Shown here: positions 1-64,000 of the stretch, one piece after another
How positions within the stretch are numbered: the stretch's first letter is position 1
How the letters are laid out: each line of letters begins with the position of its first letter
Assembly: GCF_943373825.1 (NCBI RefSeq)
Contig: NZ_CALSBP010000001.1
Location: forward strand, 1,302,001 to 1,366,000
Direction: 5' to 3'
DNA from: Aquimarina spinulae
Lineage (GTDB): Bacteria; Bacteroidota; Bacteroidia; Flavobacteriales; Flavobacteriaceae
DNA: 64,000 nt
The notes under the pieces: generated by a model
Told to the model about the DNA's origin: nothing
The model's database searches: none
The model's input: only the letters and a program-made list of their open reading frames with translations
Translations under genes and position numbers: made by a program

Positions 1-1
1 A

Positions 2-979
2 TTGTTTAAAGAAAATGGAGGTGATATCTTTCCGATGATGCCATTGAATTCTGGTAGTAATTCTGTAAGCAATATCAATGTCAATAAATTTATGGCATTA
101 AATGAAACCCAATTGTTTTTATTAGGACAATGGGCAGAAGGAAAATTTGTTAATAATGAAACTCCACAAGCATATCCTATCAATCCAATGGATACGGTAG
201 GAGTAGGAAACTGTGTAGGGTTACCGATGTGTCCTGGTATTGAAGTTACATGGAGTATGCAAAATGATGTAATTTATGAGGCACCGTATGTAATCAAACA
301 GTATGAAAATGAAGAGTATTATGCGCAACATGGATTGAACCCTTCTAGAGATGAGAGTGAAGGTGGTGGTTGTGAACCTGGAGATTTAACCAAAAGAATG
401 GCATGCCCATGGCAAGCCGACTTTTTTCAATGTACAGTCCAGTATATCAATTTTACCGTACCCTCGATCAATAAAATAACACTTAGTAATGGGACTAATG
501 TTCCGTTACCACCTACTTACTATACATATTGGTGGCCGCCACAAAGCCCTTGGGATGTGATCGTAGGTGAATTTACAGATAAGGGACAAGGACAAACGCA
601 CTTACCTGCAGGACAACAGGTTAATTATGCTCGTGGTATCAACAGTTTTGTACAAATGGTTGAGTATTGGTATGCACTTGGGTTTATCAGAGATAAAAAT
701 GGGGCAACTCCAGGATATCCATATATTGTAGAGACCGAAAGAAATAATGAACAATTCTCTTATAAAGAAGTACCCGTAGGAGAGATTACTGGAAATGATG
801 CAGATAATGACACCACTATACCTGTATTTTTTATTGAGCAGAATAAGCATGAAGTAAAGAAGAAAAGTAGTAAGGCAAAACTATTGATAGAGCACTTAGA
901 AATGGTCGTGTTTAATAAGATTGAAATAGCACCAGAAGGGCTTGAAATGCCTCGATCTGGAACAAGAAGCAGAAGGTAA
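2..979 (+). CDS. LodA/GoxA-like cysteine tryptophylquinone (CTQ) amino-acid oxidase, C-terminal part
   Basis: The reading frame is open to the left edge, so the real start is outside the window and only about 325 C-terminal residues are seen. They resemble the LodA/GoxA family (L-lysine 6-oxidase, glycine oxidase), which deaminates amino acids and releases H2O2. Visible family signatures are CPGIEVTW, the block CPWQADFFQC (about residues 135-144 of the visible part) and the tryptophan block YYTYWWPPQSPWDV (173-186). In the family a Cys and a Trp are cross-linked to form the quinone cofactor; Cys144 and Trp177 or Trp178 are my best guess for the pair. The gene directly downstream encodes a LodB-like flavoprotein, the usual maturation partner, which strongly supports the call. 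The substrate cannot be told from the sequence. Confidence 0.82.
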   Translation: MFKENGGDIFPMMPLNSGSNSVSNINVNKFMALNETQLFLLGQWAEGKFVNNETPQAYPINPMDTVGVGNCVGLPMCPGIEVTWSMQNDVIYEAPYVIKQYENEEYYAQHGLNPSRDESEGGGCEPGDLTKRMACPWQADFFQCTVQYINFTVPSINKITLSNGTNVPLPPTYYTYWWPPQSPWDVIVGEFTDKGQGQTHLPAGQQVNYARGINSFVQMVEYWYALGFIRDKNGATPGYPYIVETERNNEQFSYKEVPVGEITGNDADNDTTIPVFFIEQNKHEVKKKSSKAKLLIEHLEMVVFNKIEIAPEGLEMPRSGTRSRR

Positions 980-983
980 TACA

Positions 984-2126
984 ATGGCATATCATTTTGA
1001 AACAGATGTACTTATTGTAGGAGGAGGCCCGGCAGGGGCTTCCACCGCATTAAGTTTATTAAAATATTCAGATCTTAAGGTAATGATCGTTGAACAAAGT
1101 GATTTAGATACCTTAAGGGTAGGGGAACAGGTAAGCCCGGCAATATTTGACTTACTTGCTTATGTGGATATCCATCGAACAGATTTTGAAACAAACAGCT
1201 TTATATATGGTTATAACCACGTAGCTGCCTGGGGTAGTGCTAATCTGTCCTCGAGACATTCCATTTCAAGCACAGTAGAGGATAGTATACAACTGGATCG
1301 GAAAGCTTTTGATTTATTATTATTAGAACGAGCTGGTCAAAGAGGAGCAAGCATTTTACCCAGAACCAGATGTATTGATTTTAAGCAAACCAAAGAAGGA
1401 GACTGGACGATTGAACTTAAGCATAAAACCAAAGGTGATATTTTGGTGAAGGCAAACTTTTTGGTTGATGCTACAGGACGGCAAAATGCAGTGTCCAGAA
1501 ATTTGGGATTAAAACCGCTAAAAAGTGATGAATTAGTAGCAATAGGGGCTTTTGTAACTTTTGAAAAAGGAAAAACACCTGCACAAGAAGTGTTATTAGA
1601 AACAGTAGAAGAAGGTTGGTGGTACTGTGCTACCTTACCCAATGACAAAATAGGGCTAACACTATTTACAGATGCAGGAATTGCAAAGGAAAAGCAACTT
1701 CAGAAAACACATCAATTTAATCAATTACTTTTAAATACTAGATATATCAAAAATAAAGTAAAACAGGGGGCGGCATATCAATCGCCCTGGGTACGGAATG
1801 CTTTTTCAAAACTGGTAGATATTACTCCTGTAAAAAATTATATCGCTGTTGGTGATGCCATAGCGTCTTTTGACCCCATTTCTTCTATGGGAATTGGATT
1901 TGCCCTTAGTTCAGCTTGTCACGCTTCCAAAACGATCATTGATTTTGAAAATAGCAAGGACAATACATATAGGTTAGATTATCAACACAATATCGATGCT
2001 ATTTATAAAGATTATCAACAGACTAAAAATCAGTTTTATACAACAGAACAACGCTGGAAAGAATCCGAATTTTGGCAACAAAGACTAATGAGTAATACTA
2101 TAAAATCAAAAATGAAATCATACTGA
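984..2126 (+). CDS. LodB-like FAD-dependent maturase of the CTQ oxidase
   Basis: A 380-aa flavoprotein with an N-terminal Rossmann motif VLIVGGGPAGAS (Gly13-Gly18) and a second FAD motif GDAIASFDP (290-298) followed by GIGFAL, as in the tryptophan-halogenase/geranylgeranyl-reductase-like monooxygenases. LodB and GoxB of this family are needed to form the tryptophylquinone of LodA and GoxA. I chose the ATG at 984 because the Rossmann strand starts a few residues later; the in-frame ATG at 942 lies inside the upstream gene. It follows the oxidase by 4 bases and its stop shares a base with the next start (TGATG), so the three genes look translationally coupled. The maturase role is inferred from family and position. 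Confidence 0.85.
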   Translation: MAYHFETDVLIVGGGPAGASTALSLLKYSDLKVMIVEQSDLDTLRVGEQVSPAIFDLLAYVDIHRTDFETNSFIYGYNHVAAWGSANLSSRHSISSTVEDSIQLDRKAFDLLLLERAGQRGASILPRTRCIDFKQTKEGDWTIELKHKTKGDILVKANFLVDATGRQNAVSRNLGLKPLKSDELVAIGAFVTFEKGKTPAQEVLLETVEEGWWYCATLPNDKIGLTLFTDAGIAKEKQLQKTHQFNQLLLNTRYIKNKVKQGAAYQSPWVRNAFSKLVDITPVKNYIAVGDAIASFDPISSMGIGFALSSACHASKTIIDFENSKDNTYRLDYQHNIDAIYKDYQQTKNQFYTTEQRWKESEFWQQRLMSNTIKSKMKSY

Positions 2127-3793
2127 TGATACAAGAACCTTTACACACAGTTTCAGAACTACTGAAAGACAATATTGATGCATTTTTAAAAGAACTGAAT
2201 AGCCATATTCCATCAAATATAACAATATCGACCAATTGGGGAGAATTAGATAACGTGTATAAACATAATAAGAATAGTCAAATTTTTAATAGAAGACTTC
2301 AATACAATCCTTTTGTTATCGTGTATTGCGAAAACGAATCTGATGTAGTAATTACGTATAAAGCTGCTATAGATAACAAATTACCAATTCGGGTTCGTGC
2401 TGGGGGACATGATCATGAGGGAGAATGTACGGGGACAAATGTGGTATTGATTGATGTTTCAAAAATGGCTTCGTTAACTATAGATCCGATAACCAAGATT
2501 GCCAGTATAGGCCCAGGTATCCGCTTTCAAACGCTTACTTCTAAGCTCGCAGAACAAGATGTGATGATTCCACATGGTACTTGTGCCACTGTAGGAATTG
2601 CTGGCTTTACCATGGGAGGTGGCTGGGGGCCTTGGACCCGTAAAATGGGAATGTGCTGTGAACATCTGGTTGGAGCCAATATTTTATTGGGTGATGGAAC
2701 CCTGCAGAAGCTGGATGTAAAAAATGGTTCTGTACCTGAATTACTATGGGCACTTAGAGGAGGTGGAGGTATGAGCTATGGTATCATAACCGAATTGCGT
2801 ATACAAACCTTTACCTTACCCGCTGTACTACATCGTTTTGAGGTAGAATGGAATTGTTATGAAGATCAGGAACCAGATACATTAAATGAAGAAGTGCCAA
2901 CAATTGAAATATTGCAAAAATGGGAAGAGTTAATCGAGTCACCAAATACTTCAAACCTTATAGGAACTAACTTGAAAATAAATGGGAGACCATGGGATAC
3001 AGGAGAACCTGTAAATATCCACACAGTATATAATAATTGTGTTTTTTATGGATATTGGGAAGGAGATGAGAACAGCTTATGTAAGTTTATAGATGATTAT
3101 CTTAAAGAAAAAGTTTCACCTTATACTCTTACCATAGAACCTGCAACCGGAGCAGATTATGCACATAAAAACCAATATGGTTCTCATTTAATGGGGAACT
3201 GGGACCGGGAATCACACAACAAAATTTTAAATAAATTAGGGTTGCTTAGAGAAGGAACCCCTTTACAACCAGATTATGATATTCCTGCTCCTCATAAAAT
3301 CACATCAAGATTAGTCAATACTGGTGGATTAGATGCTCAAGGTAAAAATGGATACAAAGCCTTGTTCGAGAGTTTATTTTCTAACCTTATTTTAGATGGT
3401 AACAGAAAGTTGGGACTATTTACTTATGTGACTTTAGGAGCTATTGTTGGAGATTATTATATGAAACATGCAGAAAATACCGATAGTGCTTTTCCTTATA
3501 AGGACAAACTATATACTATACAATATCAATGCTGGTGGAATACAAAAAAAGAGGAGAAGGAAGAATTTCAAGATAACTTTGTGTATGATAGAACAAACCG
3601 CTCATTGGATTGGATAGAAACCAGTCGGGATTTTGATATTCCTAATACTTCAGGGGCTTTTATAAGCTTTAAAGATAGTTCAATCCCAACTAAAACTTAT
3701 TTTGATAAAAGTTATGAACGTTTAAAAGAAATAAAAGAAACCTATTCCAAAGATCCATATAATCATTTTAGAACCCGAAAAACAATTATCTAA
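2126..3793 (+). CDS. Berberine-bridge-like FAD-linked oxidase (PCMH fold), probably bicovalent FAD
   Basis: A 555-aa oxidoreductase with a PCMH-type FAD-binding domain in the N-terminal half and a BBE domain at the C-terminus (YFDKSYERLKEIKETYSKDP). His95 in RAGGHDHEG and Cys153 in HGTCATVGIAGFTMGGG sit 58 residues apart, matching the His and Cys that carry FAD through 8alpha-histidyl and 6-S-cysteinyl bonds in this family. Such enzymes oxidise sugars, alcohols or alkaloids and pass electrons to O2. No signal peptide is visible, so it is probably cytoplasmic. It overlaps lodB by one base and is the last gene of the operon. Its link to the amino-acid oxidase is unknown; a small-molecule modification or H2O2-generating pathway is possible. 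Confidence 0.85.
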   Translation: MIQEPLHTVSELLKDNIDAFLKELNSHIPSNITISTNWGELDNVYKHNKNSQIFNRRLQYNPFVIVYCENESDVVITYKAAIDNKLPIRVRAGGHDHEGECTGTNVVLIDVSKMASLTIDPITKIASIGPGIRFQTLTSKLAEQDVMIPHGTCATVGIAGFTMGGGWGPWTRKMGMCCEHLVGANILLGDGTLQKLDVKNGSVPELLWALRGGGGMSYGIITELRIQTFTLPAVLHRFEVEWNCYEDQEPDTLNEEVPTIEILQKWEELIESPNTSNLIGTNLKINGRPWDTGEPVNIHTVYNNCVFYGYWEGDENSLCKFIDDYLKEKVSPYTLTIEPATGADYAHKNQYGSHLMGNWDRESHNKILNKLGLLREGTPLQPDYDIPAPHKITSRLVNTGGLDAQGKNGYKALFESLFSNLILDGNRKLGLFTYVTLGAIVGDYYMKHAENTDSAFPYKDKLYTIQYQCWWNTKKEEKEEFQDNFVYDRTNRSLDWIETSRDFDIPNTSGAFISFKDSSIPTKTYFDKSYERLKEIKETYSKDPYNHFRTRKTII

Positions 3794-3830
3794 ATAATGG
3801 GGTACGACAAATTTCACTTGTTGAGTATTT

Positions 3831-3972
3831 GGGCATAACTACAAGGGTTTTTACCAACGCTTCATCTCGGCCATTGCTATCTCGCCGTCGTGTTGCAATT
3901 CTTTGCACTTCGCAAAAAAAAGCTCAGGCTGTGGGATTTTCACTGCAATCCTTCACGCAAAACATTTAGGGT
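3831..3972. repeat. GC-richer intergenic element, possibly a degenerate attC-like or dispersed repeat
   Basis: The 200-base gap between the oxidase operon and the methyltransferase holds about 140 bases that are clearly richer in GC than the neighbourhood. It begins near GCATAAC (3833-3839) and ends near TTTAGGG (3965-3971). These resemble degenerate inverse-core and core sites of an integron attC (RYYYAAC ... GTTRRRY), and the length is like that of long attC sites. The cleavage triplet GTT is not intact and I see no long end-to-end complementarity, so this may be another dispersed intergenic repeat. No ORF is supported. Confidence 0.3.
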
Positions 3973-3994
3973 TTTATACTTTGTCAAAGTAAAA

Positions 3995-4705
3995 TTATGC
4001 TAAGGTAAACTTAGCCAGGTAATCGTTATTTTCTCCTTCAATTATTAATTCTGACAGTAAGCCATTGGCATTAGCTGCATTTTGAAGTGTATTATAATCA
4101 ACATATAACCAATCAAACCATTCTGATTCTTGTTCTTTGTATTTTAATTTGTATTGCATTTCTCCATAATATCCAGCAGAGGCATCTACCCAAAAACCTC
4201 CATCGTCATCTTGAAAAAGATAGGAAATATCTGATGAATCCATTAAAATTTGACCTCCCGGAGCAAGAAGTGTTTTAATATGAGTAAAAAAACGATCAAT
4301 GCGATCCAAAGTACCAATAATACCACTACCATTCATTAACAATAGTATGGTATCATACGCGGCATTAGTATGATCATAAATATCTTGTGACATGGCATGA
4401 TGTACTCCTCTTTTTTTACAAATCTCGATAGCGCCTTCGGATATATCTATAGCTTTTATGTCTAGTTTTTGTTCATTTTGAAGAAACAAACTATGGCTTC
4501 CGGCACCACAACCTACGTCTAGTACTTTTCCGTATGAAAGCTCTAATGCCTTTTGTTCTATTTTGGGCATTTCGGTATACCTTCTAAATAGGTAAGAAAT
4601 AGGGATATGATCATCATCAAAATCATTTGCCTGTACAATAATATCTTCAGTGTATTCTTTATTGTAAAAATCTTTGATGGCTTTTCCGAAGATATCTGTA
4701 TTCAT
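3995..4705 (-). CDS. Class I SAM-dependent methyltransferase
   Basis: A 236-aa protein with motif I VLDVGCGAGSHSLFL at residues 61-75, an acidic strand end KAIDIS that would hold the ribose of SAM, and a later ILLLMNGSGIIG block typical of motif IV/post-I in methyltransferase type 11/12/25 proteins. It lacks a signal peptide and should be cytoplasmic. The substrate is unknown. It is divergent from the Cys-cluster gene at 4776, with 70 bases between the two start codons. The GC-richer repeat-like element lies just beyond its stop codon. Confidence 0.85.
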   Translation of the reverse strand: MNTDIFGKAIKDFYNKEYTEDIIVQANDFDDDHIPISYLFRRYTEMPKIEQKALELSYGKVLDVGCGAGSHSLFLQNEQKLDIKAIDISEGAIEICKKRGVHHAMSQDIYDHTNAAYDTILLLMNGSGIIGTLDRIDRFFTHIKTLLAPGGQILMDSSDISYLFQDDDGGFWVDASAGYYGEMQYKLKYKEQESEWFDWLYVDYNTLQNAANANGLLSELIIEGENNDYLAKFTLA

Positions 4706-4763
4706 GAGGTGCAGTTTGTGATTATAGGAAACGATACTTGGTAATCAGAATTCTCAAAAGTCT

Positions 4764-4771
4764 TACTTTTG
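4764..4771 (+). promoter_or_regulatory. Bacteroidota -7 box TACTTTTG, suggests a nearly leaderless mRNA
   Basis: TACTTTTG fits the TAnnTTTG consensus of the Bacteroidota primary sigma factor. It ends only 4 bases before the ATG at 4776, so transcription would start at or next to the start codon. A TTG lies at 4738-4740, but the spacer (23 bases) is longer than usual. Confidence 0.45.
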
Positions 4772-4775
4772 TACT

Positions 4776-5270
4776 ATGCAAGAATTTATAGACCAATTAC
4801 CAAAACTGGCCAAAGATAAACATAACGAGAACAAAAAGTTCTTTGCTAAACTTAAAAAAAGACCGCCTAAAAAACTAGACCATATCATGCAGGAGTTACA
4901 TGATGAAGAGTTTAGTAACACAGATTGTTTAGAATGTGCGAATTGCTGCAAAACTACGGGGCCGTTATTTACAGATAAAGATGTAGAGCGTATTGCGAAG
5001 TTTTTAAAAATAAAACCCAGACAGTTTGAAGAACAATACCTAAGAACAGATGAGGATGGAGATTTGATATTGCAACAAACTCCGTGTACTTTTCTTGGGG
5101 CCGATAATTACTGTGCTATTTATGAGGTAAGGCCAAAAGCATGCCGAGAGTATCCGCATACAGATCGTAAAAAATTTCAACAGATATCTAATCTAACATT
5201 GAAAAATGTAGCAATTTGCCCTGCGGCTTATACTATTGTAGAAAAAATGAAATCTAAAATGCCTTTATAG
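4776..5270 (+). CDS. YkgJ-family cysteine-cluster protein
   Basis: A 164-aa protein of the YkgJ/UPF0153-type zinc- or iron-chelating family. The first Cys cluster is CLECANCC (Cys51, 54, 57, 58); a second cluster follows in TPCTFLGADNYCAIYE and the motif RPKACREYP. The N-terminal 45 residues are lysine-rich and helical. Family members are thought to bind Fe-S clusters or zinc, but their role is not well defined. A decayed copy lies at 6402-6827. The gene converges on the LipL32-like gene at 5364, and the two share the hairpin at 5288-5326. Confidence 0.85.
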   Translation: MQEFIDQLPKLAKDKHNENKKFFAKLKKRPPKKLDHIMQELHDEEFSNTDCLECANCCKTTGPLFTDKDVERIAKFLKIKPRQFEEQYLRTDEDGDLILQQTPCTFLGADNYCAIYEVRPKACREYPHTDRKKFQQISNLTLKNVAICPAAYTIVEKMKSKMPL

Positions 5271-5287
5271 ACATATATATAAAACAA

Positions 5288-5326
5288 TTATTCCCATACA
5301 TTCTTTTAAGAAACATATGGGAATAA
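5288..5326. terminator. Bidirectional terminator-like hairpin
   Basis: A perfect 11-bp inverted repeat, TTATTCCCATA (5288-5298) and TATGGGAATAA (5316-5326), lies between two converging genes. Similar hairpins with the same TATTCC/GGAATA core follow the second LipL32-like gene (19091-19133), and a related one follows the YkgJ relic (6843-6881). Confidence 0.65.
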
Positions 5327-5363
5327 CCGTTGGTGTGTGTATTAAATTAGGTTGTATATACTA

Positions 5364-6044
5364 TTATCCTTTTTTTAACTCTTCGATAGTTTTGGCCATT
5401 ATTACTCCTGGTAATTTGATAGGAGCAGCAACCTGAGCTAAGAAAGTACCTTTTACCTCACCAGTTTTGTATGTTGTAAAACCAATACGGTATAATCCAG
5501 CAGTTAATGCTTTAAGAGGATCACCAACTTCACTTTTATATCTTAATAACGAATTGTAACTACTTCCGCTAGGTTGTTTAGGCATTTCACTACTGTCATC
5601 ATTACGTTCTAGAACAGTCCAGTTAGCACTTTTTACAGCTTCTCCGGTAATTTTATCTTTACTTATAATATCAGAACGTTCTAACGTAATATAAGTATCA
5701 AAGAAATCACTAGAACTTGCATTTTCTGTATATGCAGCAGATGCAGTAGCTCCTTTTATTTTGTTTTTACCTACCGGAGACATCATTCTTATACCAAGCT
5801 CTGGAGCCACAGCAGGAATCCAAACATAGATATAATAAAATTTCTTACCATCTTTTACCTCGTCTTCATTACCTGGTGCAGCATATCCAAGATAAGTTAC
5901 AACATCTGTATAAGGCACCTTTATAGTTTTTGGGCCTATCTTTTTTTCGGTTAAACCACCAAATTTCTTTAGTTTTTGTGCTTGAGCATCAATAGAAGTT
6001 CCTAAAGCAAATATGCTTAGTAAAATTAAGATTCTTGTTTTCAT
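5364..6044 (-). CDS. LipL32-like secreted protein, copy 1
   Basis: A 226-aa protein with a signal peptide (MKTRILILLSIFALG...DAQAQ). I place the start at 6044, where the signal peptide begins, rather than at the in-frame ATG at 6083. The mature part resembles LipL32, the major surface protein of Leptospira. Shared features include YYIYVWIPAVAPELGIRMMSP, FDTYITLERSD, YNSLLRYK and GLYRIGFTTYKTGEVKGTF, in the same order and at similar spacing. Unlike LipL32 there is no lipobox Cys, so it should be periplasmic or released. It ends in a helical tail (TIEELKKG). A close paralogue lies at 19161-19844. Function is unknown; LipL32 itself binds calcium and matrix proteins. Confidence 0.8.
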   Translation of the reverse strand: MKTRILILLSIFALGTSIDAQAQKLKKFGGLTEKKIGPKTIKVPYTDVVTYLGYAAPGNEDEVKDGKKFYYIYVWIPAVAPELGIRMMSPVGKNKIKGATASAAYTENASSSDFFDTYITLERSDIISKDKITGEAVKSANWTVLERNDDSSEMPKQPSGSSYNSLLRYKSEVGDPLKALTAGLYRIGFTTYKTGEVKGTFLAQVAAPIKLPGVIMAKTIEELKKG

Positions 6045-6092
6045 AAATAATTGATTTGATTTTAGTGATAAATACACACACACTTCTTATCA

Positions 6093-6178
6093 CTATAGGT
6101 TAGTGTTATGATAATCTATGATTATCAATTTAATTACAAATATGAGAGTTTATAATTAGAATAGAATAACGTATTTGC
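6093..6178 (-). promoter_or_regulatory. Upstream region shared with the giant TPR/propeller gene
   Basis: The stretch upstream of LipL32-like copy 1 aligns with 13973-14055, upstream of the 1599-aa gene. Both begin CTATAG[G/A]TTAGTG and later share AAATATGAGA followed by a TTTAT-ATTAGA block, in the same orientation relative to the gene. Read on the minus strand it contains CATATTTG, a near match to the TAnnTTTG -7 box. It may be a common promoter or a relic of duplication. Confidence 0.45.
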
Positions 6179-6333
6179 GTTTAGTTATTCTATTTTAATA
6201 ATGGATTCTGTTTTTCAGTAGGTTATATGAAAAAATCTCTACTCATTCTTAATATGTAATATAGACTGATATCTTAAGTAATTATAAGAAGATGTTGGTA
6301 TAGGATCTTTTATCCAATTGTTCATATAAAGAA

Positions 6334-6413
6334 GGTTTAGATGAATTGGTAGTTTTATTAGAACTTGAGTATTTATATTTAGTGCAAATGTCGATTGGAT
6401 TATGATAAAACTT
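6334..6413 (-). pseudogene. Relic of the 5' part of the gene at 6968-8203
   Basis: GAAGGTTTAGATGAATTGGT at 6331-6350 matches 8057-8076 inside the 411-aa secreted-protein gene with one mismatch. The stretch from about 6380 to 6412, containing CAAATGTCGATTGGATTATG, matches the upstream region of that gene at about 8222-8252 with few changes. The order is kept but the sequence between is deleted. It reads as a decayed, internally deleted second copy whose edge is fused to the YkgJ relic. Confidence 0.55.
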
Positions 6414-6827
6414 AAAAAAAAACTACTTAAAAAACTGGATCATATCATGCAGGAGTTACATGAAGAGTTTAGTAACACAGATTGTTTAGAATGCGTGAAT
6501 TGGTGTAAAATTATTGATTCATTATTTAGTGATAAAGATGTAGAGGGGGTTTTAAAGTTTTTAAAAATTAACCCCAGGCAATTTGAAGAACAATACCTAC
6601 GAACAGATAAGGATGAAGACTTGATATTGCAACAAACTCCGTGCACTTTTCTTGGGGCCGATAATTACTGTGCGATTTATGAGGTAAAACCAAAAGCATG
6701 TTGAGAGTACCCACATACAGATCATAAAAAATTTCGAGAGATATCTAATTTAACGCTAAAAAATGTAGCAATTTGCCCTACAGCATACAATATTGTAGAA
6801 AAAATGAAACCTAAAAGACCTTTATAG
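6402..6827 (+). pseudogene. Decayed duplicate of the YkgJ-like gene
   Basis: The frame from 6402 aligns with the YkgJ-like gene at 4776 from about residue 24 to the end, but it carries a TGA at 6702-6704 where the parent has CGA (KAC-R-EYP). Downstream of the stop the homology continues in frame to a TAG at 6825-6827. The first Cys cluster has also changed (CLECVNWCK instead of CLECANCCK), losing a metal ligand, and the N-terminal 20-odd codons are replaced by sequence from the relic at 6334-6413. The nonsense change, the lost ligand and the missing 5' end together mark it as a pseudogene. Confidence 0.85.
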
Positions 6828-6842
6828 ATAAGCCTATATACA

Positions 6843-6881
6843 ATTACTCCTATATGTAATTCATAAGCATATAGGAGTAAT
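6843..6881. terminator. Terminator-like hairpin after the YkgJ relic
   Basis: A perfect 14-bp inverted repeat: ATTACTCCTATATG (6843-6856) and CATATAGGAGTAAT (6868-6881). It sits between the relic and the converging gene at 6968, in the same place as the hairpin after the intact YkgJ-like gene. Confidence 0.65.
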
Positions 6882-6967
6882 CTTGAATATGGGTCTAAGC
6901 AAATAATTGTTTTCGTATAAGTTTTTTCTCTTTCTAACAAAAAAAGCTTAAGGATTTAGAGACCAAT

Positions 6968-8203
6968 TTATTTATTAATGTTTTTACAATTTATTTCAGA
7001 TATATGAATATAACTATTATATCTAGTGCCTCCATATTTTCCACCTCCTTCATAAGTGCGAAATAATTTTCCTTCATAGACTTGACAAGTTCCATCCTTT
7101 GCTTTAGTAGCAACTTGTACGGTAATCCTTTTCTCTAAAGGAACTCCCAAAGCATTTTTTTCTACAATCCAATTACTATACAAAACAACACGTTGAATTG
7201 TTCCATATTTAGAAGTATTATGGTGTTTCTGTTTAATAGTTGCTATTAAATTAGCATTATTATATCCAGGGGTTTCCATTCTAAAAGAGTCTATTATACG
7301 CTGTCTGTACTGCTCAAAATAACGATCGTATTCGCCACTATCTATATAGGTGTTCAACTTTTGTTTTTGTGTGATGAGCATATTTTTGATATCATCCACC
7401 CATGATTTATCCTTTACTCCTTGATATATATCGGCATCGTCCTTAAATAATTTTAAAGTTTTATCTACTACTTGTATAGCTGTTTTAGGCCTCATTTTCC
7501 ACTCATCATCATTAAATGATTTATACGCTAACTTCTCTATTACATATTTTTTGTATTTAGGAGCTATTTCATTTGTTAATGTATTTTCAAAGTAGTTATC
7601 CACATTAGAGATGTCAGCTTCTGCTTTAGGATCAGAAATCCCCATGTTTTGATAAGCTTCTTTATGCGCCTCATATTCTTTGTAATTAGGGAATTCTAAT
7701 GACCCCTTTTTTATTCTGTCTACACTATTACTAATTCTTTCTAAATGCCATAAAGATTTATTTCCACCATCTCTAAGAGCAATTTCATCATCGACCAATT
7801 TTTTGTATTTATCATACTCTGTTGTGAATTCTGGAATCCTCTTGCTATCTGAATAAAAATTATTGAGAGTGGTTAATTTTTGATCTAATGCAAATAATGC
7901 ATCCTTTATTTCTTCTTTCGTATGTTTCTTAACATTTTCATTAGAAATAAAAATAGATTTTAAAATATCTATTTTTTCTACTGTTGATTTTTCAATTTTT
8001 AAAGTTTTTGGATCTGTGCCGGACACATTTTGATCCAATGAAACATTTTTTGTTGAAGTTTTAGATGAATTGGTAGCTTTACCAGATTTTTTTTTAAGAA
8101 TTTTTGATGTTTTCGGTTTCTTAATTTTTGGAAATTGCGCATTTACATTTAGCGCAAAGGTTATTAATATTAAGGTAAGAATAATTTTTAATTTCATTTT
8201 CAT
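6968..8203 (-). CDS. Secreted protein of unknown function
   Basis: A 411-aa protein that I do not recognise. The start at 8203 gives a clear signal peptide (MKMKLKIILTLILITFALNVNAQ); the ATG at 8269 would put 22 polar residues before it. After the signal comes a very basic, low-complexity stretch rich in Lys, Ser and Thr (KIKKPKTSKILKKKSGKA). Next is a long helical middle part (about residues 70-320) with many charged residues, and then a beta-rich C-terminal domain of about 80 residues with GTCQVYEG and YEGGGKYGG. It has no lipobox. A relic of its 5' end lies at 6334-6413. It belongs to the minus-strand accessory block. Confidence 0.7.
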   Translation of the reverse strand: MKMKLKIILTLILITFALNVNAQFPKIKKPKTSKILKKKSGKATNSSKTSTKNVSLDQNVSGTDPKTLKIEKSTVEKIDILKSIFISNENVKKHTKEEIKDALFALDQKLTTLNNFYSDSKRIPEFTTEYDKYKKLVDDEIALRDGGNKSLWHLERISNSVDRIKKGSLEFPNYKEYEAHKEAYQNMGISDPKAEADISNVDNYFENTLTNEIAPKYKKYVIEKLAYKSFNDDEWKMRPKTAIQVVDKTLKLFKDDADIYQGVKDKSWVDDIKNMLITQKQKLNTYIDSGEYDRYFEQYRQRIIDSFRMETPGYNNANLIATIKQKHHNTSKYGTIQRVVLYSNWIVEKNALGVPLEKRITVQVATKAKDGTCQVYEGKLFRTYEGGGKYGGTRYNSYIHISEINCKNINK

Positions 8204-8506
8204 CTTTTTATTTAGTGAGCTGTAAATGTTGATTTGATTATCATGAAACTTGAAGCTTTTTTGAATCACTGTGATTATTATAACAATAAGATCAAAAAGT
8301 ATACAATTATGATATTTGAAACATGCTTTTTCAAAACATTTACTTCATATTATATTTGATTCAATTTTAGTTAAATTTTTATATAATTATGAAGTCAAAT
8401 CCAGACTTTGTGACGAATGTCTTATAATTAGTGATGAATTGTTTTACTTAGGAAATAGGCACCTTTATTTAGCTACTCAATACTGTGAAAATACAATAGA
8501 GTTCTT
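8204..8506. other. Intergenic stretch without a supported gene
   Basis: About 300 AT-rich bases between two minus-strand genes. A plus-strand frame crosses it (8316-8573), but it runs into the coding part of the minus-strand gene and looks like chance. No hairpin or repeat was identified apart from the part copied in the relic at 6334-6413. Confidence 0.5.
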
Positions 8507-9154
8507 TTATTTATTATCTATTTCTATAAATTTTTCTTTCTCTAAACTGGGAGTTTCTGGTGCGGGATCATAATGTCCACTCAGAGTAGAAAGAATTTCT
8601 CCTGTTTCTTTATGTATTTCTTCAATATACTCAATTCCTCCCTGATCGGGATTTCTGGATGTGGTGTATACCAAATAATGGTTTTCTTTTTCATAAATAG
8701 AGATAACAACAGATGATTTATTGCCTTTGTTAAACACGTTATTATTAGCTCCATTACGGTTTAGGATAAAATTGATAACATTCATATCTTCTGTTGTGGG
8801 GCGATAAAAAGTAGTGTTTCCTCCTTTATTATTGTCACTGCTTATAGAGATCGATTTAGAAGGAAATTCTACAATTATGTCTGTATTGTAACTACTGTTT
8901 TTTGGAAAATAGATTACATTGTATCCAAAATGAACCTTGATCCTTTTGTTACTGGCCAGTATTTGTATGAAGTGAAAATCATCTTCAGTTACCTCTGGCT
9001 TAGAAATAGAATGTAACTCTTTTAGAGCCATATGAATAATGTGATTTTTTCCTAGCTTCTTTAACTCTAATATTTCTTCTTGTGGAGATGTGGATTGCGC
9101 ACTCATAAATAAGACAGGTAGTGAAATAAACAGCAAACGAATTGGTACCTTCAT
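8507..9154 (-). CDS. Secreted protein of unknown function
   Basis: A 215-aa protein with a signal peptide (MKVPIRLLFISLPVLFMSAQ) and no lipobox. The mature part has alternating beta-like segments (KRIKVHFGYNVIYFPKN, NKSSVVISIYEKENHYLVYTTSRN) and ends in an acidic helical tail. No family is recognised. It starts 8 bases after the stop of the 1599-aa gene and is probably co-transcribed with it, perhaps as an exported partner of that cytoplasmic protein. Confidence 0.7.
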   Translation of the reverse strand: MKVPIRLLFISLPVLFMSAQSTSPQEEILELKKLGKNHIIHMALKELHSISKPEVTEDDFHFIQILASNKRIKVHFGYNVIYFPKNSSYNTDIIVEFPSKSISISSDNNKGGNTTFYRPTTEDMNVINFILNRNGANNNVFNKGNKSSVVISIYEKENHYLVYTTSRNPDQGGIEYIEEIHKETGEILSTLSGHYDPAPETPSLEKEKFIEIDNK

Positions 9155-9162
9155 GGACTTTC

Positions 9163-12100
9163 TTAATTAATGATTCCTTTATTGGTAGAGATCTCATCCA
9201 TCATTTCTGAAGAGTGTCCATTTTGTTTAGCTTTTTGTACGTAGTTTAAGGCTTCTTTTGGGTTTTTAAGTTTATAATATATCTCTGCGATATTGGCGAG
9301 ATACATGGGTTCATTGGTTGCGGTTAGTGCAGCATTTTTAAAATAAGGTAATGCTTCTTCATAGCGTTTCTCTACATCTAATGCACAACCAGTGAGGTTG
9401 TATAACCGTGCGAGTGTTGCTATATCATGAGAAGCCTTTTTGATATACTCCTCTTGTTTTTCAAGATATGCAGGAATTCCTTTTTTTAACCACAGCAAGC
9501 GCGCTTTTAGAAAATAAACCTGACCAAATTCTGGATCTATTTTTAGAATAGCATCCCCTTTTTGTTCTGCCAATTCGAGATCTTTATTTTTTAAATCATT
9601 CCAGGCAGCCTGGAGTAATGCAAACTTACTTTTTTCCTTGATTTTGTATAAGTCAATTTCTTCAGAGAATTTGTCTTTGTTTTGAGTGATAGCCTCAACA
9701 ATGATTTCTGCTATGCTTGCCAGTTCTGGCCTTTTCTGGATATGCTTATAGGTGTAATGAATGAAGTTAAAAGCTAATAGTCTGTCGTGATCATAATTTT
9801 CATCTTTGGCTATATTATTAGATAGTTTTTGTATGAATATATTTTTAAAATCTTCACCATAGATGTGTTCTCCTTGTTCAAATAATACATCTATAGTAGT
9901 ATACCATGATTTTTTATAAGGCTCAGGTTTTATAGTGTTATCCCAAATAGGTTTTTCTTCTTCAGATTCAAAACTTTGTAGTATGTGTTTAACCTGTTGT
10001 TTTCGATATAACTGTAATAAGAATGTTTCTTCGTTTTCATAATCATCATCTCCAAAAAGGTCGTCGTCATATTGTTCATTATACTGTTTCGCAGAATTTG
10101 CTCTAGAAATCAATTCCTCTGGAAATTTTTCGTGACCTAACCTGATAAGCATGTCACAAACAGGTACAATCATATTTTTTATACGATGATTTTGCCTTTC
10201 ACCGATATCGGATTCAAATTGCTCAAAAATTTCTAATAACTCCTTTTCAAATGATCTTATAACTGCCAAAGGAAGTTTGGAAATATTAATTGTATTTCTG
10301 TGTGCATCACCGATGTAATTATAATAATCTAAAACATCATACGTATCAGTTAACAATTTTTTGATATAATTGTAGATAGATTTATGAGAATACATTTTAT
10401 AACGATAGGCCAACCTTGCTCTTAGAGATTCATCATTTAGCGTATCTAGAATATCTAATAAGAATGCTTTAATTTCGGGATCTTCAGAAAATTCGTCCCA
10501 TAGACCATATCCGTTATTTACAAGAATCGATACATATCCTTCTTTTATATTGGGAACATTTGGTGTTTTTTCTAAAACAGGTTTTGGGATACTATATTTT
10601 GCGCCATTAAACATAATATTTCTAATAATTTTTCGGTCAGGATGAGAAGCAATGATTTGAAGTACCTGGTTTTTTAATTTTCTAAGATCTCTCGAATCAT
10701 CGTTTTCTTGTTTCGGTCCAAAAACAGGCCCCTGAATATATGATGGTTTGATTTTTGTCGAACTGCTCGAAATAGCTTTTCCATTTTTTAAAGAACCAGA
10801 AGTATTTCTAATTTCATCTTTAGGGTTTTTCAGATTAAGTATCTGTATCAACTCTTTAAAAACACCTTCTTCGGTAATCATTCTGCTTTCTAATTGCTTG
10901 ATCAAATTTTCATTACCACTAAGTATAATGCCTTCGGCAGTTTCAGGATCTTGCGACGAACTGATTTCGCGATAAGGATTCCAGTTATGATCCGGGAATT
11001 CTAAATATCTGGATTCATTATTTATAAGTATCGAAACATGTTTTGAAGTCATTGTATTAAAACTATCATTCGAAATGATTTTATCTATGACACAATTAAG
11101 ATCGTAATTCATTTTCATGAGCTGAGGATCAAAATTCATATCCAAAGTATCAGAGAAATATGGATAAATGTTAAAGTTAGAGTAGACCATAGGGAGTCCA
11201 GATTCCTCATGAAAACTAGATACTATTGCAGGACTTGAGCATCCCTGAAAAGAAAGTGATATCACTCCATAATCAGGTTTGTGCTCCAGAACTACTTTTC
11301 CAATACTAAAACCGGGATGATGTTCTACCAAATGTTCAAAACACTCAATAGCCATCTTTTCTAATATATCCTGAATGTCAAATTCTTGTTTCTGTTGAGC
11401 AAGGTTTTTATCTTTTTCTAAAATACAGATATCATATTTTGTAAAACCTATAACAGTATCTTCATCATACATTGTTGCTATGTTATAGGTTAATCGTTCA
11501 CTATATAAATTCTCCTTGTTTAGACTTTCTAACCAATTAATGAGTGAAATCTTACCATTATCTTCTTTAGAAAGCGTGGTAAATAAAAATTCATCGCCTG
11601 TACTACATAAAGGGATATTAGGTTTTTCTGAAAAATAATAAATAGGAGCAAGGTCGTCCCAGTTATGACAGATAAATTTTGGGTCAGCAGGATTACTTAT
11701 ATCTATTACAGATCGGGTAACCATATAATGCTCAAAAAACGCTACATGCATATCTCCAGGTGTCTTATCTTCTATAATACTGGATAAATAAGTAGGATTG
11801 CTTTTGTCCTTAATATCTAGTAGTAGAACCAAACCAGCACCAGCACCCACAACCAGAAGATTATGGTGAATATGAAGACTATACCCACTTTCTATAAACA
11901 GGTCTGAAGAAATCGGGTTCGCATTGGGATTAGAAAGATCAAAGATTTCAAGGTATTCATTATTACAAACATACAAATGACCATCTAAAATATTGAGATT
12001 ACCATATTTTGGCACTTTTTTAGTATTTCTAATACTACCTTCTATAGGAATAATAGTATTTCCCTGGATTTGGTATCTTACAATTCCTTTATCATAATCT

Positions 12101-13962
12101 GATATATATACTACTTCGTTATGGTAAGAATAGTGGTATCTTTTTTCCTTATCTAAGGCAATTACAGTATGTTTTATGATCTCATAAGTATCTGTAATTT
12201 CTCCTATAAAAAGTTCTTTATCACCATTTACTGCGATGAATTGATTTTTACTAATAGGCACAACCCAACTTAAATCAACATCTTCGATTTTATGAGATAG
12301 ATAGTAACAATCTTCATAAGGTACTTTTTCTATTTCTTGTTTAGCGGTTTCCGGAATAACAAGAGAAGATACTTTTACTTTGAATTTAAAATCTTCTTTT
12401 TCTTTCTCTTTTGCTAAGTAATCATCATAAGTTTGAAGCATATAAGAAGAATTGGCAAACTCTTTTTTAAATAATGTACGGGCATTATCAGAGAAGAAAA
12501 TTCTCTGAAAACAGTATAAAGCATTTTCTTTTTCTCCAAGAATTGTATATAATTTAGATAATGCTATTGCTGCCCTGCCTATCGAAAAAGACTCTTTATT
12601 TTCTGACATAAAAGAAATGAGTTCATCTTTTAGCCTATTAAGTTCATCTTTCTGATCTTGATATAATCTAATATCAAATAACCACTTTGGTAATAATGCA
12701 TCTTTTTTGGCTCTTTTACTTTCAATTGAAGCATAGCACTCATCAAATTCCTCTTTACGGTTTAGGAAATATAAATTTTCTAATAAATGTACTTTATAAT
12801 GATCTGATAATTGCTTTATAGATTTAAGGATTGCTGTTGATTCCTCATACCGTCCTTCAGAAAATAATCTGGCGGTTAAGAATTTTTGAAGATCAGAATA
12901 GTTTTTATTAGTATCTGGTAAAAGTTCTAGTGTTTTTCTGAAAGCTTCTTCACCATAGTTATAAAGCTTTTCTTCTGCTTTGTATGAAATATCGAGGTTA
13001 TGTTCCTGTATAGTATTTAACCATTTTGTAAAATTGGATTCGTTATGGATTGGATCTGGAACCTGCAAAGGATCTATTATTTTATCCGGAAACTGTACCA
13101 TAAATTCATCAAAAGCACTAAAAAAAGCTTCTTCTGGTAAATCACCTTCTTCTTCTTCGATATGTCCTCCATCTAGTTTCCAATCTTCAAATTCATCGGT
13201 TAATCTAAAAATAGCTTTTTCTCTAAGTTTGGATTGTATAAAGCCATACTCGATATTTTTGATGTCATAGGTGTATATATTACTTTCTTCTTCAGAACCT
13301 TCGTATATATTGCTTTTGGGATAAAATAAATAAAAACCAGTGTCATAAAACTTTAAATATGGATAGGTTAATTTTGACTGAGGCAACGCAAGCATCACAT
13401 TATAAAATGGACCAGAACCGTTAGGATGATTAAAAGCCAGTATTCTTACATTATCGTCCTGTTTAAAAGTTAGTTTGTGCGTAACAAAACCCACAACATG
13501 TTTGAAATCTTTTTGAGTATAAGAACTGGCTACATTTTTTATAGCATTTTCAATTTGTAAAATCAATTCTTCGCGTAAGCATACTAAATAACTTTTATAT
13601 AATTGGTCAGATATATGGTCAAAAGTAAGTGCAGGCTTTATTTTTGCATATTTTTTTTTCTGCTCAGTTGCCTGATCAATAAAAGAAGTATCTAATTCTT
13701 CTCTCTTTTCAAAAGCCGTATCTGCAATATCTAACCATTCGGATATTGAAATTGTACCAATATCCGATGCATCATCATATTCAGATCCATAATAATACTC
13801 GTCCCAGGCATTGTTATAGGTTACTTTAAGTACATCAAAAGTCTTATTGGGCGAAATGATAATCATTCGTAGCTCTTCTGGATTAATTTTTCCTGAAGTA
13901 ACAGCCTGATCTATGATTTCCTTAAGCTGTTTTTGGATCGATGTAGTGATGTTTAATTGCAT
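9163..13962 (-). CDS. Giant protein with beta-propeller-like (LVIVD-like) and TPR regions
   Basis: A 1599-aa protein without a signal peptide or membrane segment, so probably cytoplasmic. Residues about 340-520 look like helical TPR-type repeats. About 560-850 are repeats such as GHLYVCNNEYLEIFDLSNPN and HNLLVVGAGAGLVLLLDIKD, which resemble LVIVD or propeller blades. A helical region with acidic runs follows, and about 1490-1595 contain clear TPRs (YEEALPYFKNAALTATNEPM, NPKEALNYVQKAKQNG). The parts suggest a scaffold. Its upstream region is related to that of LipL32-like copy 1. The whole protein is not recognised. Confidence 0.75.
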   Translation of the reverse strand: MQLNITTSIQKQLKEIIDQAVTSGKINPEELRMIIISPNKTFDVLKVTYNNAWDEYYYGSEYDDASDIGTISISEWLDIADTAFEKREELDTSFIDQATEQKKKYAKIKPALTFDHISDQLYKSYLVCLREELILQIENAIKNVASSYTQKDFKHVVGFVTHKLTFKQDDNVRILAFNHPNGSGPFYNVMLALPQSKLTYPYLKFYDTGFYLFYPKSNIYEGSEEESNIYTYDIKNIEYGFIQSKLREKAIFRLTDEFEDWKLDGGHIEEEEGDLPEEAFFSAFDEFMVQFPDKIIDPLQVPDPIHNESNFTKWLNTIQEHNLDISYKAEEKLYNYGEEAFRKTLELLPDTNKNYSDLQKFLTARLFSEGRYEESTAILKSIKQLSDHYKVHLLENLYFLNRKEEFDECYASIESKRAKKDALLPKWLFDIRLYQDQKDELNRLKDELISFMSENKESFSIGRAAIALSKLYTILGEKENALYCFQRIFFSDNARTLFKKEFANSSYMLQTYDDYLAKEKEKEDFKFKVKVSSLVIPETAKQEIEKVPYEDCYYLSHKIEDVDLSWVVPISKNQFIAVNGDKELFIGEITDTYEIIKHTVIALDKEKRYHYSYHNEVVYISDYDKGIVRYQIQGNTIIPIEGSIRNTKKVPKYGNLNILDGHLYVCNNEYLEIFDLSNPNANPISSDLFIESGYSLHIHHNLLVVGAGAGLVLLLDIKDKSNPTYLSSIIEDKTPGDMHVAFFEHYMVTRSVIDISNPADPKFICHNWDDLAPIYYFSEKPNIPLCSTGDEFLFTTLSKEDNGKISLINWLESLNKENLYSERLTYNIATMYDEDTVIGFTKYDICILEKDKNLAQQKQEFDIQDILEKMAIECFEHLVEHHPGFSIGKVVLEHKPDYGVISLSFQGCSSPAIVSSFHEESGLPMVYSNFNIYPYFSDTLDMNFDPQLMKMNYDLNCVIDKIISNDSFNTMTSKHVSILINNESRYLEFPDHNWNPYREISSSQDPETAEGIILSGNENLIKQLESRMITEEGVFKELIQILNLKNPKDEIRNTSGSLKNGKAISSSSTKIKPSYIQGPVFGPKQENDDSRDLRKLKNQVLQIIASHPDRKIIRNIMFNGAKYSIPKPVLEKTPNVPNIKEGYVSILVNNGYGLWDEFSEDPEIKAFLLDILDTLNDESLRARLAYRYKMYSHKSIYNYIKKLLTDTYDVLDYYNYIGDAHRNTINISKLPLAVIRSFEKELLEIFEQFESDIGERQNHRIKNMIVPVCDMLIRLGHEKFPEELISRANSAKQYNEQYDDDLFGDDDYENEETFLLQLYRKQQVKHILQSFESEEEKPIWDNTIKPEPYKKSWYTTIDVLFEQGEHIYGEDFKNIFIQKLSNNIAKDENYDHDRLLAFNFIHYTYKHIQKRPELASIAEIIVEAITQNKDKFSEEIDLYKIKEKSKFALLQAAWNDLKNKDLELAEQKGDAILKIDPEFGQVYFLKARLLWLKKGIPAYLEKQEEYIKKASHDIATLARLYNLTGCALDVEKRYEEALPYFKNAALTATNEPMYLANIAEIYYKLKNPKEALNYVQKAKQNGHSSEMMDEISTNKGIIN

Positions 13963-14205
13963 AGCGTTTTTTCTATAGATTAGTGCTGTAATAATTTATA
14001 ATCTAGTTGCAAAATATGAGAATTTATTATTAGAGCTAAATATCTTATTTACATTTTAATTATATTGCTATTGATACGTATTAAATTGATTATAAAACTG
14101 TTCTCAATTTTAACAAGACAGTTTGATTTTGTTGGTTATAAAACAGGGTATACTTGTTCTTTATTTCTATCTATTTTGTTGCAATTCGTATGATTGCTAA
14201 TCTAT
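13963..14205. other. Upstream region of the giant gene
   Basis: No gene is seen. Bases 13973-14055 align with 6093-6178 upstream of LipL32-like copy 1 (shared CTATAG, TTAGTG and AAATATGAGA blocks) and probably hold the promoter of the 9163-13962 gene. The remainder is AT-rich and unremarkable. Confidence 0.45.
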
Positions 14206-14307
14206 TCATTCTCTTTTTTTAAAAGTTTCTTCACAATAACCACAAACCGAGCTTACCTTTTTGTAACACCAGAAGAGATATAAAAACCTGTACTCAACTA
14301 TTTCTAT
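14206..14307 (-). pseudogene. Relic of a zinc-ribbon membrane protein gene
   Basis: Reading the minus strand from 14307 to the stop at 14206-14208 gives a peptide that contains KKVSSVCGYCEETFKKRE. This matches KKVYSVCGHCKGAFEEREF of the intact zinc-ribbon gene at 20534-20878, preceded by a matching FW-containing segment with a short deletion. The first CPYC half, the start codon and the membrane segment are gone. It lies next to the paralogue of the small membrane gene, as the intact gene does at 20.5-21.4 kb, so a two-gene unit was duplicated and one half decayed. Confidence 0.75.
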
Positions 14308-14314
14308 GTTCTTA

Positions 14315-14474
14315 TACCAATTTAATTTTAAAATGCCGTATCCAAGGCATAGTTGTTTTTTGCTCTAAAAACGCTGTGATTAAAAAGCATAGCCTTAGCT
14401 ACGGGGTTTATGAACAAGGAATTTAGAGTTAAAAAGAAGGAGTCGATATGCGACATTTTAAGATTAAAATGGTA
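14315..14474. mobile_element. MITE-like element with about 28-bp terminal inverted repeats
   Basis: The left end reads TACCAATTTAATTTTAAAAT (14315-14334) and continues GCCGTAT. The right end, read on the other strand from 14474, is TACCATTTTAATCTTAAAAT followed by GTCGCAT. About 24 of 28 bases pair. The element is 160 bp, has no ORF, and has further internal complementarity (AAGGCATAG near 14344 against CATAGCCTT near 14389). It ends 4 bases from the stop codon of the 14478 gene and abuts the zinc-ribbon relic. Confidence 0.65.
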
Positions 14475-14477
14475 TTA

Positions 14478-14915
14478 CTACATAAAGAATAAGAAAGAGG
14501 CTACGATCTGCCAACAGCCAATAATGATTCCTATAACTCCTAACTTACGTTGTTTTGATGCTGACTTTCCTCTTAATTGATTTGCTTTTTCTTTTGTAGC
14601 TCCATTTTTGAATACGAAAAACTTGTTAATTGAGCGGAAAACTAACATGAAACCTAATACAGCTTCCATAATATTCCCAGCTAATAAGGTGATCCACCAG
14701 ATAGGATAGGTTGTAAGCCATCCCAGGTTTAAAACTGCTGAAATGATTCCCCATAAACCCCAGAAACAGAACATAAGTCCGATCATAAATCTGATCAAGC
14801 TTGGCAACGGTTCGATTTTTTCTAAAAATTCTTTTACCTCTGGTTTTTTTGATAGCAATAATGATGGTGCTGCTACTATAATACTTAATAAAATCAATGT
14901 GATTCCCAAGGTCAT
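14478..14915 (-). CDS. Small multi-spanning membrane protein, copy A
   Basis: A 145-aa protein with about four membrane segments ([74 protein letters not shown]) and a basic loop before the last ([17 protein letters not shown]). It is a clear paralogue of the protein at 20961-21380. The shared start [12 protein letters not shown] sets the start at 14915, although the frame is open further upstream. The two genes also share sequence upstream of their starts. Function is unknown; it lies next to the SPFH gene cluster and may be a membrane partner. Confidence 0.75.
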   Translation of the reverse strand: MTLGITLILLSIIVAAPSLLLSKKPEVKEFLEKIEPLPSLIRFMIGLMFCFWGLWGIISAVLNLGWLTTYPIWWITLLAGNIMEAVLGFMLVFRSINKFFVFKNGATKEKANQLRGKSASKQRKLGVIGIIIGCWQIVASFLFFM

Positions 14916-14974
14916 AATTTTTAGTTTTAAAGTGTTAGTACTTATTTTTTTTTGATCCCTGTTTTGAATCCTAA

Positions 14975-14992
14975 AATTCACAGTACAAAGAT
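14975..14992 (-). promoter_or_regulatory. Promoter-like block shared with the paralogue
   Basis: TCACAGTACAAAGATGA, about 60 bases upstream of the 14915 start, recurs at 21479-21495 upstream of the paralogue. On the minus strand it reads CATCTTTG, one base off the TAnnTTTG -7 consensus. Conservation in both copies supports a role, but a clear -33 TTG is not seen. Confidence 0.4.
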
Positions 14993-15048
14993 GATAGGTA
15001 TAGGTTTTGAAGTTTTTTTTAAACTATCTTTTATAAATTATCGAGATA

Positions 15049-15777
15049 CTAGATCATTTTTTCTAACTCAGGAAGCTTGGTGTCAATTTCGATTTGTCTT
15101 TCTCTGCATTCTTCAGATTTATTACTTTCGGGATGATTAGCAAGAAAACCGTTAAGTGCCATTTGCATATCTTTAAGGTATCTTATTTTTAATGAAATTT
15201 TTTCGGTTTCCTGGTATTTTTGCCAGGCTTCTTCGACATATTTATATTCTAATTCCTGTCGTTCTAATTGTTTAATTTCTTTCCATCCGGGTAATAAATC
15301 TATTAATTTCTGAGAATTAGGAAAGGCTTTAATGGTATCCTCTAGATCAGGAACAGCAGCATATGCAGGCCTTAAGGTAGTATCAGAAAAGAAAGTGATG
15401 GCTTCTTTTTCACTATCTCCAAGAAAAACAGCTAAGATTTCATTCCACCCTATCGAAATAAACAAGAAACTACCATCGGGTATTGTGGTATCGGTAGTAA
15501 GTTTATACATGTTTTCTTTTTCTAAAGGCTCTATGCCAAAATTTACATCTTCATTAAATCCTCCCAATGCTAGTTTTCTTGCTTGAGCCACCAGAGATCC
15601 ACTATCAAAATTTTGAAGATATACAATAATCTCTATGTGATCATTTTCTCTTAGTACCGACGGAACCTTGTTAAGGTGTCTAAACTCAGGGAAACTGGTG
15701 TTATTGATGGTTGCAAATGATAGATAACTATCTTTACTTTTAATATGTATTCCGAATTGTTTGATGTTATTTTCCAT
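15049..15777 (-). CDS. Protein of unknown function in the SPFH cluster
   Basis: A 242-aa protein with no signal peptide. I place the start at 15777 (MENNIKQFGIHI); the frame is open to 15936, but that part overlaps the end of the upstream gene. The N-terminal two thirds is beta-rich (HIEIIVYLQNFDSG, GSFLFISIGWNE), and the last third is helical and charged (ERQELEYKYVEEAWQKYQET). I considered TerD because of the beta-rich core, but its calcium-binding acidic loops are absent. It follows the DUF6620-like gene by 112 bases and is probably in the same transcription unit. Confidence 0.65.
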   Translation of the reverse strand: MENNIKQFGIHIKSKDSYLSFATINNTSFPEFRHLNKVPSVLRENDHIEIIVYLQNFDSGSLVAQARKLALGGFNEDVNFGIEPLEKENMYKLTTDTTIPDGSFLFISIGWNEILAVFLGDSEKEAITFFSDTTLRPAYAAVPDLEDTIKAFPNSQKLIDLLPGWKEIKQLERQELEYKYVEEAWQKYQETEKISLKIRYLKDMQMALNGFLANHPESNKSEECRERQIEIDTKLPELEKMI

Positions 15778-15889
15778 GATTCTTTTTTGTTTTTTAAAAC
15801 AAGATGACCTGATTTCATCAAATTTGCAATGTAGTGTAATTGGGTTGCAGATGAATCCCAGGCCATCTATACATAAAATGTTATTGGGA

Positions 15890-16960
15890 TTAAAAATCGA
15901 TATCGTCTCCTGCCTTTGCCGAAGCAAATTCTGCATTATATTTTTCCATTAATTCTCCCATTTTTAATGCCATACGAGTATCTGTAGCCATTTTTGGAGT
16001 CCAATGCATACCTACAGAACTCCAATCGGTAACTGTAAGTCCGTATTCTTGTAAGATTGAAGCAGCATCTTTTCCTTGAGCCGCTCCCATATTTTGATGA
16101 CACATAACTTTAACATAAAGCTCGAAATCTTCATAAATATCATTGTTACCCGCAGAAGAGTCAGTTTCAGATTCTTGATTGCTTTCTGCATTGGCAAATT
16201 TGCCAATGTTCGAATTCATAAAAGCATCACCATATACCTTAGAAATTGCAAAAGTTGTGTCTTGAGACATTCTTGCGGTCCATTCTGCAGATACTTCATC
16301 CCAGATTGGTTTTTCTGTTCCTACAACTTTAAGTACTTCTTCTAGATCCATACCTCCTGCTATTTTTGCATTAGCAGCGGCCCAGGTTTCCATATCAATG
16401 CCATTAATAGGATCTAATAATCCACCGGCTTCTGCTGCTTCTATATGGGCATCCATCTGTGCATCTAGTTTAGCTTTTTGCTCTTTTAGAAAATTATCGG
16501 CATCGTCGTATGCTTTTTCTTCAGCAGAGTTTAGTAAAGCTATCCCCCATAAAAAATGATTTTCATCAGCGAATCCATATTCACGAATCTGATCATTAAA
16601 TTCTGAAAGGTCACTATCTTTTAGGTTTTTAATATCATTAAGGATATCGGTAGCATCCTCGTGAGAAAGTTCACGAACCTGCTCTGGCATTTCGAGTTTA
16701 TTAACATATCCATATCTTCTGATACCAGACTTAAATTGGTTATTAAGATCCACCCAATGTGGTTCATTTAGGTTAGGTTTAAATGGCCACACATCATAAT
16801 CTTCACCTTCTTCAAGGTCCTGAAAAGAAAGATCTGCACATGGCCATGTCATGTAGTCATAGCTGTGCCAATCCATGCGATCAAGAATCGCTAGATAATC
16901 TCTGTATTCGTCTTTTTGTTTTCCTGAAACGTCTTGATAAAATTCATTAACTGTACTCAT
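15890..16960 (-). CDS. DUF6620-like protein with two internal repeats
   Basis: A 356-aa soluble acidic protein. The N-terminal third carries WPCADLSFQDL and DYDVWPFKPNLNEPHW. Two related units follow, one near residues 199-250 (WAAANAKIAGG...VLKVVGTEKPIWDEVSAEWTARM) and one near 285-345 (YVKVMCHQNMG...ILQEYGLTVTDWSSVGMHWTPKM). Each pairs a helical part with a W-x-x-[MR]-[SA]-x-D-T end. I link it from memory to DUF6620, found in Bacteroidota near SPFH genes; that name is not certain. It starts 32 bases after the SPFH gene, so the two are almost certainly co-transcribed. Confidence 0.65.
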   Translation of the reverse strand: MSTVNEFYQDVSGKQKDEYRDYLAILDRMDWHSYDYMTWPCADLSFQDLEEGEDYDVWPFKPNLNEPHWVDLNNQFKSGIRRYGYVNKLEMPEQVRELSHEDATDILNDIKNLKDSDLSEFNDQIREYGFADENHFLWGIALLNSAEEKAYDDADNFLKEQKAKLDAQMDAHIEAAEAGGLLDPINGIDMETWAAANAKIAGGMDLEEVLKVVGTEKPIWDEVSAEWTARMSQDTTFAISKVYGDAFMNSNIGKFANAESNQESETDSSAGNNDIYEDFELYVKVMCHQNMGAAQGKDAASILQEYGLTVTDWSSVGMHWTPKMATDTRMALKMGELMEKYNAEFASAKAGDDIDF

Positions 16961-16992
16961 ATGGTATAATTTTTAAAGATTGATTTTTGTTT

Positions 16993-18036
16993 TTAGAATT
17001 GAGATAATATTTCCTGTTTCTTTTGTTTGTATTCCTGTTCGTCGATTAAGCCAGCATCAAACATTTTCTTTAGTTTTTCTAGTTTTTGCATCGGATCGTC
17101 GTTTTGAGGTTGAGGTTGAGATTGAGGTTGAGGAGGAGTATTTTGTTGAGGTGTAGACTGCTGTCCTTGATTATTCATCATATTCCCCAGCATTTGACCC
17201 ATTCCCAGGCCAGCCCCCATTTGCATACCGATATTACCACCGCCTTCATTTTTTGCCATATTTTTTAAGGCCTCGAGTTGTTGGTAATCCTGGTAGCTTA
17301 CTCCAAGTTCTTTCATTGCCTGTGCTTCGGCACTCATATCTGCAATTCGACTAATTCTTGTTTTGGTTTCTTCATCAAAACTGGTTCCTTCTATCCTAAA
17401 ATCAAGGAGTTCAAAACCTAGTTCATCGAAGATTTGTGCGCTCGAATTCTGAGAGAATGATGCAATTTCATTACGATGTTTATCAATTTCTACATAACTA
17501 AATGAAGCGTTAGCCAGGAAATCACTGATAGGCTGAGTAATTCTGGATAGAATAACTTTTTGTATTGCCTTTACAGGATAGTAGTCGTCACCTGCAATAA
17601 CGTTGGTAAAAAAATCAACTGGTTTAGTGATTTTGAAAGAAAAATTACCAAAAGCACCTAATCCTACAGGAAAATTATAAACAGGATCTTTATAGGTGAT
17701 AGGAGAGGGGGTTCCCCAACGAATATTTTGCATTTCTGCTTTTCTATAGAAAAAGATACCTACTTTATGAGCAGATTCAAAGGTATACATGATATTCTTG
17801 ATGGTGGTCCAAAAAGGAATATTTCCTGTTTTAAGATCGTAAAGCCCTTCTTCTTCAAAGACGCCTTCTACTTTGCCCTCGTATACAAAAAGACATCCTT
17901 GTCCGGGCCCTACGATCAATTTTGAAGCATTTTTAATCTCGTCCCCGTTTTCTGTCCATTTTTCAAAAAGAGTTTCGGGTTTTGGGTTTTGCCATTCGAT
18001 TACCGAACGGAGTTGACTTCTAAATGAATTTGACAT
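16993..18036 (-). CDS. SPFH-domain protein with C-terminal SHOCT motif (YdjI-like)
   Basis: A 347-aa protein. The first 240 residues fit the SPFH/'virion core' type found in Bacillus YdjI (SKLIVGPGQGCLFVYEGKVEG, FFYRKAEMQNIRWGTP, DELGFELLDFRIEGTS). A glycine/methionine-rich linker (GMQMGAGLGMGQMLGNMM) and a Pro-Gln run (about 300-320) follow, and it ends in a SHOCT motif (KLKKMFDAGLIDEQEYKQKK). SPFH proteins form membrane-associated oligomers. In Bacillus, YdjI works with a zinc-ribbon membrane protein (YdjG) and the PspA homologue in membrane stress. Here two zinc-ribbon genes lie directly upstream in the same operon, which supports a comparable role by inference. Confidence 0.85.
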   Translation of the reverse strand: MSNSFRSQLRSVIEWQNPKPETLFEKWTENGDEIKNASKLIVGPGQGCLFVYEGKVEGVFEEEGLYDLKTGNIPFWTTIKNIMYTFESAHKVGIFFYRKAEMQNIRWGTPSPITYKDPVYNFPVGLGAFGNFSFKITKPVDFFTNVIAGDDYYPVKAIQKVILSRITQPISDFLANASFSYVEIDKHRNEIASFSQNSSAQIFDELGFELLDFRIEGTSFDEETKTRISRIADMSAEAQAMKELGVSYQDYQQLEALKNMAKNEGGGNIGMQMGAGLGMGQMLGNMMNNQGQQSTPQQNTPPQPQSQPQPQNDDPMQKLEKLKKMFDAGLIDEQEYKQKKQEILSQF

Positions 18037-18056
18037 ATTTTTTTCTTTTAGGATTA

Positions 18057-18821
18057 CTAATAGTTAGTTAAGAATGCAGTTTTAGCCTTGAGATCTTTTT
18101 CATACCGATCTTTATAATCTGGTATGATTTCGATTCTCTTCTTTAAGTAGGTCTCTACATATTTTTGATATAGAGGCGTTAATTCCTCTTTACCATACGT
18201 TTCAGAATCTTGTATGTAATTTTGAAACTTAAACTCTTCATATTGCAGATAGTGCTCTAATGCAGCTTCTTCTCCAAGAGCATGGATAGCAAAATGTTCG
18301 ATATTTCTGGCTTTAGTTCCTGGTTCGAATGTATTTACCGTTTGGCAATATTCACAAGTACTGTAATACGATCTAAAAAAATTATCTTTTACTGGTAGTT
18401 TAGCTTGACATTGGGTACAACAAAAATCTTTGGATAAAGTATCTTTTACTTCTTTTAGTAATTTTTTTGCAGCATCTGCAAAAATTTTCACTTCGTATGA
18501 TTTTAGTTTTTGTTCAAGTTTAAATTTTGTTAGATACCCTTTATCTCTTTCTTGTATAAATTTTTTAGAACCAAATTCTGCTCCTGAATCTTCAAAGGCT
18601 TCTTCGACTTTATCTTCCCATGTGCTATCTATTTTCCAGATAAGTTCATTAGCTTGAGAATAAATTCCTTGCCAGGCATTATGAAATGTAGTAGTTTCAA
18701 AATCAGTTGCTTTAAATAATAGAGGTAATGCAGCTTCTGTTTTTTCTAATATCTCCTCGAATCGATCTTCGATTTTCTTAAGGAATCCATCCCATCTATT
18801 TTGTGTTTCATTAAATGACAT
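18057..18821 (-). CDS. Zinc-ribbon protein of the SPFH cluster
   Basis: A 254-aa protein, helical at the N-terminus, with a zinc ribbon near residues 133-162: CTQCQAKLP, then after a spacer CEYCQTVN. The C-terminal part is helical, with HALGEEAALEHYLQYEEF. No membrane segment is visible. It lies 20 bases upstream of the SPFH gene and 22 bases downstream of another zinc-ribbon gene, a tight operon. Its job is unknown; zinc ribbons in such operons usually mediate protein contacts. Confidence 0.7.
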   Translation of the reverse strand: MSFNETQNRWDGFLKKIEDRFEEILEKTEAALPLLFKATDFETTTFHNAWQGIYSQANELIWKIDSTWEDKVEEAFEDSGAEFGSKKFIQERDKGYLTKFKLEQKLKSYEVKIFADAAKKLLKEVKDTLSKDFCCTQCQAKLPVKDNFFRSYYSTCEYCQTVNTFEPGTKARNIEHFAIHALGEEAALEHYLQYEEFKFQNYIQDSETYGKEELTPLYQKYVETYLKKRIEIIPDYKDRYEKDLKAKTAFLTNY

Positions 18822-18843
18822 ACTTTTAAAGGATTATTATATT

Positions 18844-19050
18844 TTAATAGAATTGGTCTCCACAGAAATCACAGTATTTAAGGTCTGTGTCTTCGGGTCT
18901 TGCCGCTCCGCAGCTTTTACATCGTTTGGTTTCGAGACCTGCATTTGTTTCTTCATATTTTTTTGTAGAAGAGAGTGCATTGGCCAGGATATCATCGAGA
19001 AGATTTTTTTTCTCTTCTTTAGAATTTTGTTTATCGTCGTTTTCTTGCAT
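18844..19050 (-). CDS. Small zinc-ribbon protein
   Basis: A 68-aa protein with a charged N-terminal half (MQENDDKQNSKEEKKNLLDD) and a C-terminal ribbon CKSCGAARPEDTDLKYCDFCG, giving four Cys ligands (CxxC-x12-CxxC). It is the first gene after the terminator-like hairpin at 19091 and the head of the SPFH cluster. Its size and layout suit an adaptor or metal-binding accessory subunit. Confidence 0.7.
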   Translation of the reverse strand: MQENDDKQNSKEEKKNLLDDILANALSSTKKYEETNAGLETKRCKSCGAARPEDTDLKYCDFCGDQFY

Positions 19051-19090
19051 CTTAAAATTGGTGGTTTAGAGAGAAGACATATAGAAAAGA

Positions 19091-19133
19091 GGTTATTCCC
19101 ATATTTTTTGAAGCAAAAAACATAGGAATAACC
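19091..19133 (-). terminator. Terminator-like hairpin after LipL32-like copy 2
   Basis: GGTTATTCC (19091-19099) pairs with GGAATAACC (19125-19133), and the inner TTTTTTG/CAAAAAA extends the stem. It resembles the hairpin beside LipL32-like copy 1 (5288-5326), and both are followed by an ACCGT-GGTG stretch, so gene and terminator were copied together. Confidence 0.65.
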
Positions 19134-19160
19134 GTAGGTGCTACTATTCCAATTTACGTT

Positions 19161-19844
19161 TTATAGCCCTTTTTTTAAGTCTTCGATTGTTTTAGCCATT
19201 ACTACTCCTGGTAATTTGATAGGAGCTGCAACCTCTGCTAGGAAAGTACCTTTTACTTCACCAGTTTTGTATGTGGTAAAACCGATACGATACAATCCAA
19301 CAGTTAATGCTTTAAGAGGATCACTTGCTTCACTTTTATATCTTAATAGAGAGTTATAACCACTTCCACTAGGCTGCTTAGGCATTTCACTGCTATCATC
19401 ATTACGATCTAAAGTAACCCAGTTAGCACTTTTTACAGTACCCTCACTAATATTATCTTTACTCGTTATATCAGAACGTTCTAAGGTAATATACGTGTCA
19501 AAATAATCAGTTGATTTTGCATTATCTGTATATGCTGCTGATTTTGTTGCTTTTTTGATTTTAGTTTTCCCTACAGGAGACATCATTCTTACCCCAATTT
19601 CTGGAGCAACAGCAGGAATCCATACATAAATGTAATAGAATTTCTTACCGTCTTTTACTTCATCTTCATTACCAGGTGCAGCATACCCCATATAAGACAC
19701 AACATCTGTATAAGGCACTTTTATGGTTTTGGGACCTATCTTTTTTTCGATAGAACTACCAAACTTTTTTAATTTTTGAGCTTGGACATTTAGATTGCTT
19801 CCAAAAGCAAGGATAACAACTAAGATTAAAATTTTTGATTTCAT
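19161..19844 (-). CDS. LipL32-like secreted protein, copy 2
   Basis: A 227-aa paralogue of the protein at 5364-6044, nearly colinear with it. It has a signal peptide (MKSKILILVVILAFGSNLNVQAQ), YYIYVWIPAVAPEIGVRMMSP, FDTYITLERSD, YNSLLRYK and GLYRIGFTTYKTGEVKGTF. These are the conserved blocks of Leptospira LipL32, but without the lipidation Cys. Differences between the copies cluster around residues 105-165 (KSTDYFDT, ISEGTVKSANWVTLDRN). It starts 44 bases after the SIMPL-like gene and is probably the last gene of a four-gene unit from 21380. Confidence 0.8.
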   Translation of the reverse strand: MKSKILILVVILAFGSNLNVQAQKLKKFGSSIEKKIGPKTIKVPYTDVVSYMGYAAPGNEDEVKDGKKFYYIYVWIPAVAPEIGVRMMSPVGKTKIKKATKSAAYTDNAKSTDYFDTYITLERSDITSKDNISEGTVKSANWVTLDRNDDSSEMPKQPSGSGYNSLLRYKSEASDPLKALTVGLYRIGFTTYKTGEVKGTFLAEVAAPIKLPGVVMAKTIEDLKKGL

Positions 19845-19888
19845 TTTTTTGTTTTATGTGTTAATTAATTTATTGATATACTCTTTTA

Positions 19889-20503
19889 TTACTCTAGTGT
19901 AAAAGTTACTTTTACAAGATGTTTTTGAATTTCTTCTGGTTTATGCATATTTATGTATTGCGTTCTCGAATCAGAATTTTCAACCTTTATAATATGCCCC
20001 AATTTTTTATTGAGATGATCGGCAGTTTTTTTTGCTTTCACTTTTGCATCTTCAATTGCAGTGAGTGTTAAAGCGGCCCATTCTGTATTGTTTTTTTCTT
20101 TGGCTACTGCTTCGACCTGCATAATTGTTAAACCATTCATCCTCTGTTTGGTGATTTTGATCACCTCTTCTTCTGAAGCTGTTGTATAATTGTAATATGA
20201 AATATCATTTACTTCTGAGTAAGATGCATACAATTGATAGAGAACATTCTTTTGAAACTTACTAAAATCAACTCCTATAGTCTTTAACTTATCACTGTAT
20301 GATTGTTTAACCTGTGATAGACTTTTGGGTTCAAGTTGCTGATATCCATTTGCAACGAGTTGTTTTAGCGAGATGGTAAGAACATAGTTGTTAACTTCTA
20401 TTTGCTTGTTCGCTTCTCCTACAATAGTTAGGGTCGCATTATTTTCTTGTGAAATAACCGATGTAACCGTTAAGAGGAGTACTATAAAAACAAGTTTTTT
20501 CAT
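19889..20503 (-). CDS. SIMPL-domain (DUF541-like) periplasmic protein
   Basis: A 204-aa protein with a signal peptide (MKKLVFIVLLLTVTSVISQ). The N-terminal TLTIVGEANKQIEVNNYVLTISLKQ and the C-terminal AIEDAKVKAKKTADHLNKKLGHIIKV match the pattern of SIMPL/DUF541 proteins (Bp26, YggE). These are beta-alpha periplasmic proteins linked to stress in other bacteria, with no settled molecular function. It sits between a zinc-ribbon membrane protein and LipL32-like copy 2. Confidence 0.7.
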   Translation of the reverse strand: MKKLVFIVLLLTVTSVISQENNATLTIVGEANKQIEVNNYVLTISLKQLVANGYQQLEPKSLSQVKQSYSDKLKTIGVDFSKFQKNVLYQLYASYSEVNDISYYNYTTASEEEVIKITKQRMNGLTIMQVEAVAKEKNNTEWAALTLTAIEDAKVKAKKTADHLNKKLGHIIKVENSDSRTQYINMHKPEEIQKHLVKVTFTLE

Positions 20504-20533
20504 TTTAAAAAATTATATGATTCTACGTGATTT

Positions 20534-20878
20534 CTATTTTGTTAAATATGGCAGTACAGTAAGTAATGCAATAAGCATAACCAGAATTGTAAGCCCTGTA
20601 AAGTGATACCATGGAGTTTTTATTTGATTGTTTTTAAAATCGTTAAAACTCTGTGTCAATTGCTGATTCTGAAATTCTCTTTCTTCAAAAGCTCCTTTAC
20701 AATGACCGCAAACCGAGTATACTTTTTTTCCGATAGGAAAGAACGGTATCCAAAACACATGAAAATATTTTCTATATCCTTGTATCCACATATTGTTTTC
20801 TGTATTACAATAAGGGCAATTTCCTCCTTCTAATTTTTTAGGATGAATGGTTGAAGAACCTGTTCCAAATATGATCAT
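20534..20878 (-). CDS. Zinc-ribbon protein with C-terminal membrane anchor
   Basis: A 114-aa protein. CPYCNTEN (near residue 20) and CGHCKGAF (near 55) form a split zinc ribbon around IQGYRKYFHVFWIPFFPIGKKVYSV, and one membrane segment follows at the C-terminus (FTGLTILVMLIALLTVLPYL). This arrangement is common in Bacteroidota 'zinc-ribbon domain' proteins of unknown function. A decayed copy lies at 14206-14307. It is downstream of the small membrane protein gene by 82 bases. Confidence 0.75.
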   Translation of the reverse strand: MIIFGTGSSTIHPKKLEGGNCPYCNTENNMWIQGYRKYFHVFWIPFFPIGKKVYSVCGHCKGAFEEREFQNQQLTQSFNDFKNNQIKTPWYHFTGLTILVMLIALLTVLPYLTK

Positions 20879-20960
20879 GATGTTTCGGATTTTTTCTGCT
20901 TAATTGCAGTTGTTACTGTTGTAAGTACTATAAAAAACAAGTTTTATAGAGGTGTTAATA

Positions 20961-21380
20961 TTAGTAAGGCAAAAATGATAATACGATCATTGCAGCACCT
21001 ACAATTAAACCAACGATTCCTAGTTTACCTTGTTTTGGTGCTAATTTTGCTCTTAGTTGGTTGGCTTTCTCTTTGGCCGCTTCATTTTTAGATAGTACAA
21101 GCTTATTAATCATTCCAAAACCTAACATGAATCCTAATACTGCCGAAACAATATTTCCTGCTAAAAAAGTTACCCATCGAATTGGAAATGATGCAAGCCA
21201 GCCTATACCAAGGATTGAAGAAATGATTCCCCATATTCCCCAGAAACAAAATACAAGTCCAATCCAACCTTGATACGGTTCGATTTTTTCTAAAAGTTCT
21301 TTCGCGTTTGGTTTTTTAGATAATAATAGTGATGGTACTGCTATAATACTTAATAGAATTAATGTGATTCCCCAGATCAT
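20961..21380 (-). CDS. Small multi-spanning membrane protein, copy B
   Basis: A 139-aa paralogue of the protein at 14478-14915, with the same four membrane segments and the same basic loop ([21 protein letters not shown]). The start at 21380 is the one shared with copy A; the frame stays open to 21641, but the extra part is AT-rich, has no paralogue support and overlaps the promoter region of the adhesin. It heads a minus-strand unit with the zinc-ribbon, SIMPL-like and LipL32-like genes. Confidence 0.75.
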
Positions 21381-21541
21381 AATTTTTAGTTTTAAAGGGT
21401 TAGTATTTATTTTTTGTGATTTTATATATGACTTCTTATATCTGTTTTTTTTTTGATACATGTTTTGAAGACCAAAAATCACAGTACAAAGATGAGCGAT
21501 ACAATTGCTGGGAAATACACCTTTTCTGGTGAAAATATTTA

Positions 21542-21555
21542 CCCTGAAAACAGGG
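21542..21555 (+). promoter_or_regulatory. Candidate operator CCCTG-AAAA-CAGGG upstream of the adhesin
   Basis: A perfect 5-bp inverted repeat around AAAA lies about 90 bases before the adhesin start. The same element occurs at 33362-33375 and, with one change, at 31026-31039, just upstream of the two histidine kinase genes. Sharing by genes that form one functional set suggests a binding site for the response regulator at 28097. Confidence 0.6.
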
Positions 21556-21643
21556 GGGTATTTATATGTGGTAAAACCCTTTTTATAGTGAGCTTTAATA
21601 CTAAAGGAAAATATAGTTTTGTCGTAAACAATTTTTTTCAAAA

Positions 21644-24600
21644 ATGAGAAATAGTAGGATTCAGTTTACAAGAAAATTAGAGTTTAGTATAAAGGTGTTT
21701 ACCTTTTGTTTAATGGTATTGGGAAATGTCTTTATGTCCTATAGCCAAGGATGCCCAGAAGTACCAATATCTATTTTAGATGGTACTAATGGTTTTTTTA
21801 CAGAAGGAACAGACTCACAGAATTTTTTTGGAAATTCTGTTAAAGATGCAGGAGATATTAATGGAGGCGGTGTATCTGATATTATTATAGGAGCACCTTA
21901 TGATGGTTCTGGTGATCAAGAGGGAAATGTTTATGTTATTTTTGGTGAGTCTGAAGTATCTTCAACACCATTTGATATTTCTATGTTAGACGGGGATAAT
22001 GGTTTTGTTATAAGAGGAACAGGTGTAGATAATCAGTTAGGTTTTTCTGTGAGTACAGCAGGAGATTTTAATGGTGATGATTTTGATGATATTATAGTTG
22101 GTGTTCCTAGTTCTTCAGTAGGTGGAGGGAAAGTAATAGTCCTTTTTGGGAAAGACACGACTACGGGTACGGGGTTTTCTGCTTCATACACTGTATCTGA
22201 TATTAATCCTACTAATGGTAATGGTGTTATTATTGAAGAAAGTATGGGGACAAATTTTGGATACTCTGTAAGTTATGCAGGAGATCTTAATGATGATGAG
22301 GTGTCAGATATAATTGTAAGCTCTCCTGGGTATGACACTCCGGGGTTTAGAAATAATGGTAGAACCTATGTGATTTTTGGGAGTTCTTCTATATCCGATA
22401 TGAACGTATCTTCACTTAATGGAGGTAATGGTTTTGTGATAAATGGTTTTTTACAAGCTGAAGCAGGGTTACAAGCTAGTGTAAGTAATGTTGGAAGTAT
22501 CAATAATGATGCATTCGATGATGTTATTATGGGATTTCCCAATTATGAAGTAGGAGGTAATGATGTTGGTCGAGTTTGTGTGCTTTATGGAAGAGATAAT
22601 TTTCCAGCAGAGATTGACCTGGAGAGCTTAAGTACTACTGATGGTTTCTCTATTATTGGAGAAGGAACAGGAGGGGCTTTAGGTTTTTCTGTAGGGCCGG
22701 CAGGAGATTTTAACGAAAATAATGGGCCAGACGATTTCATAATAGGTGACCCTAGAAAAGATGTAGGTGACGCAACAGATATTGGAGAAGCTTATATTAT
22801 TTATGGTAGTAGTTCTTTTCCTTCTTTATTTAGAGTTTCGGATTTAAACAATACAAATAGTTTGACCTTAAGAGGAGATGATCCCAGAGATAATCTTGGA
22901 TTTGCAGTAGATGGCGCATCAGATATTAATGGTGATGGAGTTTCAGATATCATTGTTTCCTCCACTAGTGGAGGAGCGGGGTCTCAGGGGGGGGCTTTTA
23001 TAGTATTTGGAGGAACAACTACAAGTTCTGATGCTATAGAAGCTTTTGATATTATAGGAAGCATAGGATATTCTGTATTTGAAGATACTAGATTTGGAAG
23101 ATATCGTTTTGGCCATTCGGTTAGTATGATAGAGGATTTTAATGGTGATATGACTCCCGATTTTGCAGTTGGAGCGATAAAGAGGTATAGTTTTGGAACA
23201 AATAGTGGTAGAGCTTATGTTTTCTATGGAGAAACTTTTGATCTGGTTGATGCAGAGTTACCAACAATTAATTGTCCACCTAATCAAGAATTGTATGCGA
23301 ATTCTGTTTTACCTAATTATGTTTCTTTTCTTGGGGATACAAGAGATAATTGCACATATGAACGAGATCTTGTTTTTACTCAAACCCCACCCCAGGGAAC
23401 TATTATAAGTACAGATACAAATGTTACCGTTTCTGTAACAGATAGATCAGGAAATACCAATTCTTGTAATTTTAGAGTGACAATAAAAACAGAAACGTCA
23501 ACCATAGAGTGTAATACATCTTCTTTTCCTGTTAGCCATCTTAATGGAGATAATGGGATACTGCTCTATGGTGAAAAAGCAATGGGACGCAGTGGTGGTG
23601 GAGAACAACTTGATGTAGATACTGCAGGAGATGTTAATGGAGATAGGATACAAGATTTTATAATAGGTACAACAGGAATTGTGGCTCCGTCTGTTGGTCC
23701 GTATGGGAATGAACGAATTACTCTTGATGGTTCTGCATATGTTGTTTTTGGTACAGATAGAGGCTTTCCTCCTAATATAGATTTAGCACTTTTAGATGGT
23801 TCTAATGGATTTATCATTCGAAATGATACTCCGTTTACAGGAGGTCATCCAACCACAGGGGCATCAGTTAGTAGTGCAGGAGATATTAATGGAGATGGAA
23901 TTGATGATGTAATGGTGAGTGATCCATACAGGAATACTGCTTTGGGTTTTGAGTTAGGATATACACATATTATATTCGGAAGCAGGGGTGGTTTTTCTAG
24001 AGAGTTTAATATTTCTTCTTTAGATGGGTTTAATGGATTCACAATCATAGGCGTGGGGAGTAGCGAAAATGCTGGAGTTGTAGTCGATAATCTAGGAGAC
24101 GTTAATGGTGATACTATAGATGATATCGCAATCATTTCTGCTGGTTCTTCTTTTCTTCCGATTGCTAATAGTTTTGTTGTCTATGGGACAAGATCTAGAT
24201 TTCCTGTTGAAATAAGAGTAAATGAATTAGATGGGAGTAATGGATTTACTATTAGAGATTCTGGAGGAACATCGGGAAGAATTAATCTTTCTGCAGTTGG
24301 AAATGTTAATGGAAATGGGAGTAATGATATTGCAGTAGGTGGTGTTGCAGGTAGAAATTATATAATCTATGGTCGGGAAAGAAGTGATCCTTTTCCTGCA
24401 ATATTTGATGTTACAACTATTGATGGGACCAATGGATTTACAGTAGAATATCCTGGTCGCCCTAATTTATCTGCACATGTTGCAAAAGCAGGGAGTATTA
24501 ATGATGACAGATTTCAAGATGTAGTGTTTGGAAATGAATTTGTGGTTTTTGGAGGGGAAGCATTACCAGCAATAGTTGACCTTAGGACTCTTGATGGAAC

Positions 24601-27106
24601 TAATGGGTTTTCTTTTGATAGTAGTGTTAGGAGTGTAAATACAGAATACGCAGGAGATTTTAATAATGATGGGATAGATGATCTTATCTTAAATCCTAGG
24701 AATTCGGCATATATACTTTATGGAAAAAACAATTGGGAGTCTACAATAACGCTTACTTCTCCTTCAGTTTCAGTGTTACCCATAAGGTTAGACCTCGGAA
24801 GTGGAAGAAATATTTCAGTAAGTCATGCAGGAGATGTAAATGGGGATATGATTGATGATATCATTATTGGTAAATATGATATTATGAATAATTTTGATGT
24901 AGATGCTCCCGCTCCAACTATATTTGTTGTTTTTGGTCAGAATATTCCAGACATTGATGCGCCAAATATTAGAACTTGCCCTGGTAATCAAACCTTAAGT
25001 TCAGGATCTCCGTTACCTGATTATACAGGTGATGTTGATGCTACCGATGATTGTGATACCAATCTAGAGATTACGCAAGACCCTATTGCAGGAACCTTAT
25101 TTACAGCAGATACAACAGTTACCATAACGGTAACCGATAATAGCGGAAAAGAAACCCAATGTAGTTTTGATGTAAGAACTCCTACTCTTACTCCTACAGT
25201 GAACCTTTCAGTTTCGTCAAATACAGGTACAGAAACAGATGAGACAATAATAACAGTTAGAGCTACTTCTTCGATGGCTGTTGTAGGTGATCAAACTATT
25301 GATATTGGTGTTACAGGAGTAGAAATTACATCTTCAGATTTTACCTTAAGTACTACTACCATTACTATTCCTGATGGGATGACCATGGGTGCAGTGACTT
25401 TTACTATTGTTGATGATACTGTTATGGAAGGCATAGAAACAGCAATATTAACGATTAGCAATCCATCTACAGGTATCACTCTAGGAAGGACTACGACGCA
25501 AAATGTTGTTATTACAGATAATGATTCAGAATCTACTCCTACTGTAAATCTTTCAGCTTCGTCAAATACAGGTACAGAAGCAGATGAGACAATAATAACA
25601 GTTAGAGCTACTTCTTCGATGGCTGTTGTAGGTGCTCAAACTATTGATATTGCTGTCACAGGAACAGGAATTACACCTTCAGATTTTGCCTTAAGTACTA
25701 CTACCATTACTATTCCTGATGGGATGACCACGGGTACAGTGACTTTTACTATTGTTGATGATATTGATATAGAAGGCACAGAAACAGCAATAGTAACGAT
25801 TAGCAATCCATCTACAGGTATTACCCTGGGAAGGACTACAACGCAAAATATTGTTATTACAGATAATGATTCAGCACCTATCCCAACAGTAAATCTTTCA
25901 GTTTCGGCAAATACAGGTACAGAAACTGCAGGGACAGTAATAACAGTTACAGCTACTTCTTCGATGGCTGTTGTAGGTGATCAAACTATTGATATTGATG
26001 TCGCAGGAGCAGGAATTACACCTTCAGATTTTGCCTTAAGTAATAGTACGATTACTATTCCTGATGGGATGACCGCGGGTACAGTGACTTTTACTATTGT
26101 TGATGATATTGATATAGAAGGCACAGAAACAGCAATAGTAACGATTAGCAATCCATCTACAGGTATTGCTCTAGGAAGGACTACAACACAAAATATTGTT
26201 ATTATAGATAATGATTCAGCACCTATCCCAACAGTTAATCTTTCAGTTTCGTCAAATACAGGTACAGAAGCAGATGAGACAATAATAACAGTTAGAGCTA
26301 CTTCCTCGATGGCTGTTGTAGGTGATCAAACTATTGATATCGGTGTTACAGGAACCGGAATTATGACTTCAGATTTTACCTTAAGTACTACTACCATTAC
26401 TATTCCTGATGGGATGACCACAGGTATAGTGACTTTTACTATTGTTGATGATGCTCTTGTAGAAGGCACAGAAACGGCAATAGTAACAATTAGCAATCCA
26501 TCTGCAGGCATTACCCTGGGAATGACTACAACGCAAAATGTAATTATAGAAGATAATGATGCCCTTATATTATGTACTATAGAAGCTGGTGATGATGAAG
26601 AGATTACACAAGGGCAGGAGGTGCAATTAAATGCGACTGCTTCTGGTAACGGAACATTTGTTTGGACACCCTCAATAGGTCTTACTAATACTAATATTGC
26701 TAACCCAATAGCAAACCCAGATCAAACAACAACCTATACTGTTGTTTTTACCAGTGATCAAGGATGTGTCGAAGAAGATACGGTCACCGTTTATGTAGAA
26801 GCACAAGAAGAAGATCAAACCCGATATGGTTTTTCACCAGATGGTGATGGAATCAATGAATATTGGGAGATTTATAATATTGAAAATTATCCTGACAATA
26901 AAGTATCGATCTATAATCGATGGGGAGATATAGTTTTTGAAGTTGAAGGATATAATAATACTTCAAGAGTTTTTAGAGGAATTGCCAATCGAAAGAGAAG
27001 TTTGGGAGGAGATAAATTACCCGAGGGGACATATTTCTTCAATATCAAAATAGAAGGTTCTCATAACTTAAAAAAACAAACGGGTTTCCTTGTTTTAAAG
27101 CGTTAA
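21644..27106 (+). CDS. Giant type IX-secreted FG-GAP/HYR/Calx-beta adhesin
   Basis: An 1820-aa surface protein. It has a signal peptide (to about residue 35, SYSQ), a first series of FG-GAP/integrin-alpha-like repeats ([19 protein letters not shown]), and an HYR domain at about 536-620. A second FG-GAP series and a second HYR domain (1104-1180) follow. Four Calx-beta domains of exactly 115 residues each (1184-1643) come next, then an Ig/PKD-like domain and a C-terminal sorting domain of the gliding-motility type ([19 protein letters not shown] ... [10 protein letters not shown]). The last is the type B signal of the type IX secretion system. DxDxDG-like loops in the FG-GAP repeats suggest calcium binding. 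The gene ends 3 bases before the SprF-like gene, its likely dedicated partner. Confidence 0.9.
25193..26572 (+). repeat. Four tandem 345-bp repeats encoding Calx-beta domains
   Basis: Units begin at 25193, 25538, 25883 and 26228, exactly 345 bases apart. Long stretches such as the AATACAGGTACAGAA block and the TGGCTGTTGTAGGTG block are identical or almost so between units. The high DNA identity implies recent unit duplication or conversion, and predicts copy-number variation between strains. Confidence 0.9.
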
Positions 27107-27109
27107 TTT

Positions 27110-28036
27110 ATGAAAAAAGTATATATATTATTGATAGTTGCAATACTATCTAAAGGATTTTTATGCCCAATATTTGGGCAGCAAACGCCGGTTTTTGCAA
27201 ATTATAATTACAATACAGTAGTTATTAATCCAGCCCATGCCGGTTTCTATCCCGATTCTGATATTACTCTCACTAATAGAGGATATTTAAATCAGTTAGA
27301 TGGTAGTCCGAGAAATATTGGGTTAACAGTCAATTCGCCATTGCGTTCAAAAAATATGGGATTAGGAGTAGGAGTTTATAGTGACCAGATAGGAGTAACT
27401 ACAACAACAAGCTTATTTGGAGCATATGCTTATAAAATAGTTTTTGATCATAATTATAACCAGGCACGATGGTGGTCTTATAATCCTAATGTATTATCTT
27501 TTGGGATTACGGGAGGTGCAATGATTTATAACGAAAATTTACTAGAATTAGGTATTGATAATGATCCTAATTTTGCAAATAATATTAATACTGTTATCCC
27601 AACCTTGGGGGTAGGGATTTTGTATAATAGAGAGCATATTTATATAGGTGCTTCTGCTCCAAACTTATTAGGAGATTCTTTGTCTTCTGAGGATAATATT
27701 AACTTAGAGACACCATATTATGCGTATGCAGGATATCGTTTTTTTGCTTCACGTTTTAAAGAAGTATTAATCACTCCCAGCGTTTTGGTTAAATATGTTT
27801 CTGGAGCTCCGATTCAGGTAGATATTAATACTACAGTGAATTACAAAAACAAAATTGAGATTGGTGCTGGATACAGAACGAGTTCTTCGATGAATTTTCT
27901 TGCAGGATTTTATATTTCTAATCACTTACGAGTATTGTATAATTATAATCAAACCCTAAGAGATACTCCCATTAATAATACACACGGAATCATACTCAGT
28001 TACCGTTTAGGTAATGGGTTTGGTAATAAGAAATAA
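27110..28036 (+). CDS. PorP/SprF-family type IX secretion membrane protein
   Basis: A 308-aa outer-membrane beta-barrel-like protein with a signal peptide (MKKVYILLIVAILSKGFLCPIFGQ). It has the family pattern QQTPVFANYNYNTVVINPAHAG, GLTVNSPLRSKNMGLGVGVYSD and a C-terminal RVLYNYNQTLRDTPINNTHGIILSYRL. Genes of this family commonly follow a giant type IX adhesin (as sprF follows sprB in Flavobacterium) and are needed for its export or surface display. The 3-base gap to the adhesin indicates one mRNA. Confidence 0.9.
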   Translation: MKKVYILLIVAILSKGFLCPIFGQQTPVFANYNYNTVVINPAHAGFYPDSDITLTNRGYLNQLDGSPRNIGLTVNSPLRSKNMGLGVGVYSDQIGVTTTTSLFGAYAYKIVFDHNYNQARWWSYNPNVLSFGITGGAMIYNENLLELGIDNDPNFANNINTVIPTLGVGILYNREHIYIGASAPNLLGDSLSSEDNINLETPYYAYAGYRFFASRFKEVLITPSVLVKYVSGAPIQVDINTTVNYKNKIEIGAGYRTSSSMNFLAGFYISNHLRVLYNYNQTLRDTPINNTHGIILSYRLGNGFGNKK

Positions 28037-28096
28037 TTAACCAGATCAGGATTCAATACCTAATTTTAGTATAGATAAGAATAGAATTATACCTTA

Positions 28097-28741
28097 TCAA
28101 GGTTTTATATATTTCATTTTTAAGGCATATTTAGTTAACCCCGCCAGGTTTCTAACATTAAGTTTAGCAATAAGATTTTTTCTATAACTTTCTATAGTAT
28201 GTTTACTCAAAAACAATTGATCTGCAATTTCTTGTGTAGTATGCTCTTGCGCAATAAGGGTAATAACATCAATTTCTCTTTGAGTGAGTTTAATATCTTC
28301 CTTCTTTTTTTTAGCAAACTTATTTTCTAAATAAATATCTTTTATATCTTTTGAGAAATATTTCTCTCCCTTAAGTATTGTTTTTATAGCTTTTAAAAGC
28401 TCTTCTTTTTCAGCATTTTTTGGCACATATCCGTCTACATCATGTTCTATAAGATTATCAATCATATCTGCATCATTATGCATACTAACCACTAGGGTTC
28501 TTATACTTTTCTTTCTTTCTTTTATAATTTTGTTTAGAGAAATACCATCTAATTCTGGCATAGAAATATCGGTGATAATAAGGTCGATTTTTTCATCCGG
28601 ATTAATTTCCAGATATTTTGCAATATGTTTACCATCTTTGGCAGTTAATAAAATATTATATTCTTTTTCTGAGTTAAGAATGCTTAGTAAACCATCCAAA
28701 AACATTTTATGGTCATCTGCTATGATTAAATTATATTTCAT
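28097..28741 (-). CDS. LuxR/NarL-type response regulator
   Basis: A 214-aa regulator. The receiver domain covers about residues 1-125, with the acidic pair in IIADDH, the phosphoacceptor Asp58 in LIITDISMPE and the Lys in GYVPKNA. The LuxR-type helix-turn-helix follows (KLTQREIDVITLIAQEHTTQEIADQLFLSKHTIESYRKNL). It lies 90 bases downstream of histidine kinase 1 on the same strand, and no other regulator is present, so it probably serves both kinases. The shared CCCTG-AAAA-CAGGG element is its likely target. Confidence 0.9.
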   Translation of the reverse strand: MKYNLIIADDHKMFLDGLLSILNSEKEYNILLTAKDGKHIAKYLEINPDEKIDLIITDISMPELDGISLNKIIKERKKSIRTLVVSMHNDADMIDNLIEHDVDGYVPKNAEKEELLKAIKTILKGEKYFSKDIKDIYLENKFAKKKKEDIKLTQREIDVITLIAQEHTTQEIADQLFLSKHTIESYRKNLIAKLNVRNLAGLTKYALKMKYIKP

Positions 28742-28788
28742 TGGTTTATTTTTTTGTAATTAGGTTTAAATAAAACTCACTATGTGCG

Positions 28789-28828
28789 ATCCTAATCTTA
28801 TTTGCTATCAGGTAGGCAAAATAGGATT
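28789..28828 (-). other. Hairpin between kinase 1 and the response regulator
   Basis: ATCCTA at 28789-28794 and TAGGAT at 28822-28827, with TTTGC and GCAAA inside, can form an imperfect stem in the mRNA between the two genes. It could set the ratio of kinase to regulator or be a processing site. There is no long U run, so a full terminator is doubtful. Confidence 0.35.
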
Positions 28829-28831
28829 GAT

Positions 28832-30997
28832 CTAATGATTATAGCTTACTTTATCATTAATTGATGTTAATGCCGGAACTTCTATATCTATAATAGTACC
28901 TCGATTAACTCTAGAATCTATATGAAAAGTACCTGATACTTTTTTTAATCGATTTTTTATATTCTCAAATCCAAGTCCGGTAGCTTTATTTTTTGCGTTA
29001 AAACCTATGCCATTATCTTCGAATAGTACATTTATCATATTTTCTACTAGATTTAATTGAAGCTCTACAGAAGTAGCTTTGGCATGTTTAATTGTATTCG
29101 TAATAAGTTCCTGAATAATTTTAAAAATTTCGATTTGCAACGTTTCGTCTAAAAGATCAATTTCTGTTCTTGGGTATGCTACAAAAGAAGTGCTTAGACT
29201 AGTCGTACCACCAATATTATTAAAATACTCTTCAAGGACATCACAAAAGTTGTTTTTACTAAATTTTTTAGGGATCAAGTTATGTGATAAATTACGTACC
29301 TGCTCGTAGGTGTCATCTAATTGATTATTAATTATTGATATTGTTTTTTTATTTCCATTAAGCACAGTGTTATTTAGTTGCAGCTTTATAGCAGCAAGAT
29401 TACCACCGATACTATCGTGTAGTTCTAGTGCAATACGTTTTCTTTCTTTATCCTGCCCTTTGATAGACGCTTTAATTAGTTTTAACTCTTGATCTTTAAT
29501 CAGAGAAGAAATTTTTTGCTCACTTATTTCTTCTTGTTTTTTATTTAATTCATTCTGAGTCTGAAGTTTTTGATAATACGTGAACAATAAACCAATAACC
29601 GGAATAAGAAGAATTAAAAAAGAGTACAAGATACTATTTTTAATACTTTTTTGCCTGGCTAATTTAGATTCTTGAATTTCCTGATCTTTTTTTAGTAGTG
29701 TAATCTCATTAAGTTTTTTTTCTGAAGCATTCTGAAAAGATAAAATCTTGTTGTGAGTTTCTTTTTTTTCAATCTCTTGTTGTAATTTAAGATTTTTGAT
29801 CGCTTCTTCCTGATTTTTTAAATCCAATTCTCGATTTGCATTTTCGACCTGAAGGACTTTTATTTCTTTTTCTTTTTGAAGGGTGTTAAATTTTACTTCA
29901 AGTTCATTAAGTTCTTTACTCTTTTGTAATTTACTTATTGAATCTTTGATTTTTATTTCTTTTTTAAGATATGAATAGGCATCTTTATAATTATTCTGAG
30001 TTTTAGAAACTTCTTTGAGGTTATTGTATATTGTTATTTGTTTGTCAAGAAAACCTAATTCCTCTGAAATAGATAAGGCTTCATTATAAGATTCTTTAGC
30101 TTTATTATATATTTTTTTATCTTGATAAACCAAACCGATATTAGTTAGGATATCAATAAGTGCTCTATGAAATTCTGTTTCCTTAGCTATAGGATATGCT
30201 TTATAATAATACTCAATAGCTTTATCATGATCTCCCATAAGATGATATATGGCACCTATGTTTTGTAAAATTGCAGCTTTTATTCTCGAAGCTTTTTTAT
30301 TTTTAAAAAAATCAAGAGCTTTTTTAAAGTAGGACATCGAAACTTCATAATTATCTTTAGAAGAATATGCATTGGCAAGACTATTATAAATCATAAACGT
30401 AAAATCTGGATCTTCTTTATACTCCAAACAAGCTTTTAAAAGTTTTATTGAATTATCATAATTGCCTAGTTTGATGTCCATGATTGCCAAATTATGTAAT
30501 TTTACATAGTACTGCTTTTTTGGTTTCAATTTTTTAACAATTTCTAACCCTTTTAGATGCCACTTTTTGGCCTCTTCAAATAGGCCTTTGTGCCCATATG
30601 AAAGTGCTATTATATTATATGCATATGATTTTCCTTGTATAAAGATTGAATCATTTCTTTTACCAATGATTTGTAAAGTCTTGTTTCCGTAAAATAATGC
30701 TGAATCCCCTAGATTTCGTTCATTAAAATAAACTCCTAGATTTATGTAGGCTTGTAATTTTATTTTTCTATATCTGGTTTTTTTTAAGATTTTATGACTT
30801 ACAATATAAGCTGCCCTATCTTTTTTTGTATCAAGATCTTGGAATGCTTGAGAAATTAGTTTTTTTTGGGCTGTATATGCTTTTGATTCTGAGTGAGATA
30901 AAGGTGTTGCTTTTTCTTCCTCTTGAGCATACGAGCCAATAGAGTAAAAAAATAAAAAAACCGTAAATAGTTTTAGTACAAATTTTAACATAAGCAA
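28832..30997 (-). CDS. TPR-sensor histidine kinase 1 (HisKA_3 type)
   Basis: A 721-aa kinase. It has a signal peptide, a TPR-rich periplasmic-type sensor (about residues 40-340), a coiled coil rich in Lys/Glu (about 360-450), one membrane segment (NSILYSFLILLIPVIGLLFTYY, about 450-472), a HisKA_3 dimerisation domain with His527 in ERKRIALELHDSIGG, and a HATPase domain (ELITNTIKHAKA, DNGIGF, GLGFENI). This is the NarL-type kinase that pairs with LuxR-type regulators. Its C-terminal half is almost identical to kinase 2, while the TPR half differs, so the two probably sense different signals and feed one regulator. The candidate operator lies 29 bases upstream of the start. Confidence 0.9.
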   Translation of the reverse strand: MLMLKFVLKLFTVFLFFYSIGSYAQEEEKATPLSHSESKAYTAQKKLISQAFQDLDTKKDRAAYIVSHKILKKTRYRKIKLQAYINLGVYFNERNLGDSALFYGNKTLQIIGKRNDSIFIQGKSYAYNIIALSYGHKGLFEEAKKWHLKGLEIVKKLKPKKQYYVKLHNLAIMDIKLGNYDNSIKLLKACLEYKEDPDFTFMIYNSLANAYSSKDNYEVSMSYFKKALDFFKNKKASRIKAAILQNIGAIYHLMGDHDKAIEYYYKAYPIAKETEFHRALIDILTNIGLVYQDKKIYNKAKESYNEALSISEELGFLDKQITIYNNLKEVSKTQNNYKDAYSYLKKEIKIKDSISKLQKSKELNELEVKFNTLQKEKEIKVLQVENANRELDLKNQEEAIKNLKLQQEIEKKETHNKILSFQNASEKKLNEITLLKKDQEIQESKLARQKSIKNSILYSFLILLIPVIGLLFTYYQKLQTQNELNKKQEEISEQKISSLIKDQELKLIKASIKGQDKERKRIALELHDSIGGNLAAIKLQLNNTVLNGNKKTISIINNQLDDTYEQVRNLSHNLIPKKFSKNNFCDVLEEYFNNIGGTTSLSTSFVAYPRTEIDLLDETLQIEIFKIIQELITNTIKHAKATSVELQLNLVENMINVLFEDNGIGFNAKNKATGLGFENIKNRLKKVSGTFHIDSRVNRGTIIDIEVPALTSINDKVSYNH

Positions 30998-31025
30998 ATG
31001 TATTAATTCTTGGATCCAATAACAT

Positions 31026-31040
31026 CCCTGAAAATAGGGG
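31026..31040 (-). promoter_or_regulatory. Candidate operator upstream of kinase 1
   Basis: CCCTG-AAAA-TAGGG, the same element as at 21542 and 33362 with one changed base in the right arm, lies 29 bases upstream of the kinase 1 start codon. The surrounding sequence is also similar to that at kinase 2 because of the duplication, so independent conservation is best judged against the copy at the adhesin. Confidence 0.5.
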
Positions 31041-31173
31041 TTTTATAGAATTAAATAATGCTATTGATAGATGAGATATTGCTTTCTATTGGGGTTAATT
31101 TTATTTTGATTTTTGCAAAATTTGGCTACAAATAATTCGGTTTACCATCGAGTATACCAGAATCGATTTGTGG

Positions 31174-33333
31174 TTATAATATTCCCTTATCATTAATCAG
31201 TGTGAATACCGGAACTTCTATATCTATAATAGTACCTCGATTAACTCTAGAATCTATATGAAAAGTGCCAGATACTTTTTTTAATCGGTTTTTGATACTC
31301 TCAAACCCAAGTCCGGTAGCTTTGTTTTTTGTATTAAAACCAATGCCATTATCTTCGAATAATACATTTATCATATTTTCTACTAGATTTAATTGAAGCT
31401 CTAAAGAAGTAGCTTTGGCATGTTTAATAGTATTGGTAATAAGTTCCTGGATAATTTTAAAAACTTCGATTTGCAGAGTTTCATCCAAAATATCAATTTC
31501 TGCTCTTGGGTATGCTACAAAAGAAGTGCTTAGACTAGTCGTACCACCAATATTATTAAAATACTCTTCAAGGACATCACAAAAGTTGTTTTCACTAAAT
31601 TTTTTAGGGATCAAGTTATGTGATAAATTACGTACCTGATCATAAGTATCATCTAATTGATTATTAATTGTTGATATTGTTTTTTTATCTCCGTGAAATA
31701 CAGTATTATTTAATTGCAATTTTATAGCAGCAAGATTACCACCAATACTATCGTGTAGTTCTTGTGCAATACGTTTTCTTTCTTTATCCTGCCCTTTAAT
31801 AGATGCTTTAATTAGTTTTAACTCTTGATCTTTGATTAGAGAAGAAATTTTTTGCTCACTTACCTCTTCTTGCTTTTTGTTTAATTCATTCTGAGTTTGA
31901 AGTTTTTGATAATATGTAAACAATAAGCCAATAACCGGGATAAGAAGAATCAAAAAAGAGTACAAGATGCTATTTTTAATACTTTTTTGCCTGGCTAATT
32001 TAGATTCGTGAATCTCCTGATCTTTTTTTAGTACTATAATTTCGTTACGTTTTTTTTCTGAGGCATTCTGAAAAGACAAAATCTTGTTCTGAGTTTCTTT
32101 TTTTTCAATCTCTTGTTGTAATTTAAGATTTTTGATAGCTTCTTCCTGGTTTTTTAAATCCAATTCTCGATTTGCATTTTTGACCTGAAGGACTTTTATT
32201 TCTTTTTCTTTTTGAAGGGTATTAAATTTCACTTCAAGTTCATTGATTGCTTTGCTTTTTTGTAATTTATGTATTGAGTCTTTGATTTTTATTTCTTTGT
32301 TTAAATAATTGTACGAATCTTTATACTTACCTTGTGTCAGTGAGATTTGTTTTAACATTTCATAGCTACTCATTTGTTCTTCTAATATTCCTAATTTCTC
32401 TGCTTCAGAAATCACGTTTAAAAAAAGAGCCGTTGCTTTGTCATACTCTTTTAGCTTTATAAATGAAACACCTGAATCGAATTTTGATGATAATGTGATG
32501 TAATCATATCCATTTTTTTCAGAAATAGTTATAGCTTCATTATAAAAAGATATAGCCTCATTGTGATGTCCTTGTTTTTGATAGTTAACACCAAGACTTA
32601 TTAACGTTGCGGCATAGTTATAGGTGTCTCCAGTTTTTTTAGAGAGATTTTTTGATTTTTCTAGATAGTAATTAGAAGTTTTATAATCCTTTAAATTACT
32701 ATAGATATCACCAATGTTAGAATAGGTTAGGGATGTTAATATTTCATCTTCTTTATATTCGAGACACTGTTTGAACAAACGTAGTGCAGTTTGATTATCG
32801 CCTAACATCATATAGCTAGTGGCTAGATTATGCAAATGTGAATAATAAAACTCTTTCTCATCATATTTTTGAGTGACTTCAATACCCTTAAGATGGTATT
32901 TTTTACTTTCTAGATATAAGCCTTTTATGATATAATTTGCACCAAGTAATTCATAAATTAATCCATTTGTCCTGTTTTTTATAGAATCATTAAGAATGTG
33001 ATTAAGTTTTAATGCTCGTTTAGCAAAGTAGATGGACGAATCGGTTAATGATTTTTTATAAAAATATTTGGAAAGTAATAGGTTTACTTTAACTTTAGAA
33101 TAATTAATCTTAACAGACTTAGATAGGTTTGTAGCTTTTTGATATGCTTTATTATCTTGATTGTCAGCAAGAAGTTTGTAGACTTCTTCGAGTGATTTTT
33201 TCTCTTTTTCTTCGAGCGTAATCTTCTTGTAAACAGGTGTGTAAGTCTCTTCTCTTATCTGAGATTTGAGAGTAAAAGGAAGCATTAATATACTATATGT
33301 AAATATTAGGGATAGAAATCTTAACATAAACAA
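31174..33333 (-). CDS. TPR-sensor histidine kinase 2 (HisKA_3 type)
   Basis: A 719-aa paralogue of kinase 1 with the same layout: signal peptide, TPR sensor, coiled coil, one membrane segment, HisKA_3 domain (His527 in ERKRIAQELHDSIGG, the same residue number as in kinase 1) and HATPase domain. From about residue 345 to the end it is nearly identical to kinase 1, including the DNA, but the TPR half is only distantly similar. No regulator gene follows it directly; the next gene is kinase 1. Confidence 0.9.
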   Translation of the reverse strand: MFMLRFLSLIFTYSILMLPFTLKSQIREETYTPVYKKITLEEKEKKSLEEVYKLLADNQDNKAYQKATNLSKSVKINYSKVKVNLLLSKYFYKKSLTDSSIYFAKRALKLNHILNDSIKNRTNGLIYELLGANYIIKGLYLESKKYHLKGIEVTQKYDEKEFYYSHLHNLATSYMMLGDNQTALRLFKQCLEYKEDEILTSLTYSNIGDIYSNLKDYKTSNYYLEKSKNLSKKTGDTYNYAATLISLGVNYQKQGHHNEAISFYNEAITISEKNGYDYITLSSKFDSGVSFIKLKEYDKATALFLNVISEAEKLGILEEQMSSYEMLKQISLTQGKYKDSYNYLNKEIKIKDSIHKLQKSKAINELEVKFNTLQKEKEIKVLQVKNANRELDLKNQEEAIKNLKLQQEIEKKETQNKILSFQNASEKKRNEIIVLKKDQEIHESKLARQKSIKNSILYSFLILLIPVIGLLFTYYQKLQTQNELNKKQEEVSEQKISSLIKDQELKLIKASIKGQDKERKRIAQELHDSIGGNLAAIKLQLNNTVFHGDKKTISTINNQLDDTYDQVRNLSHNLIPKKFSENNFCDVLEEYFNNIGGTTSLSTSFVAYPRAEIDILDETLQIEVFKIIQELITNTIKHAKATSLELQLNLVENMINVLFEDNGIGFNTKNKATGLGFESIKNRLKKVSGTFHIDSRVNRGTIIDIEVPVFTLINDKGIL

Positions 33334-33361
33334 ATGTATTAATTCTTCGGTATACCAATAT

Positions 33362-33376
33362 CCCTGAAAACAGGGG
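33362..33376 (-). promoter_or_regulatory. Candidate operator upstream of kinase 2
   Basis: CCCTG-AAAA-CAGGG, identical to the copy before the adhesin at 21542, lies 29 bases upstream of the kinase 2 start and 24 bases from the end of the NamZ-like gene. Confidence 0.55.
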
Positions 33377-33399
33377 TTTTTTAGAACTAAATAATGCTA

Positions 33400-34677
33400 T
33401 TAATAGATGAGATATTGCGCTCTTTTAATCTTAAATTTCTCCAGACCTTCTATCCAGGTATTTTTAATTTCTCGAAAAGAAAGACCTTGTTCAATTTGTT
33501 GTTGCAATTTTTTTGTTCCTGCGTGAATGGTGAATGATTTGGTGTTAAAAAACTTTTCTTTGATTTTGGTATGCTTATAGGCATCAATTAACCACTCTAA
33601 GTTTATAGAATCTAATGACTCACTTTTTCTTAAATCTTTTCCGTAACATACTTCTCCTCTATGTTTAGGATATTTAGAACCAAAATTTGGCTTGGGGATA
33701 TATGCATAATCATATTTTTCTATACTCAAGTCAGGAGAACCAAAAATTTGAAACTGTGTTTCGGTACCACGGCCTGCATTAATGGTAGTTCCTTCAAAAA
33801 AACCAAGACTAGGATATAAATTGATAGCTTTATCATTTGGTAAATTTGGTGATGGTCGTATTGGTAAACTATATGAAGCAGTATGAGAGTAGTTTTTAAC
33901 AGGAATAATATTGATCTCACAGGTCAAATTTTTTCCCAACCAACCTTCGCCATTGATCATTTTTGCATATTCGCCAATAGTCATACCATGAACTAATGGT
34001 ATTGGGTGTACTCCCAGAAAACTTGAGTGCTCAGGTTCTAAGGTTGGCCCATCAATATATTGTGCATTTGGATTTGGACGGTCTAAGATCAAGACAGGGA
34101 TATTGTTTTCTGCACAGGCTTGCATTACGTAATGTAATGTCGAAATATAGGTATAAAAACGAACTCCTACATCTTGGATGTCAAAAACAACAATGTCTAT
34201 ATTAGATAAAGCTTCTTTAGATGGTTTTTTGTTTTTTCCATGGAGAGAGAAAATAGGAAGCCCCGTTTTGATGTCTTTACTATCAGCAACTAATTCTCCC
34301 GCATCTGCTTTACCTCTAAAACCATGTTCTGGAGCAAATACTTTCTGAATTTTAATATTTCTAGACAATAAAGAATCAACAAGATGTACATAATTTTGAC
34401 TAGTAATACTATCTTTAAAAATAACAGAAGTTTGGTTTCCTACAATAGCTACTTTCTTATTTTCTAAAATAGGAATATAATCATCAGTAAGATTGGCTCC
34501 AACTACTATAGATTCTTGAATTTTTGTAGTATCTTGAGCAATATATGCTGCAGATATTGAGTTTTCAATTTTTACAGAAGAAGGGGGTAAAGTTGTTTTT
34601 ATTCCACTTACACAAGAAATAAAAATTATGAAAAGGAATAAAAATGTATTTTTGAATGCATTTCTAACAAAAACCAT
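33400..34677 (-). CDS. NamZ-like exo-beta-N-acetylmuramidase (DUF1343), lipoprotein
   Basis: A 425-aa protein with a lipoprotein signal (FLFLFIIFISC, Cys22), so probably anchored in the outer or inner membrane facing the periplasm. The body matches DUF1343/NamZ: VGNQTSVI, KVFAPEHGFRGKADAGE, DIQDVGVRFYTYISTLHYVMQA, LDRPNPN, GEYAKMINGEGWL and EGTTINAGRGTETQFQIFG. NamZ releases terminal MurNAc from peptidoglycan fragments and acts in cell-wall recycling. Its start codon is only 8 bases from that of the divergent gene at 34686. Confidence 0.85.
   Translation of the reverse strand: MVFVRNAFKNTFLFLFIIFISCVSGIKTTLPPSSVKIENSISAAYIAQDTTKIQESIVVGANLTDDYIPILENKKVAIVGNQTSVIFKDSITSQNYVHLVDSLLSRNIKIQKVFAPEHGFRGKADAGELVADSKDIKTGLPIFSLHGKNKKPSKEALSNIDIVVFDIQDVGVRFYTYISTLHYVMQACAENNIPVLILDRPNPNAQYIDGPTLEPEHSSFLGVHPIPLVHGMTIGEYAKMINGEGWLGKNLTCEINIIPVKNYSHTASYSLPIRPSPNLPNDKAINLYPSLGFFEGTTINAGRGTETQFQIFGSPDLSIEKYDYAYIPKPNFGSKYPKHRGEVCYGKDLRKSESLDSINLEWLIDAYKHTKIKEKFFNTKSFTIHAGTKKLQQQIEQGLSFREIKNTWIEGLEKFKIKRAQYLIY
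34647..34654 (+). promoter_or_regulatory. -7 box TATTTTTG inside the start of the NamZ-like gene
   Basis: The divergent genes leave no room between them, so the permease promoter must lie within the NamZ-like coding start. TATTTTTG fits TAnnTTTG and would give an RNA start some 25 bases before the TTG at 34686. A -33 TTG is not evident. Confidence 0.35.
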
Positions 34678-34685
34678 AGTTAAGC

Positions 34686-35927
34686 TTGAATTTCGAGTAT
34701 TTTATTGCTAAACGCCTCATCAAAGGTAAGGAACATAAAAGTAGCATTTCGACTCCAATTATAAAAATTGCAATCTTTGCTATTGCTGTTGGTATGATCA
34801 TGATGCTAATTACAGTTGCTACTGGCGTAGGACTACAACGCAAAATAAGGGAAAAAGTTGCTGCATTTAATGGGCATATATTAATTTCTAGTTTTGATAA
34901 TAACAGTAGTGTAGAATCTCTTATGCCTATATCTACCAATCAAAACTTCTATCCAGAATTTTCTGAGGTTGAAGGAATTGTTCATATGCAAGGTGTGGCA
35001 ACAAAAATGGGACTTATACGCACAGCATCTGATTTTGATGGTGTGGTGGTTAAAGGAGTGGGTAAAGGTTATAATTGGGATTCTTTTAAAGAATATCTTG
35101 TAGAAGGAAGAATACCCGATTTTACAGGAGAGCTCAATGAAGAAATTTTGTTGTCTTCACATATAGCAAATCGTTTAGGGTTTAGTATTGGAGATAAAGT
35201 AATTACATATTTTCTGAAAAAGAACACTGCTTCAAACTCAAAAACTTTTATTAGAGCTTTTGAGATTGTAGGGATTTATAATTCAGGATTTTTAGAGTTT
35301 GATGAAACCTTCCTTTTTGCAGACATCAGACATGTGATAAAAATGAATAAATGGAAACCGGATGAGGTCGGGAATTTTGAAGTTTTTATTGATGATTTTG
35401 ATCAAATCGATAAAAAAGGACAGGAAATCTATGAGAATATTCCTTCTACTTTAGATAGCCAGACAATTTCATTAAAGTATGCTACAATCTTCGAATGGTT
35501 AAAACTATTCGATCTTAATATTATTGGTATTATTGGGATTATTATTTTGGTTGCCGGTATTAATATGATTACCGCTTTATTGGTTTTGATTCTTGAGAGA
35601 ACCCCTATGATTGGGATTTTAAAAGCTTTAGGAACAAATGATTGGAGTATAAGAAAAGTGTTTCTCTATAATGCTGCATATTTGATTTTGATAGGTTTGT
35701 TTTGGGGTAACCTTATCGGTATAGGTTTACTTCTTATACAAGAGCATTATGGAGTTGTAGGGCTTAATCCAGAAACGTATTATGTAAGTACAGCTCCAGT
35801 GTATATTGATATAGGATATATTGTGTTACTCAATATAGGAACAATGTTATTATGTTTATTAATGCTGCTTATCCCTTCATATATTATAGCAAAGATATCA
35901 CCAACCAAATCCATCCGTTTTCAATAA
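34686..35927 (+). CDS. LolC/LolE-like ABC transporter permease
   Basis: A 413-aa FtsX/MacB-type permease. It has an N-terminal cytoplasmic piece (NFEYFIAKRLIKGKEHKSS), a first membrane segment (ISTPIIKIAIFAIAVGMIMMLI), a periplasmic domain of about 220 residues and three C-terminal segments (IIGIIGIIILVAGINMITALLVLIL; AAYLILIGLFWGNLIGIGLLLI; IVLLNIGTMLLCLLMLLIPS). This is the layout of lipoprotein-sorting LolC/E. The start is TTG: the residues after it match the conserved start of flavobacterial homologues as I recall them, and no ATG lies nearby. No ATPase subunit gene is adjacent. Confidence 0.8.
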   Translation: MNFEYFIAKRLIKGKEHKSSISTPIIKIAIFAIAVGMIMMLITVATGVGLQRKIREKVAAFNGHILISSFDNNSSVESLMPISTNQNFYPEFSEVEGIVHMQGVATKMGLIRTASDFDGVVVKGVGKGYNWDSFKEYLVEGRIPDFTGELNEEILLSSHIANRLGFSIGDKVITYFLKKNTASNSKTFIRAFEIVGIYNSGFLEFDETFLFADIRHVIKMNKWKPDEVGNFEVFIDDFDQIDKKGQEIYENIPSTLDSQTISLKYATIFEWLKLFDLNIIGIIGIIILVAGINMITALLVLILERTPMIGILKALGTNDWSIRKVFLYNAAYLILIGLFWGNLIGIGLLLIQEHYGVVGLNPETYYVSTAPVYIDIGYIVLLNIGTMLLCLLMLLIPSYIIAKISPTKSIRFQ

Positions 35928-35949
35928 TTTGTTATTCTCTATTTTAAAA

Positions 35950-35980
35950 TTGCCAATCGATAATCTAGGTCGTATCTTTG
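35950..35980 (+). promoter_or_regulatory. Bacteroidota promoter (TTG-N20-TATCTTTG)
   Basis: TTG at 35950-35952 and TATCTTTG at 35973-35980 match the -33 and -7 consensus with a 20-base spacer. It lies 40 bases upstream of the GTG start of the beta-synthase gene. Confidence 0.75.
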
Positions 35981-36019
35981 CCGTGTTGAAATACCCTATG
36001 GGGTTGTAAATTATAACGA

Positions 36020-37381
36020 GTGGAATACGCAAAAAACATACTAGAAACTATTGGGGATACACCATTAGTCCAATTGAATACATTGGTGAAAGATATAGAC
36101 GCTTTGGTGTTGGCTAAATATGAAACTTTTAACCCAGGGAATTCTGTAAAGGATCGAATGGCTTTAAAAATGATAGAAGATGCAGAAGCAGATGGTCGAT
36201 TACAGCCAGGAGGAACTATTATAGAAGGTACATCAGGAAATACAGGAATGGGATTAGCATTAGTAGCTATCATAAAAGGGTATAAACTGATTTGTGTAAT
36301 GGCAGATAAGCAATCTAAGGAAAAAATGGATATCCTTAGAGCAGTAGGCGCAAAGGTGATGGTTTGTCCAACTAATGTAGAACCCGATGATCCAAGGTCG
36401 TATTATTCGGTTTCTAAGAGATTAGCAGAAGAAACTCCAAATTCCTGGTATGTTAACCAGTATGACAATCCTTCGAATGCTCAAGCGCACTATGAAAGCA
36501 CAGGTCCCGAAATTTGGAAACAAACAGATGGGAAAATAACACATTTTATTGTTGGAGTAGGTACTGGAGGTACGATATCTGGTGTAGGAAAATATCTAAA
36601 AGAAAAAAATCCAAATGTTAAAATCTGGGGAATAGATACCTATGGTTCTGTTTTTAAGAAATACCATGAAACAGGGATTTTTGATGAAAACGAAATTTAT
36701 TCTTATATCACAGAAGGTATTGGGGAAGATATTTTACCAAAAAATGTAGATTTTTCGGTTATTGATGGATTTACCAAAGTGACAGATAAAGACGCTGCGG
36801 TTTATACTCAAAAACTTGCGAAAGAAGAAGGAATGTTTTTAGGTAATAGTGCTGGAGCGGCTATAAAAGGATTACTTCAATTAAACAAACATTTTACCAA
36901 AGATGATGTTGTCGTGGTTTTATTTCATGATCATGGCAGTAGATATGTAGGGAAAATGTTTAATGATGATTGGATGCGAGAAAGAGGTTTTCTTGATGAG
37001 GAAGTATATACAGCCGATGATTTAGTGAAAAATCATATAGAAAAACCATTGATTACTGTTAAGACAGAAGAACTGGTATCACATGCTATTGAGCGTATGC
37101 GTAAATTTAAAATTTCGCAAATACCAGTAGTTGATAGTGATGGATTTGTTGGTTCTGTAGATGAGAGTGCACTTTTTACTGCATTTTTAGATGATAAAAA
37201 TACTGGTAGTACACCAATTAAAGATGTTATGAAAGGTTCCTTTCCGATTGTAAACGCTAAAACTTCACTTGATGAGATATCCAAACTTATTAAAAACGGA
37301 AGTTCTGCAGTTTTAGTTGAGTTAGAAAACGGAAAACACCACATCATAACAAAGTATGATGTTATTAGTCATATAAAATAA
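36020..37381 (+). CDS. Cystathionine beta-synthase-like PLP enzyme with CBS pair
   Basis: A 453-aa fold-type II PLP enzyme. Lys44 in NPGNSVKDR is the PLP lysine, EGTSGNTGMG (69-78) binds the substrate carboxylate, and GTGGTISGVGKYL binds the phosphate. Residues about 335-453 form two CBS domains (ELVSHAIERMRKFKISQIPVVDSDGFVG; IKNGSSAVLVELENGK). The start is a GTG at 36020, since MEYAKNILETIGDTPLV is the family's first strand. It makes cystathionine from serine and homocysteine, or cysteine from O-acetylserine; the two cannot be separated by sequence alone. The CBS pair suggests nucleotide or SAM control. Confidence 0.88.
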   Translation: MEYAKNILETIGDTPLVQLNTLVKDIDALVLAKYETFNPGNSVKDRMALKMIEDAEADGRLQPGGTIIEGTSGNTGMGLALVAIIKGYKLICVMADKQSKEKMDILRAVGAKVMVCPTNVEPDDPRSYYSVSKRLAEETPNSWYVNQYDNPSNAQAHYESTGPEIWKQTDGKITHFIVGVGTGGTISGVGKYLKEKNPNVKIWGIDTYGSVFKKYHETGIFDENEIYSYITEGIGEDILPKNVDFSVIDGFTKVTDKDAAVYTQKLAKEEGMFLGNSAGAAIKGLLQLNKHFTKDDVVVVLFHDHGSRYVGKMFNDDWMRERGFLDEEVYTADDLVKNHIEKPLITVKTEELVSHAIERMRKFKISQIPVVDSDGFVGSVDESALFTAFLDDKNTGSTPIKDVMKGSFPIVNAKTSLDEISKLIKNGSSAVLVELENGKHHIITKYDVISHIK

Positions 37382-37407
37382 ATTCTTATATTTAAATAAT
37401 AATTCTC

Positions 37408-37452
37408 CCCCTCTATTAGCTTTTTTTGTAAGCTAATAAAGGGGTTGTTTTT
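37408..37452 (+). terminator. Intrinsic terminator after the beta-synthase gene
   Basis: CCCCTCTATTAGCTT (37408-37422) pairs with AAGCTAATAAAGGGG (37430-37444) with one mismatch, followed by TTGTTTTT. Confidence 0.8.
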
Positions 37453-37528
37453 GTGTTTATTTATTTTTTTTGGTTACCAGGAATACATCTACATGGACCT
37501 AAAAAGATAAGTGTAAATTGATGGTGGT

Positions 37529-38509
37529 ATGTGTAAATATTTGTTTGATTTTTCTGATATAGACAAACTAAGTGACTATTTTAGATCACAACTAAGTCCA
37601 AATAGTTCTACTGATCGAATTTATTTCCCTCCCGAGATTGGAGAAGGGTATTTGTTGTATTATAAAATATCTCCAGAAGTCTTTCTTATTATAAACAATT
37701 ATAAAGCTAATACAGATATTGAATATATTAGACGACCCATCGATGAAAAAGATATTATACTTCATTTTAGGAAATATGCTTTAGATCATCAATTAAAGGA
37801 AGATCAAATTATAAGCCAATATTCTGATAGTTATACCCCAGGTAATATGAGATGCATGGATGCTCGACAAGGAGAACAAGTTTTTATTACAAAAGGAGCA
37901 GAAGTAAAATCTACCATGATCGTGTTAAAAAGCTCATATACCAAACCTTTTTTTTTAAAGAATAACGATATGGCAGAAAAACTTGATAATTATATTCGTT
38001 ATTCTCACCAACATATTAATAAATTTTATCTTTCTTATAAACAATCAAGTCTTTTTGATCAGATTGTACAACCTGATGTAGATAAGGTAGAGAATTACCT
38101 TTATTTTATCGCTAGAGGTGTTCGGCTATTAGAAACTTTTTGGAAAGATGTATTAAGATGGGAAACAGAAAGCAATCCTTTTAGTATCAATTGTGGACAA
38201 GTGGGTAATATTTATAAGGTAAGTGACTATCTAAAAAATAATCTTAAAGAACCTTTTGTTGGTGTTGATCAATTAGCAGCCATGGCACATATGAGTCGTA
38301 CAAATTTTTTTAATATGTTTAAAGAAATTCATAATCAAACTCCTTTAGAGTTTTTTAATAATAAAAGACTAGAGATTTCATACAATATGATTATCGGAGA
38401 AGGATTATCAATACGTGAGGTAATGGATACGCTTAATTATTCTAATTCTTCAAAATTTAAAAAAGCATTTTTTAATAAGTTTGATATCTACCCAGATGTG
38501 AATACATAA
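37529..38509 (+). CDS. AraC-family transcriptional regulator
   Basis: A 326-aa regulator. The N-terminal 220 residues form an unassigned sensor-like domain with beta segments (GEGYLLYYKISPEVFLIINNYK). The C-terminal two-helix-turn-helix domain has the AraC pattern: FVGVDQLAAMAHMSRTNFFNMFKEIHNQTPLEFFNNKRLEIS, then IREVMDTLNYSNSSKFKKAFFNKF. The target is unknown. It is flanked by the terminator at 37408 and a long gap, so it is probably transcribed alone. Confidence 0.88.
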   Translation: MCKYLFDFSDIDKLSDYFRSQLSPNSSTDRIYFPPEIGEGYLLYYKISPEVFLIINNYKANTDIEYIRRPIDEKDIILHFRKYALDHQLKEDQIISQYSDSYTPGNMRCMDARQGEQVFITKGAEVKSTMIVLKSSYTKPFFLKNNDMAEKLDNYIRYSHQHINKFYLSYKQSSLFDQIVQPDVDKVENYLYFIARGVRLLETFWKDVLRWETESNPFSINCGQVGNIYKVSDYLKNNLKEPFVGVDQLAAMAHMSRTNFFNMFKEIHNQTPLEFFNNKRLEISYNMIIGEGLSIREVMDTLNYSNSSKFKKAFFNKFDIYPDVNT

Positions 38510-38883
38510 AATATGTAAAGCCCAAATGCTGGCTTTCTTATTGTTTGGATATATATAAAAATAAAGATGGTCGCCAAAAATGGCAACCATCAATAACCTA
38601 ACACAAACTCAACTTAGCTTAGGGTTTTGTAATCTTAATATTTTTAGAATGAATTAATTTTCCCTTTAATTCATAACAAAGTAAAGAAATGAATTTGTGG
38701 TTAAGTTTTCCATTAATACATAAAATCTTACCAATAGTACATTTTTGTAAGGAATTAACTTGATTTTAAGAATATTAAGTAGTAATCGTACTATTTAAAA
38801 GGAGTTAGTTCTGTGTTTTTTGTGTTTATAACAACTTTAACCTTCTTTTTTTGGGGGGTACTAACTAATGTTAGTCTTTTAGA
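38510..38883. other. Intergenic stretch with one hairpin
   Basis: About 370 AT-rich bases between converging genes. GATGGT (38566-38571) and ACCATC (38586-38591), with GCCA/TGGC inside, form a strong hairpin but without a U run. No ORF or repeat is supported in the rest. Confidence 0.5.
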
Positions 38884-39738
38884 CTAAAGACTTTGCTGAT
38901 CAATAATTTTTAAAAATATTTCTGGTTCTGGCCGTACTCTATAATTATTAGTAAGGTCTGCAAAGATTATTTTTCCTTCTTTATTAGTTATGATTACCGT
39001 TGGCATTACAGTATCACTGTTATATCCTAGTATTTGGAAACCCATAGGAAGACCATTTTTTGAGAAAATTTGTAATTGTTTCGCAACTTTATTTCCTTGA
39101 TCCACCAAATAATTGAAATTTAATCCAAATTTTTTTGCTAGAGATTTGGTATGCTTATGAGGTTGGGGACTAATAAGAACTATATTAATTTTTCTTTTTT
39201 CAAGCTCTTTATATTGCAAAGCAATTTCTTTGATCTGTGCCATGCATAATGGACACCAATTTCCGCGATAGAACAGAAAAATTGATGGGTTTCCTATAAA
39301 TTTGGAAGTATTTATATTGTTTTTTTCTGTATCCTGTAATTCGAGTTCTGGTAACAGATTGCCTACTTTAATAATCGTGTTTTTTTCTCTATTATTAAAA
39401 GTAGAATACCATCTTATGTATAATACCCATCCTAAAAATAAACCAATACCCGGTAAAGATCCATTTAAATCTTGTTCTATAATACCTCCAAATAATAGAC
39501 TAGTTAAGAAACCAATAGAAATAGGTAGCGTGTATTTTTTTAGATTAGCATCGGTCCGCGCAACGGGTTTTACAAAAATCAAAATGAAGAGTGTTACAAT
39601 AGAAAGCGAAATAATTAACCTTCCTATATATCTATAAGATACTCCATGATCAATAAGATGTATAACACTGTCAATAGCAAAATAAAGAGCAATTACAGGG
39701 AAAACAGATATGAAAATGGACTTTAAAATATTAGTCAT
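38884..39738 (-). CDS. Membrane-anchored AhpC/TSA-type peroxiredoxin
   Basis: A 284-aa protein. The first 120 residues hold about four membrane segments (IFISVFPVIALYFAIDSVI, IISLSIVTLFILIFV, PISIGFLTSLLFGGI, GIGLFLGWVLYIRWY). Then comes a redoxin domain with PSIFLFYRGNWCPLCMAQIKEIA (a CxxC in the peroxidatic region), INIVLISPQPH and PTVIITNKEGKIIFAD. FYRGNWCPLC is typical of thiol-specific antioxidant proteins of this type. It probably reduces peroxides or disulfides at the membrane. The redox partner is unknown. Confidence 0.82.
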   Translation of the reverse strand: MTNILKSIFISVFPVIALYFAIDSVIHLIDHGVSYRYIGRLIISLSIVTLFILIFVKPVARTDANLKKYTLPISIGFLTSLLFGGIIEQDLNGSLPGIGLFLGWVLYIRWYSTFNNREKNTIIKVGNLLPELELQDTEKNNINTSKFIGNPSIFLFYRGNWCPLCMAQIKEIALQYKELEKRKINIVLISPQPHKHTKSLAKKFGLNFNYLVDQGNKVAKQLQIFSKNGLPMGFQILGYNSDTVMPTVIITNKEGKIIFADLTNNYRVRPEPEIFLKIIDQQSL

Positions 39739-39933
39739 TTATATGCTGATTTAAAAATTAGTCAATGTTATTTAGTAGAGCTTACAAGATTTTAATAAAT
39801 TTTAGTATTTTCATCGTCTAAATTTTAGAAAAGCTATTCTTCTTATTTTCTATCCTACCCGAAATATTTAGTAGCTAATACCACCTGTTTGCTTACAGGT
39901 AGGTCTTATAATTATAAACAATCTATAGAATAT

Positions 39934-41214
39934 ATGACTGAGGATTTTTTACAATACCTTTGGAAATATAAAAAATTTGGGTTTGCTGATCTTAGAACAA
40001 CAAGGCATGAGGAACTTACACTTCAGCAAATAGGGACACATAATATAGAAAACTCTGGACCTGATTTTTTTAATGCAAGACTTATTATCCAAGGGCAAAA
40101 ATGGGCAGGAAATGTTGAGGTGCATATCAGATCAAGTGACTGGTATGTTCATAACCATGAGAATGACCCTGCATACGATAATGTAATTCTTCATGTAGTT
40201 TGGGAAGATGATGTAGAAGTATACAGAAAAGATAACTCGATTATACCAACATTACAACTTAAAGAATACATAAGAGAAGAGTTGTTGGTTCGCTATAAAA
40301 AGCTCTTTGATAAAAGTGTTCAACAATGGATTAGTTGTGAAAAACAGCTTCCCGAAGTTTCACGTTTTATGTTGTCGAATTGGCAAGAAAGACTGTATTT
40401 AGAGCGACTAGAAAAAAAATCGACTTTAATTTTGAAACTTCTAAAGGACTCTGCAAATAATTGGGAAGCTGTGTTGTTTAAACTACTGGCCAAAAATTTT
40501 GGTTTGAAAACTAATGGAGCCGCTTTTTTGAGTTTGGCAAATTCAATAGATTTTGCAGTGCTTAGAAAATGTAGAGGTCAACTAGAAGAATTAGAAGCCT
40601 TATTTTTTGGTCAGGCAGGTTTTTTAGATGTTGATGTAAAAGGAGAGTATTTCAATACCTTGAAAAATGAATATCAATTTTTGAAAAACAAATTTAAATT
40701 GAGTACACATGGCGTAGATCCATTTCTTTTTTTTAGGTTAAGACCACCTAATTTTCCAACGATACGATTGGCGCAGTTAGCAATGTTATATTTTAAAAAT
40801 CATCAACTTTTTAGCAAAGTGATCAATGGTAATACTATAGATGATTTTTATACTCTTTTCAGTGTAGAAACAAGCGAATTTTGGCAAAACCATTATACTT
40901 TTGAAAAAGAATCAAAGACAAGTAAAAAGAAACTAACAAAATCATTTATTGACTTGTTGTTGATCAATACGATTATTCCTATAAAATTTGTTTATGCCAG
41001 AAGTGTAGGACAAAATCCTGAAGAAGATATTTTTGAGTTAATTACTAAATTACCTTTTGAAAAAAACAGTATTATTAGCAATTTTATGGACTTAAATGTG
41101 CCAATTGAAAATGCAATGCATTCTCAAGCTATGATTCAACTCAAAAATACATACTGTGACCAAAAAGCATGTTTAAAATGTGCAATAGGGAATTATTTAT
41201 TAAATGGTGAATAG
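39934..41214 (+). CDS. DUF2851 family protein
   Basis: A 426-aa protein typical of the Bacteroidota DUF2851 family: MTEDFLQYLWKYKKFGF, IQGQKWAGNVEVHIRSSDWYVHNHENDPAYDNVILHVVWEDD, and a C-terminal ending TYCDQKACLKCAIGNYLL with a Cys pair. The acidic residues in GNVEVHIRSSDW give the N-terminal part a nuclease-like look, but no activity is established. I start it at the ATG at 39934, which matches the family; the open frame before it is unlikely to be translated. A small hairpin (ACCTGT/ACAGGT, 39883-39900) precedes it. Confidence 0.85.
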   Translation: MTEDFLQYLWKYKKFGFADLRTTRHEELTLQQIGTHNIENSGPDFFNARLIIQGQKWAGNVEVHIRSSDWYVHNHENDPAYDNVILHVVWEDDVEVYRKDNSIIPTLQLKEYIREELLVRYKKLFDKSVQQWISCEKQLPEVSRFMLSNWQERLYLERLEKKSTLILKLLKDSANNWEAVLFKLLAKNFGLKTNGAAFLSLANSIDFAVLRKCRGQLEELEALFFGQAGFLDVDVKGEYFNTLKNEYQFLKNKFKLSTHGVDPFLFFRLRPPNFPTIRLAQLAMLYFKNHQLFSKVINGNTIDDFYTLFSVETSEFWQNHYTFEKESKTSKKKLTKSFIDLLLINTIIPIKFVYARSVGQNPEEDIFELITKLPFEKNSIISNFMDLNVPIENAMHSQAMIQLKNTYCDQKACLKCAIGNYLLNGE

Positions 41215-41243
41215 AATTTAGGATAATATAATTATTTTGCGAC

Positions 41244-41465
41244 ATGCTTTATAATCTAAGACAATTTTTAGAACGTAACGGATTTTATGTTTCCTCCAGG
41301 TTAGCCGATAGGTTGGGGATGCGAGCAAAAAATGTACGGTTGTTCTTTATTTATTTAACCTTTGCCACTGTGGGATTAGGTTTTGTAATATACCTTAATC
41401 TGGCATTTTGGCTAAAATTAAAAGATTTGGTTTATACTAAACGAACTTCAGTATTTGACCTATGA
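41244..41465 (+). CDS. PspC-domain small membrane protein
   Basis: A 73-aa protein with SSRLADRLGMRAKNVRLFFIYLTFATVGLGFVIYLNLAFWLKLKDLV, the pattern of the PspC domain (a conserved N-terminal helix plus one membrane hairpin). PspC proteins act in membrane-stress responses. The short, stand-alone form is common in Flavobacteriia. Its stop overlaps the start of the K+ channel gene (ATGA), so the two are translationally coupled. Confidence 0.75.
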   Translation: MLYNLRQFLERNGFYVSSRLADRLGMRAKNVRLFFIYLTFATVGLGFVIYLNLAFWLKLKDLVYTKRTSVFDL

Positions 41466-42478
41466 AAAAGATCTATAGATGGGGAGTGCCAAAAATATAT
41501 ATTGCATTAATTTTATTAATTATAGTAATTGCTATCGGAGTACTAGGATTTCGGTTTTTTTCTAACTATTCCTGGGTAGATGCCTTATATATGACAGTTA
41601 TTACTTTGTCTACTGTGGGTTTTGGAGAAGTTCAACCATTAGATGATAGTGCAAAGTTATTTACTGTATTCCTTATCTCGACTAGTGTAGCCATATTTGC
41701 ATATTCTGTATCAGTAATAACAGAATATATTGTAAGTAAAAATGATCCTAAAAGACTTCAATATCGAAAAACACAAAAAATGATACATCATATTGAGAAT
41801 CATATTATTATAATTGGTTATGGCCGTAATGGTAAACAAGCTGCCGCCAAATTGTTAGCATACAATAAACCATTTATTATTATCGAAAAAGACGAAGCAG
41901 TAATAGAAAGATATCAAAATGAAAGCCTGTTTTTTCTAAAAGGTAATGCCACAGAAGACGAAGTATTAATAGAAGCAGGTATTAAAAGGGCTGCTTGTTT
42001 AATATGCACATTACCAGAAGATGCAGATAACTTGTTTATTGTGCTTTCTGCAAGACAAATTAATAAAAAACTCAAAATAATTAGTAGAGCTTCTCAAGAT
42101 ACTTCTTATAAGAAAATACGATTAGCCGGTGCAGATAATGTTATTATGCCAGATCGAATTGGTGGAGATCACATGGCGTCTTTAGTAGTAGTGCCCGATT
42201 TAATAGAGTTTTTGGATAATCTTTCTATTGTAGGTAAAAAATCTATAAATATTGAAGAAATTTCTTTTGAAGACATGTTTGATGATAAAATAGAAAGAAC
42301 TATTCTTGATATCGATATGAGATCCAGAACAGGATGTACCATTATAGGTTACAAATCACCAGAAGGAGAATATATTGTAAACCCAGAAGCTAATACCTTG
42401 TTAAAACCAAGTTCTAAGATTGTAGTTTTAGGCCGCCCAGAACAAATTAATCTTTTAAATAAGGAGTTCGATATTTGA
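41462..42478 (+). CDS. Potassium channel protein with TrkA-N/TrkA-C (RCK) domains
   Basis: A 338-aa channel subunit. Two membrane segments (YIALILLIIVIAIGVLGF; FTVFLISTSVAIFAYSVSVI) flank the selectivity filter TVGFGE (51-56). The cytoplasmic part begins with the Rossmann motif IIIIGYGRNGKQAAAKL and continues with a TrkA-C-like end (IVVLGRPEQINLL). Such MthK-type channels gate K+ flow in response to nucleotides or ions. Confidence 0.9.
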   Translation: MKKIYRWGVPKIYIALILLIIVIAIGVLGFRFFSNYSWVDALYMTVITLSTVGFGEVQPLDDSAKLFTVFLISTSVAIFAYSVSVITEYIVSKNDPKRLQYRKTQKMIHHIENHIIIIGYGRNGKQAAAKLLAYNKPFIIIEKDEAVIERYQNESLFFLKGNATEDEVLIEAGIKRAACLICTLPEDADNLFIVLSARQINKKLKIISRASQDTSYKKIRLAGADNVIMPDRIGGDHMASLVVVPDLIEFLDNLSIVGKKSINIEEISFEDMFDDKIERTILDIDMRSRTGCTIIGYKSPEGEYIVNPEANTLLKPSSKIVVLGRPEQINLLNKEFDI

Positions 42479-42577
42479 GAATTAGAAACATTTAACATCT
42501 AAAAAAATTGTAAACAAATGTTTTTTTTACCATCTTGCTCACTTCTTAACAATTAAATTCAATTAATTCACAAAATC

Positions 42578-44179
42578 ATGAAGAGAATTCTTCTTTCACT
42601 TTTAGCACTTACCATTCCATTTTTTACATTCGCACAAGAGGTCACAGAAAAAGGACTTGATCAGAAAATAGATGAAGGTTTTAAACCTGTATCCGATTTT
42701 TTCTCTGCAGTAATTTTCTTTGAAGTTTTTGAAGGTGCTCCGTTTGTTATCATATTATTAGTATTAAGTGCCCTGTTTTTTACACTCTATTTTGGTTTTC
42801 CTAATTTTAGATATTTTGGAAAAGCCATTAATGTGGTGCGAGGTAAATATGATGATGTTGAAGGACATAGCTTAGGAGATCCATCGGCTGCGGTAGATGG
42901 TGATATAAAAGATACAATACGTGATGAGTCTAAGGAAGGAGAAGTTAGCCATTTTCAAGCACTGGCAACAGCAGTTTCTGGTACTGTGGGTAATGGTAAT
43001 ATTGCTGGGGTAGCGCTGGCAATTGCACTTGGAGGACCAGGAGCAACATTTTGGATGATTATTTGTGGATTATTAGGGATGTCTACCAAGTTTGTAGAAT
43101 GTACTCTTGGAGTTCAATATAGAGATGTAGGAGAAGATGGTACTGTATATGGAGGTCCTATGTATTATTTAAGTAAAGGATTAAAAGAAAGAGGATTTAA
43201 TGTTCTAGGGAAAATTGCAGCAGTCATATTTGCTATATTTTGTATAGGAGGATCTTTTGGTGGCGGTAATGCGGCACAATCTAATCAGGCTACCGTTGTT
43301 TTGAAAGAACTTTTAGATCTTCAAAGTACAGGAGCAGGGTTTTGGATTGGAATAGTCCTGGCAATTCTTGTTGGAATTATTATTATTGGAGGAATTAAGC
43401 GTATCGCTTCTGTAACAGAAAAGGTAGTTCCTTTTATGGCTATCTTATATTTGTTAGCTTGTTTATATATAATTTTTGGTAATTTCTCTTTAGTAGATGA
43501 TGCTATTGGTTTGATTATTAGTGAAGCTTTTAATCCAACAGCTATTGGAGTAGGAAGTATTATAGGAGTTTTATTAGTAGGTTTTAAAAGAGCTGCATTT
43601 TCTAATGAGGCAGGAGCAGGTTCTGCATCTATTGCGCATTCTGCGGTAAAAACCAAATATTCTGCGAGCGAAGGACTTGTTGCTTTGCTAGAGCCTTTTA
43701 TTGATACTGTATTAATATGTACAATGACAGCATTAGTAATTATTATCTTCAATTTTGGCGGAGCATTTGAGTATGGAGGTGATGGTTCTGGAGCAGTTTT
43801 CATTGATGGAGTATCCTACGAAGGTGCAGGAATAACTTCTATGGCTTTTGCAAAATATATACCTTATTCTAATGTGTTTTTAACTATTGCTGTAGTATTA
43901 TTTGCGGTGTCGACTATGATTTCGTGGTCGTACTATGGTTTACAATCCTGGAAATTCTTATTTGGTAGAGGTAGAGCTGCTGATTTAACCTATAAATTAT
44001 TGTTTTTAACGTTTGTAATAATTGGAGCAGCAGCGAGTATGAGTTCTATTTGGGCATTCTCTGATGCAATGATTTTTGCGATGGTATTTCCAAATATGAT
44101 TGGACTGTTCTTTTTATTTCCTGTCGTTAAAAAACAACTATCTAGATATTTTGAGGCGATAAAAGCATCAAAAAGTTAA
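42578..44179 (+). CDS. Alanine/glycine:cation symporter (AGCS family)
   Basis: A 533-aa sodium-coupled amino-acid transporter with about 11 membrane segments. Family marks include HFQALATAVSGTVGNGNIAGVALAIALGGPGATFWM, GGPMYYLSKGL and FSNEAGAGSASIAHSAV. The N-terminal segment (MKRILLSLLALTIPFFTFA) looks like a cleavable signal, a feature of Bacteroidota members. It lies 100 bases after the K+ channel gene. Confidence 0.9.
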   Translation: MKRILLSLLALTIPFFTFAQEVTEKGLDQKIDEGFKPVSDFFSAVIFFEVFEGAPFVIILLVLSALFFTLYFGFPNFRYFGKAINVVRGKYDDVEGHSLGDPSAAVDGDIKDTIRDESKEGEVSHFQALATAVSGTVGNGNIAGVALAIALGGPGATFWMIICGLLGMSTKFVECTLGVQYRDVGEDGTVYGGPMYYLSKGLKERGFNVLGKIAAVIFAIFCIGGSFGGGNAAQSNQATVVLKELLDLQSTGAGFWIGIVLAILVGIIIIGGIKRIASVTEKVVPFMAILYLLACLYIIFGNFSLVDDAIGLIISEAFNPTAIGVGSIIGVLLVGFKRAAFSNEAGAGSASIAHSAVKTKYSASEGLVALLEPFIDTVLICTMTALVIIIFNFGGAFEYGGDGSGAVFIDGVSYEGAGITSMAFAKYIPYSNVFLTIAVVLFAVSTMISWSYYGLQSWKFLFGRGRAADLTYKLLFLTFVIIGAAASMSSIWAFSDAMIFAMVFPNMIGLFFLFPVVKKQLSRYFEAIKASKS

Positions 44180-44193
44180 AAAGACTATTCTTT

Positions 44194-45072
44194 ATGAATT
44201 ATAAAAAATCCCATTTCGAAATACATTCACGTTTTCGAAATGGGATTTTTCTTTTATCAATTATCCTATTTACTACACTTATAGGATATTATTTTTATCC
44301 AAAATCCCCTTCTCAACAGTATAGTTTTGCTGAACTTACCTCTTTTCAGAAGCAAATAGACTCGCTTAAGAGTGTAGCCGAACAACAAAAAAAAGAATAT
44401 CATCTACAACCTTTTAACCCAAATTTTATCTCAGACCATAAGGGATATATGTTAGGGCTTTCTACAAGAGAGCTAGATCGACTTCATGCATACAGAAATG
44501 ATAATAAATGGATCAATTCTATTGCGGATTTTAAAAAAGTAACTCAGGTTTCTGATTCGGTTCTTTCGGCTATCTCTCCTTTATTTAAATTTCCAGAATG
44601 GACAAAAAAGAGTAATGCCAGAGTGAGCAGGAAATATTCTAAGAAGAAATTTCCCATTAAATCATATGATCAAAAAAAAGATTTAAACACAGTTTCTAGT
44701 GAAGAATTAGAGCAAAGTATTGGCCTGCCTGATTTTGTTGCAGAAAGAATAATCAAATATAGAAATAGTATAGGAGGCTTTACTCTGGATACTCAACTTG
44801 AGGATGTTCGCGGTCTATATGATAATCAGAAAGATAAAATTTTATCCATATTTACGGTTAAAACACCTAAAGAGATAAAAAAAATAAATATCAATACTGC
44901 GTCAGTCAATGAATTAGTAGAAATCCCATATTTTGATTTTGAAATGGCGTTGGATATTAAAGAATTTATTGAAGACAATGGGAATATTTCAAACTTTAAT
45001 GAATTAGGAAAAATTGAGGGTTTTTCTCTCAAAAAAATAGATAGAATAAAGTTATATTTGACATTGAATTAA
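44194..45072 (+). CDS. Helix-hairpin-helix protein (ComEA-like)
   Basis: A 292-aa protein with an N-terminal membrane anchor (FLLSIILFTTLIGYYFYP). Several helix-hairpin-helix units of the type found in ComEA follow (LNTVSSEELEQSIGLPDFVAERIIKYRNSIGGF; ININTASVNELVEIPYFDFEMALDIKEFIEDNG; FNELGKIEGFSLKKIDRIKLYL). ComEA binds DNA during uptake; here DNA binding or a structural role at the membrane is likely but unproven. The gene starts 14 bases after the symporter gene. Confidence 0.78.
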   Translation: MNYKKSHFEIHSRFRNGIFLLSIILFTTLIGYYFYPKSPSQQYSFAELTSFQKQIDSLKSVAEQQKKEYHLQPFNPNFISDHKGYMLGLSTRELDRLHAYRNDNKWINSIADFKKVTQVSDSVLSAISPLFKFPEWTKKSNARVSRKYSKKKFPIKSYDQKKDLNTVSSEELEQSIGLPDFVAERIIKYRNSIGGFTLDTQLEDVRGLYDNQKDKILSIFTVKTPKEIKKININTASVNELVEIPYFDFEMALDIKEFIEDNGNISNFNELGKIEGFSLKKIDRIKLYLTLN

Positions 45073-45220
45073 GAATCATTAAAAAATTGCTGCGAATTTT
45101 GATAAATCATTAAAATAATAATTGATTCATAAGCCCATTTTATGGATTTCGGTTTTATTGTATTGAGGAAGCAATCATTATGAGTAGTAATATGTTAACT
45201 AAAAAAACGAAGGTTGTCAT

Positions 45221-46387
45221 ATGAATAGTATGTATTTTACAGAAGAACACGAATTATTTAGGCAAAGTCTCAGGGAATTTCTGAAAAAAGAAGTAACTCC
45301 GCATATAGACAAATGGGAAAAAACTGGAGATATTGATCGGTTTATTTGGGAGAAATTTGGTGAAATGGGGTACTTTGGAATTGCGTATCCAGAAGAATAC
45401 GGTGGACTAGATCTCGATCTGTTTTATACTGTGATACTTTTAGAAGAACTACAAAAAATTAATTCTGGTGGTTTTGCGGCTGCTATATGGGCACATGCAT
45501 ATTTGGCGATGACACATCTAAATAAAGAAGGCGATCATAGAATTAAAGAAATGTACTTAAAACCCAGTATATCTGGTGAGAAAATAGGATGTTTAGGTAT
45601 TACAGAGCCTTTTGGGGGATCTGATGTTGCAGGAATGAGAACCACGGCAATAAAAGAAGGAGATCATTATGTAGTTAATGGATCTAAAACCTTTATTACT
45701 AATGGTGTTTATAGCGATTATCTGGTTATTGCTGCAAAAACAAATCCCGAACTAGGAAATAAAGGAATAAGTATCTTTGTTGTTGATAGAGATACTCCAG
45801 GAATTTCTGCTACCAAATTAGAAAAATTGGGATGGAAAGCTTCTGATACAGGAGAAATTGCTTTTGATAATGTAAAAATTCCCGCGAATAACTTAATGGG
45901 GGAAGAAAACAAAGGATTCTCATATATTATGCAACATTTTGCTTTAGAAAGGTTGATAATGGGAGTTAATGCACATGCGCGAACAGAGTATGCATTAGAA
46001 TATGTTATACAATATATGTCAGAGCGAGAAGCTTTCGGGAAGACAATTGATAAATTTCAGGCGCTAAGACATACTGTTGCAGATATTGCAAGTGAAGTAG
46101 AAATGTGCAAAGAATTTAATTACTCTGTTGCTAAACGACTTAATGATGGGAAATATGTAGTTAAAGAAGCCAGTATGTCGAAGTTGATTTCTACCAAAAT
46201 TGCTGACGAAGCAATATATAAATGTCTGCAACTATTAGGAGGCTACGGGTATATGGAAGAGTATCCAATGGCAAGACTATTTAGAGATAGCCGATTAGGT
46301 CCAATAGGAGGCGGAACTTCTGAAATATTAAGAGAAGTAATTGCTAAGATTATAATTGATAAAAAAGAATATAAAGCGGCAACGTAA
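45221..46387 (+). CDS. Acyl-CoA dehydrogenase
   Basis: A 388-aa enzyme with the acyl-CoA dehydrogenase signatures GCLGITEPFGGSDVAGM, YVVNGSKTFITNG and FGKTIDKFQALRH, ending in LLGGYGYMEEYPMARLFRDSRLGPIGGGTSEI. The position that holds the catalytic Glu in medium-chain enzymes is Gly (GPIGGGT). The Glu of the LERL motif (Glu243) takes the place used by isovaleryl- and long-chain-type enzymes, so branched- or long-chain acyl-CoA is the likelier substrate. It is followed by a terminator. Confidence 0.9.
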   Translation: MNSMYFTEEHELFRQSLREFLKKEVTPHIDKWEKTGDIDRFIWEKFGEMGYFGIAYPEEYGGLDLDLFYTVILLEELQKINSGGFAAAIWAHAYLAMTHLNKEGDHRIKEMYLKPSISGEKIGCLGITEPFGGSDVAGMRTTAIKEGDHYVVNGSKTFITNGVYSDYLVIAAKTNPELGNKGISIFVVDRDTPGISATKLEKLGWKASDTGEIAFDNVKIPANNLMGEENKGFSYIMQHFALERLIMGVNAHARTEYALEYVIQYMSEREAFGKTIDKFQALRHTVADIASEVEMCKEFNYSVAKRLNDGKYVVKEASMSKLISTKIADEAIYKCLQLLGGYGYMEEYPMARLFRDSRLGPIGGGTSEILREVIAKIIIDKKEYKAAT

Positions 46388-46433
46388 AATAGTATAGATT
46401 TTTTAAATAAAATTTTATATACCAAAAAAACCT

Positions 46434-46469
46434 CAGAGAGAAATCTCGAGGTTTTTTTTATTCTGTACT
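46434..46469 (+). terminator. Intrinsic terminator after the acyl-CoA dehydrogenase gene
   Basis: AAAAACCTC and GAGGTTTTT, with AGAG/CTC inside, form a stem with a run of eight T (46462-46469). Confidence 0.8.
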
Positions 46470-46483
46470 TTTTTAGATTTAAA

Positions 46484-46522
46484 AATAAGTACTTATTATT
46501 TTTTACTAGTAAAAAATAATAA
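46484..46522. promoter_or_regulatory. Two overlapping AT-rich palindromes
   Basis: AATAAGTACTTATT (46484-46497) is a perfect 14-bp palindrome. It overlaps a perfect 30-bp palindrome centred on ACTAGT (46493-46522). They lie 110-145 bases upstream of the amylase start and just after a terminator. They could be a regulator site, part of a hairpin, or both. Confidence 0.5.
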
Positions 46523-46540
46523 AGTTTAAAGTTTTATCAA

Positions 46541-46576
46541 CACGCAAACGTTTGCGTGAGATTTCAAACGTTTTCG
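46541..46576. promoter_or_regulatory. LacI-type operator CACGCAAACGTTTGCGTG plus a second half-like site
   Basis: A perfect 18-bp palindrome at 46541-46558 with central CG is the form bound by LacI/GalR-family repressors. A second, imperfect site follows (CAAACGTTTTCG, 46565-46576) with the same AAACGTTT core. Both sit 55-90 bases upstream of the amylase start, a good position for sugar-responsive control. No LacI-type gene is in the window. Confidence 0.7.
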
Positions 46577-46629
46577 ACTTTTGTAAAATACTTAATTTGA
46601 TAAAAATTTAACACAAACATTAGTTAATT

Positions 46630-48009
46630 ATGAAAATCAACACATTTTTTTATGGACTTCTCACTATAACGTTTTTGTTTATTAGTTGTAGTAAAGATGA
46701 GATTTTAGACGAAGCAGCACCTGAGTCTGGGGATTTACAGGAAGAGGTTTCTTCAAAAGCATTAAAACAAATTGGTTCGGGAGTAATGATGCAAGCTTTT
46801 TATTGGGATGTTCCGGCAGGAGGCACCTGGTGGAATGTTGTAAAAGGAAAAGTAAATAGTTGGAGTAATGCAGGGATAGATGCTATTTGGTTACCACCTG
46901 TTAGTAAGGCTATGAATGGAGGGTTATCTATGGGGTATGATCCCTTTGATTATTATGATTTTGGGGAGTATAATCAAATGGGGAGTACCGAAACCAGATT
47001 TGGTTCGCGCTCAGAATTAACTAGTTTAATTACAACTGCACATAATAATAGTCTAAGTGTAATAGCAGATATAGTGATTAATCACAATAGTGGAGGAGAT
47101 TCTGAAGCTAATATTTTTACTAATTCTAATACATATACAGATTATAACCCTCTATCTGGATTATTTGAAAGAACTCAGTATGATTTTCATCCAAATGATT
47201 ATCATGCTAATGATTCTGGTGTTTTTGGAGGTTTTGCAGATATGTGTCACCACAAAAGTTATGTGCAGGATTGGTTATGGAAAAAACCTAACTCTGTAGC
47301 TAAGTATTATAAAAATACGATGAAATTTGATGGTTGGAGATTTGATTATGTAAAAGGATTTGAACCTTGGGTTCCAAAAGAATTTAGAAATGCAGTAGGA
47401 GGGTTTGCTGTAGGGGAATATTGGGATGGAAATGTAAATACATTAAAATGGTGGACAGATCAAGCGCAAATGTCTGCATTTGATTTTGGATGTTATTACA
47501 AAATGAAAGATGCATTTCAAGGAAATAATTTAAACGCACTTAGTGGAGATATGCTATGGAAAAGAAATGCTTCTAGAGCAGTTACTTTTGTTGCTAATCA
47601 TGATACTGATGAAATCATTAATAATAAAATATTGGCTTATGCATACATTTTAACTCATGAAGGATATCCTGCGATTTTTTATAGAGATTATGAGGATTGG
47701 TTAGATAAAAATAAAATGAATAATCTAATTTGGATTCATAACAATCTTGCAGGAGGAAACACAACAAACCTTTGGACAGATAATGACGAATATATCGCTA
47801 GAAGAAATGGAGGAAGTGGTAAAAATGGTTTAGTGGTGTACATTAATAATTCAGATTCATGGCAGGAAAGATGGATCCAGACCAATTGGTCAAATAAAAA
47901 AATTAAAGACTATACGGGGCATTCGGGATGGGAGCCGACTACTCAGGGAGGTAAATGGGTTAAGATCCAGGCACCGCCAAAAGGCTATTCTGTATGGTCT
48001 TTGAAATAA
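46630..48009 (+). CDS. Alpha-amylase (GH13), lipoprotein
   Basis: A 459-aa enzyme with a lipoprotein signal (TFLFISC, Cys20, then SKDE), so probably surface- or periplasm-anchored. GH13 motifs: DIVINH (Asp147), GWRFDYVKG (nucleophile Asp239), VGEYWDG (acid/base Glu263) and FVANHDTDE (Asp325). The C-terminal 80 residues (NGLVVYINNS ... PPKGYSVWSLK) are the usual beta-rich domain of this subfamily. It cleaves alpha-1,4-glucans such as starch or glycogen. No SusC/SusD pair is adjacent, and LacI-type operators precede the gene. Confidence 0.92.
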   Translation: MKINTFFYGLLTITFLFISCSKDEILDEAAPESGDLQEEVSSKALKQIGSGVMMQAFYWDVPAGGTWWNVVKGKVNSWSNAGIDAIWLPPVSKAMNGGLSMGYDPFDYYDFGEYNQMGSTETRFGSRSELTSLITTAHNNSLSVIADIVINHNSGGDSEANIFTNSNTYTDYNPLSGLFERTQYDFHPNDYHANDSGVFGGFADMCHHKSYVQDWLWKKPNSVAKYYKNTMKFDGWRFDYVKGFEPWVPKEFRNAVGGFAVGEYWDGNVNTLKWWTDQAQMSAFDFGCYYKMKDAFQGNNLNALSGDMLWKRNASRAVTFVANHDTDEIINNKILAYAYILTHEGYPAIFYRDYEDWLDKNKMNNLIWIHNNLAGGNTTNLWTDNDEYIARRNGGSGKNGLVVYINNSDSWQERWIQTNWSNKKIKDYTGHSGWEPTTQGGKWVKIQAPPKGYSVWSLK

Positions 48010-48033
48010 TATTAAATATTATTGAAGAAAACT

Positions 48034-48062
48034 TTGTGGATAATAGTTTTGTATTATCTTTG
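48034..48062 (+). promoter_or_regulatory. rpsU promoter (TTG-N18-TATCTTTG)
   Basis: TTG at 48034-48036 and TATCTTTG at 48055-48062 with an 18-base spacer, about 35 bases before the rpsU start codon. Confidence 0.75.
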
Positions 48063-48082
48063 CACACTAATTATTTCTAAAG

Positions 48083-48092
48083 AAAGGAGGTG
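48083..48092 (+). promoter_or_regulatory. Strong Shine-Dalgarno site AAAGGAGGTG of rpsU
   Basis: AAGGAGGTG is complementary over nine bases to the 3' end of 16S rRNA, with the GG 7 bases before the ATG at 48098. Almost no other gene here has such a site. In Bacteroidota the anti-SD is held by bS21 itself, and a strong SD on rpsU has been described as the basis of autoregulation. Confidence 0.85.
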
Positions 48093-48097
48093 CCACT

Positions 48098-48292
48098 ATG
48101 TTAATTATACCAGTTAAAGACGGAGAAAATATAGATAGAGCGTTAAAACGTTTTAAGCGAAAATTTGATCGAACAGGAACGATGCGTCAGCTTCGTAAAC
48201 GCCAAGCGTTTTCAAAACCTTCTGTTGAAAGAAGAGCGCAGATTCAAAAAGCGCAATATATTCAACACTTAAGAGATCAAGAAGAAATTTAA
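48098..48292 (+). CDS. rpsU: 30S ribosomal protein bS21
   Basis: A 64-aa basic protein matching bS21: MLIIPVKDGENIDRALKRFKRKFDRTG, then LRKRQAFSKPSVERRAQIQKA. It binds at the 16S 3' end on the small-subunit platform. In Flavobacteriia it sequesters the anti-Shine-Dalgarno sequence. The strong SD site and own promoter upstream fit the autogenous control reported for this phylum. A large hairpin terminator follows at 48364. Confidence 0.95.
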   Translation: MLIIPVKDGENIDRALKRFKRKFDRTGTMRQLRKRQAFSKPSVERRAQIQKAQYIQHLRDQEEI

Positions 48293-48363
48293 AAGTAAAT
48301 AACGTTGTCTTTATAGTGTTTCTTTATCATAAGAAGCTAGATACCGTTTTTCAGTATAAATTT

Positions 48364-48415
48364 TAACCGTTAGGATACCAAAAGTTTTATACTTTTGTTT
48401 TCTAACGGTTTTTTT
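48364..48415 (+). terminator. Long nested hairpin terminator between rpsU and the recombinase gene
   Basis: AACCGTTAG (48364-48372) pairs with CTAACGGTT (48402-48410) and encloses a second stem CAAAAGT/ACTTTTG; T runs follow to 48415. The recombinase ATG (48416) comes directly after the T run. A -7-like box TACTTTTG (48390-48397) lies inside the hairpin. Confidence 0.7.
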
Positions 48416-49306
48416 ATGTTTATTTCTGAATTTATAGAATATTTACTTCACGAAAAAAATTATTCTAAGCATACAGTAACGGCCTATAAAGCAGATTTAC
48501 TATCTTTTTTAGAGTTCTATCAAATAGAATATGATACTTCGAAGATAGCCGATGCAAACTATGCTCAGATTCGTTCCTGGATTGTGAGTCTTGTTAATGA
48601 TGGTGTTTCTAATCGAACGATTAATAGAAAGGTGTCTTCTCTTAAAACATATTATAAATTTCTGCTTAAGTCAGAACAAATAGATAAGAACCCCCTGGCG
48701 AAGCATCAAGCTTTAAAAGCGCCTAAAAAGCTCCAAATACCATTTTCTACGCAAGAAGTAGAAGATGTTTTGAAAGATTTAAGAGATGATCAGGATTTCG
48801 AAAGTGTTAGAGATAGGTTGATTGTAGAGCTTTTTTATGCTACAGGAATAAGAAGAATAGAATTAGTAAATCTTAAACTATCAGATGTAGATATAAGCCA
48901 GAAGCAAATAAAAGTCTTGGGCAAACGTAATAAGGAAAGATATTTGCCGCTTCTTTCGTCGGTTTGTGATACGTTAAGCTTGTATTTGACCGTGAGATCT
49001 GATTTGATTGTGGGGCAAGAACCTTCCTTTTTGCTTTTGACAAAAAAAGGAGTTAAAATCTACGAAACACTTGTGTATCGCATTATAAATAGTTATTTTA
49101 GTAAGGCATCTTCAAAAGTAAAAAAGAGTCCGCATATTTTAAGACATTCTTTTGCGACACATTTGCTAAACGAAGGAGCAAACTTAAATGCTGTAAAAGA
49201 ATTGCTTGGCCATTCCAGTTTAGCTGCTACTCAGATATATACTCATCATAGTGTAGCTCAGTTAACAAAAGTATATAAGCAATCTCATCCAAGAAATAAA
49301 AAATAA
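48416..49306 (+). CDS. xerC: Tyrosine recombinase, XerC type
   Basis: A 296-aa recombinase. The N-terminal SAM-like domain is FIEYLLHEKNYSKHTVTAYKADL. The catalytic domain holds the first Arg in YATGIRRIEL, HILRHSFATHLL with His-x-x-Arg, and LGHSSLAATQIYTHHS with the nucleophile Tyr. Length and order match XerC/XerD, which resolve chromosome dimers at dif; XerC is the usual annotation at this locus next to hpf. I start at 48416 (MFISEFIEYLL); the ATG at 48395 would lie within the hairpin. Confidence 0.85.
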   Translation: MFISEFIEYLLHEKNYSKHTVTAYKADLLSFLEFYQIEYDTSKIADANYAQIRSWIVSLVNDGVSNRTINRKVSSLKTYYKFLLKSEQIDKNPLAKHQALKAPKKLQIPFSTQEVEDVLKDLRDDQDFESVRDRLIVELFYATGIRRIELVNLKLSDVDISQKQIKVLGKRNKERYLPLLSSVCDTLSLYLTVRSDLIVGQEPSFLLLTKKGVKIYETLVYRIINSYFSKASSKVKKSPHILRHSFATHLLNEGANLNAVKELLGHSSLAATQIYTHHSVAQLTKVYKQSHPRNKK

Positions 49307-49377
49307 AAGATGAATTGTTAGCTTTATCAATCTTTTTTGGCTTAAAATTTTGTTCAACCTAATTAAACTAACAACCT

Positions 49378-49680
49378 ATGAAAGTGAACTTGCAGTCCGT
49401 AAATTTTAATGCTGATCAAAAGTTAGTGGATTTTACTCAAACTAAATTAGATAAGTTAGAGACTCATTTTAATCGAATAATTCACGCAGATGTATTTTTG
49501 AAAGTTATGAATACAAGTGGTAAAGAAAATAAAATTACAGAGATTTTGTTAAGTGTGCCAGGAGATGAATTTATGATAAAAAAAATTAATAAATCCTTTG
49601 AAGAAGGTGTGGATGAGTGTGTTAGTTCGTTAGAAAGACAACTTAGAAAACGTAAAGAAAAATTAAATACACATGTTTGA
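49378..49680 (+). CDS. hpf: Ribosome hibernation-promoting factor, short form (HPF/RaiA)
   Basis: A 100-aa protein of the HPF/RaiA family: MKVNLQSVNFNADQKLVDFTQTKLDKLETHF, then DECVSSLERQLRKRKEKLNTH. It binds the 30S decoding site in stationary phase. It lacks the long C-terminal dimerisation domain, so it is a short HPF. It lies between xerC and the tRNA cluster. Confidence 0.88.
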   Translation: MKVNLQSVNFNADQKLVDFTQTKLDKLETHFNRIIHADVFLKVMNTSGKENKITEILLSVPGDEFMIKKINKSFEEGVDECVSSLERQLRKRKEKLNTHV

Positions 49681-49702
49681 CTATTTTTTTTGAAAAATAG
49701 TT

Positions 49703-49731
49703 TTGTGAAAGAAATAAATTCTATACATTTG
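49703..49731 (+). promoter_or_regulatory. Promoter of tRNA-Thr(UGU) (TTG-N18-TACATTTG)
   Basis: TTG at 49703-49705 and TACATTTG at 49724-49731. Directly downstream, GTCCG and CGGAC (49734-49753) form a short stem followed by TTTTTT, so the leader can form a terminator-like hairpin before the tRNA. Confidence 0.7.
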
Positions 49732-49781
49732 CAGTCCGTTAGAAATAGCGGACTTTTTTATGTTCTAAAACATGGTGAAAA

Positions 49782-49855
49782 GCCGATGTAGCTCAGCTGG
49801 CTAGAGCAGCTGATTTGTAATCAGCAGGTCGTGGGTTCGAGTCCCTCCATCGGCT
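49782..49855 (+). tRNA. tRNA-Thr (anticodon TGT)
   Basis: Cloverleaf: acceptor GCCGATG/CATCGGC, D arm AGCTCAGCTGGCTAGAGC, anticodon stem-loop CTGATTTGTAATCAG with TGT, and T arm GTGGGTTCGAGTCCC. CCA is not encoded. Confidence 0.95.
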
Positions 49856-49905
49856 CTAAAAAAGCATTTTTTTTAAATAAAAAAGAAAGCTTTTTAAATA
49901 GAATT

Positions 49906-49934
49906 TTGAATTGTAAAATAAATGACTATTTTTG
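49906..49934 (+). promoter_or_regulatory. Promoter of tRNA-Tyr (TTG-N18-TATTTTTG)
   Basis: TTG at 49906-49908 and TATTTTTG at 49927-49934 with an 18-base spacer, 50 bases before the tRNA. Confidence 0.6.
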
Positions 49935-49983
49935 CGCACTCAAAATTCAATAAGTTCATTTTAAAATATTGAATTTTTTAATC

Positions 49984-50065
<82 letters not shown>

Positions 50066-50166
50066 CATAATTTAAAAATAAACATCAACTTAATTTGTCT
50101 AGATGTTTTTTTTGAAAGAAGTTAAAAATAAAATTCTGTTCTGAAATTTTTAATTCAGAACTAAAA

Positions 50167-50239
50167 GCGGGAGTAGCTCAGTTGGTAGAGCGTCAGCCTT
50201 CCAAGCTGAATGTCGCCAGTTCGAACCTGGTCTCCCGCT
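50167..50239 (+). tRNA. tRNA-Gly (anticodon TCC)
   Basis: Acceptor GCGGGAG/CTCCCGC, anticodon stem-loop CAGCCTTCCAAGCTG with TCC, T arm CCAGTTCGAACCTGG. Confidence 0.95.
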
Positions 50240-50470
50240 CTAAGAATTTTCTTTACGTTCAAATAATGTATTTGATTAGTAAAAGAAAGCAGGATGAAAA
50301 ACTTGCATAGAGAGTGAGGCCTTATTTTTGAGGTTTTTAGCTTTAAAATAGAGCAGATCTTAATTATAAACTAATTAAGGTTGGATTTTTAACATAAATG
50401 TAATGATTGATCGGATTCCTTTCTTATAGTAATGAAAGTGCTCTGATTTGTCATTATACTCGTGTAAAAA

Positions 50471-50542
50471 GCCGGTGTAGCTCAGGGGTAGAGCGTTTCC
50501 TTGGTAAGGAAGAGGTCACGAGTTCAAATCTCGTCATTGGCT
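50471..50542 (+). tRNA. tRNA-Thr (anticodon GGT)
   Basis: Acceptor GCCGGTG/CATTGGC with two G-U pairs, anticodon stem-loop TTCCTTGGTAAGGAA with GGT, T arm ACGAGTTCAAATCTCGT. It lies 58 bases before tuf, the usual place in this group. Confidence 0.95.
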
Positions 50543-50600
50543 CTAGGTTCAGAATTTTAAATTGAACACTAATATATAACTTAGATTAAATAAATTAATT

Positions 50601-51788
50601 ATGGCAAAGGAAACTTTTGATCGTTCCAAACCGCACTTAAATATTGGTACTATTGGACACGTTGATCACGGTAAAACGACTTTAACTGCTGCGATTACTA
50701 AAGTATTGGCAGATGCAGGTCTTTCTGAAGCAAGAGATTTCGATCAAATCGATAATGCTCCTGAAGAAAAAGAAAGAGGTATTACTATTAATACATCTCA
50801 TGTTGAGTACCAAACTGAGAATCGTCATTATGCACACGTTGATTGTCCAGGTCACGCCGATTATGTAAAGAACATGGTTACTGGTGCTGCTCAAATGGAC
50901 GGAGCGATCTTAGTAGTTGCTGCTACAGATGGTCCTATGCCACAAACACGTGAACATATACTTTTAGGTCGCCAGGTAGGTATTCCTAGAATCGTTGTAT
51001 TCCTTAATAAAGTGGATATGGTTGATGATGAGGAATTATTAGAGCTTGTTGAAATGGAAGTAAGAGATCTTCTTTCTTTCTATGAGTATGACGGTGATAA
51101 TGGTCCTATAATTGCTGGATCTGCTCTTGGAGCTCTTAATGGAGAGCAAAAATGGGTTGATACAGTTTTAGAATTAATGAAAGCTGTAGATTCTTGGATC
51201 GAATTACCAAAGCGTGATGTTGAGAAAGATTTCTTAATGCCGATTGAAGATGTATTTTCTATTACTGGTCGTGGTACTGTTGCTACAGGTCGTATAGAAA
51301 CAGGAATCGCTAATACTGGAGATCCTGTAGAGATCATTGGTATGGGAGCTGAAAAGCTTACTTCAACTATAACAGGTATCGAGATGTTCCGTCAAATCCT
51401 TGATAGAGGTGAGGCAGGAGATAATGCTGGTATCCTATTAAGAGGTATTGAGAAAACTCAGATTTCTCGTGGTATGGTAATCACTAAGCCTGGTTCTGTA
51501 ACTCCACATAAAAAATTCAAAGCTGAGGTATATATCCTTAAGAAAGAAGAAGGTGGACGTCACACTCCATTCCATAATAACTACCGTCCTCAGTTTTATG
51601 TACGTACAACTGATGTAACAGGAAATATTGCTCTTCCTGATGGAGTTGAGATGGTAATGCCTGGGGATAACTTAACTATTACTGTTGAGCTAATTCAGAC
51701 AATTGCAATGAATGTAGGTCTTCGTTTTGCGATCCGTGAAGGTGGTAGAACAGTAGGTGCCGGTCAGGTAACTGAAATTTTAGACTAA
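50601..51788 (+). CDS. tuf: Elongation factor Tu
   Basis: A 395-aa GTPase. GHVDHGKT (19-26) is the P loop, DCPGHADY and [10 protein letters not shown] hold the switch and base motifs, and domains 2 and 3 follow at full length. It carries aminoacyl-tRNA to the ribosome. The codon choice differs from the neighbouring accessory genes, with many CGT Arg and other highly expressed codons. It sits between tRNA-Thr and tRNA-Trp. Confidence 0.98.
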
Positions 51789-51846
51789 TACAAGATAGTA
51801 TATACAAGTTAAGGTATTCGTTGATACGAATACCTTGACTTATGTT

Positions 51847-51919
51847 ACGGGTTTAGCTCAGTTGGTAGAGCACTGGTCTCCAAAACCAGGTGTCGGGAGT
51901 TCGAGTCTCTCAACCCGTG
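51847..51919 (+). tRNA. tRNA-Trp (anticodon CCA)
   Basis: Acceptor ACGGGTT/AACCCGT, anticodon stem-loop TGGTCTCCAAAACCA with CCA, T arm GGGAGTTCGAGTCTCTC. It lies between tuf and secE. Confidence 0.95.
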
Positions 51920-52021
51920 CAAAGTCAATCAATATTGTATGTATACAGTATGGATTGTTATAATAATGAGTTTTATAACGAAATTCAAATTTGTTTTTGA
52001 TTCGTTTAAAAAATAAACAAG

Positions 52022-52220
52022 ATGGCTGGACTAGTAAATTACATTGCAGAATCATATAATGAGCTAAAGAATCATGTGACTTGGACCCCTTGGGCAGAAG
52101 CACAAAGACTTACTTTGATTGTAATCGTTTTTTTCGGTTATTTTTTCCTTAGTTATCTGGGGTATAGATACTGCATTTAGTAATGTGATAGAATATTATT
52201 TTACTTTAGTTAAATCTTAA
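52022..52220 (+). pseudogene. secE: secE (SecYEG subunit) with an apparent +1 frameshift
   Basis: From the ATG at 52022 the frame gives MAGLVNYIAESYNELKNHVTW and further SecE residues through AEAQRLT, then leaves the SecE pattern and stops at 52178-52180. Removing one T from the seven-T run at 52128-52134 restores ...VFSVIFSLVIWGIDTAFSNV and a frame that runs to TAA at 52218-52220, giving 65 residues in all, the normal length. SecE is an essential part of the translocon, so this is probably a sequencing error in a homopolymer; slippage at the T run or a real mutation remain possible. It lies in its usual place before nusG. Confidence 0.9.
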
Positions 52221-52229
52221 ATTTTTAAA

Positions 52230-52784
52230 ATGGCTGAAGTAGATAATACGAAGAAATGGTACGTGGTAAGAGCGGTAAGCGGTCAGGAAAATAAAGTTAA
52301 AGACTATATCGAGCGAGAGATTGCTCATATGGGACTTGAAGATTATGTTTCTCAGATTCTTGTACCTACAGAAAAAGTAGTGCAGATTCGTAATGGAAAA
52401 AAAATAAATAAAGAAAGAGTGTATTTTCCCGGTTATGTTATGATAGAAGCTAACCTTTCTGGAGAAATACCACATATCATTAAATCTATTAATGGTGTAA
52501 TAGGTTTTCTTGGTGAAGTAAAAGGAGGAGATCCTGTACCACTAAGAAAAGCAGAAATTAATAGAATGCTAGGTAAGGTTGATGAACTTGCAGTTAAGAC
52601 TGATAATGTTGCAATTCCTTATACAGTAGGAGAGACAGTGAAAGTTATCGATGGACCATTTAACGGGTTTAACGGTACTGTTGAAAAAGTAAACGAAGAA
52701 AAGCGTAAACTTGAAGTAATGGTTAAGATTTTTGGAAGAAAAACACCATTAGAATTAAGTTATATGCAAGTAGAAAAAATATAA
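52230..52784 (+). CDS. nusG: Transcription antitermination factor NusG
   Basis: A 184-aa protein. The NGN domain is KKWYVVRAVSGQENKVKDYIE ... YFPGYVMIEANL ... GVIGFLG, and the C-terminal KOW motif is GETVKVIDGPFNGFNGTVE. It binds RNA polymerase and Rho or S10. It starts 9 bases after secE. Confidence 0.96.
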   Translation: MAEVDNTKKWYVVRAVSGQENKVKDYIEREIAHMGLEDYVSQILVPTEKVVQIRNGKKINKERVYFPGYVMIEANLSGEIPHIIKSINGVIGFLGEVKGGDPVPLRKAEINRMLGKVDELAVKTDNVAIPYTVGETVKVIDGPFNGFNGTVEKVNEEKRKLEVMVKIFGRKTPLELSYMQVEKI

Positions 52785-52809
52785 TAATTGTTACATTATA
52801 GATCCAGAG

Positions 52810-52838
52810 TTGTTCTTTTGCTTCCACTTATAGAACAA
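52810..52838 (+). other. Hairpin in the leader of rplK
   Basis: TTGTTCT (52810-52816) pairs with AGAACAA (52832-52838) in the 75 bases between nusG and rplK. It may be an L1-binding leader or only a processing site; the known L1 target motif is not clearly present. Confidence 0.3.
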
Positions 52839-52859
52839 TTCTAATTTAAAATTAGAAAA

Positions 52860-53297
52860 ATGGCTAAAGAGATAGGTAAAGTAGTAAAATTACAAGTGCG
52901 TGGAGGAGCGGCAAACCCATCCCCACCAGTTGGACCTGCTTTAGGTGCTGCCGGAGTAAATATCATGGAATTCTGTAAGCAATTCAATGGTAGAACACAA
53001 GATAAAGCTGGTAAAGTATTACCGGTTGTAATTAATGTGTATACAGACAAGTCTTTTGACTTTGTTATCAAAACTCCACCAGCAGCTGTTCAGATACTGG
53101 AAGCAGCAAAACAGAAAAAAGGTTCTGGAGAGCCTAATCGTAAAAAAGTAGCTAGTGTTACTTGGGATCAAGTTCGTACAATCGCAGAAGATAAAATGCA
53201 GGATTTAAATGCATTTACTGTAGAATCTGCTATGAAAATGATTGCCGGTACCGCTCGTTCAATGGGTGTAACTGTAAAAGGACAAGCTCCTTTTTAA
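52860..53297 (+). CDS. rplK: 50S ribosomal protein uL11
   Basis: A 145-aa protein: [40 protein letters not shown] with the PPVGPALG motif, and [12 protein letters not shown] at the end. It forms the base of the L7/L12 stalk. First gene of the L11-L1-L10-L12 group. Confidence 0.97.
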
Positions 53298-53315
53298 TCC
53301 AAAAACGTTTACAAA

Positions 53316-54011
53316 ATGGCAAAAGTAACTAAAAAGCAAAAAGAAGCGAAAGCTAAGGTTGATAGCAACAAAGCATATTCGGTAGAAGAAGCTTCTTCTT
53401 TAATAAAAGAAATAACAAACGTAAATTTTGATGCTTCTGTAGATCTTGCTGTTCGTCTGAACGTAGATCCGCGTAAAGCAAATCAAATGGTGCGTGGTGT
53501 GGTAACATTACCTCACGGAACAGGAAAAGATGTTAAAGTATTAGCATTAGTAACACCAGATAAAGAAGCCGAAGCAAAAGAAGCAGGTGCTGATTTTGTT
53601 GGTCTTGATGAATATCTTGATAAAATCAAAGGCGGATGGACAGATGTTGATGTAATAATCACTATGCCTAGCGTTATGGGTAAACTAGGACCATTAGGTA
53701 GAGTATTAGGACCTCGTGGATTAATGCCTAACCCAAAAACAGGAACAGTGACTATGGATGTTTCAAAAGCAGTTTCTGATGTAAAGGCAGGTAAGATTGA
53801 TTTTAAAGTAGATAAAACTGGTATTGTTCATGCAGCAATAGGTAAATCTTCATTCGATGCCGAGAAAATAGCTGGAAATGCTAAAGAATTATTAACAACA
53901 TTGGTAAAGTTGAAGCCACAGACTGCAAAAGGAATATATATTAAGTCAATATATATATCATCTACAATGAGTCCTGGTGTAGAAATTGACACTAAAAACT
54001 TTGCTGGGTAA
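53316..54011 (+). CDS. rplA: 50S ribosomal protein uL1
   Basis: A 231-aa protein with the L1 signature [19 protein letters not shown] and the RNA-binding ends [19 protein letters not shown] and [14 protein letters not shown]. It starts 18 bases after rplK. Confidence 0.97.
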
Positions 54012-54026
54012 TTAAGATAAACGATT

Positions 54027-54548
54027 ATGACAAGAGAAGAAAAATCACTAGTAATTGATGACTTAACTGCTCAGTTAGCTGATAACACTAATATCTATTT
54101 AGCTGATATTTCAGGTTTAGATGCAGGAACAACTTCAAATTTACGTAGAGCTTGTTTTAAAGCTAATGTATCATTAAAAGTAGTTAAGAACACACTCCTT
54201 GCAAAAGCAATGGAGAATTCAGATAAAGATTTTGGAGAATTACCAACGACATTAAAAGGTAATACTTCCATTATGTTTGCTGAAACCGGAAATGCACCAG
54301 CAAAGGTAATTAAGGAATTTCGTAAGAAATCCGAAAAACCTGTATTAAAAGGAGCATTTATAGAAGAGGCAGTATATGTAGGTGACGAAAACTTAGACGC
54401 TTTAGTTAATATTAAGTCTAAAGAAGAAGTTATCGGAGACATTATTGGTCTATTACAATCACCAGCTAAGAATGTTATTTCAGCATTAAAATCAAGTGGT
54501 GGTACTATAGCCGGTATTCTTAAAACATTATCCGAAAAAGAAGGGTAA
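54027..54548 (+). CDS. rplJ: 50S ribosomal protein uL10
   Basis: A 173-aa protein: MTREEKSLVIDDLTAQLADNTNIYLADISGL, then RRACFKANVSLKVVKNTLLAKAM, and a helical C-terminus for L12 binding. It starts 15 bases after rplA. Confidence 0.95.
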   Translation: MTREEKSLVIDDLTAQLADNTNIYLADISGLDAGTTSNLRRACFKANVSLKVVKNTLLAKAMENSDKDFGELPTTLKGNTSIMFAETGNAPAKVIKEFRKKSEKPVLKGAFIEEAVYVGDENLDALVNIKSKEEVIGDIIGLLQSPAKNVISALKSSGGTIAGILKTLSEKEG

Positions 54549-54616
54549 TTAATAGTAGTGTACGCACTTTTTAACAATTATATTTCAATTAAAAAAATTA
54601 TTTAAAACGATAGAAA

Positions 54617-54994
54617 ATGGCAGATTTAAAAGATTTCGCAGAACAATTGGTTAACTTAACAGTAAAAGAAGTTAATGAGTTAGCTGATATATTAAAAGAA
54701 GAATATGGTATCGAACCTGCTGCTGCTGCAGTAGCTGTAGCTGCTGGCGGTGGTGCTGGTGGAGGAGATGCTGCTGAAGAAAAAACAGAATTTGATGTAA
54801 TCCTTAAGGCTGCAGGTGGTGCTAAACTAGCTGTTGTAAAACTTGTAAAGGAACTTACAGGTCTTGGTCTTAAAGATGCTAAAGGATTAGTTGATGAAGC
54901 TCCTAAAGCAATCAAAGAAGGAATATCTAAAGATGAAGCAGAAGCTCTTAAAGCACAATTAGAAGAGGCTGGAGCTGAGGTTGAGCTTAAATAA
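54617..54994 (+). CDS. rplL: 50S ribosomal protein bL12
   Basis: A 125-aa protein. The N-terminal dimer domain is [25 protein letters not shown]. An Ala/Gly-rich hinge (residues 35-53) follows, and the C-terminal domain is [38 protein letters not shown]. It recruits translation factors. Confidence 0.97.
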
Positions 54995-55016
54995 GCTTAC
55001 CATATATTGACATATA

Positions 55017-55059
55017 GGTTTAGACCCATCATGCGATGATGCCTGATGAGGTCTAAACC
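55017..55059 (+). other. Strong hairpin between rplL and rpoB
   Basis: GGTTTAGACC (55017-55026) pairs perfectly with GGTCTAAACC (55050-55059), and CATCAT-GCG-ATGATG forms a second hairpin inside. There is no T run after it (ATTTTGCG), so an attenuator or RNase processing site that lowers rpoBC relative to rplL is more likely than a full terminator. Confidence 0.7.
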
Positions 55060-55130
55060 ATTTTGCGTATATAAACATTAAGTTACAAATACGCACCCTT
55101 TTTTAAATTTTAATTTAATTCCGTCCATTG

Positions 55131-58100
55131 ATGTTAGCAACGCAAACTGAAAGATTGAATTTCTCTTCTGTAAAGAATAGACCTGATTATCCTGACTTCC
55201 TGGATATTCAGATCAAATCCTTCCAGGATTTCTTTCAACTAGAAACAAAATCTGAAGAAAGAGGAAACGAAGGTCTATACAACACCTTCATGGAAAACTT
55301 CCCGATTACAGATACTCGTAATCAATTTGTACTAGAATTTTTAGATTACTTTGTAGACCCTCCAAGATATGATCTGCAGGAGTGTATAGAAAGAGGTCTT
55401 ACCTATAGTGTACCTTTAAAAGCCCGTCTAAAACTTTTCTGTACAGACCCAGAACACGAAGATTTTGAGACTATTGTTCAGGATGTGTACTTAGGTACAA
55501 TTCCTTATATGACACCCAGTGGTACTTTTTGTATTAATGGGGCAGAGCGAGTAGTCGTATCTCAATTACACCGTTCGCCGGGAGTATTCTTTGGACAATC
55601 ATTCCATGCCAATGGAACAAAATTATATTCTGCAAGAGTAATTCCTTTTAAAGGTTCTTGGATAGAATTTGCTACCGATATCAATAGTGTAATGTACGCT
55701 TATATCGATAGAAAGAAAAAATTACCGGTAACTACACTTTTCCGTGCAATTGGTTTTGAACGTGATAAAGATATTTTAGAAATATTTGACCTTGCAGAAG
55801 AAGTAAAAGTTTCTAAATCCGGATTGAAAAAAGTTTTAGGTCGCAAGTTAGCAGCTCGTGTATTGAATACATGGCATGAAGATTTTGTAGATGAAGACAC
55901 AGGAGAAGTTGTATCTATTGAGCGTAACGAGATCGTTTTAGATCGTGATACTATCTTAGATAAAGATCATCTTGAAGAGATTATCGAATCTGGAGCAAAA
56001 ACCATTTTGCTTCATAAAGAAGATAATCAAAAAGGAGATTATGCAATTATCCACAATACTTTACAAAAAGATCCTACCAACTCTGAAAAAGAAGCGGTAG
56101 AACATATATATCGTCAATTACGTAATGCAGAACCGCCTGATGAAGAAACTGCAAGAGGTATTATTGACAAGTTATTCTTTTCTGATCAACGTTACAACCT
56201 TGGTGAAGTAGGTCGTTATAGAATGAATAAGAAATTGGGACTTGATATTGCAATGGATAAGCAAGTGCTTACCAAAGAAGATATTATTACCATTATAAAG
56301 TACTTAATAGAATTAATTAATTCTAAAGCTGAAATTGATGATATCGATCACCTTTCTAACCGTCGTGTTAGAACTGTAGGAGAGCAATTATCACAGCAGT
56401 TTGGAGTTGGTCTGGCACGTATGGCACGTACCATTCGGGAACGTATGAATGTTAGAGATAATGAGGTTTTTACACCGATTGATTTGATCAATGCTAAAAC
56501 GTTATCATCTGTAATTAATTCGTTCTTTGGTACAAACCAGTTATCTCAGTTCATGGATCAAACCAATCCATTAGCAGAAATTACACATAAGCGTAGACTT
56601 TCGGCTCTTGGACCTGGAGGTTTATCACGTGAGCGTGCAGGTTTTGAGGTACGTGATGTACACTATACACATTACGGTCGTCTATGTCCTATTGAAACTC
56701 CTGAAGGACCAAATATTGGTCTGATCTCTTCACTTTCTGTATTTGCAAAAGTGAATTCGATGGGATTCCTTGAAACTCCATATAGAAAAGTGGAAGAAGG
56801 AAAGGTTGATCTTTCTGGATATACATACCTAAGTGCAGAAGAGGAAGAAGAAAAATTAATAGCTCAGGCTAATATTCCGTTAAAAGAAGATGGCGCTATA
56901 GATTCTGATAAGGTAATTGCACGTATGGAAGGTGACTTCCCGGTAATTGACCCAACCAATGTTAATTATGCCGATGTTGCTCCTAATCAGATAGCATCTA
57001 TTTCTGCATCTTTAATTCCGTTCTTAGAACATGATGATGCAAACCGTGCATTGATGGGATCAAACATGATGCGTCAGGCAGTACCATTATTAAGAGTTGA
57101 TGCTCCTATTGTAGGAACAGGATTAGAGCGTCAGGTAGCATCAGATTCCAGAGTATTGATTAATGCAGAAGGAGAAGGAGTTGTTGAGTATGTAGATGCA
57201 CAAAAGATTACCATTAAATACGATAGAACCGAAGAGCAAAGAATGGTAAGCTTTGATGACGATTCTAAAACCTATGAATTAATAAAATTCCGTAAAACGA
57301 ATCAAGGTACTAATATAAACCTTAAACCCATCGTTAATGTTGGGGATCGTGTTAAAAAAGGTCAGGTATTGTGTCAAGGATATGCTACAGAAAAAGGAGA
57401 ACTTGCACTAGGTAGAAATATGAAAGTAGCCTTTATGCCTTGGAAAGGGTATAACTTTGAGGATGCGATTGTGATTTCTGAAAAAGTAGTACGAGAAGAT
57501 ATCTTTACTTCAATCCATATTGATGAATATTCTCTTGAGGTTAGAGATACCAAATTAGGTAATGAAGAATTAACTAATGATATTCCTAACGTTTCCGAAG
57601 AAGCTACCAAAGATCTTGATGAAAACGGAATGATCCGTGTTGGTGCAGAAATCAAACCAGGTGATATTCTTATCGGAAAAATTACTCCAAAAGGAGAAAG
57701 CGACCCTACTCCAGAAGAGAAACTATTAAGAGCAATCTTTGGAGATAAAGCAGGAGATGTTAAAGATGCTTCTTTAAAAGCTTCTCCTTCTTTACATGGT
57801 GTGGTAATTGATAAAAAATTATTTGCCCGTGCTATAAAAGATAAGAGAAAACGTTCTCAGGATAAAGAAGATATTGAGACTTTAGAAAGATCATACGATA
57901 CAAAATTCGAATTACTGAAATCTGAATTGGTAGACAAACTATTTGCTATCGTTGGTGGTAAAACTTCTCAAGGGGTTATGAATGATCTTGGAGAAGAGGT
58001 ACTTCCTAAAGGTAAAAAGTATACTCAGAAAATGCTTAATAGCGTAGATGATTATGCTCACCTTACTAAAGGAACATGGACTACCGATGATGCTTTAAAT

Positions 58101-58940
58101 AGTATGGTTGCAGATCTTATCCATAATTATAAGATTAAAGAAAATGATTTACAAGGTAATCTTCGAAGAGAGAAATTTACGATCTCTGTAGGAGATGAAT
58201 TACCTTCTGGAATTATAAAACTTGCTAAAGTTTATATCGCTAAGAAACGTAAGCTAAAAGTAGGTGATAAGATGGCAGGTCGTCACGGTAACAAAGGTAT
58301 TGTTGCTCGTATTGTAAGAGAAGAAGATATGCCATTCTTAGAAGATGGAACACCTGTTGATATCGTATTAAACCCACTTGGGGTACCATCTCGTATGAAT
58401 ATTGGTCAGATTTATGAAACGGTATTAGGATGGGCCGGACAAAAATTAGGTAGAAAGTATGCTACCCCGATTTTTGATGGAGCGTCTTTAGATCAGATTA
58501 ATGAATTTACCGATGAAGCAGGAATTCCAAGATTTGGACATACCTATCTTTATGATGGAGGTACGGGAGATCGTTTCCACCAGCCAGCTACAGTAGGTGT
58601 GATTTACATGCTTAAGCTTGGTCACATGGTAGATGATAAAATGCATGCACGTTCTATTGGGCCTTACTCGTTGATTACTCAACAACCACTTGGTGGTAAG
58701 GCTCAATTTGGAGGTCAACGTTTTGGAGAGATGGAAGTTTGGGCGCTAGAAGCTTATGGTGCTTCTGCAACCTTACGTGAGATATTGACGGTAAAATCTG
58801 ATGATGTTATAGGAAGAGCTAAGACATACGAAAGTATTGTTAAAGGTGAGCCTATGCCAGAACCAGGATTACCAGAATCTTTTAATGTATTAATGCACGA
58901 ATTAAAAGGTCTGGGTCTGGATATCAGATTAGAAGAATAG
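55131..58940 (+). CDS. rpoB: RNA polymerase beta subunit
   Basis: A 1269-aa protein at the usual length. Marks include [11 protein letters not shown], the rifampicin region with [33 protein letters not shown], and [15 protein letters not shown] near the C-terminal half. The start is the ATG at 55131 ([13 protein letters not shown]); a TTG one codon earlier is in frame but not needed. Confidence 0.98.
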
Positions 58941-58950
58941 TAAATGCTAA

Positions 58951-58982
58951 TTCGTACCCTGAGCAAAGTCGAAGGGTACGAA
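58951..58982. repeat. Palindromic repeat between rpoB and rpoC
   Basis: TTCGTACCCT (58951-58960) pairs perfectly with AGGGTACGAA (58973-58982). The core CCCTGAGCAAAGTCGAAGGG matches a short palindrome that is widespread as a dispersed repeat in Bacteroidota intergenic DNA (usually CTGAGCGAAGTCGAAGG). It lies 11 bases after rpoB; no T run follows, so transcription into rpoC can continue. Confidence 0.75.
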
Positions 58983-59038
58983 TGAAACATAAAACTATTC
59001 AATTTTAAATTACAATAATTCTTTAGCAACCATATATT

Positions 59039-62000
59039 ATGGCAAGAAATAATGATAAGAATACAGTAAAGAGATTTAATAAAATCTCTATAGGTTTAGC
59101 ATCTCCTGAGTCAATTTTAGCGGCATCTCAGGGAGAAGTGCTAAAACCCGAAACTATCAATTATCGTACTCACAAACCCGAGCGTGATGGTTTGTTCTGT
59201 GAGCGTATTTTTGGACCTGTAAAGGACTTTGAATGTGCTTGTGGTAAATATAAAAGAATTCGTTACAAAGGTATTGTTTGTGATCGATGTGGAGTAGAGG
59301 TTACCGAAAAGAAAGTACGAAGAGATCGTGTGGGACATATTAACTTAGTTGTTCCTGTGGCACACATTTGGTATTTCCGTTCTTTACCAAATAAAATAGG
59401 ATATTTATTAGGACTTCCATCTAAGAAATTAGATATGATTATTTACTACGAACGTTACGTAGTAATTCAACCTGGTATTGCCAAAAATGAAGAAGGTGAA
59501 GCTGTTCAGAAAATGGATTTCCTTACAGAAGAAGAGTATTTAAATATTTTAGATAGCCTTCCTCAGGAAAATTTATATCTTGATGATACAGACCCCAATA
59601 AGTTCATCGCAAAGATGGGAGCAGAGTGCCTTATCGAGATCTTAAGAAGAATTGATCTTGATGCACTATCTTACGAACTAAGACATAAAGCAAATAACGA
59701 AACGTCTAAACAACGTAAAACAGAAGCATTAAAACGTCTTCAGGTTGTTGAGTCTTTCCGTGATGCAAATAAAAATAGAGAAAATAATCCAGAATGGATG
59801 GTTCTTAAAGTTGTACCGGTAATTCCACCAGAATTACGTCCTTTAGTACCGCTTGATGGAGGTCGTTTTGCAACTTCAGATTTAAATGATCTGTACCGTC
59901 GTGTGATTATCCGTAATAATCGATTGAAGCGTTTAATGGAAATCAAAGCTCCAGAAGTTATTTTACGTAACGAAAAGCGTATGCTTCAGGAGTCTGTAGA
60001 TTCATTATTTGATAATACACGTAAGGCTTCTGCAGTTAAAACAGATTCTAACAGACCATTAAAATCATTATCTGATTCTTTAAAAGGTAAGCAAGGACGT
60101 TTCCGTCAGAACTTACTTGGTAAACGTGTGGATTATTCAGCACGTTCTGTGATTGTTGTAGGACCAGAATTGAAATTATTCGAATGTGGTCTTCCAAAGA
60201 ATATGGCTGCAGAACTTTATAAACCATTTGTAATCAGAAAACTGATCGAACGTGGTATTGTAAAGACAGTAAAATCTGCAAAGAAAATTATAGATAGAAA
60301 AGAGCCTGTAGTTTGGGATATCTTAGAGAATGTCTTAAAAGGACATCCGGTATTACTAAACCGTGCTCCTACGCTTCACCGTCTGGGTATACAGGCATTT
60401 CAGCCTAAACTTATTGAAGGTAAAGCGATACAGTTACACCCATTGGTTTGTACTGCATTTAATGCCGATTTTGATGGAGATCAAATGGCAGTACACTTAC
60501 CATTAGGACCAGAAGCAATTTTAGAATCTCAGTTGTTGATGTTAGCATCACACAACATTCTTAACCCTGCTAATGGATCACCAGTAACAGTTCCTTCTCA
60601 GGATATGGTCTTGGGTCTTTATTATATGACTAAGTCTCGTAGATCTACTCCAGAATTAGAAATAAAAGGAGAAGACTTAACGTTCTACTCTCCAGAAGAA
60701 GTAGTTATAGCGTATAATGAAAAGAGATTAGATATTAATGCTAATATCAAAGTTAGAACTCAAGATATTGAAGAAGGAGAATTAGTAACTAAAATAATAG
60801 AAACTACTACAGGTAGAGTTTTATTTAATGAGAAAGTTCCTGAAAAAGCAGGATATATTAATGAAGTATTGACGAAAAAATCACTTCGAGATATTATCGG
60901 AGGTATTTTGAAAGTAACAAGTGTTCCTGAAACAGCAGAATTCTTGGATGAAATCAAAACATTAGGATATAATTTTGCATTCCAGGGAGGATTATCATTC
61001 AGTTTAGGAGATATTATTATTCCTAAAGAGAAACATACCATGATTGCTGATGCAAATTCACAGGTAGACAATATTGTAGCAAACTATAATATGGGTCTTA
61101 TTACCAATAATGAGCGTTATAATCAGGTAATTGATATCTGGACATCTACAAATGCTGAGTTGACAGAGTTGTCTATGAAGCGTATTCGTGAAGATCAACA
61201 GGGATTCAATTCGGTATATATGATGCTTGACTCTGGAGCAAGGGGATCTAAAGAACAGATTCGTCAGTTAACCGGAATGCGTGGATTGATGGCAAAACCG
61301 AAGAAAGCGAGTTCTGCTGGTGGAGAAATTATCGAAAACCCAATTCTTTCTAACTTTAAAGAAGGACTTTCTATTCTTGAGTACTTTATTTCTACTCACG
61401 GTGCTCGTAAAGGTCTTGCAGATACCGCTCTTAAAACTGCGGATGCTGGATACCTTACACGTCGTTTGGTAGATGTTGCTCAGGATGTTATTGTTAATAT
61501 AGAAGATTGTGGTACTCTTAGAGGTGTAGAGGTAACTCCGTTAAAGAAAAATGAAGAAATTATAGAAGGGCTTGCTGCTAGAATAGTGGGTAGAACTTCA
61601 TTGCAAGATGTTATTGATCCATTAACTCAAGAAGTATTAGCAGAAGCTGGTGTAGAAATTAATGATGAAGTTGCTAAGATTATTGAGAATTCTCCTGTAG
61701 AATCTGTAGAAGTTCGTTCTGCGCTTACTTGTGAAGCAAAGAAAGGAATCTGTGTAAAATGTTATGGTCGTAACCTTGCTACTGGTAAAACAGTACAGCG
61801 TGGTGAAGCCGTTGGTGTTGTAGCTGCTCAATCTATTGGAGAGCCTGGTACACAGCTTACATTACGTACATTCCACGTAGGAGGTATTGCAGGTAACATT
61901 TCTGAAGAAAACCAATTAAGATCTAAGTTTGCCGGTAAAGCGGAAATAGAAGAACTTAAAACCGTTAAAGGAGAAGATGGAGAAGGTAATGAGATCGATG

Positions 62001-63337
62001 TAGTAATTTCTCGTACGTCAGAAGTTAAGATTATTGATCCAAAAACTAAGATTGTTTTAAGTACAAACTTAATTCCTTATGGTTCTCAATTATTTATCCA
62101 GGATGGAGATAAAATAGATAAAGATCATGTAATCTGTCAGTGGGATCCATATAATGGAGTAATTATCTCTGAATTTGCAGGTAAAGTAAGATATGAAAAT
62201 ATTGAGCAAGGTATTACCTATCAAGTAGAGATTGATGAGCAAACTGGTTTCCAGGAAAAAGTAATTTCTGAATCTCGTGATAAGAAAAAGATACCAACAC
62301 TACATGTATTAGGAAAAGGAGATGAAGTGTTACGTTCTTATAACTTACCTGTTGGAGCCCACCTTATGGTAGACGATAATGATAAGATTAAGGTAGGTAA
62401 AATCCTGGTTAAGATCCCTCGTAAATCTGCCAAAGCTGGTGATATTACAGGAGGTCTTCCAAGAGTAACAGAATTATTCGAAGCACGTAATCCTTCTAAC
62501 CCTGCTGTGGTTAGTGAGATTGATGGTGTAGTATCATTTGGAAAAATCAAACGTGGTAATCGAGAGATTATCGTAGAATCCAGAATAGGAGAAATTAAAA
62601 AGTATCTTGTAAAACTTTCTAATCAAATTCTTGTTCAGGAAAATGATTATGTTCGTGCAGGAATGCCATTATCAGATGGATCTACCACACCAGAAGATAT
62701 TCTTAAAATCAAAGGCCCTTCTGCAGTACAGCAGTATTTGGTTAATGAAGTACAAGAAGTATATCGATTACAAGGTGTAAAAATTAATGATAAGCATTTT
62801 GAAGTGGTAGTACGTCAAATGATGCGTAAAGTAAGAATCCAGGATCCGGGAGATACTATTTTCCTTGAGAATCAGCTAGTACACAAATCTGATTTTATCG
62901 AAGAAAATGATCAGATTTTCGGAATGAAGGTTGTTGAAGATTCGGGAGATAGTGAAAACCTTAAAGAAGGACAGATTATTTCTCCTCGTGATTTAAGAGA
63001 TGAAAATTCTGCTTTGCGTAGAGATGATAAAAACTTAGTTACTGCAAGAGACGTTTCTCCTGCTACAGCGACTCCAATACTGCAAGGTATTACAAGAGCT
63101 TCGCTACAAACCAAGTCATTTATCTCTGCAGCGTCATTCCAGGAAACAACAAAAGTGTTAAACGAAGCTGCGGTAAGCGGTAAAATTGATAGCCTTGAAG
63201 GTCTTAAAGAAAATGTGATTGTTGGACATAGAATACCAGCAGGAACAGGAATGAGAGACTATGAAAGTATCATTGTTGGTTCAAACGAAGAGTTTGAAGA
63301 ACGAATGGAACAGCGACAAGAAGTTAATTATAACTAA
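59039..63337 (+). CDS. rpoC: RNA polymerase beta' subunit
   Basis: A 1432-aa protein. Zinc site 1 is Cys66, 68, 81 and 84 ([20 protein letters not shown]). The active-site loop is NADFDGDQM with Asp477, 479 and 481. The trigger region follows, and zinc site 2 is in [22 protein letters not shown]. It is complete and followed by a terminator. Confidence 0.98.
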
Positions 63338-63344
63338 TATAAAT

Positions 63345-63373
63345 AGCCTGCCTTTTTAGGCAGGCTTTTTTTT
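63345..63373 (+). terminator. Intrinsic terminator after rpoC
   Basis: AGCCTGCC (63345-63352) and GGCAGGCT (63359-63366) with loop TTTTTA and a run of eight T. Confidence 0.9.
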
Positions 63374-63402
63374 GATCAAACGATTCTAAAATAAAATTAG
63401 AT

Positions 63403-63717
63403 ATGGCAGATAATAAAAATCAGAAACAAAACCAATTGAATATAGAACTAGATGAAGATGTTGCAGATGGGACATATAGTAACCTTGCAATTATTAATCA
63501 TTCTGTTTCAGAATTTGTAGTTGATTTTGTAAACATTATGCCGGGTAGACCGAAAAGTAAGGTGAAAAGTAGAATTATTCTAACTCCACAGCATGCCAAA
63601 AGATTATTAAAAGCTCTTAGTGACAATGTAAATCGATTTGAAGCTGCTCATGGAGAAATTAAAGATTATGAACAAACACCAATCCCTATGAATTTCGGCC
63701 CTACGGGAGAGGCTTAG
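63403..63717 (+). CDS. DUF3467 family protein
   Basis: A 104-aa protein: NQLNIELDEDVADGTYSNLAIINHSVSEFVVDFVNIMPGRPKSKVKSRIILTPQHAKRLLKALSDNV. This is the DUF3467 pattern common in Bacteroidota and Archaea, usually downstream of rpoC. Function is unknown. It is followed by its own terminator. Confidence 0.88.
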   Translation: MADNKNQKQNQLNIELDEDVADGTYSNLAIINHSVSEFVVDFVNIMPGRPKSKVKSRIILTPQHAKRLLKALSDNVNRFEAAHGEIKDYEQTPIPMNFGPTGEA

Positions 63718-63734
63718 ATAAGAAATATAATAAT

Positions 63735-63787
63735 AAAAAACCGACCTAAGTACCATATTTATGTAGTACTTAGGTCGGTTTTTTTAT
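63735..63787 (+). terminator. Intrinsic terminator after the DUF3467 gene
   Basis: AACCGACCTAAGTAC (63739-63753) pairs perfectly over 15 bp with GTACTTAGGTCGGTT (63766-63780), flanked by A and T runs so that it may work in both directions. Confidence 0.9.
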
Positions 63788-64000
63788 TATACAAGTTTTA
63801 GGTTTCTTCATCTAAATAAAAATAAATGTAACACTTACATAAAGTATTGGATGCTAGTAAGGTTCTGGTTATTTTTTTTGCTATTCTAGCAAAATAGAGA
63901 TCATTTCCATTTTAAATATCATATCTATAGATAGTAGAGTTTTAAAGAACTGATACATAAACTTATATGAGCCTAAAATATATAAAATAACTATTGGCAG

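What the first reader, a model, noticed from the sequence alone, without database searches (positions are those of the whole stretch)
5364..21380. Minus-strand block joining LipL32-like, SPFH/SHOCT, zinc-ribbon and DUF6620-like proteins
Seen: about 16 kb in one orientation (except the YkgJ relic). It contains an SPFH/SHOCT protein, three intact zinc-ribbon genes, two paralogous four-segment membrane proteins, two LipL32-like secreted proteins, a SIMPL-like protein, a DUF6620-like protein and a 1599-aa TPR/propeller protein. Known: Bacillus YdjGHI pairs an SPFH protein with a zinc-ribbon membrane protein and PspA in membrane stress. Inference: this may be an envelope-stress or membrane-domain system of Bacteroidota with cytoplasmic, membrane and exported parts. 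I do not know a description of this combination.
Basis: partly seen in the sequence, partly recalled or inferred. Interest (0 to 1): 0.8.

Follow-up and report, generated by a model that had tools for sequence, protein, structure and literature searches.

The report
SPFH–zinc-ribbon cassette with swappable partner domain
The 16-kb stretch is most likely not one machine: it is a surface-protein locus of a marine bacterium that also holds a small, undescribed four-gene cassette (a membrane-scaffold-type SPFH protein, two zinc-ribbon proteins and a DUF6620 protein), and the front part of the DUF6620 protein has been exchanged between two versions in closely related bacteria.

Summary
The listed genes are there, but the 16 kb is composite. 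Four genes recur together: Zn68, E254, SPFH/SHOCT and D6620 (15890-19050), with 20-32 bp gaps, behind a terminator-like hairpin. D6620 and E254 occur in the same 24 of 66 genus genomes and the same 7 of 296 phylum genomes, adjacent each time. LipL32-YkgJ-methyltransferase loci without the cassette exist (13 of 18 sites fetched), and outside the genus the cassette is not linked to LipL32. The whole-block envelope-stress system is rejected; a narrower SPFH/zinc-ribbon module is supported, without PspA in 10 of 12 cassette genomes. Unexpected: the first ~156 codons of D6620 are exchanged between two divergent types (28-32% amino-acid identity) while its C part is 94-96% and neighbouring genes 80-100% identical in three close pairs, the FG-GAP border gene apart; at least five changes on the tree. 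I read D6620 as the client-selecting subunit of a cytoplasmic SPFH scaffold. The exchange is shown; scaffold, membrane link and client are inferred. The held library has no paper naming DUF6620. A recognition or conflict role is open, weakly supported.

The parts
18844..19050 (-). Zn68: 68-aa zinc-ribbon protein, first gene of the cassette
   Evidence: next to E254 in 17 of 17 DUF6620 loci
18057..18821 (-). E254: helical protein with one zinc ribbon, no transmembrane segment by hydropathy
   Evidence: (four Cys invariant in 29 rows), AF2 pLDDT 93.6, hydropathy
16993..18036 (-). SPFH: Band_7_1 (PF13421) domain, Gly/Met/Gln-rich linker, C-terminal SHOCT; no transmembrane segment by hydropathy
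15890..16960 (-). D6620: exchangeable N-terminal part (codons 1 to about 156, type N1 here), long helix, two C-terminal repeats (DUF6620)
16490..16960 (-). exchangeable N-part of the D6620 gene (3' border approximate)
   Evidence: 100-column blocks fall to 28-58% identity here in three N1/N2 pairs, against 81-100% over E254, SPFH and the rest of D6620
19091..19133 (-). terminator-like hairpin (20 pairs counted) between LipL32b and the cassette
   Evidence: hairpins at the same place in relatives
19161..19844 (-). LipL32b: LipL32-like exported protein, no Cys in the leader (host locus, not cassette)
5364..6083 (-). LipL32a: paralogue of LipL32b (host locus)
5284..5330 (-). terminator-like hairpin after LipL32a
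19889..20503 (-). exported SIMPL-like protein (below Pfam cut-off), host locus
20534..20878 (-). Zn114: Zn_ribbon_15 protein with one C-terminal hydrophobic segment, host locus
20961..21380 (-). TMa: 139-aa protein with several hydrophobic segments, host locus (but beside the cassette in G019)
14478..14915 (-). TMb: paralogue of TMa, in the variable part
15049..15777 (-). H295: no Pfam family; variable part
9163..13962 (-). 1599-aa TPR protein; variable part
8507..9154 (-). p215, exported; variable part, relatives also in cassette-free loci
   Evidence: L132, L135, L144
6968..8269 (-). p433, exported; variable part
6402..6704 (+). YkgJ relic
4776..5270 (+). intact YkgJ (CxxCxxCC family), border of the host locus

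Best explanation
The finding joins two things. (1) A surface-protein locus of Aquimarina: TMa-Zn114-(SIMPL)-LipL32-...-YkgJ-methyltransferase. (2) A four-gene cassette, Zn68-E254-SPFH-D6620, lying between LipL32 and YkgJ and followed by a stretch of variable gene content. The cassette most likely makes one cytoplasmic assembly. The SPFH/SHOCT protein forms the oligomeric scaffold, E254 and Zn68 act as zinc-ribbon adaptors, and D6620 docks through its conserved C-terminal repeats and presents an interchangeable N-terminal domain that selects the client or target. Shown: composite build, cassette co-occurrence, a hairpin at the border, repeated exchange of the D6620 N-part. Inferred: one transcript, physical complex, location at the membrane, N-domain as recognition part.
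For: Co-occurrence: D6620 and E254 in the same 24 of 66 genus genomes. In a phylum sample of 296, the 7 genomes with PF20325 are the 7 with a strong E254 match; five of the seven (the own genome, G127, G348, G413, G422) had rows in the E254 profile, so only G172 and G387 are free evidence. In a sample of 395, 10 of 10 D6620 genomes have E254 next to it, with SPFH in the cluster in 7 of 10. 17 of 17 loci carry all four genes; 16 of these 17 have the contig length of a genome of the genus sample, so they overlap with it. 15 contig lengths are shared by the D6620 and E254 hit lists. Cassette gaps of 22, 20 and 32 bp, similar in 22 relatives (three D6620 starts overlap SPFH there because my ORF caller takes the first start codon). 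Hairpin before Zn68 with 13 or more pairs in 20 of 22 loci, mean 17.3 against 9.6 in shuffles. Cassette-free sites. N-part exchange: in three pairs 28-58% nucleotide identity against 81-100% around; amino acids 28-32% against 94-96% for the C part; at least 5 changes on a 25-row tree, 6 on the tree of the C part.
Against: No contact between any of the proteins is shown. The D6620 model has pTM 0.54 and E254 gives only helical-bundle matches, so docking is a guess. G413 and G514 have D6620-Zn-E254 without an SPFH match within the 20 kb read, so SPFH may be optional. No cassette protein here has a hydrophobic segment; N-termini of some distant D6620 proteins look amphipathic, but their moments are mostly modest (0.23-0.33, two of 0.54-0.60). 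Two of 22 loci lack the hairpin in my scan, and the region as a whole has no excess of terminator-like sites (10 found, 8.4 expected). N-types follow the tree more than shuffled labels do (5 changes against a shuffled mean of 8.1), so exchange is repeated but not frequent. In G019 a TMa gene lies beside the cassette. SHOCT self-association was tested by others and not supported (PMC3581485, abstract and passages).
Confidence: 0.5

Rival explanations
1. The cassette is a PspA-free version of the Bacillus PspA-YdjGHI membrane-stress system: SPFH is recruited to stressed membrane and changes its fluidity.
For: SPFH is in the Pfam family PF13421, which I recall as that of YdjI; YdjI is described as likely soluble, needs YdjG/H for membrane recruitment, and its deletion lowers membrane fluidity (PMC8581546, abstract and one section); band-7 with zinc ribbons in the ydj operon (PMC11237479, passages).
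Against: No PspA in 10 of 12 cassette genomes, the own one included; in G442 it lies about 256 kb from the cassette, in G422 on another contig. No TPM match among the 16 window proteins scanned. Does not explain the exchange of the D6620 N-part.
Confidence: 0.22
2. The cassette is a conflict or recognition system (toxin immunity, phage sensing or kin recognition); the D6620 N-domain is the specificity part, kept as discrete exchangeable alleles.
For: Repeated exchange of one part of one gene with sharp borders; at least 5 changes on the tree; a third N-type in proteins such as that of Chitinophaga; one D6620 with a SUKH domain in front (P0024); SUFU, DUF2314-Ank and DUF2625 genes beside one cassette (L051), an ankyrin gene downstream of the Flavivirga cassette and a DUF1963-LRR gene near that of G512; SUKH, SuFu, DUF2314 and Ank are listed as immunity families (PMC3482391, passages); variable genes downstream.
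Against: SUFU lies beside the cassette in 1 of 12 genomes; no PADLOC match in 8 proteins; SUKH in 1 of 43 scanned; within a type the N-part is about as conserved as E254, not hypervariable. Neighbour families were not compared with random loci, and no systematic toxin search was made; none was recognised among the proteins scanned.
Confidence: 0.18
3. All genes of the 16 kb form one envelope-stress or membrane-domain system.
For: One orientation; flanking order kept in 22 other genus genomes; every cassette genome of the genus also has LipL32 (24 of 24, against 18 of 42 without cassette; related genomes, so not independent); TMa beside the cassette in G019.
Against: LipL32-YkgJ-methyltransferase without cassette at 13 of 18 fetched sites; G442 has both parts, unlinked; outside the genus 8 cassette genomes: no LipL32 in 6, unlinked in 2; hairpin between the parts; TPR1599, H295, TMb, p215 and p433 come and go.
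Confidence: 0.04
4. The N1/N2 exchange is neutral: two old, equivalent versions of one domain spread by ordinary homologous recombination at the conserved ends. (This concerns the exchange only and can hold beside the other readings.)
For: N1 and N2 are homologous (profile comparison probability 98.0, E 1.8e-13), so they could do the same job; within-type identity roughly follows that of E254; types follow the tree more than shuffled labels.
Against: Other genes of the same pairs of loci show no such replacement, the repetitive FG-GAP border gene apart; at least five changes in 25 loci.
Confidence: 0.2

Closest known systems
PspA-YdjGHI of Bacillus subtilis (PMC8581546 abstract and one section; PMC11237479 passages)
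   Same: A soluble SPFH protein encoded with zinc-ribbon protein(s) in a short gene cluster; family PF13421 here
   Different: No PspA in 10 of 12 cassette genomes, no TPM protein (YdjH), no membrane-anchored double zinc ribbon (YdjG); SHOCT where the Bacillus SPFH protein has a C-terminal zinc ribbon; DUF6620 partner with exchangeable N-part
Pfam DUF6620 (PF20325)
   Same: C-terminal half over the family cut-off; 43 of 43 aligned relatives match
   Different: Described only as a family of unknown function; 0 papers in the held library name it. N-part exchange, C-terminal repeats and the tie to E254 and SPFH are from this work
LipL32 / PtlL32 surface proteins (PMC4080168, abstract and outline)
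   Same: Pfam LipL32 domain over full length
   Different: No Cys in the leader of either protein; LipL32a is below the NCBIfam equivalog cut-off (120 of 300 bits); host locus, not cassette
Polymorphic-toxin immunity loci (PMC3482391, passages)
   Same: One D6620 fused to SUKH; one cassette beside SUFU and DUF2314-Ank genes
   Different: Not general: SUFU beside the cassette in 1 of 12 genomes; no toxin partner recognised

Membership tests
PSP / YdjGHI-type system | SPFH protein of the PF13421 family | tested here: met
   129.6 bits, cut-off 24; that YdjI is in this family is recalled
PSP / YdjGHI-type system | PspA in the genome and operon | tested here: not met
   PF04012 absent from G000; present in 2 of 12 cassette genomes, not adjacent in either
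PSP / YdjGHI-type system | Membrane-anchored zinc-ribbon protein YdjG (two zinc ribbons, NTF2-like domain, TM) | tested here: not met
   E254 has one ribbon and no hydrophobic segment; Zn114 has a ribbon and one hydrophobic segment but belongs to the host locus
PSP / YdjGHI-type system | TPM-domain membrane protein YdjH | tested here: not met
   No TPM match among the 16 window proteins scanned; Zn68 was not scanned
PSP / YdjGHI-type system | Induction by membrane stress; effect on membrane | not testable with these tools
   needs experiment
DUF6620 (PF20325) | Profile match over curated cut-off | tested here: met
   46.7 bits, cut-off 27, residues 180-356 only
LipL32 (Pfam PF12103) | Profile match over curated cut-off | tested here: met
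   272 and 270.3 bits, cut-off 25
LipL32 (leptospiral lipoprotein, NCBIfam equivalog) | Equivalog cut-off and lipobox cysteine | tested here: not met
   120 of 300 bits for LipL32a (LipL32b not scanned); no Cys in the leader of either protein
SIMPL (PF04402) | Profile match over curated cut-off | tested here: not met
   20.0 of 25.2 bits
Polymorphic-toxin immunity locus | Immunity-family genes regularly beside the cassette | tested here: inconclusive
   SUFU near in 1 of 12; other immunity families not surveyed
Known anti-phage defence system | Match to a PADLOC model | tested here: not met
   0 of 8 proteins scanned, at E 0.01; Zn68, TMa, TMb, SIMPL, LipL32 and p433 not scanned
E254 as member of a known fold family | Clear structural match | tested here: inconclusive

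The most novel reading that the evidence does not exclude
The cassette is a new SPFH-based recognition system: D6620 is a modular receptor whose constant C-terminal repeats plug into an SPFH/zinc-ribbon platform while its N-terminal domain, kept as a few ancient discrete alleles that are swapped by recombination across species and genera, decides which foreign or self molecule is recognised.
Probability: 0.15. Interest if true: 0.78.

Novelty: new variant of a known kind. Interest (0 to 1): 0.5.

Why it matters
SPFH proteins are widespread, yet what bacterial ones scaffold is mostly open. Here a small, self-contained SPFH gene cluster comes with a partner that nature has already domain-swapped in closely related strains. 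That makes the question testable: compare N1 and N2 proteins, in one strain background, for what they bind. It also shows that an apparent 16-kb system can be a cassette in a surface locus, visible only by reading sites without the cassette.

Tried and rejected
The whole 16-kb block as one system: rejected by cassette-free sites and unlinked copies. A PSP system: PspA, YdjG and YdjH features not met. A known defence system: no PADLOC match in 8 proteins. A polyimmunity locus: SUFU near in 1 of 12, not settled for other families. The caspase gene beside the cassette in L049 is not in the gene lists printed for L051 and around the cassette of L162; L050 and L052 were not printed.

Led nowhere: Foldseek and VIA-align for D6620 and E254 gave no match that stands out; the N-domain alone was not folded or searched. 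Sequence search of solved structures gave coiled-coil, helical or low-complexity-looking matches. Plasmid search with one D6620 protein gave none. A second, profile-based protein search added 4 proteins to a list of 70. The sigma-70 scan found no excess (73 sites, 81.6 in shuffles) and terminator-like sites no overall excess (10, 8.4 in shuffles); Bacteroidota promoters were not scanned. Papers: DUF6620 0; Aquimarina with LipL32 1, not read; SPFH, zinc ribbon, SHOCT and Bacteroidetes 1, passages seen; band 7, zinc ribbon, operon, Flavobacteri 6 listed, none read.

Limits: the E254 profile A2 holds rows from the own genome, G127, G348, G413 and G422, so their detection is by construction. Genus genomes are related, so 24 of 66 is not 24 independent events. 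Of the 18 genus genomes with LipL32 and no cassette, 15 were fetched (not G463, G474, G485); the other three of the 18 sites are G442, G496 (both have a cassette elsewhere) and G458 (TMa only). My hairpin scan allows loops of up to 12 bases, so it may miss L117 and L120; its shuffles keep base composition only. The number of N-type changes is a parsimony minimum on one tree with 10 of 22 inner branches well supported. The N-type of row L124 was set to N1 by hand. In one search two fragments (P0048, P0062) were wrongly put in the N1 set; one search repeats the comparison without them (7 of 67 proteins dropped in all), with the same outcome.
Full report
What is there. The window lies in a 6.24-Mb genome whose named relatives are Aquimarina. 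The genes recognised between 5364 and 21380 run on the minus strand; Pfam confirms two LipL32-like proteins, a Band_7_1/SHOCT protein, a DUF6620 protein, a Zn_ribbon_15 protein and a TPR protein. SIMPL and the propeller matches stay below cut-off. A 68-aa zinc-ribbon gene at 18844-19050 and a 254-aa protein with an internal zinc ribbon at 18057-18821 complete the three ribbons.

The block is composite. In the genus sample of 66 genomes, E254 occurs in 24, D6620 in the same 24, LipL32 in 42 and TMa in 40. In 23 of the 24 the cassette Zn68-E254-SPFH-D6620 sits between LipL32 and YkgJ-methyltransferase (the window plus 22 loci). Of 18 cassette-free sites fetched, 13 show LipL32-YkgJ-methyltransferase with no cassette, one of them with two LipL32 genes side by side (L130); the other five hold LipL32 or TMa alone. 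G442 carries a diverged cassette at one place and a cassette-free LipL32 site at another (L128, L142). Outside the genus, eight cassette genomes were searched for LipL32: six have none, and in G019 and Flavivirga it is on other contigs than the cassette (a ninth genome, G050, with the SPFH relative only, has none). In Flavivirga LipL32 lies beside a TMa gene, away from the cassette (L164); in G019 a TMa gene lies just upstream of the cassette (L046). So LipL32, Zn114 and SIMPL are host-locus neighbours rather than members; for TMa this is less clear.

The cassette is real. Phylum samples: PF20325 in 7 of 296, strong E254 matches in the same 7, plus one weak match (E 3.5e-4) in G332, where no cassette gene was found in the 20 kb read. 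Five of the seven had rows in the E254 profile. The D6620 profile matches 10 of 395; 10 of 10 have E254 adjacent, SPFH is in the cluster in 7, not found within the 20 kb read in G413 and G514, undecided in G422 where the contig ends. Gene order differs between groups (SPFH-Zn-E254-D6620 in L049, L051, L162; Zn-E254-D6620-TM-SPFH in L161; D6620-Zn-E254-SPFH-D6620 in L128), which argues for a functional tie rather than mere inheritance of one arrangement.

Transcription borders. Gaps inside the cassette are 22, 20 and 32 bases. The two longest terminator-like hairpins of the region follow the two LipL32 genes (19133-19091 and 5330-5284), although the region has no overall excess of such sites. 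The one before Zn68 recurs in relatives, by eye with changed bases that keep the stem; 20 of 22 loci have 13 or more pairs, mean 17.3 against 9.6 in shuffles.

The exchangeable part. Between loci of closely related genomes the D6620 gene changes abruptly from the start codon to about codon 156: in L112/L110, L108/L106 and L119/L113 the 100-column blocks there are 28-58% identical, those over E254, SPFH and the rest of D6620 95-100%, 82-100% and 81-97%. At the protein level, in L112/L110, L108/L107 and L119/L113, the N part is 28-32% and the C part 94-96% identical, SPFH 99-100%. Of the other shared genes, 13 of 14, 10 of 10 and 10 of 11 are 80-100% identical; the two exceptions are the repetitive FG-GAP border gene (42 and 35%). 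N1 and N2 are distant relatives (probability 98.0, E 1.8e-13 over 100 columns, which corrects), and the constant part ends in two similar repeats (E 1.2e-6). On the SPFH+E254 tree the type changes at least 5 times, on the C-part tree 6; shuffled labels give a mean of 8.1 with 5 or fewer in 1.65%, so types partly follow descent. Within a type, N identity roughly follows E254 identity, so these are discrete old versions, not a hypervariable region. N2 of L119 is closer to those of Flavivirga and G019 (85-86%) than to those of its congeners (60-79%), which fits exchange across genera or retained old alleles. A third N-type and a SUKH-fused form exist elsewhere.

How it may work. None of the four proteins has a transmembrane segment by hydropathy. 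Band-7 proteins oligomerise, and PF13421 is the commonest SHOCT partner (PMC3581485, passages). In Bacillus the likely soluble YdjI needs YdjG and YdjH to reach the membrane (PMC8581546, abstract and one section). I infer an SPFH platform with zinc-ribbon adaptors and D6620 as the part that selects the client. Models: D6620 pLDDT 81.8, pTM 0.54; E254 pLDDT 93.6, pTM 0.87; neither has a structural match that stands out.

What is known. It resembles the Bacillus operon in the SPFH protein and in having zinc ribbons; PspA, YdjG and YdjH features were not met. A LipL32 orthologue, PtlL32, helps Pseudoalteromonas tunicata to colonise algae (PMC4080168, abstract), which fits the host locus as a surface locus. 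No paper in the held library names DUF6620.

Verdict. Observation confirmed; interpretation partly supported; a new variant of the SPFH/zinc-ribbon kind with an unexpected domain exchange; mechanism open.

Noticed in passing
21644-27106 (+): FG-GAP-like repeat protein at the border of the locus is only 35-42% identical in two of three pairs of otherwise similar loci; a second polymorphic gene
   Followed up: partly
6402-6704 and about 14190-14290: Relics of YkgJ and of a Zn114-like gene: TM/Zn, LipL32 and YkgJ segments were duplicated around the site; short YkgJ pieces also in L067, L068, L131
   Followed up: partly
L049 7019-8428: Caspase-domain gene (PF00656) about 0.9 kb upstream of the cassette SPFH in G127
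   Followed up: no
L128 4214-8392: G442 cassette has two D6620-type proteins, one at each end, and lies away from the LipL32 site
   Followed up: partly
L111: Two tandem copies of H295 in the variable part of G461
   Followed up: no
G000 C2:2827596-2828480: A second, distant relative of the SPFH protein (32% identical) in the same genome; some match is found in 43 of 149 family genomes, mostly at about 30%
   Followed up: no
L164 8731-9870: LipL32 beside a TMa gene in Flavivirga, away from the cassette: this pair is older than the genus
   Followed up: no
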